Translations under genes and position numbers: made by a program | The notes under the pieces: generated by a model | Database searches by the model: none | What the model was told of the DNA's origin: nothing | What the model saw: the letters and a program-made list of their open reading frames with translations, nothing else | Shown: positions 1 to 48,574 of the stretch, one piece after another | Layout of the letters: every line of letters starts with the position of its first letter | How positions within the stretch are numbered: the stretch's first letter is position 1 | Assembly: GCA_002381615.1 (NCBI GenBank) | Contig: DFWY01000082.1 | Span: forward strand, 7,750 to 56,323 | From: Polaromonas sp. UBA4122 | GTDB taxonomy: Bacteria > Pseudomonadota > Gammaproteobacteria > Burkholderiales > Burkholderiaceae_C | DNA: 48,574 nucleotides | Direction: 5' to 3'

Positions 1-281
1 TCGGCTTCCTGCGCCTTGCCCCATTCGTTCATCACAAAGGCATCGTTCACCGACAGGCACACCACATCGTCGATGCCGTTGGCCTTGAAAGTGTTTGCGA
101 GTTCGTTGAAACGCGGCAGATGGGTCGATGAACAGGTCGGCGTGTAGGCACCGGGTAAAGAGAAAACTACGACGGTTTTCCCATTAAAGAGGTCTGAGCT
201 TTTAACTTCGACCCATTTCTCGTTCTGGCGCGTTTTGAACGTGACATCTGGAACACGTTGGCCTTCCTTGTTGGGCAGCAT
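1..281 (-). CDS. Peroxiredoxin, Prx5/AhpC-TSA type (3' part outside window)
   Basis: N-terminal 93 codons of a thiol peroxidase that reduces H2O2 and organic hydroperoxides. The segment [14 protein letters not shown] contains the peroxidatic cysteine (C50) in the PxxxTPxCS setting typical of the Prx5 group. A clear AAAGGAG lies 6-7 bases before the ATG. The protein begins [18 protein letters not shown], the usual start of this family. The window edge removes the C-terminal half, so it cannot be seen whether a glutaredoxin domain follows, as it does in hybrid Prx5 proteins. The upstream neighbour is a long gene-poor region. Confidence 0.9.
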
Positions 282-711
282 TGGAAACTCCTTTGGTTTT
301 AAATTTTCGGTTGAGGGGGGTGTGAAGAACAGCAGGAACAGAAAGTCAGCCATCTGTCAGCCTACTTCTCCAAGCTCTTCGGCCATCTCCTATGAGTTAT
401 TATCCCGCCCTGTCATGCGGACGGTGTCGGACAGCGACGACATTGATGTAAGCCTATGCCACAAGCTGGCGCCTGCAGGCCGCTGGCAGGTACACCCGCC
501 GGGCACGCGCGCACCGGTTCCAGGCAATCTCTTTGCTGCCAGCCCTCCAGACTGGCGTAGAGGGAGATGGCGTTCTTGCCGACCGAAAAGCGGGTGCGAG
601 GCGGGGGTGTTGAAGCGTCTCAGGCCACCAGGATGTACGCGAAGTTGCGGCAACTGAGGCGCCGCGGCTGGCGGGTCAAATCTGTGCATTGCCTTGTTGA
701 CTTTCTGCGCG

Positions 712-855
712 ATGTTGATTGGCACGAGCATTATTCTGCTGTTCCTGGGCGAAACCGGTGACCGGCCCATCTTCAGAATCGGCACGGTGTGTTTTCTGGC
801 TGAAACTTTGCTGGCTAAGCGGCTGCTCAAGTTTGCTGAATTGCCCGCCCAGTAG
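712..855 (+). CDS. Possible small membrane protein or gene remnant (47 aa)
   Basis: The frame is open from 658 to 855. From the ATG it reads MLIGTSIILLFLGETG..., with more hydrophobic residues just upstream in frame (LCIALLTFCA), together making one membrane helix. A basic amphipathic tail ending KRLLKFAELPAQ follows. No ribosome-binding site is visible before the ATG, and the helix seems to begin upstream of it. The true start may therefore be a TTG near 694, or the gene may have lost its 5' end. A copy of the 55-bp repeat begins 25 bases after the stop, as it does after other genes here. Family not recognised. Confidence 0.25.
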   Translation: MLIGTSIILLFLGETGDRPIFRIGTVCFLAETLLAKRLLKFAELPAQ

Positions 856-879
856 CGCGCTCAGCCCCAGAATATGTAC

Positions 880-934
880 AAAAAATGCCTGCAATGCATA
901 TGGAACGGGCGCAGTCAGCTATTAAAAGAGTAGC
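880..934 (+). repeat. 55-bp dispersed repeat, copy 1
   Basis: Intergenic copy of the GCTAT-N9-AGC family. It begins AAAAAATGCCT and ends AGCTATTAAAAGAGTAGC. It has the same length as the copy at 3732-3786 and shares its first 11 bases and the CAGCTATT block. Confidence 0.7.
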
Positions 935-1018
935 CTGTCTGGGATAAAGGCAAGACAAATCCTCCAACTCGGGCGTCTGGTTTATTCAGAAGCCCCTAAC
1001 TTTCTTTCAGGAAATAAC

Positions 1019-1642
1019 ATGTTGCTTGACGCTGATGACTCCCAACTGGTGCTGGTGGACTACCAGGTTCGCCTGATGCCCGCCATTTTTGAGAATGAAC
1101 TCGTGATCGCCAATGCGGTGCGCCTGGCCCGCATGGCCCAGGCGCTTGAGGTGCCCGTGTGGGGCACCCGGCAAAACCCCGACAAGCTGGGGCAAAACGT
1201 GCCCGAAGTGCAGGCGGCGATTGATGCGGCCGGTGGCAAAATACTGGCCAAGATGCATTTCAGTGCCGTAGCGGATGGCTTGGTCGACTGGCTGCGGCCA
1301 CCGCTGCGCAAGGCGACTGGCGGCGGCAACGCCCGCAGCCTGCCCAAGCACCTTCAAAAAGCAGCGCCGCCCGAAGAAGCGGGACGGAACATGATCGTGA
1401 TCGCCGGTTGCGAAGCGCATGTGTGCCTGATGCAGACCGCGCTGGAGCTGCTGGAAGAAGAGTTTGACGTGTGGGTCGTGACCGATGCTTGCAGCTCACA
1501 CAGCGAGTGCAACCGGGATGCCGCCTTTGACCGGCTGGCCGGCAATGGCGCCGAACTGGTGACGACTGAGATGGTGGCGTTTGAATGGCTGCGCACCTGT
1601 GAACACCCGGAGTTCAAGGACGTGCTGGCGTTGGTGAAGTAA
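1019..1642 (+). CDS. Isochorismatase-like cysteine hydrolase
   Basis: 207-aa single-domain member of the isochorismatase (cysteine hydrolase) superfamily, a cytosolic Rossmann-like fold. The expected catalytic triad is visible: D14 in LVLVDYQ, K78 in ILAKMHFSA and C136 in GCEAHVC. The preceding GCEAH segment carries the usual cis-peptide neighbourhood. AGGA lies 6 bases before the ATG. Members closest to this length and pattern are usually annotated as hydrolases of unknown substrate (YcaC-like/nicotinamidase-related), and the substrate cannot be told from sequence. It stands alone, convergent with the ABC exporter gene, with a palindromic element between their 3' ends. Confidence 0.88.
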   Translation: MLLDADDSQLVLVDYQVRLMPAIFENELVIANAVRLARMAQALEVPVWGTRQNPDKLGQNVPEVQAAIDAAGGKILAKMHFSAVADGLVDWLRPPLRKATGGGNARSLPKHLQKAAPPEEAGRNMIVIAGCEAHVCLMQTALELLEEEFDVWVVTDACSSHSECNRDAAFDRLAGNGAELVTTEMVAFEWLRTCEHPEFKDVLALVK

Positions 1643-1650
1643 ATTAATTG

Positions 1651-1784
1651 GATTCTGACTCTCATGGAACCTTAAGCATCCCATTCGACGGCTGGGGTAG
1701 TGGATTGCCGCGCTGCGCTCGCAATGACGACCCGCTTTGCCATCCCGAGGGCGCTTAAGGTCGCGCCATGAGAATCTGACCCTA
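1651..1784. repeat. Palindromic intergenic element (REP/MITE-like)
   Basis: Two imperfect inverted arms (about 1651-1684 and 1743-1782) share the blocks TCTCATGG and CCTTAAGC in inverted order. They flank a central segment (1703-1728) reading GATTGCCGCGCTGCGCTCGC followed by AATGAC. That centre is itself a partial palindrome (ATTGC...GCAAT) and resembles the 'GTCATTGCGAGCGCAGCG' type of repeat common in many bacterial genomes. It sits between the 3' ends of two convergent genes, a usual place for such elements. No coding capacity. Confidence 0.5.
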
Positions 1785-1797
1785 ATACCCCAGATGT

Positions 1798-3537
1798 TTA
1801 CGATGCCCAACGGTAGCTGCTTGCCTCGTGTAGCGTCCAGCTGCCGTTACCGGGCAGCTCCAGCACCCGGTGGTGGTGCTTCAGGAGGGTCTGATGGTGG
1901 CTGACGCTGATCGGTGTGATCGACAGGCCGGCAAGTTGGCCGTACAGGCACTCCTCATTGGTCGCATCCAGGGCGCTGGTGGCCTCGTCGAGCAGCAGGT
2001 AGCGCGGCTTGGCGAGCAAGGCCCTGGCGAAGGCCAGCCGCTGCTGCTCGCCGACCGACAGCACCCTGGCCCAGTCCAGTTCGGCGCACAGGCCGCCGAA
2101 GCGCTCAGCCAGCGTCGGCAAGTTCCCCCGCTCAAGCCACTGCAGCAGTTCTTCGTCCGAGATGTTGCGCTCAGTTTGGGGGTAGGTCAGCTGGCAGCGC
2201 AGGTCGCCCAGGGGCAGGTAGGGCTGTTGGGGCAGAAACAGCATGTCCGAGCCGGCCGGGCGAGTCACCTCGCCCGAGCCCGTGTTCCACAGCCCGGCAA
2301 TCACCCGCAACAGCGAGCTCTTGCCTGTGCCGCTGGGCCCGACGATCAGCAGTCCCTCGCCCGGCTTGACGGAAAGCGTGAGCCCTTGAACCAGCAGGTG
2401 CTCCCGGTTGGGCGTGAGCACGGTCAGCCGCTCAAGGGCGAGCTCAAAGCCAGGCACGGTATAAATCTGCTGGGGCCCGTCGTCGGTGGCGCTGGCGGGC
2501 TGGCCAGCCTCAACACACAAGGCTTCCGAGAACGCATGCAGCCGGTCAACACCGGCGGAAAAGCGGCTAAGGCCCTCGAAGTGCTCAACAATCACCGTCA
2601 GTGCGGTCAGGATGGCCGCGAAGGCGCCAGCGGCCTGGATCGCCCGGCCGACCTCCAGATCGCCGGAGAGGACATCGTTTGCAATGATCACGGTGGGCAA
2701 CACGATGGTCAGGAAACTATGGGCGTACTGGAAGAGGTTGAGCTTGAACTGCCAGCGCAGCACTTGCTGGTAGTTGGCGTAGACCGCCGCGAAAACACGC
2801 TGCAGCGCCGACATCTCGCGCGCCTCGCCGTCGTGGAAGGCAATCGGCTCAGCGTGTTCGCGCACCCGCACCAGGCTGAAGCGAAAGTCTGCCTCGCGCT
2901 GCAGTTGGCGAAAGTTCAACCCGATTAGCCGCTTGCCGAATACCGCGCCCGTGAATACGGTACTGAACATCGCATAGCCGACCAGGAAGTAAACCAGCCC
3001 CTGCGAGATGGTCCACAGCACGCTGGAAAAGGCGACCAGGTCGATCACCGAGCCCAGCACGATCATCGAGAAGTAGAGCGACTGCTGGGTGAAGCTGTTG
3101 ATGTCTTCGGCGATGCGCTGGTCGGGGTTATCGATGCCGGTGGTGTTGAGCCGGTAATAGGCGCGCTGGCTGAAATAGCGTGCCAGAAAGCTGTGCGTCA
3201 GCCAGCGGCGCCAGCGCAGCCCGAGCGTGTCGCGCACGTAGTAGTACAGGGCATAGATGGGCACCGCTGCCACGAGGATGGCCGTGTAGCGCCAGATCGA
3301 GGCCCAGAAGCGATCGGTATCGCCCGCGGCCAAGGCCGAGGTGAATTCGCCCGTCTCCTGGTTGAACAGCACGTTGAAGGCGGTCTGCCCCAGCAGTAAC
3401 AGGATCAGCAGGGCCAGCATGCCCCTGGCACGCCAGCGTTCATCCGAGAGCCAGTAAGGCCGCGCGATCGTGACGAAGCGTCGCCACAAGCGGGCGTTGA
3501 AGCCGGGTTTTTCTTCTGTTGTCGTTGGCATCTGCAT
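1798..3537 (-). CDS. ABC transporter, permease-ATPase fusion (SbmA/BacA/YddA-like, COG4178)
   Basis: 579-aa half-transporter with the permease first and the ATPase at the C-terminus. Inner-membrane helices lie at about 37-57, 83-100, 154-200 and 270-315. The long first part (RPYWLSDERWRARGML, FNQETGEFTSAL) is typical of the SbmA/BacA-like permease family (ABC_membrane_2). The ATPase has Walker A GPSGTGKSS (400-408), signature LSVGEQQ (493-499) and Walker B YLLLDE (513-518), all intact. Relatives include peptide importers (SbmA/BacA, which lack the ATPase) and YddA, whose substrate is uncertain. ATG start preceded only by a weak ribosome-binding site. Monocistronic. Confidence 0.88.
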   Translation of the reverse strand: MQMPTTTEEKPGFNARLWRRFVTIARPYWLSDERWRARGMLALLILLLLGQTAFNVLFNQETGEFTSALAAGDTDRFWASIWRYTAILVAAVPIYALYYYVRDTLGLRWRRWLTHSFLARYFSQRAYYRLNTTGIDNPDQRIAEDINSFTQQSLYFSMIVLGSVIDLVAFSSVLWTISQGLVYFLVGYAMFSTVFTGAVFGKRLIGLNFRQLQREADFRFSLVRVREHAEPIAFHDGEAREMSALQRVFAAVYANYQQVLRWQFKLNLFQYAHSFLTIVLPTVIIANDVLSGDLEVGRAIQAAGAFAAILTALTVIVEHFEGLSRFSAGVDRLHAFSEALCVEAGQPASATDDGPQQIYTVPGFELALERLTVLTPNREHLLVQGLTLSVKPGEGLLIVGPSGTGKSSLLRVIAGLWNTGSGEVTRPAGSDMLFLPQQPYLPLGDLRCQLTYPQTERNISDEELLQWLERGNLPTLAERFGGLCAELDWARVLSVGEQQRLAFARALLAKPRYLLLDEATSALDATNEECLYGQLAGLSITPISVSHHQTLLKHHHRVLELPGNGSWTLHEASSYRWAS

Positions 3538-3691
3538 CTGTTAGCACATCGTAAGGCTTGCTTTCAGGATTGCCAACTGGGAAACGAATGCATAGTTAAA
3601 CAGACTCGTGCTCCAGTGCCATGCCTTGTCTGCTCAGTGTCGAACATAGCTCGATAACCTCCTCTGGGAAATTAATTAGGGTCGGAATCGA

Positions 3692-3729
3692 AATAAAGAA
3701 CCCCGCACCAAGGGGCGGGGTTCTTTATT
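3692..3729 (+). terminator. Strong hairpin, rho-independent terminator type
   Basis: Perfect 15-bp inverted repeat: AATAAAGAACCCCGC (3692-3706) pairs with GCGGGGTTCTTTATT (3715-3729) around an 8-base loop. The AT-rich outer stem gives an A-tract before and a T-rich stretch within the descending arm on either strand, so it could act in both directions. It is oddly placed between two divergently transcribed genes. Confidence 0.6.
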
Positions 3730-3731
3730 GG

Positions 3732-3786
3732 AAAAAATGCCTCAAGCCCAATAGATACGGAGGCAAGCAGCTATTGATCTGATAGC
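3732..3786 (+). repeat. 55-bp dispersed repeat, copy 2
   Basis: Begins AAAAAATGCCT like copy 1, contains GGCAAGCAGCTATTG, and ends GATAGC. It follows the hairpin by two bases. Confidence 0.75.
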
Positions 3787-3933
3787 ACCCATCAGCGCAT
3801 CGCCATCCATGGCCAATAGCCGTCAGCTTGCAGCAAGACCGCTGTTCATAATTAAGAATTCAGTTTCGACTTTTTAGACGCCATTTCATCGTCTTTTGCC
3901 TGACTTTTTGTGGTCACTTCCCGGAGACATTCC

Positions 3934-4914
3934 TTGTTCAAGTCCCTTCAACTCAGCAAATCCGACGCCGGCTTTTCGGCCGACATCACCGAAATCGAAG
4001 AATCCCAATTGCCGGCAGGCGACGTGCTGGTCCAGGTCGATTATTCAAGCCTGAACTACAAGGATGGCCTGGCCATCACCAACAGCGGCCCCGTGGTGCG
4101 CAACTGGCCCATGGTGGCCGGTATCGATGGGGCGGGCCTGGTACTGGAGTCCACCCACGCGGCCTGGAAGGCCGGGGACCGGTTTGTTCACAACGGCTGG
4201 GGTCTGGGCGAAACCCGCTGGGGATTGATGGCTGAACGTGCCCGCTTGCAGGGCGACTGGCTGGTGAAGTTGCCGCAGGCGTTCACCACGCGTCAGGCCA
4301 TGGCGATTGGCACGGCGGGCTACACGGCCATGCTTTGCGTGCTGGCGCTGGAACAACATGGCATCAAGCCCGGCGTTAGCGAGGAAGTGCTGGTGACGGG
4401 CGCCACCGGCGGTGTGGGCAGCGTGGCAGTGGCCTTGCTCAGCAAACTGGGCTATACCGTGGTGGCAGCTACCGGCAAGGCCAGCGAAGAAAACTATTTG
4501 AAGCAGCTCGGTGCTACCCGTGTGATGGACCGGTCTGAACTGTCGGCACCGGGTAAACCGCTGCAAAAAGAGCGCTGGGCCGCGGTGGTGGATGCCGTGG
4601 GCTCGCACACATTGGCCAATGCCTGCGCGCAAACCCGTTATGGCGGTGTGGTGGTGGCCTGCGGGCTGGCGCAAGGCGCGGATTTTCCGACGACCGTGAT
4701 GCCTTTTATTCTGCGCGGCATCACACTGGCCGGTATCGACAGCGTAATGGCGCCACTCGCGCGCCGCCAACTTGCCTGGGATCGCCTGGCGCAAGACCTG
4801 GACCCTGTCAAGCTCGAATCCATGGTTGAAGAAGTCCCCCTGGCCCGCGTTGCGGAAAAAGCTGCGGAATTGATGGCGGGCAAGATTCGCGGTCGTGTCG
4901 TCATCAAGATTTGA
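3934..4914 (+). CDS. acuI: Acrylyl-CoA reductase (NADPH), YhdH/AcuI family
   Basis: 326-aa zinc-free medium-chain reductase that converts acrylyl-CoA to propionyl-CoA with NADPH. The TTG start is chosen because GGAG sits 7 bases upstream and the resulting N-terminus (MFKSLQLSKSDAG) matches the family. The longer GTG reading at 3910 adds eight unmatched residues. Family segments visible: VDYSSLNYKDGLAIT, GWGLGETRWGLMAE, the nucleotide-binding VTGATGGVGSVAVALL (about 148-163), MPFILRGITLAGIDSVM, and a C-terminus GRVVIKI. prpE follows after 38 bases, so the pair is probably an operon feeding C3 acids to propionyl-CoA. High similarity to YhdH/AcuI throughout. Confidence 0.9.
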   Translation: MFKSLQLSKSDAGFSADITEIEESQLPAGDVLVQVDYSSLNYKDGLAITNSGPVVRNWPMVAGIDGAGLVLESTHAAWKAGDRFVHNGWGLGETRWGLMAERARLQGDWLVKLPQAFTTRQAMAIGTAGYTAMLCVLALEQHGIKPGVSEEVLVTGATGGVGSVAVALLSKLGYTVVAATGKASEENYLKQLGATRVMDRSELSAPGKPLQKERWAAVVDAVGSHTLANACAQTRYGGVVVACGLAQGADFPTTVMPFILRGITLAGIDSVMAPLARRQLAWDRLAQDLDPVKLESMVEEVPLARVAEKAAELMAGKIRGRVVIKI

Positions 4915-4952
4915 ATCTGAACAAGTCGTAAAAACAAAACTGGAGATAAGTC

Positions 4953-6878
4953 ATGAGCAACGCGACCACAACCTACGCCGACTTTTACCGGCAATCCATA
5001 GACAAGCCCGACGCTTTCTGGGCAAGCCAAGCCAAACTGATTGACTGGTTCAAACCCTTTGATCGGGTCTGCAACTATGACAACCCACCGTTTGCACACT
5101 GGTTCGAAGGGGGCCAAACCAACCTTTGCTACAACGCCGTGGACCGTCACCTCAAGGACCGGGCTGACCAGGCGGCGCTGATTTGTGTTTCAAGCGAAAC
5201 AGGCCAGGAAAAGACCTACACCTTTAAAGAGCTGCATGTGGAAGTGCAGCGCATGGCGGCAAGCTTCAGGGCGCTGGGTGTGCAAAAAGGTGACCGCGTA
5301 TTGATCTATATGCCCATGATTGCCGAAGCGGCATTTGCCATGCTGGCCTGCGCGCGCATGGGTGCGATTCACTGCGTGGTGTTTGGCGGTTTTGCCAGCG
5401 GCTCGCTGGCCTCGCGCATTGACGATGCGACACCAAAAGTGATTGTGAGTGCCGATGCCGGTTCGCGCGGTGGCAAGGTGGTGCCGTACAAGCCGCTGCT
5501 GGACGAGGCAATACGACTGTCCAGCCACAAACCCGAAGCCGTGCTGCTGGCCGACCGCAAGCTGGCGCCCATGGCGATGGTGGCGGGGCGCGACCACCTG
5601 TGGAATGAGCTACGCGAAACGCATCTTGATGCGCAGGTTTCCTGTGAGTGGATGAACTCCACGGACATCAGTTACACCATTTACACCAGTGGAACCACGG
5701 GCAGGCCCAAAGGCGTGCAGCGTGACACGGGCGGCTATGCCGTGGCGCTGGCGGCCAGCATGAAGCACATCTTTGATGGGCGTGCCGGCGAAACTTATTT
5801 CTCAACCAGCGACATTGGCTGGGTGGTGGGTCACAGCTATATCGTTTATGGGCCACTCATTGCCGGCATGGCGACCATCCTGTACGAAGGCCTGCCGACG
5901 CAAGGCATGGACGGCAAGCCCGATGGCGCCATTTGGTGGAGCCTGGTGGAAAAATATCGCGTCACGGTGATGTTCAGCGCACCCACTGCGGTGCGTGTGC
6001 TGAAAAAGCAGGACCCGGCCTTGCTCAAAAAACACGATCTTTCCAGCCTGCGCGCACTGTTTCTGGCAGGCGAGCCGCTGGACGAACCCACGGCGCGCTG
6101 GATCAGCGAGGGGCTCAATGTTCCCATCATCGACAACTACTGGCAAACCGAAAGCGGCTGGCCGATTTTGACCATTGCCAACGGTGTCGAGGAAAAAGCC
6201 AGCAAGTTTGGCAGCCCCGGTGTTCCGATGTATGGCTACCGCGTCAAGCTGCTGCACGAATCCACCGGCGAGGAGCTGACCAAGCCTGGCGAAAAAGGCG
6301 TGGTGGTGCTGGAAGGCCCCACGCCCCCCGGCTTCATGCAAACAGTATGGCAAGACGACGAGCGCTTCGTCGCCACCTACTGGAAGACTGTGCCTGGCAA
6401 GATGGTCTACAGCACTTTTGACTGGGGCATACGTGACAAAGACGGCTATTATTTTATTCTCGGTCGTACTGACGACGTGATCAATGTGGCGGGCCACCGG
6501 CTGGGCACGCGCGAGATTGAAGAAAGTATTTCCGGACATCTGCAGGTAGCCGAGGTGGCGGTGGTTGGGGTGGCCGATGCGCTAAAAGGTCAGGTAGCCA
6601 TGGCCTTTGTCGTGCCCAAGGATGCAGGTCTATTGCAGGACAGCGCAGCGTCGCTCAAACTTGAAAAAGAGATCATGAAGCGCGTGGACGATGATCTGGG
6701 CGCGGTAGCGCGGCCCGCCAGGGTTCGCTTTGTGACAGCCTTGCCCAAGACCCGCAGTGGCAAACTGCTGCGCCGCGCCATACAGGCGGTGTGTGAAGGC
6801 CGCGATGCCGGAGATTTGACCACGATGGACGATCCGGCAGCGTTGGAGCAGATCAGGGACAGGGTAGCCGCCGCGTGA
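4953..6878 (+). CDS. prpE: Propionyl-CoA synthetase (acyl-adenylate forming)
   Basis: 641-aa AMP-forming acyl-CoA synthetase, cytosolic; activates propionate (and probably 3-hydroxypropionate or acrylate) to the CoA thioester. It has the PrpE N-terminus (YADFYRQSIDKPDAFWASQA), the ATP-binding loop YTSGTTGRPKG (244-254), the hinge region GRTDDVINVAGHRLGTREIEE, and the catalytic/acetylatable lysine K604 in PKTRSGKLLRR. Length is close to E. coli PrpE (628 aa). K604 is the residue that protein acetylases modify in this family. No prpB/C/D genes are nearby, so the window does not show how the propionyl-CoA is used. Acetyl-CoA synthetase is less likely, given the PrpE-like N-terminus. Confidence 0.9.
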   Translation: MSNATTTYADFYRQSIDKPDAFWASQAKLIDWFKPFDRVCNYDNPPFAHWFEGGQTNLCYNAVDRHLKDRADQAALICVSSETGQEKTYTFKELHVEVQRMAASFRALGVQKGDRVLIYMPMIAEAAFAMLACARMGAIHCVVFGGFASGSLASRIDDATPKVIVSADAGSRGGKVVPYKPLLDEAIRLSSHKPEAVLLADRKLAPMAMVAGRDHLWNELRETHLDAQVSCEWMNSTDISYTIYTSGTTGRPKGVQRDTGGYAVALAASMKHIFDGRAGETYFSTSDIGWVVGHSYIVYGPLIAGMATILYEGLPTQGMDGKPDGAIWWSLVEKYRVTVMFSAPTAVRVLKKQDPALLKKHDLSSLRALFLAGEPLDEPTARWISEGLNVPIIDNYWQTESGWPILTIANGVEEKASKFGSPGVPMYGYRVKLLHESTGEELTKPGEKGVVVLEGPTPPGFMQTVWQDDERFVATYWKTVPGKMVYSTFDWGIRDKDGYYFILGRTDDVINVAGHRLGTREIEESISGHLQVAEVAVVGVADALKGQVAMAFVVPKDAGLLQDSAASLKLEKEIMKRVDDDLGAVARPARVRFVTALPKTRSGKLLRRAIQAVCEGRDAGDLTTMDDPAALEQIRDRVAAA

Positions 6879-7082
6879 TGGAAAGGAGCGGTTTGAGTGG
6901 GGTGCAGCTCAAGATCACACTCAAGTTGTCTCAACTAGAGAAAATCTGTTTTCGGTGGCACAATCTAAGCTGTCTGAAGGCCCTTCCTGTGTCACAGTCG
7001 CATCCGCTAATCGGTCCAGCCGTGTTGCGGAAGGTTAATTAACCAGCTAATGTTTCCCCAAGGGAAACGAAGGTCAGCGGAT

Positions 7083-9983
7083 ATGAGTTCCAGCACGCAG
7101 TCGCCTGCATCTGCACCGGCGTCTATTTACACAGCCTACCAAGGCAACACCTATCTTTTCGGCGGCAATGCGCCTTATGTCGAAGAGATGTACGAAAATT
7201 ACCTCGCCAACCCCGGCAGTGTGCCTGACACCTGGCGCGAGTATTTTGACGCCCTGCAGCATGTTCCTGCGGTTGATGGCAGCAACGCCAAGGACGTCCC
7301 GCACCTGCCGGTCGTCAACGCCTTTGCCGAGCGCGCAAAACAGGGCCTGACCAAGGTTGTGGTCGCCAGCGCCGACTCGGAAATGGGGCGCAAGCGCACA
7401 GCTACCCAGCAACTGATCGCCGCTTATCGCAATGTAGGTGTCCGTTGGGCCGACCTGGACCCCCTCAAGCGCGCTGAGCGCGACAAGATTCCTGAGTTGG
7501 AGCCTTCGTTTTACGGTTTTTCTGATGCCGACCAGGAAACGGTGTTTAACACGAGCAACACCTTCTTCGGCAAAGAAACCATGAGCTTGCGCGAGCTGAT
7601 GAACGCGCTGCGCGAAACCTATTGCGGCACGATTGGCGCCGAATACATGTATGCCACCGACCAGAACCAGAAGCGCTGGTGGCAGCAAAAGCTCGAGAGC
7701 ATCCGAAGCAAGCCCAATTTCACTACGGAAAAGAAGCTTCACATCCTGGAGCGGATCACTGCAGCCGAAGGCCTTGAGCGCTTTTTGCACACCAAGTATG
7801 TGGGCCAAAAACGTTTCTCGCTGGAAGGCGGTGAAAGCTTTATCGCCAGCATGGACGAGCTGATCCAGCGCGGTGGTGAAGTCGGCGTGCAGGAAATCGT
7901 CATTGGCATGGCGCACCGGGGCCGCCTGAATGTTCTGGTCAATTCCCTGGGCAAAGTGCCGGCTGACCTGTTTGCCGAGTTTGACCATACCGCACCAGAA
8001 GATCTGCCCAGCGGTGACGTGAAATACCACCAGGGTTTCAGTTCAGATGTGACGACCGCAGGCGGTCCCGTCCATCTGGCGCTGGCATTCAACCCTTCAC
8101 ACCTGGAAATTGTGAACCCCGTGGTGGAAGGCTCGGTGCGCGCCCGCATGGACCGCCGGGCTGATCCGAAGGGCTTGCAAGTGCTGCCGGTGCTGGTGCA
8201 TGGCGACGCCGCTTTTGCCGGACAGGGCATAGTCATGGAAACACTGGCGCTGGCTGAAACCCGTGGCTACTTCACCGGCGGTACCGTGCACATCGTCATC
8301 AACAACCAGATCGGCTTTACCACCAGCGACCCACGTGACAGCCGTTCCACGCTGTATTGCACCGACGTGGTCAAGATGATTGAAGCGCCTGTGCTGCACG
8401 TCAACAGCGATGACCCGGAGGCCGTGGTGCTGGCCACCCAGCTGGCGCTCGAGTTCCGCATGGAATTCCAGAAAGATGTCGTCGTCGACATCATTTGCTT
8501 CCGCAAACTGGGCCATAACGAGCAGGACACGCCCGCGCTGACCCAGCCGCTGATGTACAAAAAGATCGCGCAGCACCCTGGCACGCGCCGTCTGTATGCC
8601 GACAAGCTGACGGCGCAAGGCATGGGCGAAACGCTGGGTGAAGGTATGGTCAAGGCCATGCGCGTGGCGCTTGATGCTGGCAAGAGCACGTTTGACCCTG
8701 TGCTGACCAATTTCAAGAGCAAGTACGCGGTTGACTGGATCCCTTATCTGGGCAAGAAGTGGACCGATGCGGCAGACACTGCCATACCCGTGGCCGAGTG
8801 GAAACGTCTGGCCGACAAAATTACCGCTATCCCTTCCAGCGTGACACCTCACCATCTGGTCAAAAAAGTATACGACGACCGTGCCGCCATGGGCCGCGGT
8901 GAAGTCCCCGTGGACTGGGGAATGGGCGAGCACATGGCGTTTGCCTCACTGGTTGCCAGCGGCTACCCGGTGCGTCTGTCAGGCGAAGACTCCGGACGCG
9001 GTACCTTCACGCACCGCCATGCCGTGATTCACGATCAGAGCCGCGAGAAGTGGGATACCGGCACTTATGTGCCGTTGCAGAACGTCGCCGAGAACCAGGC
9101 CCCGTTTGTAGTGATCGACTCGATCCTGTCCGAAGAAGCTGTGCTGGCGTTTGAGTATGGCTACGCGTCCAATGATCCGAACACCCTGGTGATCTGGGAG
9201 GCCCAGTTCGGCGACTTCGCCAACGGTGCGCAGGTCGTGATTGACCAGTTCATCGCCTCTGGCGAGGTGAAGTGGGGCCGTGTCAACGGCATCACGCTGA
9301 TGCTGCCGCATGGCTACGAGGGCCAGGGACCTGAGCACAGCTCGGCGCGCCTGGAGCGCTTCATGCAGCTGTCTGCCGACACCAATATTCAGGTGGTTCA
9401 ACCCACTACCGCCAGCCAGATCTTCCATGTGCTGCGTCGCCAGATGGTGCGCAACTTGCGCAAGCCGCTGGTGATCATGACGCCCAAGTCCTTGCTGCGT
9501 AACAAGGATGCGACCTCGCCGCTGTCCGAGTTCACCAAAGGCAGCTTTCAGACTGTCATTCCGGAGAACAAGGAAGAGATCAACAAAAAGTCTGACAAGG
9601 TCAAGCGCGTGATTGCCTGCTCAGGCAAGGTCTATTACGACTTGGCCAAGAGGCGCGAGGAAAAGGGCGCTGACGATGCCGTGATTTTGCGCATCGAGCA
9701 ACTCTACCCGTTCCCGCACAAGGCTTTTGCGGCCGAGCTGAAAAAGTACCCCAATGTCGCCGACATCGTATGGTGCCAGGACGAGCCGCAAAACCAGGGC
9801 GCCTGGTTCTTTGTGCAGCATTACATCCACGAGAACATGCTCGAAGGCCAGAAACTAGGCTACTCAGGTCGCGCCGCATCGGCTTCTCCCGCCGTGGGTT
9901 ACTCGCATCTGCATCAGGAACAGCAAAAAGCGCTGGTGGACGGCGCCTTCGGCAAGCTCAAGGGTTTTGTCATGACCAAATAA
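7083..9983 (+). CDS. sucA: 2-oxoglutarate dehydrogenase E1 component
   Basis: 966-aa thiamine-diphosphate enzyme that decarboxylates 2-oxoglutarate in the TCA cycle. The short E1 N-terminal tail is recognisable (TYLFGGNAPYVEEMYENYL), and the ThDP fold is marked by HGDAAF (373-378) and NNQIGF (from 407). Further conserved blocks are LAFNPSHLEIVNPVVEGSV, GEDSGRGTFTHRHAV and MLPHGYEGQGPEHSSARLER. I take the ATG at 7083 (AAGG 9 bases upstream) rather than the in-frame ATG at 7050, which has no well-spaced ribosome-binding site. The first 15 residues are Ser/Ala/Pro-rich and probably disordered. First gene of the sucA-sucB-lpdA operon. The 204-base leader after prpE must carry the promoter. Confidence 0.97.
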   Translation: MSSSTQSPASAPASIYTAYQGNTYLFGGNAPYVEEMYENYLANPGSVPDTWREYFDALQHVPAVDGSNAKDVPHLPVVNAFAERAKQGLTKVVVASADSEMGRKRTATQQLIAAYRNVGVRWADLDPLKRAERDKIPELEPSFYGFSDADQETVFNTSNTFFGKETMSLRELMNALRETYCGTIGAEYMYATDQNQKRWWQQKLESIRSKPNFTTEKKLHILERITAAEGLERFLHTKYVGQKRFSLEGGESFIASMDELIQRGGEVGVQEIVIGMAHRGRLNVLVNSLGKVPADLFAEFDHTAPEDLPSGDVKYHQGFSSDVTTAGGPVHLALAFNPSHLEIVNPVVEGSVRARMDRRADPKGLQVLPVLVHGDAAFAGQGIVMETLALAETRGYFTGGTVHIVINNQIGFTTSDPRDSRSTLYCTDVVKMIEAPVLHVNSDDPEAVVLATQLALEFRMEFQKDVVVDIICFRKLGHNEQDTPALTQPLMYKKIAQHPGTRRLYADKLTAQGMGETLGEGMVKAMRVALDAGKSTFDPVLTNFKSKYAVDWIPYLGKKWTDAADTAIPVAEWKRLADKITAIPSSVTPHHLVKKVYDDRAAMGRGEVPVDWGMGEHMAFASLVASGYPVRLSGEDSGRGTFTHRHAVIHDQSREKWDTGTYVPLQNVAENQAPFVVIDSILSEEAVLAFEYGYASNDPNTLVIWEAQFGDFANGAQVVIDQFIASGEVKWGRVNGITLMLPHGYEGQGPEHSSARLERFMQLSADTNIQVVQPTTASQIFHVLRRQMVRNLRKPLVIMTPKSLLRNKDATSPLSEFTKGSFQTVIPENKEEINKKSDKVKRVIACSGKVYYDLAKRREEKGADDAVILRIEQLYPFPHKAFAAELKKYPNVADIVWCQDEPQNQGAWFFVQHYIHENMLEGQKLGYSGRAASASPAVGYSHLHQEQQKALVDGAFGKLKGFVMTK

Positions 9984-10031
9984 GGTCGCGACAAACTCCT
10001 GAAACACAAGAATACACCTGAAAGAATCGAA

Positions 10032-11309
10032 ATGGCTATCGTAGAAGTCAAAGTTCCCCAACTGTCCGAGTCTGTGGCGGAAGCCACCATGTTGCAGTGG
10101 AAAAAGAAGGTCGGCGAGGCAATTGCCGTAGACGAAATCCTGATTGAAATCGAAACCGACAAAGTTGTGCTGGAAGTGCCCGCGCCGTCAGCTGGCGTGC
10201 TGACCGAGCTGCTCGTTCCCGATGGTGGCACGGTGGTATCGGATCAGGTGATCGCGAAAATTGATACCGAGGGCAAGGCAGGGGCGGCTGCGCCAGCACT
10301 TGCGTCCGGCGCGCCTGCTGCTGCTACTGCTCGGGCACCGGCGCCTGCGCTTGCTTCTGCCCCGGCAGCAGGCGGATCCATGGCTGGTGTGGCTATGCCG
10401 GCTGCTGCCAAATTGATGGCAGACAACAAGCTGGTGGCAGGTTCTGTGTCTGGCACCGGCAAGGATGGCCGTGTCACCAAGGGCGATGTTCTGGGTGCAA
10501 CGGCGGCAGGTGCTACTAAATCAATAGCATCCACTGTAATACCTACGGTCGTCCAAATCACTGCTTTACCGAAAGTAGCAGCGCCTGCCAGGCCCGTCGA
10601 TTTGGGCGAGCGTCCCGAGCAGCGCGTGCCCATGAGCCGCCTGCGCGCCCGTATTGCCGAGCGCCTGCTGCAGTCGCAATCGACCAACGCCATCCTGACT
10701 ACCTTCAATGAAGTCAACATGGCGCCGGTGATGGAAATGCGCAAACGTTTCCAGGAAAAGTTTGAAAAAGAGCATGGTGTCAAAATCGGATTCATGAGCT
10801 TTTTCGTCAAGGCGGCCGTGCATGCGCTGAAAAAATACCCCGTGCTTAACGCCTCGGTGGACGGCAACGATATCGTTTACCACGGCTATTTCGACATCGG
10901 GATTGCTGTTGGTTCACCGCGCGGCCTGGTTGTGCCCATCCTGCGCAATGCCGACCAGATGAGCTTTGCCGACATCGAGAAGAAGATCGCTGAATACGGT
11001 GCCAAGGCGCGTGACGGCAAGCTGGGCATTGAAGAGATGACGGGGGGTACCTTCTCCATCTCCAACGGCGGCGTGTTTGGCTCCATGCTGTCCACCCCCA
11101 TCATCAACCCGCCGCAGTCCGCCATTTTGGGCGTGCACGCCACCAAAGACCGTGCCGTCGTTGAAAATGGCCAGATTGTGGTTCGCCCGATGAACTACCT
11201 TGCCATGAGTTACGACCACCGCGTCATCGACGGCCGCGAAGCGGTGCTGGGCCTGGTGGCCATGAAAGAGGCGCTGGAAGATCCGGCCCGTCTGCTGTTC
11301 GATATTTGA
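10032..11309 (+). CDS. sucB: Dihydrolipoyl succinyltransferase (E2 of 2-oxoglutarate dehydrogenase)
   Basis: 425-aa core subunit of the 2-oxoglutarate dehydrogenase complex. Residues 1-77 form one lipoyl domain with the lipoylated lysine K44 in [12 protein letters not shown]. An Ala/Pro-rich linker follows (80-115). The E3/E1-binding domain is at about 118-150 ([30 protein letters not shown]), then a second linker, then the catalytic domain from about 195 with H396 and D400 in YDHRVIDG. The second linker contains the unusual stretch [16 protein letters not shown], which is encoded by a copy of the 55-bp repeat in reverse orientation. It follows sucA after 48 bases and precedes lpdA. Confidence 0.97.
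10512..10565 (-). repeat. 55-bp dispersed repeat, copy 7 (inside sucB)
   Basis: Read on the minus strand, the conserved end GCTATTGATTTAGTAGC (10512-10528) matches the GCTAT-N9-AGC signature exactly. The distal half is too diverged to align with confidence, so the outer limit is estimated from family length. It lies in frame in a linker-coding part of sucB. Confidence 0.4.
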
Positions 11310-11372
11310 TACTTGTCGGGGCGGGCTGGCGCAGCTTGACTGCCAGCCTTGTTTCCAATTCACTGGAAAAAC

Positions 11373-12800
11373 ATGTTTAAACAATTTGACGTGATCGCCA
11401 TTGGTGGCGGTCCTGGCGGCTATATCGCCGCCATTCGCGCAGCTCAGTTAGGCTTTAACGTCGCCTGTATTGATGAGTGGAAGAACAGCAAGGGTGGCCC
11501 GGCACTGGGCGGCACTTGTACCAATGTGGGCTGTATTCCTTCCAAAGCCTTGCTGCAATCTTCAGAAAACTACGATCAGGCAGGTCACCACTTTGCCGAG
11601 CACGGCATTGAGGTGAAGGGACTGAGTCTTGATGTTGCAAAGATGCTGAGCCGCAAGGATATGGTCGTCAAGCAGAACAACGATGGCATTGCTTACCTAT
11701 TTAAAAAGAACAAGGTCACGTTCTTCCATGGTCGTGGCTCCTTTGTGGCTGCCAAAGACGGCAGCTACGACATCAAGGTTGCAGACGCTTCAGAGGAAAT
11801 CATTTCCGGCAAGCACATCGTTGTGTCCACGGGGTCGAATGCCCGTGCATTGCCTGGCACTCCGTTTGATGAAGTAAATATTCTTTCGAACGAAGGTGCG
11901 CTGCGCCTCGGTGCCGTACCCAAGAAGCTCGGTCTGATTGGCTCGGGCGTGATTGGGCTGGAAATAGGTTCAGTCTGGCGTCGTCTTGGTGCCGAAGTCA
12001 CCGTTCTGGAAGGTCTGCCCACGTTTTTGGGTGCGGTGGATCAACAGATCGCCAAGGAAGCCCACAAAGCTTTCGTGAAACAGGGTCTGAAGATTGAACT
12101 CGGCGCAAAGGTTGGCGAGATTAAATCCGGCAAAAATGGCGTGTCCGTCGCCTATGTCAATGCAAAAGGTCAGGCTCAGACACTGGAAGTCGACAAACTG
12201 ATTGTCTCGATTGGCCGGGTGGCCAACACCATCGGTCTCGCACCCGATGCGGTTGGCCTGAAGCTCGATGAGCGCGGCGCCATCGTGGTCGATGGTGAAT
12301 GCAGAACCAATTTGCCCAATGTATGGGCGGTCGGTGACGTGGTACGCGGCCCGATGCTGGCGCATAAAGCCGAAGAAGAGGGCGTTGCGGTGGCTGAGCG
12401 CATCGCGGGCCAGCATGGTCATGTCAACTTCAACACCATCCCCTGGGTGATTTACACCAATCCCGAAATTGCGTGGGTCGGCCAAACTGAAGAGCAACTG
12501 AAAGCGGCTGGGCGCGCCTACAAGGTCGGTACTTTCCCCTTTATGGCCAATGGCCGTGCGCGTGCCATGGGTGACACCACTGGCATGGTGAAGATGCTGG
12601 CAGATGCTGCAACCGATGAAATTCTGGGGGTTCACATCGTGGGACCATTCGCCAGTGAGCTGATTTCCGAATGCGTGGTGGCCATGGAATTCCGTGCCAG
12701 CAGCGAGGACATTGCCCGCGTTTGCCACGCTCATCCATCCTTGAGCGAAAGCACGAAAGAGGCGGCGCTGGCAGTTGAAAAGCGCTCCCTGAATTTCTGA
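11373..12800 (+). CDS. lpdA: Dihydrolipoyl dehydrogenase (E3)
   Basis: 475-aa FAD disulfide oxidoreductase that reoxidises the lipoamide of SucB and reduces NAD+. FAD-binding GGGPGGY is near the N-terminus. The redox cysteines are C49 and C54 in [13 protein letters not shown], the NAD-binding segment is [20 protein letters not shown], the second FAD motif is VWAVGDV, and the catalytic pair is H454/E459 in CHAHPSLSE. The ATG at 11373 follows GGA at a 5-base gap; the in-frame TTG at 11349 would add eight residues unlike the family. Third gene of the sucAB-lpdA operon; zapE follows after 19 bases. Confidence 0.97.
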
Positions 12801-12819
12801 CTGTCCGGGTACAGAATCG

Positions 12820-13923
12820 GTGACTGAACTGGTGCGCTCAGCCTATATGGCTGAACTCGCAACACGGGGATTCACCAGTGACCCTGCACAATTGCGTGCC
12901 ATCGATGCTCTGGAGCGCTGCTCGGCTGAATGGGCGACGTTCAAGGCGAGGAGATCGAACGCTCTCAAGAAGTTGATCAACCGGCCCGAGGTTCCCCGTG
13001 GCGTGTACATGCACGGGGGGGTGGGGCGGGGCAAAAGCTTCCTGATGGATTGCTTTTATGGCGCCGTGCCGCTCAAACGCAAGACCCGGCTGCATTTTCA
13101 TGAATTCATGCGTGAAGTGCACCGAGAGCTGCAGGACCTGCAGGGCACGGTGAACCCACTCGATGAGTTGGCAAAGCGTATCGCCAAACGCTACCGGCTG
13201 ATTTGCTTCGACGAGTTCCATGTGGCGGACATTACCGATGCCATGATTCTTCATCGGCTGTTGACCGCCCTGTTTGACAACGGTGTGGGTTTTGTGACAA
13301 CGTCCAATTTTCATCCCGATGATCTTTATCCCAACGGCCTGCACCGGGACCGTATTCTTCCCGCCATTGAGATGTTGAAGGCCAAGCTGGAGGTGATCGG
13401 TGTCGACAATGGAACAGACTACCGAAGGCGTACGCTGGAGCAGGCAACCCTTTATCACACACCACTCGGCCCCGAGGCAGATGCCGAGATGACGGAAACT
13501 TTTAAATCTCTGGCGGAGTCACAGGATGAAAATCCGGTTTTGCAGATTGAATCGCGGCAGATCAAGGCCAGACGGAAGGCGGGAGGCGTGGTGTGGTTTG
13601 ATTTCAGGACCTTGTGTGGCGGGCCGCGCTCGCAAAACGACTACTTGGAGATTGCCAGCCAGTTTCATACCGTGTTGTTGAGTGATGTACCCCACATGCC
13701 GGTCAGATTGGCCTCCGAAGCCAGGCGTTTTACCTGGCTGGTGGATGTTTTATATGACCGGCGTGTCAAGCTGATTATGTCGGCCGCGGTGGCACCCGAT
13801 GCGTTATATATTGAAGGGCCTTTGGTACATGAATTTCCGCGCACCGTTTCGCGGCTCAACGAAATGCAGTCGATGGAATTCCTAGCCTTGGAGCACAGAA
13901 ACGTGGATACGACACTGACATGA
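12820..13923 (+). CDS. zapE: Cell division protein ZapE (AFG1-like ATPase)
   Basis: 367-aa P-loop ATPase that in E. coli acts on the FtsZ ring during constriction. The AFG1 fold is clear: Walker A GGVGRGKS (66-73), Walker B ICFDEFHVADITDAMIL, and the sensor region VTTSNFHPDDLYPNGLHRD. The GTG start is accepted because the N-terminal sequence SAYMAELATRGFTSDPAQL aligns with the family from its very beginning. No strong ribosome-binding site is seen, which suggests coupling to lpdA 19 bases upstream. The stop overlaps the start of the next gene (ATGA). The zapE-after-lpdA position recurs in Burkholderiales, as I recall. Confidence 0.93.
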   Translation: MTELVRSAYMAELATRGFTSDPAQLRAIDALERCSAEWATFKARRSNALKKLINRPEVPRGVYMHGGVGRGKSFLMDCFYGAVPLKRKTRLHFHEFMREVHRELQDLQGTVNPLDELAKRIAKRYRLICFDEFHVADITDAMILHRLLTALFDNGVGFVTTSNFHPDDLYPNGLHRDRILPAIEMLKAKLEVIGVDNGTDYRRRTLEQATLYHTPLGPEADAEMTETFKSLAESQDENPVLQIESRQIKARRKAGGVVWFDFRTLCGGPRSQNDYLEIASQFHTVLLSDVPHMPVRLASEARRFTWLVDVLYDRRVKLIMSAAVAPDALYIEGPLVHEFPRTVSRLNEMQSMEFLALEHRNVDTTLT

Positions 13924-14579
13924 AACAATTTGCCATGTTGCTTTTCTTTGCCACGCTGAGTATGCTTGCGGGCGCGCAAACCGGCGTGCAAATGGTTCCC
14001 CCTGCGGCCCAGCAGGGCACCCTGGATGCGGAGCGTGCAAGAATCAGTGCTGAGCGAGCCAGGCTGGAGGCGGATTTTTTAGCGGAAGACGCAGCCTGTT
14101 ACAAAAAGTTTGCCGTCAATAGCTGCCTGGGTGACGTCAATTCCAGGCGACGGGAAGCGATGGCAGACCTGCGGCGGCAGGAAATTTCGCTCAACGATGA
14201 GGAGCGAAGAATCAGAGGCGCGGAACAGATCCGGAAAACCGAGGAAAAATCGTCGCCTGAAAGGCAGCAGGAAGCGGCAGATCGTCGCGCTAAAGCCATG
14301 GAGGATTACCAGTCGCGACTGGATAGGGAACAGAAAAAGCGCGATGAGCGGGCCACAGCCCAGTCCAGTGAAAAGGCCAATAGCGAGGCAAGTGCTGAAA
14401 GGCTCAAGGGCAATCAGGGGAAAACCCAGGCGCGAACCGACAAGCAGGCTGCGGCCGCCGAAGAAGCCAAAAAATTCAATGTGCGCCAGAAAGAAGCCCA
14501 GGAGCGGCGGGCCCAGTACGAAAGCGATCGGCTGAAGCGGGTCAAGCCCCCCGCGAAATCCTTGCCCTTGCCCGAGTAA
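13920..14579 (+). CDS. Unknown secreted, highly charged coiled-coil protein
   Basis: 219 aa. Not a family I can name. It has a Sec signal peptide (MKQFAMLLFFATLSMLAGAQ) and then a short Pro-rich stretch. Next comes a long charged helix-forming region rich in Arg, Glu, Ala and Lys, with heptad-like spacing from about 35 to 200. Two cysteines, C60 and C69 (CYKKFAVNSC), would suit a periplasmic disulfide. The tail is basic and Pro-rich (RVKPPAKSLPLPE). The start overlaps the zapE stop by 4 bases, implying translational coupling to a cell-division ATPase. A role in the envelope during division is only an inference from position. Confidence 0.85.
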   Translation: MKQFAMLLFFATLSMLAGAQTGVQMVPPAAQQGTLDAERARISAERARLEADFLAEDAACYKKFAVNSCLGDVNSRRREAMADLRRQEISLNDEERRIRGAEQIRKTEEKSSPERQQEAADRRAKAMEDYQSRLDREQKKRDERATAQSSEKANSEASAERLKGNQGKTQARTDKQAAAAEEAKKFNVRQKEAQERRAQYESDRLKRVKPPAKSLPLPE

Positions 14580-14590
14580 GTAAGCGCTGC

Positions 14591-15349
14591 TTAGCTCAAA
14601 GGCTCGAGCTTGACGATTATCAGCGACAGATTGTCACCGCCGCCCCGTGCGCGTGATCTGGCTTTCTGGATCAGGAATTCGGTCGCTTCGCGAGGTGACA
14701 ACATGGAAAGGGCAGACCCCATTTCGCTGGCACTGAAATAGTGCCAGAGTCCATCACTGCAAGCCAGGAGAATGTCATCCGGACGCAATTGCGGGATGAA
14801 GTGCTGTGTGATGGGAGGTGCCTCCTCTGTTCCCAGACAACCCATCAGAATATTCGATTGGGGATGGACATTGGCCTCGTCATCGGTAATCTCACCCTTG
14901 TCGACCAGAGTTTGCACATACGAGTGATCCACCGTTCTGTGGACCAGCTTGCTGCCCTGGTAGTGGTAGATCCGGGAGTCACCGGTATGCACCCAGTGGC
15001 AGTCTCCGCCTGGATTGATCAGAAACGCTGCCAGTGTGCTGTGGGGCTCCTGTTCAGCCGAGATGGCAGTCAGTTTGATGACAATATGAGCTTCTTCAAT
15101 GATCTGCTTGAGCATTGAAGGCGCGTCATCAGTAGTCGGCGCATAACGTTCAAAAAGCTGTTTGGCTGTCAGCATGACCTGGTCAGACGCTTTGCGCCCG
15201 CCGCTACGGCCACCCATGCCGTCAGCAACGATGCCCAGCATGCAGCCAGGAAACCGTGGGTGACTTAACAGGTTGACCTGGTCCTGCTGATAGTCCCGGT
15301 CACCTTTGTGGATGCCGGTGGACGCTGTGATTCGATAACCTTTGGACAT
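14591..15349 (-). CDS. PP2C-family serine/threonine protein phosphatase
   Basis: 252-aa metal-dependent phosphatase (PPM/Stp1 type), cytosolic, single domain. Metal-site residues are visible: D23 in DYQQDQ, D43-G44 in VADGMGG, the aspartate of GDSRIY, SDGLW, and DNLSLI near the C-terminus. I use the ATG at 15349; a TTG five codons upstream is possible and neither has a clear ribosome-binding site. No protein kinase or FHA-domain gene is nearby, so its substrate is unknown. It is convergent with the coiled-coil gene, the two stops being 11 bases apart, and divergent from the YdcH-like gene. Confidence 0.92.
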   Translation of the reverse strand: MSKGYRITASTGIHKGDRDYQQDQVNLLSHPRFPGCMLGIVADGMGGRSGGRKASDQVMLTAKQLFERYAPTTDDAPSMLKQIIEEAHIVIKLTAISAEQEPHSTLAAFLINPGGDCHWVHTGDSRIYHYQGSKLVHRTVDHSYVQTLVDKGEITDDEANVHPQSNILMGCLGTEEAPPITQHFIPQLRPDDILLACSDGLWHYFSASEMGSALSMLSPREATEFLIQKARSRARGGGDNLSLIIVKLEPLS

Positions 15350-15435
15350 TGTGTAGTCGTTCAAGCCGCGAGGGCTCGATTTATGGAGGCAATCAACGTA
15401 TTATCTGATGAAGCAGCGCGCATGGATAAATAACC

Positions 15436-15639
15436 TTGGACTTAAATTTACATTCCCCGGAACGGCAGCTGATCGAACTAAAAATTGAGCAGGCAGACTG
15501 CAATGCCTTGGTAGACATGACGGTGCATACCCTGCCCATTGACGAACTGCTGCTCAGGCGTCTCAAAAAACGTCGCCTTCAGCTTCGTGACCAGATCTCG
15601 CAGCTTGAATTATCTTTGGACACTCCCGAGTCTGCCTGA
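15436..15639 (+). CDS. YdcH/DUF465-family small protein
   Basis: 67-aa helical hairpin protein. The pattern IDELLLRRLKKRRLQLRDQISQLE is the DUF465 hallmark (a basic LKKRKLxLKD-type helix). Function unknown for the family. TTG start; no ATG occurs before the core. Its stop and the ATG of the following helicase gene share one base (TGATG), implying coupling. Slightly longer N-terminus than most members. Confidence 0.8.
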   Translation: MDLNLHSPERQLIELKIEQADCNALVDMTVHTLPIDELLLRRLKKRRLQLRDQISQLELSLDTPESA

Positions 15640-17645
15640 TGAATCTAGCGTATGAAGTGGAAGAGGCTTTTGCCCTGGGTGGCGTTTTATCGCGCGCGGC
15701 GGAGCATTTTGTGCCGCGTAGCGGCCAGACCGAGATGGCTTTGGCAGTGGCGCGTGCCATTGAAGGCGCCTATCCCCTCGTGGTGGAAGCCAGCACGGGC
15801 GTAGGTAAGACATTTTCATATCTGGTGCCTGCATTGCTGAGTGGTGAGCGGGTTTTGCTGTCTACCGCGACCAAAGCGTTGCAAGATCAGCTGTTTGGCC
15901 GCGATTTACCCCGCTTGGTGAAGGCGTTTGGGCTGCCGGTGCGTACGGCGCTGCTCAAAGGGCGGGCGAGCTATTTATGCCTGCATCGCATGGAAATGGC
16001 TCGCCAGGAGGCGCATCTGCCCGATGGCGTGTCGGTGCGTGCACTGGCAAGGATTGAAGAGTGGTCCCAAGTGACACGGACCGGCGATCTGGCGGAACTC
16101 CCTGGGCTGGATGAGCGTTCACCGGTGATCCCCTTTGTCACATCGACGCGGGAGAACTGTCTGGGTGCGCAATGCCCGCGTTTTCGTGCGTGTCATGTGA
16201 ACCTTGCCCGCAGAGAGGCTATGGCCGCGGACGTGGTGGTCATCAACCATCATCTGTTTTTTGCTGACCTGGCAGTTCGCGAGTCGGGCGTGGCTGAGCT
16301 ACTGCCCTCGGTGCGCATTGCGATTTTTGATGAAGCGCACCAGTTGAATGAAACAGGCGTGCAATTTCTGGGGAGAAACCTGACCACAGGTCAATTGCTG
16401 GACTTTTCCCGTGACATGCTGGCTGCAGGACTGCAACTGGCCCGCGGTCTGGTCGACTGGCAAGGGGTCGTTGCCGCCACCGAGCAGGCGGCCCGTGAAC
16501 TGCGCTTGTGTGCCGGCAAGCAGTATCCCGGCACCAAGCTGCGCTGGACCGGAGAAACGCCTGATGGCCTGAGTGCTGTCGTCTGGACGCAGGCACTGGA
16601 AGCGGTTCATGCCGCCTGCATGCAGGCATGCGCAGCGCTTGATAGGGTCAGCGAGATTGCACCTGACTTTGTTCGACTTTATGAGCGTGCCACTGAATTG
16701 GCAGAGCGGGCTGAAAACTTTGTCAACGCCTGTGAGCCGGGTTGTGTGCGCTGGGTCGATGTGGGTACGCAGTTGCGGCTTGTCGAATCACCGCTGGATA
16801 TTTCAAAGGCTGTAAAGAGCAAGGTGTTGGGTGCCGCAGGGGATGCTGCGAAATCCTGGATATTTACCTCTGCAACGCTCGGTGACGATGACAAGCTCAC
16901 ATGGTTCACCCAGCCTTGTGGGCTGGCGGATGCCGAAGTGTTGCGGGTCGGCAGCCCTTTCGACTATGAACGTCAGGCCGCGGTGTATGTTCCGCAAGAC
17001 TTTCCCAAGCCCAGCGATCCTTCCCATACGGCAAAGGTCGCAGAGTCCGCGGCAGCATGGTCGAGGCAATTGGGAGGGCGCACCATGGTGCTGACCACCA
17101 CGTTGCGGGCTTTGCGGGCGATTGGCGACGCGCTCCAGGTCGCTTTCGAGTACTCGGGTGATATGGAGGTGCTCGTTCAGGGGAACATGCCCAAACGGGT
17201 CCTGATTGAGCGCTTTCGGGAAGGGAATACCAATGGTGGCAGAGCCTGCGTGTTGGTTGCATCGGCGTCGTTCTGGGAGGGTATTGATGTGCCCGGTGAT
17301 GCGCTTCAGTTGGTCATCATCGACAAGCTGCCTTTTCCTCCGCCGAACGATCCTTTGGCCGAAGCCCGCTCGAAGCTGTTGGAGTCACAGGGGCGCAGTG
17401 CGTTTAACGACTATTTTCTGCCCGAGGCTGCCGTGGCACTCAAACAAGGGGCCGGGCGCTTGATACGCCGGGAAACCGATCAGGGCATATTGGTGGTATG
17501 TGACAGCCGCCTGGTTTCCATGGGCTACGGGCGGCGTTTGCTGAGAGCGCTTCCTCCGATGCAAAGACTGATATCGGAGCAAGAGTTGATGGACCGGCTT
17601 GAGAGTCTTACCAGAACTTGTACCAGGGGTTGTCTGCAGACTTGA
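15639..17645 (+). CDS. DinG/YoaA-family ATP-dependent DNA helicase
   Basis: 668-aa superfamily-2 XPD-like helicase (5'-3' in characterised relatives). Walker A is ASTGVGKT with K57; DEAH is at 231-234. The four iron-sulfur cysteines are C114 (ASYLC) and C174, C179, C185 (NCLGAQCPRFRAC), the same arrangement as in XPD and DinG. Later helicase motifs include FTSATL, ASASFWEGIDVPGD and GAGRLIRRETDQG. The size and lack of an exonuclease domain fit YoaA as well as DinG, so no symbol is given. Likely role is unwinding of damaged or replicating DNA. Its last 38 bases overlap the bamD 3' end on the other strand. Confidence 0.92.
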   Translation: MNLAYEVEEAFALGGVLSRAAEHFVPRSGQTEMALAVARAIEGAYPLVVEASTGVGKTFSYLVPALLSGERVLLSTATKALQDQLFGRDLPRLVKAFGLPVRTALLKGRASYLCLHRMEMARQEAHLPDGVSVRALARIEEWSQVTRTGDLAELPGLDERSPVIPFVTSTRENCLGAQCPRFRACHVNLARREAMAADVVVINHHLFFADLAVRESGVAELLPSVRIAIFDEAHQLNETGVQFLGRNLTTGQLLDFSRDMLAAGLQLARGLVDWQGVVAATEQAARELRLCAGKQYPGTKLRWTGETPDGLSAVVWTQALEAVHAACMQACAALDRVSEIAPDFVRLYERATELAERAENFVNACEPGCVRWVDVGTQLRLVESPLDISKAVKSKVLGAAGDAAKSWIFTSATLGDDDKLTWFTQPCGLADAEVLRVGSPFDYERQAAVYVPQDFPKPSDPSHTAKVAESAAAWSRQLGGRTMVLTTTLRALRAIGDALQVAFEYSGDMEVLVQGNMPKRVLIERFREGNTNGGRACVLVASASFWEGIDVPGDALQLVIIDKLPFPPPNDPLAEARSKLLESQGRSAFNDYFLPEAAVALKQGAGRLIRRETDQGILVVCDSRLVSMGYGRRLLRALPPMQRLISEQELMDRLESLTRTCTRGCLQT

Positions 17646-18432
17646 AACCTTTGCTCATGTACTGGCTTTGTGGATACGTCTTTTCCATGATGCGACGGGT
17701 GTCATCGCGCAGTTCGGCCATGCCCAGTGCATCGTAGGATTTGTAAAGAATGTAGGTGGCTTCTTCGAGCGCCGGAACGTCGCGGTAGTCGGAAATTGCA
17801 CTCTGGGCCCGATTGATGGCGGCGATGTAGGCACCGCGGGAATAGTAGTACCTGGCCACATTGACTTCCGATTGAGCCAATGAATTCACGATATAGTTCA
17901 TGCGCAAGCGTGAGTCCGGCGCATAGCGTGAATCCGGGAAGCGGGTCACCAGTTCCTTGAACGATTCAAACGATTCTTTGGCCGCTTTCTGGTCGCGCTC
18001 CGACAAGTCCTGGCGCGAGATGAACCCGAAAATGCCAAGATTGTCATTAAAGTTCACTAGGCCTTTGAGGTACAGCGCGTAATCCATGCCGGGACTGGCC
18101 GGGTGTAGCTTCATAAACCGGTCCAGTGTTGAAGCTGCTTGGGCCTGTTCGCCACCTTTGTACTGGGCATACGCCTTCTCAAGCTGGGCTTGCTGCGCAA
18201 GAGGGGTTCCGGCGGCACGGCCTTCCAGCTTCTCATAAAGGGGAATGGCCTTGTCGTAGGCGCCGGAGTTCGCTTCATCCTTGGCTTCAGCGTAAATCTT
18301 GTTCGGACTCCAGGAGGCAGTGAGATCCGGCGCTGGGGTGCTTGAGCAGCCGGCGATTACAAAAGACAATGCGCAAACGGCTGCAACAAGCGGCAATGCA
18401 TTTGGAACAACCGATAATTTGGTGGAAAACAT
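17608..18432 (-). CDS. bamD: Outer membrane protein assembly factor BamD
   Basis: 274-aa outer-membrane lipoprotein of the BAM complex. Signal peptide with lipobox FVIAGC (acylated C29), then about five TPR-like repeats (NKIYAEAKDEANSGAYDKAIPLYEKL..., YYYSRGAYIAAINRAQSAISDY). The segments HPASPGMDYALYLKGL and RFPDSRYAPDSRLRM are diagnostic. AGAAGG lies about 10 bases before the ATG. It is divergent from rluD, the same arrangement as in E. coli, with 17 bases between the two start codons. The stop lies inside the helicase gene's 3' end (convergent overlap). Confidence 0.95.
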   Translation of the reverse strand: MFSTKLSVVPNALPLVAAVCALSFVIAGCSSTPAPDLTASWSPNKIYAEAKDEANSGAYDKAIPLYEKLEGRAAGTPLAQQAQLEKAYAQYKGGEQAQAASTLDRFMKLHPASPGMDYALYLKGLVNFNDNLGIFGFISRQDLSERDQKAAKESFESFKELVTRFPDSRYAPDSRLRMNYIVNSLAQSEVNVARYYYSRGAYIAAINRAQSAISDYRDVPALEEATYILYKSYDALGMAELRDDTRRIMEKTYPQSQYMSKGFKSADNPWYKFW

Positions 18433-18449
18433 TGCAATTGACCTTCTTG

Positions 18450-19484
18450 ATGACTGATTCTGAACAAAGCAAATTTATTATATCGAGCGCTGTTGCAGCC
18501 AATGGCCTGCTAGACAAAGCTCAGGATGAGGGAGGCAGCAGCGCTGAGATGGAATTGCGGCGGGTGATGGTTCCTGCCGAGAGCCATGGTAGCCGTCTTG
18601 ACCGGGCCTTGGCTGGCATTGTGCCTGAGTTCTCCCGCAACTATCTCCAGCAATTGATCGAGGCCGGGGTGGTGCAACTGGGCGGCTTGGCGGTGACCAA
18701 AACATCCACCAAGGTCAAGGCAGGGGATGAACTCACCATTGAGTTGCGGCCTACGCCGCAAAGTCAGGCATTCAAGCCTGAAGCCATGGCGCTGGAAATT
18801 GTGTTTGAAGACCCGTATTTATTGGTGATCAACAAGCCTGCTGGGCTGGTCGTGCATCCAGCGCCCGGTAACTGGAGTGGCACCTTGCTCAATGGATTGT
18901 TGGCGTATGACCCTCATGCCTCCTTTTTACCGCGTGCCGGTATCGTACACCGCCTTGACAAAGACACCAGCGGGCTGATGGTGGTGGCCCGCCAGCGAAA
19001 GGTGATGGACCAGCTGGTAGACCTGATCGCAGCCCGAAACGTGCACAGGGAATATATCGCACTGGCACATGGCGCATGGCAGGGCGCGCGAACCCGCCAA
19101 GTGGACGCGGCGATAGGCCGTGATCCCCGTAACCGCCTGCGTATGGCGGTGGTTGATCTCGAAAAAAATTCCGGCAAGGCGGCTTCTACGGTGGTATCGC
19201 TGCTGCAAAGCGGAGAACGGCACTGCTTGGTGAAGTGCAAGCTGCATACCGGCCGCACCCATCAAATCCGGGTTCACATGGCGTTTCTGGGTCATCCCTT
19301 GGTGTCTGATGGGCTTTATGGGGGGGCGGTTGCGGGCGGCTTGAACCGGCAAGCACTGCACGCATGTCGGCTGGCGTTTGAGCATCCCGTCACGGGTGCC
19401 ATGCTGGAGTTCAGGTCGCAGCCGCCCGCTGACTTGCAAGCGGCCATCGTGGATTTGGGCCTGATATACAATCAAACTTCGTAG
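18450..19484 (+). CDS. rluD: 23S rRNA pseudouridine synthase RluD
   Basis: 344-aa pseudouridine synthase acting on helix 69 of 23S rRNA. An S4-like RNA-binding domain (about 45-105) is followed by the RluA-type catalytic domain, with D170 in [15 protein letters not shown] and the segment [25 protein letters not shown]. The ATG at 18450 is used because earlier in-frame starts would run into bamD. Its roughly 35-residue N-terminal extension beyond the S4 domain is longer than in E. coli and has no strong ribosome-binding site, so the exact start is uncertain. Shares a short divergent promoter region with bamD. Confidence 0.92.
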
Positions 19485-19597
19485 TTTTCGACTACCCGCA
19501 CATGGCGCCCCTAACTAGGAGACCGCGCATGGATGCAATGCGAGGACATGCGCTTGTCCTGGCCTTTTTCCCGCCTTTTTTCGGAACGACCACAATC

Positions 19598-20338
19598 ATG
19601 AATACGACGGATGCGAAGCGCGTCCTCGAAACAGCCCTTATTTGCGCGCAGCAACCGCTGCCTTTACGCGAAATGGGTGTCTTGTTTAACGGGGTACTGA
19701 CTGCCGACAGCCTCAAGCTGGTGCTTGAAGACCTGCAAAACGACTGGTCAGGACGTGGTGTGGAACTCGTTCATGTGGCTACGGGCTGGCGCTTTCAAAG
19801 TCGGCCGCAAATGCGCGAATACCTGGACAGGCTCCATCCTGAAAAACCTCCCCGCTACAGTCGGGCGACCCTGGAAACGCTTGCAATCATCGCGTACCGC
19901 CAGCCGGTAACGCGCGGCGACATGGAAGATATACGCGGCGTCACGATCAACAGCCTGCTTCTCAAGCAATTGGAGGATCGTGGTTGGGTGGAGGTGATCG
20001 GTCACCGGGAAACCGTAGGCCGGCCCGCGCTTTACGCAACCACCAGGCAGTTTTTGGATGATTTGGGCGTCGAATCCCTGGACCAGCTTCCTGTGATGGA
20101 CAGCACCTCAGGTCAGGTTTCAATGCTTGAACAAATCGAGTTTGGTATTGCGGAACCCGTACCGATGCATCCGGCGGAGCTGGCTGCTTCATTGGAATCC
20201 GCCGACAGCGAAATCGCTGGGCTGGAATCATACCCCGGCACGCCAGAAATTCAGGAAGACTCGGCGCCGGATGCCGGCAAGCCTTCTGAACACGATTCCC
20301 ATGATCAAGAAGCCAGTAATTCTCACGCAGGAATGTAA
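19598..20338 (+). CDS. scpB: Segregation and condensation protein ScpB
   Basis: 246-aa winged-helix protein of the SMC-ScpAB condensin. The core [30 protein letters not shown] and [23 protein letters not shown] are diagnostic. The ATG at 19598 gives the family-like start [22 protein letters not shown] better ribosome-binding site (AGGAG) precedes an in-frame ATG at 19529, which would add 23 hydrophobic residues; both starts are possible. The acidic C-terminal 60 residues are low-complexity. No scpA in the window. rluB follows after 4 bases, a usual pairing. Confidence 0.93.
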
Positions 20339-20342
20339 AAGC

Positions 20343-21947
20343 ATGAATCAGCAAGACCAACCGGTTTCCGAAATCCTGGCTACGCCTGACAAAGAGCCAA
20401 ATAAGGCCGTAGCGCCTGAGCAGACTGCGCGGGAAGCTCCTGATTTGATAGCTGCTGGCGAACTGGAGGAGTCCTCCATGCCAAAACCTGCTGTCGAACG
20501 ACGCGTTCCAGTGGCTCCGGCAACCACCATCCGGTTTGAAGACGTGGTGACCGGTCAATTTGACGCAGACGAAGACGATGTGGCGCTTGAGTTGCCAAAA
20601 CGGGTATTGATGCCGCAGCCCGAAACCCCCAAGTTGCACAAAGTACTGGCGCAAGCCGGGTTGGGTTCCAGGCTGGAAATGGAGCAGTTGATTCTTGAAG
20701 GGCGCATTTCGGTCAATGCCGAGCCCGCCCACATTGGGCAGCGCATCCAGTTTGGCGATACCGTCAAGGTGAATGGCAAGCCCATTCGGGTGCGTATTGA
20801 GCCGCCACCTCCCCGCGTTATTGCGTACCACAAGCCCATCGGGGAGGTCGTAACGCACGACGATCCGCAAAACCGGCCGACCGTGTTCCGGCGGCTGCCC
20901 AAGCTGTTTCAGGGTAAATGGCAGTCCGTCGGGCGTCTTGACCTGAATACCGAAGGCCTGCTGCTTCTGACGAGTTCTGGCGAGTTGGCCAATAAGCTGA
21001 TGCATCCGCGGTTTGGGCTTGAGCGCGAATACGCCGTGCGTGTGTTGGGTGCCCTGAATAATGAGGAGAAAAAACGCCTGCTCGAGGGCGTGACGCTCGA
21101 TGACGGCGTGGCGCAGTTCAGCTCGATCGAGGCTGGCGGCGGTGAGGGGGCCAATTGCTGGTACCGGGTCACCATTTCTGAGGGGCGTAACCGCGAGGTT
21201 CGGCGCATGTTTGAAGCGGTGGGCCATGCAGTAAGCCGGCTTATTCGGATCCGATACGGTGCCATGCTTTTGCCGCGTGGGCTTAAGCGGGGTGCATTCG
21301 TTGAACTCGACGAGCGTGATATCTGGGCGCTGACCAGCGCGGTGACTCGTTCCGAATCTCGCGCCGATCCGCGAGGAGCGCCCAAACAGACCTTCCCCCC
21401 GGGTGAGGGCGGTGATGAGCGTCGTCGGGGCCAGGGCCCACGCGGAAATGATCGTTCGCGCGGCGCCCGTGGTCGGCCTCAGGTCACCGATGCTGGCCAA
21501 CCCGATGCATTGCCCCAAGCCGGGGCCGAGCAGGAGCCGAATGATCTGCAACCGCCCATGAACAGGATGGATTCCGCGCCCAGAGGCAACAGGCGTCGCG
21601 GCGGAAAAGGACGTAGCCAGGGCGGCAATGTCGGAGCCGGCTCCCGGTCTGGGCAGCCGACGGGCAATGGTGGCTCGCAGGGGCCAAAGCGGCGCGATGA
21701 ACGTGGAGACCGGAGCGACAAAGGTACCGGCGGCGCACAGCCTGATCCCATGAAAACGTCGTTTGGCTATATCGGTGCGGATACCTTCACAAGGCAGCGG
21801 CAAGACCAGGGGCAACGGCGCAGTGGCGGCGGTGGCAACGCAGGCGGTATGGGCGGTGGTGGTGACCAGCGTCGTGGTGGTGGCAATAGCGGTGGGAACC
21901 GCGGAGGCGGTAATCGAGGCGGTGGAAACCGCAGCGGAAATCGCTGA
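20343..21947 (+). CDS. rluB: 23S rRNA pseudouridine synthase RluB with long Gly/Arg-rich tail
   Basis: 534-aa RsuA/RluB-type enzyme. Residues 1-95 are a disordered Pro/Glu/Ala tail, residues 96-145 an S4 domain ([14 protein letters not shown]), then the catalytic domain with D200 in [14 protein letters not shown] and the [14 protein letters not shown] block. From about 345 to the end the protein becomes extremely Gly, Arg, Asn and Gln-rich, with repeated RGG/GGN units, an RGG-box style tail probably binding RNA. Some Burkholderiales RluB proteins have such tails, but this one is about 190 residues long. The N-terminal tail ([12 protein letters not shown]) is encoded across a reverse copy of the 55-bp repeat. 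The start four bases after scpB suggests coupling. Confidence 0.93.
20436..20490 (-). repeat. 55-bp dispersed repeat, copy 8 (inside rluB)
   Basis: On the minus strand the conserved end reads GCAGCTATCAAATCAGGAGC (20436-20455). It fits GCTAT-N9-AGC and is almost identical to the end of copy 4 (GCTATAAAATCAGGAGC). It lies in frame in the disordered N-terminal tail of RluB. Confidence 0.55.
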
Positions 21948-22065
21948 ATGTCTCAGAAGCACTCCATTTCGCAGGGGGTGCTCTGAACTCATGAGTCCAC
22001 AGGTTAAAATCATAGGCTTTATTCAATTTTTGAATAATTTAAAAATCCAAGGTTAAGGAAAATTC

Positions 22066-22491
22066 ATGGCGATCGAACGCACTCTCTCCATTATCAAACC
22101 CGACGCGGTGGCAAAAAATGTGATTGGTCAAATCTATGCACGTTTTGAAGCCGCTGGCCTGAAGGTCGTCGCAGCCAAGATGGTTCACTTGTCGCAGAGG
22201 GAAGCCGAAGCTTTCTACGCAGTGCACAAAGAGCGTCCTTTCTTCAAGGATCTGGTTTCGTTCATGATTTCCGGCCCGGTGATGATCCAGTCGCTGGAGG
22301 GTGAAGGTGCCGTCCTGAAGAACCGCGATCTGATGGGTGCTACCGACCCGAAGAAGGCTGCTGCCGGCACCATTCGCGCCGATTTCGCCGACAGCATTGA
22401 TGCCAATGCCGTGCATGGCTCTGACGCCGTCGAAACTGCCCAAGCTGAGATCGCGTTCTTCTTCCCCGGCATGAACGTTTACTCTCATTAA
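22066..22491 (+). CDS. ndk: Nucleoside diphosphate kinase
   Basis: 141-aa enzyme transferring the gamma-phosphate from ATP to nucleoside diphosphates through phospho-histidine H117 (NAVHGSD). The K11 (SIIKPDAV) and RPFF segments are also typical, and the length is standard. Strong AAGGA six to seven bases before ATG. It is preceded by a 118-base AT-rich leader containing TTCAATTTTTGAA, a small palindrome, so it probably has its own promoter. Confidence 0.97.
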
Positions 22492-22570
22492 TCATGCTCG
22501 TCCCCATGCTTTGCTTCCCTTTATCAGGGTCGTCGCTTGCTTGGGGCGGCCCAGCTTATCGCGCGCTGCG

Positions 22571-23728
22571 ATGACGGCCAACCTGCTTGGCTACGATCTT
22601 GATGGTCTGACCGCCTTTTGCGAGCAGCTCGGCGAAAAGCGCTTTCGCGCCACACAGCTGTTTCGCTGGATTCATCAAAAAGGTGCGACCGATTTTGAGC
22701 AAATGACAGATCTGGCAAAGTCTTTGCGCGAAAAGCTTGCAGGCTCGGCCCATGTTCAAGGACCGAAGGTGGCGTCCCGCCACGAGTCGGCTGACGGCAC
22801 CATCAAATGGTTGTTTGATGTTGGGGCAGGCGATGTCATTGAGACCGTCTTCATCCCCGAAGCTGATCGCGGAACCTTGTGCATTTCATCCCAGGTCGGT
22901 TGTGCCGTGGGTTGCCGGTTTTGTTCGACCGGGCATCAGGGTTTTAGCCGCAATCTCACCACCGGGGAAATTGTCTCCCAGTTGTGGTTCGCAGAGCACT
23001 TCCTGCGTCAGCATCTGGACAGGCAAAACCGGCAAGAGCGCGTGATTTCTAACGTGGTCATGATGGGCATGGGCGAGCCCTTGCAGAACTATTCGCAACT
23101 AGTGCCAGCATTGAGAGTCATGCTGGATGACCATGGCTATGGTTTGTCCCGCCGACGGGTGACGGTGTCGACCTCCGGCGTCGTGCCCATGATGGATCGG
23201 CTGGCCGAGGATTGCCCTGTGGCGCTTGCTGTGTCGCTGCACGCACCACAGGATGCGCTGCGAGACAACCTCGTTCCGCTGAACAAAAAATACCCAATCG
23301 CGGAGTTGCTGGAGGCCTGCACCCGCTACCAGGCGGCGGCGCCACGCGACTTCATCACGTTTGAATACTGCATGCTTGACGGGGTTAACGACCAGCCTGA
23401 GCACGCGCGCCAGCTGGTGTCCCTGATGCAAACGTATTTTGCACACGGCCTGTCGTGCAAATTCAACCTGATTCCGTTCAATCCATTTCCGGTCTCTGGC
23501 CTGAGGCGTTCGGATATGTCGCAGGTTGCATCATTCGCAAAAATCCTGATGGATGCGGGCATCGTGACTACCGTCCGGAAAACCCGCGGCGATGATATTG
23601 ACGCAGCCTGCGGGCAGCTGGCTGGTGATGTTCAGGACCGGACCGGCGTGGACCGGCGCATGGCAGCGCAACGGCAAGGTATGCTCGGGGGCATCAAGGT
23701 GGTTGTGGTCAAGGGGATGGATGTATGA
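22571..23728 (+). CDS. rlmN: Dual-specificity RNA methyltransferase RlmN
   Basis: 385-aa radical-SAM enzyme making m2A in 23S rRNA (A2503) and in tRNA (A37). Radical-SAM cysteines are C111, C115, C118 (CAVGCRFC), and the catalytic C-terminal cysteine is C347 ([10 protein letters not shown]). [20 protein letters not shown] and [11 protein letters not shown] are intact. The ATG at 22571 gives an N-terminus ([23 protein letters not shown]) consistent with the family; no good ribosome-binding site precedes it, so an upstream TTG at 22511 remains possible. The stop overlaps the pilF start (ATGA). First gene of a long plus-strand cluster also found in other betaproteobacteria. Confidence 0.95.
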
Positions 23729-24534
23729 GGTTTGTCGCCAATGTGATCTGGATGTCAGCCTGCTGGGTTGCTATGTTGCTGGCGGGGTGCGCTAATCAAC
23801 CAGGCACCTCAGGGGCATCGGGTAACCGAAATGACATCGTCACCGAGTCGGATGAACCCGATCAACGTCGGCGCGCCCGGCTGCGGCTTGAGCTGGCCAC
23901 TGGTTATTTCGAACAGGGGCAGACCAAAGTTGCGCTTGATGAAATCAAGCAATCGCTGGCCACAGATCCAACTTTTGTGGACGCTTTCAACCTGCGCGGG
24001 CTGGTGTACATGCGGCTCAACGACATTCCGCTGGCAGAAGACAGTTTTCGCCGTGCGCTCGCGCTGAATTCGCGCGATGCAGACGTAGCGCACAACTATG
24101 GGTGGCTTCTTTGCCAGCAAGGCCGCTACAACGAATCATTCAAGTTTTTTTCGCAGGCTGCGGCCAATCCCACCTACAGCGGAAAAGCCAAAACGCTGAT
24201 GACTCAAGGTGTGTGCCAGGTTCGCGCAGGTCAGCGTGCCGAGGCTGAGCAAAGCCTGATGCACTCTTATGAGCTTGATGCGGGCAACCCTGTCACCGGG
24301 TACAACCTGGCCAATCTTCTTTACGAGCGCGGTGAGTTGACGCGAGCACTGTTTTATATCCGCCGTCTGAACAACAGTGAATTAGCCAATGCTCAAACCC
24401 TCTGGCTGGGTATCAAGACCGAGCGAAAGCTGAACAATCGGGAGGCGATGTTGCAATTGGCCGAGCAGCTAAAAAAACGTTTTGCGCAGTCCCCTGAGGC
24501 CGCTTCCTACGAAAAAGGTTCATTTGATGAGTGA
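23725..24534 (+). CDS. pilF: Type IV pilus biogenesis lipoprotein PilF/PilW
   Basis: 269-aa TPR lipoprotein that pilots the PilQ secretin to the outer membrane. Signal peptide with lipobox MLLAGC (C22), then about six TPR motifs ([50 protein letters not shown]). Start overlaps the rlmN stop by 4 bases, end overlaps the rodZ start by 8. The rlmN-pilF-rodZ-ispG-hisS order is well conserved in beta- and gammaproteobacteria. Confidence 0.93.
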
Positions 24535-25534
24535 CCTTGATCCCGTGCTGGCTGGACACTCTGATGCAGAGACTGCTGCTTCCGGCTTCAGCAGCCGCCA
24601 AAACACGACCGGGTCGGCACCCACAGCAGGTGCATTGCTTCGCGGTGCGAGGGAGGCGGCAGGTATGCATATCGCAGCATTGGCGGGGTTGCTCAAGATT
24701 CCTGTAAAAAAACTGGAAGCGCTGGAGCATGACCAGTTTGACCTATTGCCCGATGCTGTTTTCGTGCGAGCGCTGGCCTCCAGCGTATGTCGAACCTTGA
24801 AGCTAGACGCGGTCCATGTGCTTGAACGGCTGCCTCCAAGCAGCGCCCCCAAGCTGACATCCCAAGGCGCAGGCATCAACACGCCGTTTCGTTCGTCGGG
24901 TGACGGTCAGCGGCCGTCTCTAGGGTCGCGGGTTTCGCGGCCCGCCGTTCTCGTCGGCCTTGCCTTCTTGCTGGGCGCGCTGGTATTGATTTTCCTGCCC
25001 CCCATCAAGCAGGACGCCGCGTCAGGCCACCTTGTTGCAGACGGATCACCCCCTAGCGGCGAGTCCCTTAAACTGATGCCTGCAACAGTGGTCATGGCGG
25101 GTGTAGGCTTGGCGGACCGTACCAAGTCTGTGGCATCAACGCAGCAAGCCAGCAAACCCGTAGCAGTCGCCACTGCTGCCACTACAGCGGGCTTGCCGTC
25201 CACCGGGTCTGTCACGTCCGCAGCACCTGTATCAACCCAGGCGTCAGTCTCTGTTCCTGTACCTGCACTAACTTTGGCAAATTCAACCGCGGCATCCGCC
25301 GACATCGTGACCTTCCGCGCGAAAGGTGAATCCTGGGTTGAGGTGACCGACGCGAAAGGCTCAGTCTTGCTGCGCCGCATCCTGACCGCCGGAGAGCGCG
25401 CCAGTGCATCCGGCGCGTTGCCGCTGGCCGCTGTGGTCGGCAGGGCTGATGCGGTTCAGGTTCAAGTGCGCGGACAGGCACTTGACCTGATTGCAGTAGC
25501 CAGAGATAACGTGGCCCGATTTGAGGTGAAATAG
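24527..25534 (+). CDS. rodZ: Cytoskeleton protein RodZ
   Basis: 335-aa bitopic membrane protein linking MreB to the cell-wall machinery. N-terminal helix-turn-helix domain (about 35-105: [22 protein letters not shown]), one transmembrane helix (about 137-160: [19 protein letters not shown]), an Ala/Thr/Pro/Ser-rich periplasmic linker, and the C-terminal DUF4115-type domain ([18 protein letters not shown]). The ATG at 24527, with AAGG upstream and an 8-base overlap with pilF, is preferred over the longer frame. Its stop shares one base with the ispG GTG. Confidence 0.92.
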
Positions 25535-26808
25535 TGCAGCCCTGTATTCCCATAGAGTCGGCTTGTCCGAAAGCACGGCGTTCCATTCAGGCTCAGGTTG
25601 TCTGGGGCTCCCGTGTCGTAACTGTAGGTGGCGATGCTCCGGTCCGTGTTCAGTCCATGACCAACACGGACACGGTGGATGCCATTGGTACCGCCATTCA
25701 AGTCAAGGAGTTGGCTCTGGCTGGCTCAGAAATGGTTCGCATCACCGTCAATACGCCCGAGGCGGCCGAGGCTGTACCGCACATACGGGAGCAACTGGAC
25801 CGCATGGGCATCGATGTGCCGCTGATTGGTGACTTTCACTACAACGGCCACCGCCTGCTGACTGATTATCCAGCCTGTGCCGAAGCGCTGTCCAAATACC
25901 GGATCAACCCTGGTAATGTGGGCAAGGGCGACAAGCGCGACAGGCAGTTCGGCCAAATGATTGAAGTGGCCATGCGCTGGAACAAACCCGTGCGTATTGG
26001 GGTGAATTGGGGCAGCCTTGACCAGGAGTTGTTGGCCAGCCTGATGGACGACAACAGTGCGCGTGCCACCCCTTGGGACGCCAAACAGGTCATGTACGAG
26101 GCGCTGATTACCTCGGCGATCGATTCTGCCCGGCGTGCCGAGCACATGGGCATGCGCCGCAACCAGATCATCTTGTCCTGCAAGGTCAGCGGCGTTCAGG
26201 ACCTGATCTCGGTGTACCGTGAATTGGCTCAACGCAGCGACTACGCACTTCACCTTGGGTTGACCGAAGCCGGCATGGGAACCAGGGGCACGGTGGCATC
26301 TGCAACGGCTCTGTCCATTTTGCTGCAGGAAGGTATTGGCGACACTATTCGCGTTTCTTTGACTCCCCAGCCAGGGGAGGCGCGTACTCAGGAAGTAGTG
26401 ATTGCTTCCGAAATTATCCAGGCACTGGGCTTGCGCACCTTTGTACCCAGTGTGACGGCGTGCCCTGGGTGCGGCCGTACCACCAGCACAACTTTTCAGG
26501 AACTGACCAAGCAGATCGACGACTTTTTGCGCGCACAGATGCCGGTCTGGCGTGCGCAATACCCGGGCGTCGAAGGGCTCAAGGTCGCCGTGATGGGCTG
26601 TATCGTCAATGGCCCGGGTGAAAGCAAGCATGCCGACATAGGCATCAGTCTGCCCGGTTCTGGCGAAGCACCGGCTGCTCCGGTATTTATTGATGGCGAA
26701 AAAAGACTGACCTTGCGTGGTGAGAACATTGCGCAGGAGTTTCAGGTCATCGTTGAAAGCTACATTGAAAAACGCTTTGGCACGCAAACCGTCGCTGAAG
26801 TTGCCTAA
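25534..26808 (+). CDS. ispG: 4-hydroxy-3-methylbut-2-en-1-yl diphosphate synthase
   Basis: 424-aa iron-sulfur enzyme of the MEP isoprenoid pathway. TIM-barrel part starts [21 protein letters not shown]. The cluster-binding region has C310 and C313 in TACPGCGRT, and C356 and E363 in GCIVNGPGE. It contains the insert between barrel and cluster domains that is usual in proteobacteria. GTG start overlapping the rodZ stop by one base. hisS follows after 13 bases. Confidence 0.96.
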
Positions 26809-26821
26809 TACTTACTGACCC

Positions 26822-28180
26822 ATGCTTGAAAAAATGACTGTCGGCCGGGCGGCGAAATCGCCTTTGGCTAAAACGGAAAGATTGACCGCGGTCAAAGGTA
26901 TGAACGACATCCTGCCGCCGGACTCGGCACGCTGGGAATGGCTTGAAGACAAGGTGCGCTCCCTGATGGGGCGCTATGCCTACCGCAACATCCGCACGCC
27001 CATTCTTGAGCACACACAGCTGTTTGTGCGGGGTATCGGGGAGGTCACCGACATCGTCGAAAAGGAAATGTATTCTTTCGAAGACCGCTCGGACAAGCAT
27101 GGCGACCACGATGACCTGACCATGCGCCCGGAAAATACGGCAAGCGTAGTTCGCGCGGTCACGGAGCACAACCTGCTCTACGACGGTGGCAAGCGCCTTT
27201 ATTACATGGGCCCCATGTTCCGTCGTGAGCGGCCGCAGCGTGGCCGTTTCCGCCAGTTCCACCAGATTGGTGCCGAAGCCTTGGGCTTTGCCGGTCCCGA
27301 GGTTGACGCGGAGTTGATTCTGCTGGCCGCTGCGCTATGGAAGGAACTCGGCCTGAGCGACTGGCGCCTGGAAATCAACAGCCTGGGTCAACCTGAAGAG
27401 CGCGCCCAGCACCGTACACAACTTATCGCTCATTTCGAGCAGCATGCAGACGAAATGGACGAGGAGGCGCATAGACGCCTGCATAGCAACCCGCTGCGTA
27501 TTCTGGATACCAAAAATCCAGCAATGAAGGCCGTGGTTGAAAGTGCGCCCCGACTGATTGACTTTCTGGGCCCCCAGTCGCTGGCGCATTTTGACGGTCT
27601 GAAAGCCATCCTCGATGCCAACAGTGTCCCCTGGACACTTAATCATCGCCTGGTGCGCGGGCTGGATTATTACAACCTCACGGTGTTCGAGTTTGTGACC
27701 GACAGGCTGGGCGCGCAAGGCACTATTTGCGCTGGCGGCCGTTACGACTACCTGATTGAGCGGATTGGTGGCAAAGCGGCGCCGGCTGTCGGATGGGCTC
27801 TGGGGGTCGAGCGTGTATTGGAACTTGTCAAGGAACAGGGGGAGGCCATTGCACCGCCTGTGCCAGATGCCTACGCGGTGATTCCTGAAGCTTCTGCCCT
27901 GCCGGTCGCTCTGCGAACGCTGCAGGCTTTGCGTGCGGCGGGGGTGAGCGTACAGATGCACGCCGGTGTCAGCGCCGAAGGCATGGGCAGCATGAAGTCG
28001 CAGTTCAAGAGGGCCGACGGCAGCGGCGCGAGTTTTGCGCTGATTTTTGGTGCCACCGAGCTCGCCCAAGGGAGCGTCGCTGTCAAACCCTTGCGGGGAG
28101 GGAAAGCCGAGGGCGCGCAGGCCCAAACGCTTCAGTCGCTAAACGATGTGACCGCATGGGCCCACACCCTGCGCGGCTAA
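26822..28180 (+). CDS. hisS: Histidyl-tRNA synthetase
   Basis: 452-aa class II aminoacyl-tRNA synthetase. Motif 1 region ([18 protein letters not shown]), motif 2 ([23 protein letters not shown]... in part), the histidine-specific segment [15 protein letters not shown] and AGGRYD, motif 3 ([11 protein letters not shown]), and an anticodon-binding C-terminus. The first 22 residues ([21 protein letters not shown]) extend beyond E. coli HisS and may include alternative starts. The paralogue hisZ lies 7.5 kb downstream. Confidence 0.96.
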
Positions 28181-28263
28181 GCACCGTTAAAGCACCCGTC
28201 TCCGCCCTCTACAATCACCCCAATTCAATCCGCGCCCTTATCGCGCAGAACAAGCAGACTTTT

Positions 28264-28959
28264 ATGGCAAAACACCTCGATTTGGAAGAGCAGGAACAAC
28301 TTGATGAGATCAAGCACTTCTGGAAGCAGTACGGCGACCTCATTACCTGGGCGCTGATTGTCGTTTTAGGTGCCTTTGCTGCCTGGAACGGCTACCAGTA
28401 CTGGCAGCGTAACCAGGCTGCACAGGCATCGGTGATGTATGACGAGGTCGAGCGCGCTGTGCAGTCGGGCGACCCGACAAGGATTGACCGGTCGCTGGCT
28501 GACATGAAAGACCGTTTCGGCCGAACCACTTATGCCCAGCAAGCCGGCCTGCTGGCCGCCAGGGCCTATTACGACAAAGGCAATCTGGATGCTTCTCGCG
28601 CTGCCTTGAACTGGGTTGCCGAGAAAGCCTCCGATGAAGGCTATCAGGCCATCGCCAAATTGCGCCTTGCTGGGCTCCTGCTGGAAAAGAAAGCCTATGA
28701 CGAGGCTCTGCAGCAAGTCTCTGGTTCTTTTCCGAAAGATTTTGCTGCGCTGGCTGCTGACCGACGCGGCGACATTCTGGCTGCCCAGGGCAAAAAAGGC
28801 GAAGCCAAAGCGGAATACGAAAAAGCATACAAAGGCCTTGACGAGCGCACCGAGTACCGGCGCTTGGTTGAGGTCAAGCTCAATGCGCTGGGCGTCGATC
28901 CAACCGCAGGGCAAGTCAAGCCGACCACTGCCGCATTCAATGCTGAGGTGAAGCAATGA
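28264..28959 (+). CDS. YfgM-family membrane-anchored TPR protein
   Basis: 231 aa. A short cytosolic N-terminus (MAKHLDLEEQEQLDEIKHFWKQYG) is followed by one transmembrane helix (about 26-46) and a periplasmic TPR-like domain of the YfgM/TPR_21 family. E. coli YfgM works with the SecYEG/PpiD translocon and periplasmic chaperones. The ATG at 28264 matches the family start; the 108 bases upstream in the same frame do not resemble it. Overlaps bamB (ATGA). Confidence 0.9.
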   Translation: MAKHLDLEEQEQLDEIKHFWKQYGDLITWALIVVLGAFAAWNGYQYWQRNQAAQASVMYDEVERAVQSGDPTRIDRSLADMKDRFGRTTYAQQAGLLAARAYYDKGNLDASRAALNWVAEKASDEGYQAIAKLRLAGLLLEKKAYDEALQQVSGSFPKDFAALAADRRGDILAAQGKKGEAKAEYEKAYKGLDERTEYRRLVEVKLNALGVDPTAGQVKPTTAAFNAEVKQ

Positions 28960-30101
28960 TTTATAAGTCTATTAGGCCTCTAGCCCTTTCTGCACGTGCG
29001 CCAGTAGCTATCATTTTTGCAGCGATTCTGAGTGGTTGCTTTGGTGGTGCGAGCAAACTCCAACCCGCGGAATTGCAGCCGGTGACCGCCTTGGTAGCCG
29101 CCCGTCAAAGCTGGACCACCCGCATTGGGCAAGTGAACTTCCCGCTGGAAGTGAATGTATCCGGCAATAGCGTAGCCGTTGCGAGCAGCGACGGCACCGT
29201 GGCGGTGTTGGATGCTCAAACCGGCCATGACGTTTGGCGCGTTGCTCTCAACATGCCCATCGCTGCAGGCGTTGGAAGTGATGGAAAAGTCGTGGCGGTG
29301 GTGACGAAAGCAAACGAAGTTGTCGCGTTGCAGGATGGCCATGAACTTTGGCGTCAGAAGCTCAACGCCCAGGCATTTACCGCGCCTTTTGTGGCCGGTG
29401 CGCGGGTATTCGTCCTGGCAGCCGACCGGTCGGTCAATGCCTTTGACGGACAGACGGGTCGCAAGCTGTGGGCACAGCAGCGGCCCAACGAGCCTTTGGT
29501 GCTGCGCCAGTCCGGCGTGATGCTGGCTGTCGGCGATACCCTGGTGGTTGGCCTGGCCGGTCGGCTGGCGGGCCTCAATCCTTCCAACGGCAGCATTCGC
29601 TGGGAAGCGCCCATTGCCTCACCACGCGGGATCAATGATGTGGAGCGGCTTGTCGATCTGGTAGGGCGCGTCAGCAGGGACGGCGACAATGTGTGCGCGC
29701 GGGCTTTTCAGGCCAGCGTAGGCTGCGTCAACGCAGTTCGCGGCAGCCTGCTCTGGACCAAACCCGCCAACGGCGTGCAAGGTATCCATGGCGATGATCG
29801 TCTGTTGTTCGGCACGGAAGCCGACGGTACAGTCATTGCATGGCGACGCACCGACGGCGAGCGTGCCTGGTCTACAGACCGTTTGCGTTACCGGAGCCTG
29901 ACGGCTCCGCTGGTGGTCGGGCGTTCCGTGGCTATTGGCGATTTCACCGGTTTTATTCACCTGCTGTCGCGTGAAGATGGCTCCCTGCTCAACCGCTTGC
30001 CTACTGACGGCTCGGCCATCGCCGCAGCCCCTGTGCTGGCGGGCAATACGCTCATTGCGGTCACCCATAACGGCGGCATTTACGGCTTTCAGCCTGAATA
30101 A
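28956..30101 (+). CDS. bamB: Outer membrane protein assembly factor BamB
   Basis: 381-aa lipoprotein of the BAM complex with an eight-bladed beta-propeller of PQQ-like repeats (DGTVAVLDAQTGHDVWRV, NAFDGQTGRKLWAQ, LNPSNGSIRWEAP, AWRRTDGERAWSTDR). Lipobox ILSGC with acylated C28. The signal peptide core (RPLALSARAPVAIIFAAIL) is encoded by a forward copy of the 55-bp repeat. Translationally coupled to yfgM by a 4-base overlap; der follows after 26 bases. Confidence 0.95.
   Translation: MIYKSIRPLALSARAPVAIIFAAILSGCFGGASKLQPAELQPVTALVAARQSWTTRIGQVNFPLEVNVSGNSVAVASSDGTVAVLDAQTGHDVWRVALNMPIAAGVGSDGKVVAVVTKANEVVALQDGHELWRQKLNAQAFTAPFVAGARVFVLAADRSVNAFDGQTGRKLWAQQRPNEPLVLRQSGVMLAVGDTLVVGLAGRLAGLNPSNGSIRWEAPIASPRGINDVERLVDLVGRVSRDGDNVCARAFQASVGCVNAVRGSLLWTKPANGVQGIHGDDRLLFGTEADGTVIAWRRTDGERAWSTDRLRYRSLTAPLVVGRSVAIGDFTGFIHLLSREDGSLLNRLPTDGSAIAAAPVLAGNTLIAVTHNGGIYGFQPE
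28971..29023 (+). repeat. 55-bp dispersed repeat, copy 6 (in the bamB signal peptide)
   Basis: Reads GGCCTCTAGCCC in its first part and GCCAGTAGCTATCATTTTT near its end, finishing GCAGC, which fits GCTAT-N9-AGC. It shares CTCTAGCCC or TAGCCC with copies 4 and 5. It encodes codons 6-22 of BamB. Confidence 0.6.
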
Positions 30102-30127
30102 GCGCAGTCCTGCCAGAAACCTGATTT

Positions 30128-31471
30128 ATGAAACCTGTCATTGCGTTAGTCGGCCGCCCGAATGTGGGCAAGTCGACGATTTTTAACCGGCTGACCAAGA
30201 CGCGGGATGCGATCGTGGCTGACTTGGCCGGGCTGACGCGTGACCGTCATTACGGCAAAGGAAGTTTGGGAACCCACGAGTACATCGTCATCGACACCGG
30301 TGGTTTCGAGCCCGATGCCACTACCGGCATTTACAAGGAAATGGCCAAGCAGACGCGGCAGGCTGTCGCCGAAGCTGACGTGGTAGTTTTCGTGGTCGAC
30401 GCACGGGCCGGCATTAGCGCGCAAGACCATGATATTGCCAAGTATCTGCGCAAGCTGGGCAAGCCGACTGTGCTGACGGCCAACAAGGCCGAGGGCATGA
30501 CAGAGGGTGTGCAGTTTTCCGAATTTTTCGAACTTGGCTTGGGCGAAGTGCTGCCGGTTTCCGCGTCCCATGGGCAGGGCATGCGCACGCTGGTGGATCT
30601 TGCGCTTGCCCCGCTCAAGCTGCCGGACCAAGACGAAGACGCTGAACCGCAGGATCCGTCGGTCATCAGGCTTACCGTGGCGGGCCGTCCCAACGTCGGT
30701 AAATCCACGCTGATCAATACCTGGCTGGGAGAAGAGCGTCTGGTGGCGTTCGATTTGCCCGGAACCACCCGTGACGCGATCTCCATACCTTTTGAGCGTG
30801 CCGGACAAAAGTTTGAGCTGATTGATACCGCCGGGTTGCGTCGCAAGGGCAAGGTTTTCGAGGCGATTGAGAAGTTCTCTGTCGTCAAGACCTTGCAAGC
30901 CATAGAAAGTGCGAACGTTGTCCTGCTGCTGCTGGACGCCACGCAAGGCGTTACCGATCAGGATGCACACATCGCAGGCTACATTCTTGAAAGTGGTCGG
31001 GCAGTGGTGCTGGCCATCAATAAATGGGATGCGGTTGACGCTTACCAGCGTGAACTCCTGGAGCGCTCCATTGAGACCCGGCTGGGTTTCTTGAAATTTG
31101 CTTCAATTCATCGGATATCGGCGATCAAGCGCCAGGGATTGGCCCCTGTCTGGAAATCCATTGTTCAGGCCCACGCATCGGCCAACCGCAAGATGTCTAC
31201 CCCGATGCTGACACGGCTGCTGCTCGAAGCCGTGCAGTTTCAGCAACCCCAGCGTTTGGGTATCTTCCGGCCCAAGCTGCGGTATGCCCACCAGGGCGGC
31301 ATGAACCCACCGATCATCATCATTCACGGCAACTCGCTGGAACATGTCACCGAGTCGTACAAGCGTTATCTGGAAGGGCGTTTCCGCAAGGCGTTCGACC
31401 TGGTTGGCACGCCGTTGCGCATCCAGATGAAAAGCTCGGAGAACCCCTTTGCGGGCAAGGAATCAACATAG
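30128..31471 (+). CDS. der: Ribosome-assembly GTPase Der (EngA)
   Basis: 447-aa tandem GTPase needed for 50S subunit maturation. Two complete G domains, each with P-loop GRPNVGKST (residues 9-17 and 186-194), then DxxG, and NKAE in the first and NKWD in the second. A KH-like C-terminal domain ([22 protein letters not shown]) follows. Standard length. The C-terminus ends just before hfq. Confidence 0.97.
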
Positions 31472-31539
31472 GACTACACGCCGAACAGAGTGGCTGTGGT
31501 ATGGTTGTGGTCTCTTAATTTTTGAACACGGAAAATATC

Positions 31540-31800
31540 GTGAGCAACAACAAAAGTCAGCTGCTTCAGGACCCATTTCTCAACACCCTGCGTCGCGAGC
31601 ATGTCCCTGTATCGATTTATCTCGTCAACGGGATTAAATTGCAGGGCCAGATCGAGTCCTTCGATCAATATGTGGTTTTGCTTCGCAATACGGTGACTCA
31701 AATGGTCTACAAGCATGCGATTTCCACCATCGTTCCAGGTCGTGCTGTGAGTTTTTCGACCGGCGATTCCGAAGAAAGCCCGCCAGCTGAGCTCGTATGA
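31540..31800 (+). CDS. hfq: RNA chaperone Hfq
   Basis: 86-aa Sm-like hexameric protein mediating sRNA-mRNA pairing. Sm1 motif [19 protein letters not shown] and Sm2 motif [10 protein letters not shown] are canonical, with a short acidic tail ([11 protein letters not shown]). The GTG at 31540 is chosen since GGA sits 7 bases upstream and the protein then starts (M)[14 protein letters not shown] as in relatives; an in-frame TTG at 31522 would add six residues. Followed by hflX after 7 bases, the usual hfq-hflX-hflK-hflC order. Confidence 0.97.
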
Positions 31801-31807
31801 TGCGCCG

Positions 31808-32968
31808 GTGAAAACACGACCTCTCGCCCTTCTTGTAGGGGTTGATCTAGGCTTCCCGAATTTTGATGCCAGTCTGCAGGAATTGGGTTTGCTCGCGCAA
31901 ACCGCAGGCCTGCAGCCCGTGGCGCGCGTGACATGCAAACGCAAGGCCCCTGATGCGGCGCTGTTCATCGGCTCGGGTAAAGCTGACGAAATCAAAATGC
32001 TAGCCCTCGACACGGGTGCGTCCGAAATCCTGTTCGACCAGTCGCTCAGCCCGGCCCAGCAACGCAATCTGGAGCGGCATCTGGGGCTACCCGTTAATGA
32101 CCGGACTTTGCTGATTCTGGAGATTTTTGCCCAGCGGGCCCACAGCCACGAGGGAAAGCTTCAGGTCGAGTTGGCCCGGCTGCAGTACATGTCAACACGG
32201 CTCGTGCGGCGCTGGTCCCATCTTGAGCGGCAGACTGGCGGCGCGGGTGTGCGCGGCGGTCCCGGCGAAAAGCAGATCGAACTCGACAAACGCATGATCA
32301 GCGAAGCCATCAAACGCACCAAGGAGCGCCTGGGCAAAGTCAAGAAGCAGCGGCAAACGCAGCGGAAACAGCGGGAACGGCGCAACTCCTTCACGATCTC
32401 ACTGGTGGGCTACACCAATGCCGGCAAATCCACACTGTTCAATGCGTTGGTCAAGGCACGCGCTTACGCGGCTGACCAGCTTTTTGCCACGCTTGACACG
32501 ACGACCAGGCAGCTTTACCTGGGCGATGCAGCGCGCCCGGCGTCCTTGTCTGACACGGTTGGCTTTATCCGGGATCTCCCGCACGGACTGATCGATGCTT
32601 TTGCCGCCACGCTGCAAGAGGCGGCTGATGCGGACCTGCTGCTGCATGTGGTGGATGGGTCTAATCCCGACTATCTGGAGCAAATTGAACAGGTGCAACG
32701 TGTTCTGTCCGAGATTGGAGCTGCTGACGTGCCGCAGATCCTCGTGTTCAACAAGTTGGATGCTATTGAAAAAGGCAGCCTGCCCCTGCATTTAAGCGAT
32801 ATATTCGAACTCAGGGATGCATTTGAGGGCTCAAGCCGGAGCGTAGAACGGGTATTTGTCAGTGCTCAGACGGGTGAGGGCCTGCCGCTGTTGCGCGAGC
32901 TTCTGGCCAGCCATGCGGCAAGCGTACCGACAGAGGAAATCCCCCAAATAGCAGAGGACGTTGCCTGA
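31808..32968 (+). CDS. hflX: Ribosome-associated GTPase HflX
   Basis: 386-aa GTPase that binds the 50S subunit and splits stalled ribosomes. HflX N-terminal domain (ALFIGSGKADEIK, LFDQSLSPAQQRNLE), a glycine-rich GVRGGPGEKQIELDKR linker, and a coiled arm rich in Lys/Arg/Gln. The G domain has GYTNAGKST (201-209), DTVGFIRDLP and NKLD. GTG start. Confidence 0.96.
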   Translation: MKTRPLALLVGVDLGFPNFDASLQELGLLAQTAGLQPVARVTCKRKAPDAALFIGSGKADEIKMLALDTGASEILFDQSLSPAQQRNLERHLGLPVNDRTLLILEIFAQRAHSHEGKLQVELARLQYMSTRLVRRWSHLERQTGGAGVRGGPGEKQIELDKRMISEAIKRTKERLGKVKKQRQTQRKQRERRNSFTISLVGYTNAGKSTLFNALVKARAYAADQLFATLDTTTRQLYLGDAARPASLSDTVGFIRDLPHGLIDAFAATLQEAADADLLLHVVDGSNPDYLEQIEQVQRVLSEIGAADVPQILVFNKLDAIEKGSLPLHLSDIFELRDAFEGSSRSVERVFVSAQTGEGLPLLRELLASHAASVPTEEIPQIAEDVA

Positions 32969-33024
32969 TCTGGCAATTTCATTAGGCACAATGTCGGTGT
33001 AATAAAAAAAGTGAGTTTCATCCC

Positions 33025-34446
33025 ATGAATCTGAACCCCGTGCTGCAGACGTTGACGACCTTGCCAAGCCGGCTCAAACAACGCGTCAACGGCATGTTCA
33101 ACCTCAATGATCCGCGTTGGGGTCGGGATGACGACAAATCGTCGTCTGACGAAGCCAAACCGGAGGTCCCTCGCGAGGACAAGCAGCCACCCAAGCCGGC
33201 CAATCGCCCGCAGGGCCAAGGCTCTCATCAGGGCCCGCCTGATCTGGACGAGCTCTGGCGCGATTTCAATCGCAAGCTGGGCGGCCTGTTTGGCGGTGGA
33301 AAAAATGGGGGCAAACGGGGCGGCTTCGGTAGCGGCGGTAACAACGGCGGCACTGGTGGTGGATTTCAGCCTGATATGAAAAGTGCTGGCATCGGCGTTG
33401 GGCTGATTGCCAGCATAGCCGTGCTGATCTGGCTGGGCACGGGCTTCTTCATCGTCCAAGAGGGACAGCAGGCGGTCATTACCCAGTTCGGCAAATACCA
33501 ATCGACGGTAGGTGCCGGTTTCAACTGGCGTTTGCCTTACCCTATACAGCGTCACGAAGTGGTGGTGGTGACCCAGATTCGCTCGGTCGACGTGGGTCGT
33601 GACAACATTGTCAAGGCAACGGGGTTGCGAGAGTCGGCCATGCTCACCGAAGACGAGAACATCGTTGAAATCAAGTTTGCCGTTCAATACCGTTTAAATG
33701 ACGCGCGTGCGTATCTGTTCGAGAGCAAGGACCCCGCCAGCGCGGTGGTTCAGGCTGCCGAGACGGCCGTGCGTGAAGTGGTCGGCAAAATGAAGATGGA
33801 CTCGGCGCTGGCCGAGGAGCGCGACCAGATCGCCCCACGCGTGCGTGTCCTGATGCAGACCATTCTGGACCGATACAAAGTCGGCGTGGAAGTCGTCGGC
33901 ATCAATCTCCAGCAAAGCGGCGTGCGCCCGCCAGAGCAGGTACAGGCGGCGTTTGATGATGTGCTCAAGGCCGGCCAGGAGCGCGAGCGTGCCAAGAACG
34001 AAGCGCAGGCCTATGCCAACGACGTCATTCCACGCGCGGTGGGTTCAGCTTCGCGGCTGAAGGAAGAGTCGGACGCCTACAAGGCGCGCATCGTCGCGCA
34101 AGCCCAAGGTGATGCTCAGCGTTTCCGCTCGGTATTGACCGAGTATCAGAAGGCACCGCAAGTGACCCGCGATCGGATGTATATCGACACCATGCAGCAG
34201 GTCTATGCGAATGTCACCAAGGTACTGGTGGAGTCACGCCAGGGATCCAATCTGCTGTATCTGCCCCTCGACAAAATCATGCAGATGACTGCGCAGGGCG
34301 GTGCTGCAGCCGGGGCCGACAGTTCGCTTCTCCCTGGTAGTGCAGACACCTCTCCCGCAGGGCCATCGTCCCAGCCCGCAAGCGGCCAGCCTCTGGATGC
34401 CCGCGCGCGCGATGCTTCCCGCACCCGCGACCGCGAAACCCGCTAA
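33025..34446 (+). CDS. hflK: FtsH protease modulator HflK
   Basis: 473-aa SPFH-domain membrane protein that forms the HflKC cage around FtsH. The cytosolic N-terminal part is unusually long (about 120 residues; charged Asp/Lys/Pro, then a Gly/Asn-rich run). A transmembrane helix at about 122-144 and the periplasmic SPFH/band-7 domain follow (IVQEGQQAVITQFGKYQ, NLQQSGVRPPEQVQAAFDDV). Ser/Pro/Ala-rich C-terminus. A second possible start at 33094 (MFNLNDPRWGRDDD) would match shorter HflK proteins; the upstream ATG is kept because related species appear to have the extension. hflC follows after 11 bases. Confidence 0.93.
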   Translation: MNLNPVLQTLTTLPSRLKQRVNGMFNLNDPRWGRDDDKSSSDEAKPEVPREDKQPPKPANRPQGQGSHQGPPDLDELWRDFNRKLGGLFGGGKNGGKRGGFGSGGNNGGTGGGFQPDMKSAGIGVGLIASIAVLIWLGTGFFIVQEGQQAVITQFGKYQSTVGAGFNWRLPYPIQRHEVVVVTQIRSVDVGRDNIVKATGLRESAMLTEDENIVEIKFAVQYRLNDARAYLFESKDPASAVVQAAETAVREVVGKMKMDSALAEERDQIAPRVRVLMQTILDRYKVGVEVVGINLQQSGVRPPEQVQAAFDDVLKAGQERERAKNEAQAYANDVIPRAVGSASRLKEESDAYKARIVAQAQGDAQRFRSVLTEYQKAPQVTRDRMYIDTMQQVYANVTKVLVESRQGSNLLYLPLDKIMQMTAQGGAAAGADSSLLPGSADTSPAGPSSQPASGQPLDARARDASRTRDRETR

Positions 34447-34457
34447 GGAAGACAAAA

Positions 34458-35360
34458 GTGAATAGAGTTGGATTTATTGTTTCTTCGTTGTTGGTGGCGC
34501 TGGCGCTGCTCAGTTCCACGCTGTTTGTGGTCGACCAGAGGCAGTTCGGCGTCGTGTATGCGCTGGGCCAGATCAAGGAAGTGATCACCGAGCCAGGCCT
34601 TCATGTCAAGCTACCACCACCGTTTCAGAACGTTTCTTACATCGACAAGCGGCTGCTGACGCTTGACAGTACCGATGCAGAGCCGGTGCTGACCGCCGAG
34701 AAGCAGCGTGTCGTCATTGACTGGTATGTGCGCTGGCGTGTCACCGAGCCGTCTGAATACATCCGTAATGTCGGCCTCGACGAGAGGGCCGGCGCCAATC
34801 AGCTCAATCGGGTTGTGCGCAACGCGTTCCAGGAAGAGATCAACAAGCGTACCGTCAAAGATCTGTTGTCCACCAAGCGGGAGGCCCTGATGGCCGACGT
34901 GAAAGCGCAAGTGCTGCAGGCGGTCCGTGGCGCGAAACCATGGGGCGTTGATGTGGTCGACGTTCGGATCACCCGCGTGGACTACGTGGCGGCGATCACG
35001 GAATCTGTCTACCGCCGCATGGAAGCAGAGCGCAAGCGGGTTGCCAACGAGTTGCGCTCCACCGGTGCCGCTGAAGGAGAGAAAATCCGCGCCGACGCCG
35101 ACCGGCAGCGCGAAGTCACCATTGCCAATGCCTACCGCGAGGCCCAGAAGATCAAAGGCGAGGGTGATGCCGAAGCAGCCCGCGTCTACGCTGAATCGTT
35201 TGGCCGGGATCCCCAGTTTGCCCAGTTCTACCGCAGTCTGGATGCCTACAAGGCCAGCTTCAACAAGAAGAGCGACGTGATGGTGCTCGATCCATCATCC
35301 GACTTCTTCAAGACCATGCGCGGATCCGGTAATGGCACGACAGCGCCTGCTAAAAAATAG
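34458..35360 (+). CDS. hflC: FtsH protease modulator HflC
   Basis: 300-aa partner of HflK. N-terminal transmembrane helix (FIVSSLLVALALLSSTLFVV, about 5-24) followed by the SPFH domain (DQRQFGVVYALGQIKEVI) and a helical region with VDVRITRVDYVAAITESVYRRM. GTG start preceded by AAGGA. A small DUF2065 gene follows after six bases. Confidence 0.95.
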   Translation: MNRVGFIVSSLLVALALLSSTLFVVDQRQFGVVYALGQIKEVITEPGLHVKLPPPFQNVSYIDKRLLTLDSTDAEPVLTAEKQRVVIDWYVRWRVTEPSEYIRNVGLDERAGANQLNRVVRNAFQEEINKRTVKDLLSTKREALMADVKAQVLQAVRGAKPWGVDVVDVRITRVDYVAAITESVYRRMEAERKRVANELRSTGAAEGEKIRADADRQREVTIANAYREAQKIKGEGDAEAARVYAESFGRDPQFAQFYRSLDAYKASFNKKSDVMVLDPSSDFFKTMRGSGNGTTAPAKK

Positions 35361-35366
35361 ATTGCC

Positions 35367-35555
35367 ATGGACGGCAATACGCTCTGGCAAGCGCTGGCCC
35401 TCATGCTGGTGATTGAAGGGCTGTTACCGCTTATCTCGCCTGCGGGGTGGCGCCGGATGTTTGAACAGATTCTCCGCTTAAGCAGCGGGCAGATCCGCTT
35501 TTTCGGACTCTGCAGCATCGCGGCTGGCGTGATCTTGCTGGCGGTGCTGGCGTGA
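35367..35555 (+). CDS. DUF2065 (YjeT-like) small membrane protein
   Basis: 62 aa with two hydrophobic segments (ALALMLVIEGLLPLISP and FGLCSIAAGVILLAVLA) separated by a basic loop (WRRMFEQILRL), the usual DUF2065 pattern. The same small gene follows hflC in many proteobacteria, so an accessory role with HflKC/FtsH is plausible but unproven. Confidence 0.85.
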   Translation: MDGNTLWQALALMLVIEGLLPLISPAGWRRMFEQILRLSSGQIRFFGLCSIAAGVILLAVLA

Positions 35556-35696
35556 ATTGCACGCCACTGAAGTGTCACTCACAAGCCACGGCTGACACCC
35601 GTATTTGCGTCTGACTCCCGCATCCTGCCGCCGGCAGCTCAAAAAGCGGCCCCAAGCCCGGTAAAATCCGGTTTTTAATAGCTCACGAAAATTACA

Positions 35697-38295
<2,599 letters not shown>

Positions 38296-38312
38296 GTTGC
38301 CTAAATTTTAGT

Positions 38313-38367
38313 AAAAAATGTGTCTAGCCCATGCTGGACTAGCGTAACAAGCTATAAAATCAGGAGC
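38313..38367 (+). repeat. 55-bp dispersed repeat, copy 4 (carries a Shine-Dalgarno)
   Basis: Begins AAAAAATGTGTCTAGCCC 18 bases after the purA stop and ends AGCTATAAAATCAGGAGC, matching GCTAT-N9-AGC. The AGGAG within its last seven bases lies at optimal distance from the ATG at 38374. Confidence 0.7.
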
Positions 38368-38373
38368 AACCTC

Positions 38374-38898
38374 ATGTTGACCGAAGACGGCAAACATCTC
38401 TATGTCAGCTATGACGAGTACCACAACCTGATTGAAAAACTGGCGATCAAGATTCACCAGTCCGATTGGAAGTTCGACACCATTTTGTGCCTCGCGCGCG
38501 GCGGCATGCGTCCGGGTGACATTCTTTCGCGCATTTTTGACAAGCCGCTGGCCATCATGTCAACCAGCTCCTACCGCGCCGATTCCGGCACGGTGCAGGG
38601 CAACCTCGACATCGCGCGCTTCATCACTACACCCAAGGGTGAGATTGCCGGTAAAGTCCTGCTGGTGGACGACCTGGCTGATTCGGGACATACCTTGAAC
38701 GCGGTGATTCATCAACTGCGTAACAACTACAAGCCCATTACCGAGCTGCGCAGCGCGGTGATCTGGACCAAGGGCGTGTCAGGCTTCCAGGCCGACTATT
38801 CGGTGGAGTTGCTGCCTACCAATCCCTGGATTCACCAGCCGTTTGAGAGCTATGACAGCCTGCGCCCGGAGCAGCTCAAGGCCAAGTGGACGGTTTGA
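38374..38898 (+). CDS. Purine-type phosphoribosyltransferase (Gpt/Hpt-like, COG2236)
   Basis: 174-aa type I phosphoribosyltransferase. PRPP-binding loop VLLVDDLADSGHTL with the paired acidic residues D99-D100; the LARGGMRPGDILSRIF segment corresponds to the PPi loop. Position after purA suggests purine base salvage; the exact base is not determinable. The ATG at 38374 has AGGAG 8 bases upstream, supplied by the end of repeat copy 4. Upstream in-frame codons fall inside the repeat and are not family-like. Confidence 0.88.
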   Translation: MLTEDGKHLYVSYDEYHNLIEKLAIKIHQSDWKFDTILCLARGGMRPGDILSRIFDKPLAIMSTSSYRADSGTVQGNLDIARFITTPKGEIAGKVLLVDDLADSGHTLNAVIHQLRNNYKPITELRSAVIWTKGVSGFQADYSVELLPTNPWIHQPFESYDSLRPEQLKAKWTV

Positions 38899-38994
38899 TT
38901 TTTCGGTCCGCCCGGCAAAAAAATTAAGGCGTAATCTGCCCGAGCGCGCCACTCCGGAAAGAGCAGGGCGACTGCCACTTGCTACCATTGGGTC

Positions 38995-40179
38995 ATGAGC
39001 GAAAAAACCACCGATCTGATCCACCACCCCTACCAACCCCCCGCGGAATTTGCTGCACCGCAGCCGGGCGTGTTCAAGGCGTCCACCGTCATCTTTCCCA
39101 ATGTCGCGACCATGCACACCCGCGACTGGCGAAATAAATCGGGCTACACCTATGGTCTGCATGGCACGCCGACCACCTTCATGCTGGAAGAGCGCCTCTG
39201 CATGCTGGAGGGCGGCCTGCAGTGCGTGCTGGCCTCCAGCGGCTTGAGTGCCATTGCGCTGGTGGATATGGCACTGCTCAAAACGGGCGACGAGGTGCTG
39301 ATTCCGGACAACGTTTACGGCCCTAGCAAGGCGCTGGCCGAGGGTGAGTTGCTCGCTTGGGGCATCAGCCACCAGCTCTACGATGCCATGAGTCCCGCTG
39401 ATCTGGCCTCGAAGATCAGCAGCAAGACCCGGCTGGTGTGGCTGGAAGCGCCAGGCTCGGTGTCGATGGAGTTCCCTGACCTGGCGGAGATGGTGCGCAT
39501 CTGCCGTACCCGCGGGCTTATCTGCGCCCTGGACAACACCTGGGGCGCGGGCCTCGCGTTCAACGCCTTCGACATGGACGCCCAGGGCGGTGTGGGGGTG
39601 GATATTTCCGTCCAGGCCCTGACCAAATACCCGAGCGGCGGCGGCGACGTTTTGATGGGTAGCATCATCACGCGCGATGAGGCCCTGCATGCGCGTATCC
39701 AGGGCACGCACATGCGCATGGGTGTGGGCGTGGGCGCCAACGACGCTGAAACCGTGCTGCGCTCGCTGCCGAGCATTGCGCTGCGCTACGCGGCCCATGA
39801 CCGCACCGGTCGCGAGCTGGCCCGGTGGTTCCAGTCGCGGCCGGAAATTGCACAGGTGCTCCATCCTGCGCTAGAGGATTCGCCCGGCCATGCACACTGG
39901 AAAGCGGTGTGCCGCACCGGCCAGGCTGCCGGCCTGTTCAGCGTGGTGTTTCACGAGCGCTACAGCGTGGCCCAGGTGGAGCATTTCTGCGACAGGCTCA
40001 AGTTGTTCAAGCTGGGCTACAGCTGGGGCGGCCCGGTCAGCCTGGTGATTCCGTACAACATGGCGTCGATGCGCGGGCCAACCTGGCCGCATAAGGGCAT
40101 GCTGGTGCGTTTTTCAATCGGCCTTGAGGCCGTTGCCGACCTTCAGGCAGACTTGGCCCAGGCGCTGGACGAGGCTTGA
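38995..40179 (+). CDS. metC: Cystathionine beta-lyase
   Basis: 394-aa PLP enzyme of the Cys/Met metabolism family, converting cystathionine to homocysteine, ammonia and pyruvate. The PLP lysine is K211 in VQALTKYPSGGGDVLMG. Also present: the substrate-binding YGLHGTPTTFMLEERL, the ALDNTWGAG cofactor aspartate, and the C-terminal RFSIGLE. The TKYPSGGGD context and PxTWPHKGMLVR end are closer to MetC than to MetB/MetZ. Monocistronic start after a 96-base gap with no clear promoter. Confidence 0.92.
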   Translation: MSEKTTDLIHHPYQPPAEFAAPQPGVFKASTVIFPNVATMHTRDWRNKSGYTYGLHGTPTTFMLEERLCMLEGGLQCVLASSGLSAIALVDMALLKTGDEVLIPDNVYGPSKALAEGELLAWGISHQLYDAMSPADLASKISSKTRLVWLEAPGSVSMEFPDLAEMVRICRTRGLICALDNTWGAGLAFNAFDMDAQGGVGVDISVQALTKYPSGGGDVLMGSIITRDEALHARIQGTHMRMGVGVGANDAETVLRSLPSIALRYAAHDRTGRELARWFQSRPEIAQVLHPALEDSPGHAHWKAVCRTGQAAGLFSVVFHERYSVAQVEHFCDRLKLFKLGYSWGGPVSLVIPYNMASMRGPTWPHKGMLVRFSIGLEAVADLQADLAQALDEA

Positions 40180-40235
40180 CCAAGGCCTGCTGGCAATGCA
40201 GTACAGTAAGGGCTAATTATTCACGAAAGCATGCA

Positions 40236-40421
40236 GTGGCAACTCCCAATTATTCCTACGAAAAGCGCCAGAAAGAGCTTGCGAAAAAACGTAAGAAAGA
40301 AGACAAACTCAAGCGCAAAGTCGAAGGCAAGCCGGATGAGGTGGCCGATGACAGTGCCGACACGCCCGGCACCCCCGCTGACACTCAGACAGGATTGCCG
40401 CCGACCGAGTCAGCATCCTGA
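40236..40421 (+). CDS. Small basic conserved hypothetical protein
   Basis: 61 aa from a GTG start: (M)ATPNYSYEKRQKELAKKRKK followed by more Lys/Arg and an acidic Asp/Pro/Thr-rich tail. I recall similar short proteins beginning ATPNYSFEKRQ in many betaproteobacteria; function unknown, probably disordered. A GAAAG lies 6-7 bases upstream. An earlier in-frame start at 40176 would overlap metC and lacks family resemblance. Followed by repeat copy 5 and a terminator. Confidence 0.7.
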   Translation: MATPNYSYEKRQKELAKKRKKEDKLKRKVEGKPDEVADDSADTPGTPADTQTGLPPTESAS

Positions 40422-40444
40422 AATGGCGGATATTTATACATAAG

Positions 40445-40498
40445 ACAAAAGGGTTTAGCCCTTTAACAACGCGCGTAACATGCTATTAATTTAATAGC
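40445..40498 (+). repeat. 55-bp dispersed repeat, copy 5
   Basis: Starts 24 bases after the stop of the small basic gene. Contains TTTAGCCCTTT and ends TGCTATTAATTTAATAGC, matching GCTAT-N9-AGC. Lies just upstream of a terminator hairpin. Confidence 0.65.
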
Positions 40499-40514
40499 AA
40501 GTAGCCCGCCATCC

Positions 40515-40552
40515 AACCCGACCTCACTGTTCATTGGTGATGTCGGGTTTTT
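40515..40552 (+). terminator. Rho-independent terminator
   Basis: Stem AACCCGACCTCAC (40515-40527) against GTGATGTCGGGTT (40537-40549) with one mismatch, a 9-base loop, and a run of five T (40548-40552). Ends metC/small-gene transcription just before the 3' end of mnmH on the other strand. Confidence 0.8.
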
Positions 40553-40555
40553 GCT

Positions 40556-41614
40556 TCAGGGATTTGCCAGCAGGGTTTGCGCCAGCGCTGCCATGGCTGC
40601 CACCGTATGGTCGCGTGGCGAAATCACCCGGGCCGTTTCGTACTGCTCAAAGTTGCGCCGCATCGACTGCAGGTAGACCGGGTCGTAGTGCTTCACCAGC
40701 AATTCGTGAACGACTGAAACCACGTCACCGCTGCTCGCGCGCGCCTGCCAGTCCTGCACGGTGGCCTTGCCGCGTGCTTCGGTCAGGGCACCCAGCCGGT
40801 CGCAGAAAAATGCAATGTCCTTGACAAAAAAATCGTAATCTTCCAGCAGCAGCGCGACTCGTTCGTCTTCGGGCAACTCCAACTGCAGGCAAGGGCTAAT
40901 GCGCATGGCCGCGATCAGTCCTTCGGGCACGGCCACATTGCCGACTTTTTTGCTTTCGCTTTCAATATAGACGGGACGTGCCGGGTTGAAGCTGCGCAAG
41001 GTGGCCCAGATGCGGCTGTCAAAGGCTTTCTGGCTGGGCTGCGGCACACCCGGAATCATGCCCAGCACCGAGCTGCGGTGATGGGCCAGCGCCTCCAGGT
41101 CCAGCACCTGCGCGCCCTCTGCCGCCAGCGCCTGCAGCAGCCGGGTCTTGCCCGAGCCGGTGGTGCCGCAAACGACCTGGTAGCTGTGCCGCGCAGCGAG
41201 CTGCGGTAAATCGGCCACCAGGGCGGCCCTGAAGGCCTTGTAGCCACCGTCAACCAGCGTGACCCTGAAACCGATCTGGTCGAGGATCAGCGCCAGCGAG
41301 CCGCTGCGCTTGCCGCCGCGCCAGCAATACACCAGCGGCTGCCATTCTCGGGGCTTGTCCAGCACGTCGCGCTGAATATGCGCGGCGATGTTTTTGGCCA
41401 CCAGCGCCGCGCCCAGTTTTTTGGCTTCGAACGCGTTGATCTGCTTGTACTGGGTACCGACGATTTTTCGCTCATCATCATGCAGGCTGGGCCAGTTCAC
41501 GGCACCGGGGAGGTGGTCTTCGGCGTATTCGCCCTCGGATCTGGTGTCAATCACGTCGGAAAAACTGCTCAGTTTGCTGAGTGCGTCCTCAGCGGAAATG
41601 CGGTCAAGGCTCAC
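40556..41614 (-). CDS. mnmH: tRNA 2-selenouridine/geranyl-2-thiouridine synthase
   Basis: 352-aa enzyme that replaces sulfur by selenium at U34 of certain tRNAs. N-terminal rhodanese domain with catalytic C97 in YCWRGGKRS, then a P-loop domain (GTTGSGKT, 150-157). The GTG at 41614 is chosen since it overlaps the tesA stop (GTGA), has AAGGA about 10 bases upstream, and places the cysteine at 97 as in the E. coli enzyme; the earlier ATG lies inside tesA. selD is not in the window but would be needed for the selenium reaction. Confidence 0.93.
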   Translation of the reverse strand: MSLDRISAEDALSKLSSFSDVIDTRSEGEYAEDHLPGAVNWPSLHDDERKIVGTQYKQINAFEAKKLGAALVAKNIAAHIQRDVLDKPREWQPLVYCWRGGKRSGSLALILDQIGFRVTLVDGGYKAFRAALVADLPQLAARHSYQVVCGTTGSGKTRLLQALAAEGAQVLDLEALAHHRSSVLGMIPGVPQPSQKAFDSRIWATLRSFNPARPVYIESESKKVGNVAVPEGLIAAMRISPCLQLELPEDERVALLLEDYDFFVKDIAFFCDRLGALTEARGKATVQDWQARASSGDVVSVVHELLVKHYDPVYLQSMRRNFEQYETARVISPRDHTVAAMAALAQTLLANP

Positions 41615-42366
41615 TTGAGAAGTTTCCTTAATTCCGGCCACACATTGGCCAGCATGCTGGCTTGTGACGGCTCGTTGGGATGAATGCGATCAGCCTGGAA
41701 GTGGGCGGCCGAGTCTTCCACATCGGCAATGCCTTTGAGAAGGAAGGGCACCAGCGCCACCCGTTCGGCCTTGGCCACTTTGGGAAAGAGGTTTGCAAAG
41801 CCGGTGCCATAAGCGTCGCCGTAGTTGGGCGGCACCTGCATCCCGACCAGCAGCACTTTGGCACCTGCCTTTTTGGAAGCCTGCGTCATGGCGCTCAGGT
41901 TGCTCTCCGTCATGTCCAGGGGCAAACCGCGCAGCGCGTCGTTGCCGCCCAACTCGATCACTACCGTGGTGGGCCGGTGCTGCGTCAGCAGGGCTGGCAG
42001 GCGTGAGCGCCCACCGGAGGTGGTCTCGCCGCTGATGCTGGCGTTGATCACCTGGGCGAGCTTCGTGTTTTTCTTTTCGCTGGCCAACTGCTTTTCCAGC
42101 AAAGCCACCCAGCCGGTGCCGCGCTTGAGGCCGTATTCGGCGCTCAGCGAATCACCAAGGACCAGAATGGTGTTGGCGGGGTTTTTGGCTTTGGTCGCGG
42201 CAGGCAGGATTTGCGCCTGAGCCTGTGCCGGGGCGAGCCACGGCGCGCCCAGCAACGCAGCGATCAGCATCGCGCCGAATGGTCTTACCCAGCGGTTTCG
42301 CGTGGCAGGGCCAAGCTTGCTACAGTCTGGAAGCGTAAATTTCAAGTTTTCTGATAAGGCTGACAT
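41611..42366 (-). CDS. tesA: Acyl-CoA thioesterase I / arylesterase (SGNH hydrolase)
   Basis: 251-aa periplasmic hydrolase (TesA type). Signal peptide region PFGAMLIAALLGAPWLAPAQAQA, block I GDSLS with S73, block III GGND with N142, and block V DRIHP with D226 and H229, the full SGNH set. The start is uncertain: ATG at 42366 gives a long N-terminus with basic residues before the hydrophobic core, while ATG at 42270 begins inside the core with no charge. The 42366 start would overlap the ATG of the divergent ATPase gene. tesA beside ybbA is conserved in E. coli. Coupled to mnmH by GTGA. Confidence 0.9.
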   Translation of the reverse strand: MSALSENLKFTLPDCSKLGPATRNRWVRPFGAMLIAALLGAPWLAPAQAQAQILPAATKAKNPANTILVLGDSLSAEYGLKRGTGWVALLEKQLASEKKNTKLAQVINASISGETTSGGRSRLPALLTQHRPTTVVIELGGNDALRGLPLDMTESNLSAMTQASKKAGAKVLLVGMQVPPNYGDAYGTGFANLFPKVAKAERVALVPFLLKGIADVEDSAAHFQADRIHPNEPSQASMLANVWPELRKLLK

Positions 42367-43087
42367 GTTTGAACCCGTGGTTTCTGTCGTTAGCGATGCT
42401 TCTTCAACGCCCCCAAGCTCTCCAATTATTTCCGTTGAGCATGTTTTCAAGTCGGTGACCGACTCCACCGGTACCCTGACCATTTTGCGCGATATTAACT
42501 TTGCGCTTGCAGCACGCGAAACCGTTGCCATTGTGGGCGCGTCCGGCTCCGGTAAAAGCACGCTGCTGTCCATCATTGCCGGGCTGGATACGCCGACCCA
42601 GGGCACGGTGCGGCTGGCGGGGGTTGACCTGTTTGCCCTCAGCGAAGATGACCGTGCCGCCTTGCGTGCCCAGAAAGTCGGGTTTGTGTTCCAGAGCTTT
42701 CAGCTCATGGGCAATTTGACGGCGCTGGAAAACGTCATGCTGCCGCTGGAATTGTCGGGTGCTAAAGGCGCCCGCTCGCTGGCGACCGACATGCTCAAAC
42801 GGGTGGGTTTGGGCGAGCGGCTGGGCCATTACCCCAAAGTGCTGTCGGGCGGCGAGCAGCAGCGCGTGGCGTTGGCTCGGGCCTTTGTGGTGCAGCCTGC
42901 CGTGCTACTGGCCGATGAGCCGACAGGCAGCCTGGACTTTGCCACCGGCGAAACCGTGATGACGCTGATGTTTGAGCTCAACCAGGAATTGGGTACCACG
43001 CTGGTGCTGGTCACACACGATCCGGCGATTGCTGCGCGCTGCCAGCGGCGCATCACCATCGAGGCCGGGAAAATCAGTGATTCTTGA
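42365..43087 (+). CDS. ABC transporter ATPase, YbbA/LolD-like
   Basis: 240-aa MacB/LolD-type ATPase. Walker A GASGSGKST (58-66), LSGGEQQ (160-166), Walker B AVLLADE (about 180), and the H-loop THDP. AAGG sits 7 bases before the ATG. Divergent from tesA, as ybbA is in E. coli. There the partner permease gene ybbP follows; here rlmB follows instead, so the permease must be elsewhere or lost. The function of YbbAP is not settled (possibly lipid or hydrophobic-substrate export). A repeat copy starts four bases after the stop. Confidence 0.9.
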   Translation: MFEPVVSVVSDASSTPPSSPIISVEHVFKSVTDSTGTLTILRDINFALAARETVAIVGASGSGKSTLLSIIAGLDTPTQGTVRLAGVDLFALSEDDRAALRAQKVGFVFQSFQLMGNLTALENVMLPLELSGAKGARSLATDMLKRVGLGERLGHYPKVLSGGEQQRVALARAFVVQPAVLLADEPTGSLDFATGETVMTLMFELNQELGTTLVLVTHDPAIAARCQRRITIEAGKISDS

Positions 43088-43090
43088 GAT

Positions 43091-43144
43091 AAAAATGACT
43101 TTTGCCTATATATGGCGGGAGCAAGCAGCTATCAAAAACATAGT
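43091..43144 (+). repeat. 55-bp dispersed repeat, copy 3
   Basis: Begins AAAAATGACT four bases after the ATPase stop and ends GCAAGCAGCTATCAAAAA then CATAGT, matching GCTAT-N9-AGT. Shares GCAAGCAGCTAT with copy 2. Confidence 0.75.
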
Positions 43145-43219
43145 TGGTGGCAATGCGGTCCGGGTCATCCCGTACCACTGATGAGCCGCCACCGTGACGC
43201 CAGCAGTGATAATCCCAGA

Positions 43220-43969
43220 ATGTCTTCTTCCCCTAAAGTTCTTTTTGGCTTTCATGCCGTGGGTGTGCGTCTTAAAACTGCCCCCAAGTCGGTGCTGGAA
43301 GTTTTTTATGACGCCTCGCGTCGCGACGCCCGCATGCGCCAGTTCACCGACCGTACCCGCGAAGCCGGTGTGCGGCTGATTGAGTCCGACGGCCTGCGCC
43401 TGGCCAAAATGTGCGGCAGCCACGGCCATCAGGGCGTGGTTGCCCGCGTGGATGCGGTGGCCCAGGTCAAGTCGCTCGATGAGCTGCTGGAGCAGTTGGA
43501 AGTGGCCGGCACCGAGCAACCGCTGCTGCTGGTGCTCGACGGTGTGACCGATCCGCACAACCTGGGCGCCTGCCTGCGGGTGGCCGACGGTGCGGGCGCT
43601 CATGCCGTGATTGCGCCCAAGGACCACGCGGCAGGCATCAACGCCACCGTGGCCAAGGTCGCCAGCGGGGCGGCCGAGACCGTGCCCTATTTCATGGTGA
43701 CCAACCTGGCCCGCACCCTGGGCGAGCTCAAGGAGCGCGCTATCTGGTGCATAGGTACCAGCGACGATGCACCCAAAACGATTTACGACGTGGACCTCAA
43801 AGGCCCGGTGGCGCTGGTGCTGGGCGCTGAAGGCGAGGGCATGCGCCAGTTCACCCGCAAAACCTGCGACGAACTGGTGAGCATCCCGATGCATGGCGCG
43901 GTGGAAAGCCTCAACGTCTCGGTCGCCAGCGGCGTCTGCCTGTATGAAGCCCTGCGGCAGCGCCGCTGA
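43220..43969 (+). CDS. rlmB: 23S rRNA (guanosine-2'-O-)-methyltransferase RlmB
   Basis: 249-aa SpoU-family knotted methyltransferase acting on G2251. The N-terminal substrate-binding domain begins SSSPKVLFGFHAVGVRLK. SpoU motifs visible: DGVTDPHNLGACLRVADGAG, LVLGAEGEGMR and SIPMHGAVESLNVSVASGV. ATG at 43220 chosen by family N-terminus; the longer frame runs back into the repeat. No good ribosome-binding site. Confidence 0.94.
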   Translation: MSSSPKVLFGFHAVGVRLKTAPKSVLEVFYDASRRDARMRQFTDRTREAGVRLIESDGLRLAKMCGSHGHQGVVARVDAVAQVKSLDELLEQLEVAGTEQPLLLVLDGVTDPHNLGACLRVADGAGAHAVIAPKDHAAGINATVAKVASGAAETVPYFMVTNLARTLGELKERAIWCIGTSDDAPKTIYDVDLKGPVALVLGAEGEGMRQFTRKTCDELVSIPMHGAVESLNVSVASGVCLYEALRQRR

Positions 43970-44001
43970 AGCTTGGTGCTGTCGTGGTGCTGGCATCCTG
44001 A

Positions 44002-44286
44002 ACCCAGGAGCAGAAAAACAAAATCAGCCGTGACATCCAGAACTGGACCGGTAGCAACGGTGTGCTGGAGTTTTATGCAGGCGACAAGCTGGTGCGCCGC
44101 TTCATCAAGATCGACAAGCTCAGCACCGCCATGGGCACTGACGATGGAAAGCCACACTCCTACCGCTTTGGTTATGGCGTGCTGGAAGAAAACTTCAACA
44201 TGATCGCCGATCCGGACGAGAAAAAAATGTATTTCGAAGTCAGCGACTTCGGCTCGAACTACATCTTTTTTGAAAATCCGCGCTAG
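44002..44286 (+). pseudogene. Truncated hypothetical gene (5' part missing or broken)
   Basis: An open stretch of 94 codons, TQEQKNKISRDIQNWTGSNG...FEVSDFGSNYIFFENPR, clearly protein-like. It has no ATG at its head: a TGA at 43999-44001 lies directly in frame. The codons just before that stop read KLGAVVVLAS, which looks like the end of a secretion signal. The gene probably encoded a small exported protein whose start has been lost or interrupted. A GTG at 44062 could start a 74-aa remnant, but no ribosome-binding site is visible. I recall similar small exported proteins in Comamonadaceae; function unknown. Confidence 0.5.
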
Positions 44287-44369
44287 AAAATACGATGTAG
44301 CGTGGCAGGGGGATTTGCAGCACTAAAGTGGACTAAACCTCCAAAGGCTTGCCTCCGAATTTGTGCCTG

Positions 44370-45734
44370 TTATTGTTTTTTTTCGAGCGGCTGAACAGGT
44401 CGTGTTGGCCTGCCGTGAATACTTGGCAGCGTCAATTTTGCTTCCAGCCCGCCCTCAGGGCGCTGCACCAATTCGAGAGATCCACCGAAACGCTCGGTGA
44501 TGGCGACTACGATGGACAGCCCCAGCCCGCTGCCTCGAGCTGAGCCGCGCCGCCAGAAGCGATGCGTAGCCAGAGCCAACTCCTCGGCGCTGAGTCCCGG
44601 CCCGCTGTCGCACACGCTGAAACAGATTGCGTCCTTCGAGGACCGTAGTTCCAGCCTGACGCTGTTTTCTGCTGGGGAGTGACGCAGGGCGTTGTCGAGC
44701 AGGTTACGCAACGCAGTGACTGCGAGGGCTTGGGGCAGCACCAGCTCGGCAGGGTTGCCGTCGCTGTCCAGTACGATGCGACCGAGCGCATTGGGTGTCG
44801 CATCGCATATCGCCAGGCGGGCTACTTCGTCGGCATGGGTGATACACCCGTCATCCCAGGAAAAGGGACCTTCCACTTGCGACAGTGTCAGCAGCTGCAT
44901 CAGCGTGCGCTGCAGTCGTGCCACCCCTTCTTCTGCGTAATCCAATGCCACTTCGGCCTCCTTGCCGCGTGTGATGCGCACGATTTGCAGGTGGGTCTTG
45001 ATCGCGGTAAGCGGTGTTCGCAATTCATGGGCAGCATCGCTGGTAAAGCGACGTTCACGGCTGATGGTCACGCTCATCCGATGCAGCAACTGGTTCAGCG
45101 TATTGACCAGCGGTAGCAAGTCGCGGGACATGGGGGTGCTGGGAATCGGGGTCAGTGCATCCGGTGCCCGGCTTGCCAGCGCCTGCCGCAGGCGTTCCAG
45201 CGGCAGCAAACCGCTTCTCACCCCGAGCCACAGCACCATCAGGCTGCCGATCAGGGCAACGATAAAGGGAACTGCAGCGGCAACCATCACATCGCGCTGC
45301 AGCGTGTTTCGCTCCGCCAGGCGATCGGCCGTGGTTACGCGCAAACCGTGTGCTTCAAAGGTATAGCTGCGCCAGCGCTCGCCCTTGATTTCGCGGTCGG
45401 CAAAACCGAGGGCCGTTGTCATCATGGTCTCGGGCGTTGCGCCTGGGGTGCTCGCGAACACCTCGCCGCGCAGAGATCTGACCTGGCAGGCCAATCCTTT
45501 TCCCTCAGGGGGCATGGTCAACGTCGATGCGCCCGCTTTTCCTGTGCTGCCATCCCACGCGGCAGGGTTTTGCGACATCAGCCCGGCCACCATTTGCGCC
45601 GACATCGCGAGGCGCTGATCCAGGGTGCGGCGCATTTCATTGTCCAGATCACGCAGCATCCAGAGCGCTACCCCGCCCCACAGCAGTAATAGCGATACGC
45701 CTATCATCAGCAACAAGCGTAGTCGCAGACTCAT
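44370..45734 (-). CDS. Two-component sensor histidine kinase (QseC/TctE-like)
   Basis: 454-aa membrane kinase. TM1 at about 7-27, a periplasmic sensor part of about 120 residues, TM2 at about 150-171. HisKA domain with H236 in SDAAHELRTPL, then HATPase blocks N (LRNLLDNALRHSP), G1 (VCDSGPGLS) and G2 (GSGLGLSIV). Start overlaps the response-regulator stop by 4 bases (ATGA). Signal not known; relatives sense metals, organic acids or hormones. Confidence 0.92.
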   Translation of the reverse strand: MSLRLRLLLMIGVSLLLLWGGVALWMLRDLDNEMRRTLDQRLAMSAQMVAGLMSQNPAAWDGSTGKAGASTLTMPPEGKGLACQVRSLRGEVFASTPGATPETMMTTALGFADREIKGERWRSYTFEAHGLRVTTADRLAERNTLQRDVMVAAAVPFIVALIGSLMVLWLGVRSGLLPLERLRQALASRAPDALTPIPSTPMSRDLLPLVNTLNQLLHRMSVTISRERRFTSDAAHELRTPLTAIKTHLQIVRITRGKEAEVALDYAEEGVARLQRTLMQLLTLSQVEGPFSWDDGCITHADEVARLAICDATPNALGRIVLDSDGNPAELVLPQALAVTALRNLLDNALRHSPAENSVRLELRSSKDAICFSVCDSGPGLSAEELALATHRFWRRGSARGSGLGLSIVVAITERFGGSLELVQRPEGGLEAKLTLPSIHGRPTRPVQPLEKKQ

Positions 45735-46396
45735 GCGCTCACCATGCTGAAACGGTAGCCCACGCCGCGTACCGTCTCGATAATGTCGGTACCCAGTTTG
45801 CGCCGCAGATGATGGATATGCACATTGAGTGCATTGCTTTCGATCTCCTCACTAAAACTGTAAAGGCTGTCTTTGAGCTGGTCGGCGCTCAGGATGCGTC
45901 CGCGCGCCTGCAGCAGTGCGGCCAGCAGGGCCAATTCGCGGCGCGATAAAACGACGGTCCGTCCGTGCAGCGAGACTTCCCCGCTTGCCGGGTCCAGGCG
46001 CAATGGGCCATGCTCAATGACATTCACGCTGCGCCCGGCGGCGCGGCGCAGCAGGGCGTGCAGACGCGCGACCAATTCGTTGAGATCGAAGGGCTTGAGC
46101 AGATAGTCGTCCGCACCGGCACGCAGCCCGGCAACGCGATCCTCCACTGCGTCGCGCGCGGTCAACACCAGCACAGGCAGGGCCATGCCGTCCGCCCGCA
46201 AGCGATGCAACAGGCTCATTCCATCCTCGTCGGGCAGTCCAAGATCAAGAATCACCACATCGCAATGCACCATCGACAGCGTGGCCTCGGCCTGCGCTGC
46301 GGTAGCCACACCATCTACCGTCAGGCCGTGCGCACGCAGACCGGCCAGGATGCCGTGGGCAATCAGTTCGTCGTCTTCAATCAGTAACACGCGCAT
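45731..46396 (-). CDS. OmpR-family response regulator (QseB/PmrA-like)
   Basis: 221 aa. Receiver domain with phospho-acceptor D51 in VVILDLGLPDEDG, the acidic pair near the N-terminus (EDDE), and K of LLKPFD. C-terminal winged helix with LSRRELALLAALLQARGRILS and the recognition-helix region ESNALNVHIHHLRRKLG, typical of the QseB/PmrA/TctD branch. Divergent from dsbD; the shared 110-base region contains a PmrA-type direct repeat, suggesting it controls dsbD and itself. Confidence 0.93.
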   Translation of the reverse strand: MRVLLIEDDELIAHGILAGLRAHGLTVDGVATAAQAEATLSMVHCDVVILDLGLPDEDGMSLLHRLRADGMALPVLVLTARDAVEDRVAGLRAGADDYLLKPFDLNELVARLHALLRRAAGRSVNVIEHGPLRLDPASGEVSLHGRTVVLSRRELALLAALLQARGRILSADQLKDSLYSFSEEIESNALNVHIHHLRRKLGTDIIETVRGVGYRFSMVSA

Positions 46397-46445
46397 AGTC
46401 TGTCCGACCTTGCCGGCTAGTATTTAGGCCTTAAATTGTCTCACC

Positions 46446-46462
46446 GTTAACGCAGCCTTAAT
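46446..46462 (+). promoter_or_regulatory. Candidate PmrA/QseB-type operator
   Basis: Direct repeat GTTAAC (46446-46451), 5-base spacer, CTTAAT (46457-46462), giving an 11-base period like the NTTAAN-N5-NTTAAN boxes of PmrA/QseB regulators. A third CTTAAA lies at 46430-46435. It sits between the divergent response regulator and dsbD starts, 45 bases before the dsbD ATG. Confidence 0.45.
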
Positions 46463-46506
46463 CTGGCCACGCAAAGATGTGCGCTTCATTTGATTTAGAG
46501 GCGCTT

Positions 46507-48294
46507 ATGCTGCGTTTGTTGTGGTCGATCGTGATGTTGACAATGTGGTGGGCGCTGCCGGCGCATGCCCAGCAGGATTTTCTGCAGCCGGAACAGGCTT
46601 TTCGCCTGAACATTATCAAGCAGGCCGATGGTCAGCTGCGTCTGAACTGGGAGATCAGCAGGGGATACTACCTCTATCGCAAGCAAATGAAGGTCGAAGG
46701 GGATCCCGTCGGTAGTGTGCAACAAGTAAGGTGGCCTGCCGGCACACTCAAGACCGATGAGACCTTCGGCGAAAGCGAGGTCTATCACGACAAGGTAGCG
46801 GTACTGGTCACGGCGCCTGATGCCCAGGCACTGACTATTGGTTGGCAAGGATGCGCCGATGCGGGTCTTTGCTACCCGCCGCAAACCCGGCGAGTGAATT
46901 TAGCCGACGTTACCGCAACGCCGAGCACCAACCCGGGCGTGGCCGCTGCCAACGCGAGTCAAGCAGGGATTGGCGCATTCGGCGATGATCAGGACCTGGC
47001 TGATCGCCTCTCACGCGTCAATCTGGGCTGGATGCTTGTCGTGTTCTTCGGCTTGGGGCTGCTGATGACGTTCACGCCCTGCGTGCTGCCGATGCTGCCG
47101 ATTCTGTCCAGCCTGATCGCGGGCAGCGGGGCAACCCCCAAGCGCGGTTTTATCCTCTCGCTGGCCTTCGTGCTGCCGATGGCGCTGACCTACGCAGTAC
47201 TGGGCGCTGGCGCGGCGCTGGCTGGCGCCAATCTGCAGGCGACGCTGCAGAACCCCTGGGTGCTCGGTAGTTTCGGCCTGATGTTCGTGGTGCTGGCGCT
47301 GTCCATGTTCGGATTTTACGAGCTGCAATTGCCCGCTGTGCTGCGCAACCGCCTGAACAGCGCCAGCCAGGGCCAGCGCGGCGGCACCGTGGCAGGGGCT
47401 GCTGCGATGGGCGTTCTGTCGGCGCTGCTGGTGGGCCCTTGCATGACGGCACCGTTGGCCGGTGCGCTGCTCTATATCGCCAAGACCGGCGATGTGCTGA
47501 CCGGTGGCCTGGCGCTCTTGTCCATGGGGCTGGGCATGGGGGTGCCGCTGCTGCTGGTGGGCACGCTCGGAGCACGGCTGCTGCCGCGACCTGGCTGCTG
47601 GATGAACCGGGTCAAGGTGATGTTTGGTTTTATCCTGCTTGGCACCGCGATTCTGTTTGTGGCACGGGTGCTGCCGCCAGCTTTGACGCTGGGACTGTGG
47701 GGAGCCTGGCTGCTGGCCATCGCACTCGGCCTGCTGGCATTGGCCAAGAAGGTCGATGTCGACGCCGGGCGTTTGATGTCGCGCTATCTGGCGCTGCTGC
47801 TTGGCCTGTGGGGCGGGGCCATGGTGGTGGGTGCGGCCGGTGGCGCACAGGACCCCTTCCAGCCGCTGGCCTTCGTTGCGGGAGGCGCCGCGCCCGCTCA
47901 GGCTGCTGTAGCGAAAGATTTCATGGCCCGCTTCGCATCGGTCAAGACACAGCAAGCGCTCGACGCACGTGTCGCCGAGGCCGGGCAGCGCGGCCAGTGG
48001 ACGCTGGTGGATTTCTATGCGGACTGGTGCGTCTCATGCAAAATGATCGAGCGCGAGGTTTTTGCCGACCCGCGTGTGCAGCAGGCGCTGGCCAACATGC
48101 AGTTACTGCGCCCGGATATGACCGCCAATAATGCGGACGATCGGGCGCTGATGAGTGTCCACCAGATTCTCGGGCCGCCGACCATGCTGCTGATCGGCCC
48201 GGACGGCAAGGAACGTCGTGCCGAGCGCGTCATCGGTGAACTCAGAGCCGACGAATTCCTTTCCCGCCTGGCGCGGGCAAGGCAGGGAGGTTGA
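46507..48294 (+). CDS. dsbD: Protein-disulfide reductase DsbD
   Basis: 595-aa inner-membrane protein passing electrons from cytosolic thioredoxin to periplasmic partners. Signal peptide cleaved after AHA (residue 21). Domain alpha has C116 and C122 (GCADAGLC). The eight-helix core (about 172-445) carries C192 (FTPCVLPM) and C312 (VGPCMTAP), and the C-terminal thioredoxin domain has C508/C511 (DWCVSCK). All six redox cysteines are present. GAGG about 5 bases before ATG 46507 decides the start. The next gene starts 3 bases after the stop. Confidence 0.95.
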   Translation: MLRLLWSIVMLTMWWALPAHAQQDFLQPEQAFRLNIIKQADGQLRLNWEISRGYYLYRKQMKVEGDPVGSVQQVRWPAGTLKTDETFGESEVYHDKVAVLVTAPDAQALTIGWQGCADAGLCYPPQTRRVNLADVTATPSTNPGVAAANASQAGIGAFGDDQDLADRLSRVNLGWMLVVFFGLGLLMTFTPCVLPMLPILSSLIAGSGATPKRGFILSLAFVLPMALTYAVLGAGAALAGANLQATLQNPWVLGSFGLMFVVLALSMFGFYELQLPAVLRNRLNSASQGQRGGTVAGAAAMGVLSALLVGPCMTAPLAGALLYIAKTGDVLTGGLALLSMGLGMGVPLLLVGTLGARLLPRPGCWMNRVKVMFGFILLGTAILFVARVLPPALTLGLWGAWLLAIALGLLALAKKVDVDAGRLMSRYLALLLGLWGGAMVVGAAGGAQDPFQPLAFVAGGAAPAQAAVAKDFMARFASVKTQQALDARVAEAGQRGQWTLVDFYADWCVSCKMIEREVFADPRVQQALANMQLLRPDMTANNADDRALMSVHQILGPPTMLLIGPDGKERRAERVIGELRADEFLSRLARARQGG

Positions 48295-48296
48295 TC

Positions 48297-48574
48297 ATGC
48301 TGACAGTGAATCTGGGTCCCTTTGCCATACCGATCAGCCAATTGGTACTGATGATTGCTCTGCTTGTTGCGCTGGGGGCGGGCCACCTGGTCGGGCGTCG
48401 CCAGCAAACGGGTGGCATAGGCCATATCCTGTCCGACATGCTGCTCGTGGCGTTGCTGGTGGCACGCATCGCCTTCGTGGCCATCTGGTTCGACACCTAC
48501 CGCAACTCTCTGTGGTCCATTCTCGATATCCGCGACGGTGGTTTCACACCCTGGGCCGGGATGGTGGCGGCGTT
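48297..48574 (+). CDS. Lgt-like membrane protein, probably TlpA-type thiol-disulfide fusion (3' cut)
   Basis: First 92 codons of a membrane protein with strong GGAGG before the ATG. Hydrophobic helices alternate with short loops (PISQLVLMIALLVALGAGHL, DMLLVALLVARIAFVAIWF). The segment SILDIRDGGFTPWAGM resembles the core of prolipoprotein diacylglyceryl transferase. Genes of this sort next to dsbD often encode an Lgt-like membrane part fused to a TlpA/thioredoxin domain; that C-terminal domain would lie beyond the window, so this is an inference. Clearly in one operon with dsbD. Confidence 0.7.
   Translation, partial: MLTVNLGPFAIPISQLVLMIALLVALGAGHLVGRRQQTGGIGHILSDMLLVALLVARIAFVAIWFDTYRNSLWSILDIRDGGFTPWAGMVAA

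Follow-up and report, generated by a model that had tools for sequence, protein, structure and literature searches.

Does the short repeat scattered through this part of the Polaromonas sp. UBA4122 genome represent a genuine element and, if so, what is it and how do its copies arise? The window, meaning the whole stretch analysed, spans 48,574 nucleotides, in which a first-pass annotation had listed eight copies of about 55 bp with a shared GCTAT-N9-AGC/T end and no inverted repeat. Our analysis partly confirmed this interpretation: the repeat family is real, and its earlier description was partly wrong. Six of the eight copies belong to one rigid DNA signal that measures about 66 bp; the two copies assigned to the minus strand were misassigned.

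Copies in the window and anatomy of the element

A 66-column matrix built from copies of the same genome outside the window gave seven window matches above 25 bits, all on the plus strand, and none on the reversed window. The first copy (870–935, plus; 54.5 bits) is located upstream of an isochorismatase-domain gene (1019–1642). The second (3722–3787, plus; 57.7 bits) is flanked by an ABC transporter gene (1798–3537, minus) and a zinc-type alcohol dehydrogenase gene (3910–4914, plus). These two copies scored 43.3 and 47.3 bits, respectively, with R1, a sequence-only model built from 32 copies. Over the window with filters off, R1 recovered six plus-strand copies at 40–47.5 bits (E 7e-14 to 1.5e-11), a recovery that is circular on its own because all six are among the 32 training rows.

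A further copy (28959–29024, plus; 57.4 bits) lies just within the 5′ end of bamB (28956–30101, plus; PF13360, Pfam E 7e-72), at a position shared with many relatives' loci. Judging from the translation, it appears to encode most of the BamB signal peptide. The copy at 38303–38368 (plus; 60.1 bits) takes up the gap that separates the adenylosuccinate synthetase gene (purA) from a phosphoribosyltransferase gene (hpt). Its right end (ATCAGGAGCA) contains an AGGAG Shine-Dalgarno-like sequence ahead of the hpt ATG, and the orthologous slot is filled in Polaromonas, Rhodoferax and Curvibacter loci. Orthologous slots are also filled, in ten and eleven other loci, respectively, for the last two copies. 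One (40434–40499, plus; 55.7 bits) is placed between a Cys/Met metabolism PLP enzyme gene and a rhodanese-domain gene. The other (43080–43145, plus; 56.4 bits) is at the stop of an ABC ATPase gene (42302–43087); the next plus-strand gene (43220–43969) is one that we take to be rlmB. Further gene names given for copy contexts are likewise partly provisional.

The remaining copy is degenerate (20388–20453, plus; 32.3 bits, none in the reversed control; 14 bits and E 0.002 with R1) and is situated inside long open frames. It had been listed as a minus-strand copy at 20436; we place it on the plus strand because the outside-window matrix matches this strand only. The other proposed minus-strand copy, at 10512, was unsupported, with R1 scores of 9.7 bits on the minus and 7.1 bits on the plus strand (E 0.05 and 0.3).

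The element is composed of a left part with an A- or T-tract (about columns 12–15), a GC-rich middle stretch (columns 22–46) and a right end formed by the nearly invariant dyad AGCTAT-N7-ATAGC. Thus, an inverted repeat is present after all, and the reported end signature corresponds to this dyad. Taken by itself, the nine-base signature shows only weak enrichment within the window (3 observed vs 0.49 expected). The fixed dyad GCTAT-N7-ATAGC occurs 82 times in 748 kb of selected regions of the own genome (0.29 expected), and in 100 kb random regions of two other genomes 7 times vs 0.02 (G196) and 6 times vs 0.03 (G091). In the consensus of five genomes from other genera, columns 22–46 form a second dyad, at the centre of the element; in the window's own genus they are only weakly dyadic. 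The sequence of this dyad is genus-specific, giving “dialects” such as GCCC/GGGC, GCGCA/TGCGC and GCGCTT/AAGCGC. No comparable alternative dyads were found in the copy-poor genomes G073 and G013. The summed column information is 68 bits, with 37 of the 66 columns above 1 bit. Conservation is concentrated in particular columns, partly by construction because the model was pattern-seeded; the invariance of AGCTAT and AGC is partly built in for the same reason, since the seed pattern fixed both. The GC content of copies is mostly 0.3–0.5. In the consensus, neither end repeats the other in inverted form; a MITE would carry terminal inverted repeats and be flanked by a target-site duplication.

Abundance, distribution and gene context

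Each genome holds the element in hundreds of copies, with the exception of the copy-poor ones described below. These copies lie on either strand, for the most part outside genes and seldom between divergent genes. R1 returned at least 150 matches in the own genome (all E < 1e-8), and the pattern AGCTATNNAATNNNNAGC gave 70 matches there and none when read backwards; density in the 40 own-genome regions is overstated, as these were picked for matches. In 100 kb random regions of four other-genus genomes we counted 43 (G091), 20, 12 and 14 matches, with none in the reversed control, using matrices built partly from matches within those regions; this extrapolates to about 600–1,900 copies per genome. 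An origin by chance or compositional artefact, with which the weak enrichment of the nine-base signature might agree, is therefore refuted by 70 and 43 matches against none in the respective controls. In viral contigs, 0 and 3 stretches exactly matched two patterns of 22 and 21 bases.

The expectation that the family is dispersed among other Comamonadaceae held: at least one R1 match (E ≤ 0.01, some weak) was present in 33 of 80 named hisZ loci. Family-wide, matches occurred in 108 of 299 sampled genomes, and 41 of the 141 sampled genera, about three tenths, had ten or more scored copies. Across 61 genomes of the window's genus, placed as Polaromonas through named hisZ relatives, most have either plenty of copies or almost none (17 without copies), and the element seems to have been lost or reduced there on more than one occasion. 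Per-genome counts rest on the best 150, 126, 84 or 17 matches, depending on the search. A partial-column scan gave, with reversed controls in parentheses, 198 (0) matches in G000, 8 (1) in G014, 5 (0) in G175, 32 (1) in G197, 28 (0) in G319, 24 (5) in G115, 57 (1) in G091 and 31 (1) in G196. The best 150 copies of the one-contig genome G175 comprised 74 on the plus and 76 on the minus strand, with Poisson-like spacing and no strand bias between record halves (Fisher p 0.25, with the record start taken as the origin).

Gene context was counted for the 136 of 168 matches at 30 bits or more, with genes called by a purpose-made gene finder. Outside genes lay 116 of the 133 scored copies. Convergent gaps were enriched (46/116 intergenic copies vs 80/489 gaps) and divergent gaps depleted (11/116 vs 92/489). 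Copies in codirectional gaps ran along the gene orientation in 39 cases and against it in 20, and 6 of the 17 in-gene copies were antisense. The gap upstream of hisS holds the element in opposite orientations in Rhodoferax-labelled and Acidovorax-type loci.

Change in place and insertion

The element seems to arise largely through base changes in place, not by jumping. In the alignable cases, copies change by base substitution at the site itself, including within conserved genes through codon choice; at a given locus the consensus is retained as the flanks and the columns free of constraint become random. No 22-codon insert appears when the 30 closest orthologues are aligned for nadE (of 56) and for gcvP (of 52), and the element scores of these orthologues form a continuum, from 74 to −51 bits in nadE (26/30 positive) and from 50 to −50 bits in gcvP (22/30 positive). 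Negative scores came from the copy-poor genomes examined, G058 (nadE), G003 (gcvP) and G048 (both), and in this comparison also from G001, with 35 copies. Several copy-rich genomes scored negative as well: G041 at both genes, and G042, G064, G066 and G071 at gcvP. The insert is also absent from PDB homologues of the gcvP, coaBC and nadE products, and synonymous recoding reached the real element score in 0 of 5000 trials (15 rows, 14 distinct copies). The target-site comparison that the first-pass annotation had proposed could thus be run where sequences align, and there the copies inside gcvP, nadE and coaBC were not insertions. These are three of seven genes; gluQ was not alignable. Extra residues accompany the copy in metH (about 20) and in purL and dapF (about 10), which is compatible with insertion at those copies, and the metH copy may be a true insertion.

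Three intergenic slots were compared, including only loci with a match. In the abc-rlmB slot, orthologous copies resembled each other no more than paralogues did (core 0.61 vs 0.62, variable 0.32 vs 0.33). In the other two slots orthologues exceeded paralogues (core/variable 0.71/0.41 and 0.73/0.42 vs 0.62/0.33). Linkage between left and right halves was far under that of simulated copying families (Mantel r 0.03–0.21 vs 0.55–0.76), although it was above the permuted values in four of the five genomes (p < 0.01). Identities between copies in G000 varied more (sd 0.097) than after column shuffling (sd 0.056), and near-identical pairs were local duplicates.

REP and REPIN sequences, which are associated with RAYT transposases, are abundant, lie outside genes and carry dyads, features that the element shares. 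If the element were a non-autonomous, REP-like mobile sequence that a Y1 (RAYT) transposase or another one had spread, with old copies decayed or co-opted, this would also account for the opposite orientations at hisS, the metH residues, the small half-half linkage and an information content far above what addressing a few hundred sites needs. We nevertheless consider it improbable. A Y1 transposase match (PF01797), in itself compatible with such spread, is found in 60 of the 61 genomes of the genus; all 17 copy-free ones are among them, and so the match does not discriminate; copies near Y1 genes were sought in 25 loci. A RAYT-type protein of about 232 residues is encoded also in the five copy-free genomes examined, and the own-genome copies nearest the RAYT-type gene lie about 2 and 5 kb away. 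In addition, half-half linkage is far weaker than in simulated copying families, three testable genes carry no insert, and conservation is focused on particular columns, with the caveat on seeding given above.

A proposed reader of the element and its relation to known signals

A long, information-rich signal that shapes codons across many genera should have a reader. Our best reading, to which we give a probability of roughly 45%, is that the element works as a long uptake-type signal for self-recognition. A protein would bind the 66 bp on DNA, with a putative type IV pilus DNA receptor as the most likely candidate. Fragments bearing the element would be taken up and recombined more often, so that preferential uptake would drive sites towards the consensus; a loss of specificity would let them decay, and genus dialects would act as barriers. 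In agreement with this, Acidovorax temperans was transformed by same-species DNA only, and uptake in Verminephrobacter eiseniae requires type IV pili, with foreign DNA competing only partly (PMC4212676, whose data concern these genera and not Polaromonas). The same paper detected transformation in A. temperans and A. facilis and none in A. defluvii and A. delafieldii. No signal was named for this selectivity in the literature that we searched.

The uptake sequences of Pasteurellaceae (USS) and Neisseriaceae (DUS) resemble the element in their many copies on both strands and their lineage dialects, and USS also in A/T-tracts and in-place evolution; USS “evolve by point mutations” and carry AT-tracts and lineage variants (PMC7811141). 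For Neisseria, many new DUS are argued to arise by recombination rather than point mutation (PMC2397512). The element shows the over-representation on both strands expected of DUS and USS, but differs in its bacterial family and in its 66 bp with dyads and 68 bits, far above their 9–12-bp cores. Since the informative core is too long, we would not file it as a DUS or USS member, only as possibly working like one. The extragenic location of most copies counts against the uptake reading, as do the copy-rich negatives at gcvP and nadE, the orthologue similarity in two slots, the half-half linkage and the extra residues in metH, purL and dapF. Gene families compared with copy abundance (PF01797, PF03772 and PF12019) included competence genes, and neither ComEC nor GspH/FimT tracks the copies. 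ComEC is present in 30 of 34 copy-rich and 20 of 24 copy-poor genomes, so the competence machinery does not discriminate between them. No large group of GspH/FimT pilins was restricted to copy-rich genomes; leaving aside 3 genomes of intermediate copy number and 4 in which GspH had no match, the best GspH match reached E ≤ 1e-18 in 17 of 22 copy-poor genomes and in 9 of 32 copy-rich ones, a difference confounded by phylogeny.

The main rival to uptake, which we regard as less probable, is a site for a chromosomal DNA-binding protein serving nucleoid organisation, domain insulation or transcription ends, kept by selection and lost with the protein. The dyads and A-tract resemble a protein-wrapped site, the bias towards convergent and away from divergent gaps suits it, and it agrees just as well with copies that evolve in place, are unevenly distributed and decay. 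Against this, it names no protein, the best G175 copies show neither a strand difference nor spacing other than Poisson-like, and the central-dyad dialects would require repeated co-evolution of the protein. Action at the RNA level, as a terminator, an mRNA 3′-end structure or a cis-regulatory RNA, is very unlikely: scarcity between divergent genes, dyads that could form hairpins and the 39 to 20 orientation bias agree with it, but none of the 3 pairs that RNAalifold yields shows changes in both partners, each of the 25 column pairs with the strongest mutual information spans 9 columns at most, and the antisense in-gene copies do not fit. A scan of the window against Rfam gave a single match at gathering scores, to a sucA motif unrelated to the element. 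An intrinsic terminator was rejected, as no covarying stem followed immediately by a T-run was found.

The accessible text of a 2017 paper (PMC5217627) reports two unexplained spaced motifs as statistical pairs in single genomes, ATAGCT(N)22CAAAAG in Polaromonas naphthalenivorans CJ2 and GCTTAT(N)5AAGCG in Acidovorax ebreus TPSY (125 and 114 copies). Judged in the own and five other-genus genomes, both look like fragments of the 66-bp element. The CJ2 pair stands at the element offset in 3/3 occurrences (799 kb of the own genome) and the A. ebreus pair in 15/20 (five other-genus genomes), and neither occurs in copy-poor regions of G073 and G013. The A. ebreus pair has the same gene context as the element (44 convergent, 4 divergent, 59 co-oriented; PMC5217627). 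In that text the pairs come without the 66-bp unit, dialects, evolution or a function. The Beta-proteobacterial repeat element (BRE) is similarly dispersed, mostly intergenic, sometimes in genes and found in Comamonadaceae, with 29 copies in Polaromonas sp. JS666. Its description, by which we set the two apart, differs: about 90 bp, 69% GC in Bordetella and often tandem (PMC3110155). A 21-kb locus of JS666 contained no R1 match. In agreement with the first-pass annotation, we came across no account of the 66-bp unit, or of what it does, in the open-access literature searched.

Were the reader a chromosomal protein, the element would point to a major unknown genome organiser. Should the element instead serve uptake, the species selectivity of transformation published for Acidovorax and Verminephrobacter would be accounted for, and its natural gains, losses and dialect pairs would allow the start and end of such codes to be tested. 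This family would then join Neisseriaceae and Pasteurellaceae as a third lineage that recognises its own DNA by a code. We tentatively propose, at slightly lower confidence than for the uptake reading itself, that the code evolved independently of those in Neisseriaceae and Pasteurellaceae, as a 66-bp tripartite signal for natural transformation with genus dialects that dictates codons in nadE and gcvP.

Copies, anatomy and dialects of the element

A matrix built on copies elsewhere in the genome found seven copies of the element, a repeat of about 66 bp, in the window, all on the plus strand, and none on the reversed window. The sequence-only model R1, made from 32 copies, scored the six plus copies of the first-pass annotation at 40–47.5 bits, although all six are R1 training rows. 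The "minus" copy that it placed at 20436 is a degenerate plus copy, as all matches of a matrix made without window copies were plus, and the one at 10512 was unsupported as an element copy. The window's own genome yielded at least 150 R1 matches, each with E < 1e-8, and 168 at E ≤ 0.01 in 799 kb (the window and 40 chosen regions); a short pattern matched 70 times, versus 0 when written backward.

The consensus is nATTTnTnAGnAAAAAAnGCCTnTAGCCCAnnnnnGACGGGCGCAAGCAGCTATTAAATTAATAGCA. Its spacing is rigid, because the 32-row alignment is free of gaps and only one row among 150 own-genome copies carries a one-base insertion; 76 copies from other species' loci gave an alignment of 77 columns. AGCTAT and the final AGC are near-invariant, which is partly by construction, and columns 31–36 are the loosest. 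The 25 column pairs with the strongest mutual information all lie within 9 columns of each other. The tract at columns 12–15, almost always pure A or pure T, is suggestive of a structural A-tract. Flanks were apparently unconserved in 30 loci.

The right-end dyad GCTAT-N7-ATAGC ranked top in a scan of 748 kb of chosen own-genome regions made without a prior model (82 occurrences versus 0.29 expected). Among other genera, it was one of the top three dyads in random regions of genomes G196 and G091 and was absent from the top lists for random regions of G319 and G197. When matches were picked on columns 1–21 and 47–66 only, the unselected middle was palindromic in the consensus of five other-genus genomes, where register 68 pairs 0.53–0.62 of cells versus 0.07–0.47 elsewhere. 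The one departure is register 74 of G091, at 0.54 from five pairs. This central dyad is weak in the window's genus (genome G000: 0.39 in register 66, 0.35 in register 68 and ≤0.33 elsewhere). In the consensus its arms read GCGCA/TGCGC in G319 and G115 and GCGCTT/AAGCGC in G196 and G091; the window's genus has a short GCCC/GGGC. As covariation copy by copy within one genome was mostly weak, save in G115 (z 5.6) and G197 (z 2.8), the central dyad is a consensus-level feature rather than a strict hairpin.

The available text of PMC5217627 reports unexplained motif pairs from P. naphthalenivorans (ATAGCT(N)22CAAAAG) and A. ebreus (GCTTAT(N)5AAGCG), in the same gene context as the element; these fall at fixed element offsets in 3/3 and 15/20 occurrences, respectively. 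The BRE repeat, as described in the accessible part of PMC3110155, is distinct. Neither the 66-bp unit nor its dialects, distribution or evolution in place was found described in the open-access literature searched.

Distribution and genomic position

Element matches were found in 108 of 299 genomes of the bacterial family and in 60 of 141 genera, 19 of these with just 1–4 matches and 41 with a genome holding at least 10 of the best 17 scored; none of 16 genomes from other families matched. Random 20-kb regions (threshold 15; reversed control 0) contained 43 matches per 100 kb in G091, 20 in G196, 12 in G319 and 14 in G197, extrapolating to ~1,860, ~630, ~680 and ~690 copies; the copy-poor genomes G073 and G013 gave 0 matches in 200 and 166 kb. 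Of 61 genomes in the window's genus, 17 lacked copies, 7 had 1–6, 3 had 35–58 and 34 had at least 72 (best 84 scored). In a 25-genome tree with arbitrary root, the grouping of G001 (35 copies) with copy-rich genomes is supported, and G048 (6 copies) lies among copy-rich genomes at an unresolved fork. Carriers at the hisZ locus include Polaromonas, Rhodoferax, Acidovorax, Diaphorobacter, Curvibacter, Oryzisolibacter and Paenacidovorax; in JS666 and CF318 this locus gave no match.

The 136 strong own-genome copies comprise 46 in convergent gaps, 11 in divergent gaps, 39 codirectional in the same sense, 20 codirectional in the opposite sense, 17 within genes and 3 at contig edges; as reference, gaps of at least 40 bp number 80 convergent, 317 codirectional and 92 divergent. 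Three slots hold a copy across genera, with its orientation kept: the purA-hpt gap, the bamB 5' end and the gap between an ABC ATPase gene (abc) and rlmB. Upstream of hisS, the element is in plus sense in two Rhodoferax-labelled loci and minus sense in seven Acidovorax-type loci, so sites appear to have been gained repeatedly.

The bamB copy (window 28956–29024) codes for most of an apparent lipoprotein signal peptide, at a position kept in relatives, and is thus a DNA signal also serving as protein-coding sequence; JS666 and CF318 bamB retain a coding relic undetected by R1. In many relatives, the Shine-Dalgarno-like sequence of hpt, the phosphoribosyltransferase gene after purA, lies in a right-end variant, ATCAGGAG (window 38303–38374). 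Elsewhere in the window, a sucA RNA motif (RF01070; 6998–7079, 91.7 bits) overlaps the beginning of a reading frame of 977 aa that opens at 7050.

In-place origin, insertion and copying

An in-place origin of the element was shown for three of seven genes, gcvP, nadE and coaBC. The gcvP copy is antisense to the gene; 30 aligned orthologues lack a 22-codon insert, and PDB GcvP differs by at most one residue there. The nadE copy, the fourth best of its genome (59.5 bits), encodes an SFKENLF stretch that is family sequence, with lengths within three residues of PDB homologues; coaBC likewise lacks an insert. Scores across nadE and gcvP orthologues are continuous, and negative in the copy-poor genomes examined. 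Five copy-rich genomes likewise score below zero at nadE, gcvP or both. Synonymous recoding never attained the real score in 15 in-gene rows (two being the same window; 2 of 17 in-gene copies, overrunning the gene end, were left out); because copies were picked as matches, this test locates the signal and does not measure its frequency. In the other genes the evidence runs the other way or gives no alignment: metH has ~20 extra residues at its copy, possibly an insertion, purL and dapF have ~10 each, and gluQ did not align across its copy.

Orthologous copies at the abc-rlmB slot differ from one another as much (core 0.61, variable 0.32; 66 pairs) as paralogues do (0.62, 0.33; 563 pairs), with flanks close to random; the consensus therefore outlasts its randomised surroundings. 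More is retained between met, a Cys/Met metabolism PLP enzyme gene, and rhodanese (0.71/0.41) and between purA and hpt (0.73/0.42). Left-right linkage of copies is small (r 0.03–0.21), yet higher than in permutations for four of the five genomes, and pairwise identities spread more broadly than column shuffles. Low linkage would also follow if all copies had spread from one master in a single ancient burst, but that would leave the uneven column conservation unaccounted for. Copies that share more than 0.95 identity are local duplicates, and the clearest signs of copying are near-identical neighbouring copies in two loci, L245 (365, 4380, 10355) and L341 (18214, 18379, 18544; 165-bp period).

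In 2 of 5 IS200-type Y1 loci (L144:1288–1360, L145:180–300), an insertion-sequence end starting TAACCATCCCCCGGC adjoins a truncated copy, once near the element's left end and once within AGCTAT, so the element seems to serve this insertion sequence as a target. A ~232-aa RAYT-type Y1 protein is kept by most genomes of the genus (L171–L189, L155; Y1 matches in 60 of 61), and G012 has a second Y1 transposase gene (293 aa) with two inverted copies (L176:4200–4409) directly upstream.

A candidate uptake-type signal

Published work lends support to an uptake role. According to the portion of PMC4212676 available, Acidovorax temperans is transformed by own-species DNA alone, and DNA uptake in Verminephrobacter eiseniae requires type IV pili, with foreign DNA competing partly; that text names no signal behind the selective uptake. 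Uptake signal sequences (USS) are reported to evolve through point mutation and the shape of their AT-tracts to influence uptake (PMC7811141, available text), and Neisseria dialects restrict transformation across species (PMC3630211, likewise in part). Against such a role, the element is far longer than the cores of known uptake sequences and, among genomes of the genus, ComEC and pilins did not separate carriers from non-carriers. Matches to GspH/FimT reached E ≤ 1e-18 in 9 of 32 copy-rich versus 17 of 22 copy-poor genomes and so tended to be weaker in the former, in a comparison uncorrected for phylogeny. In its in-place evolution, occurrence on both strands, many copies, dialects, near-absence from some genomes and A-tract, the element matches the pattern of uptake sequences, and a DNA-reading protein probably recognises it.
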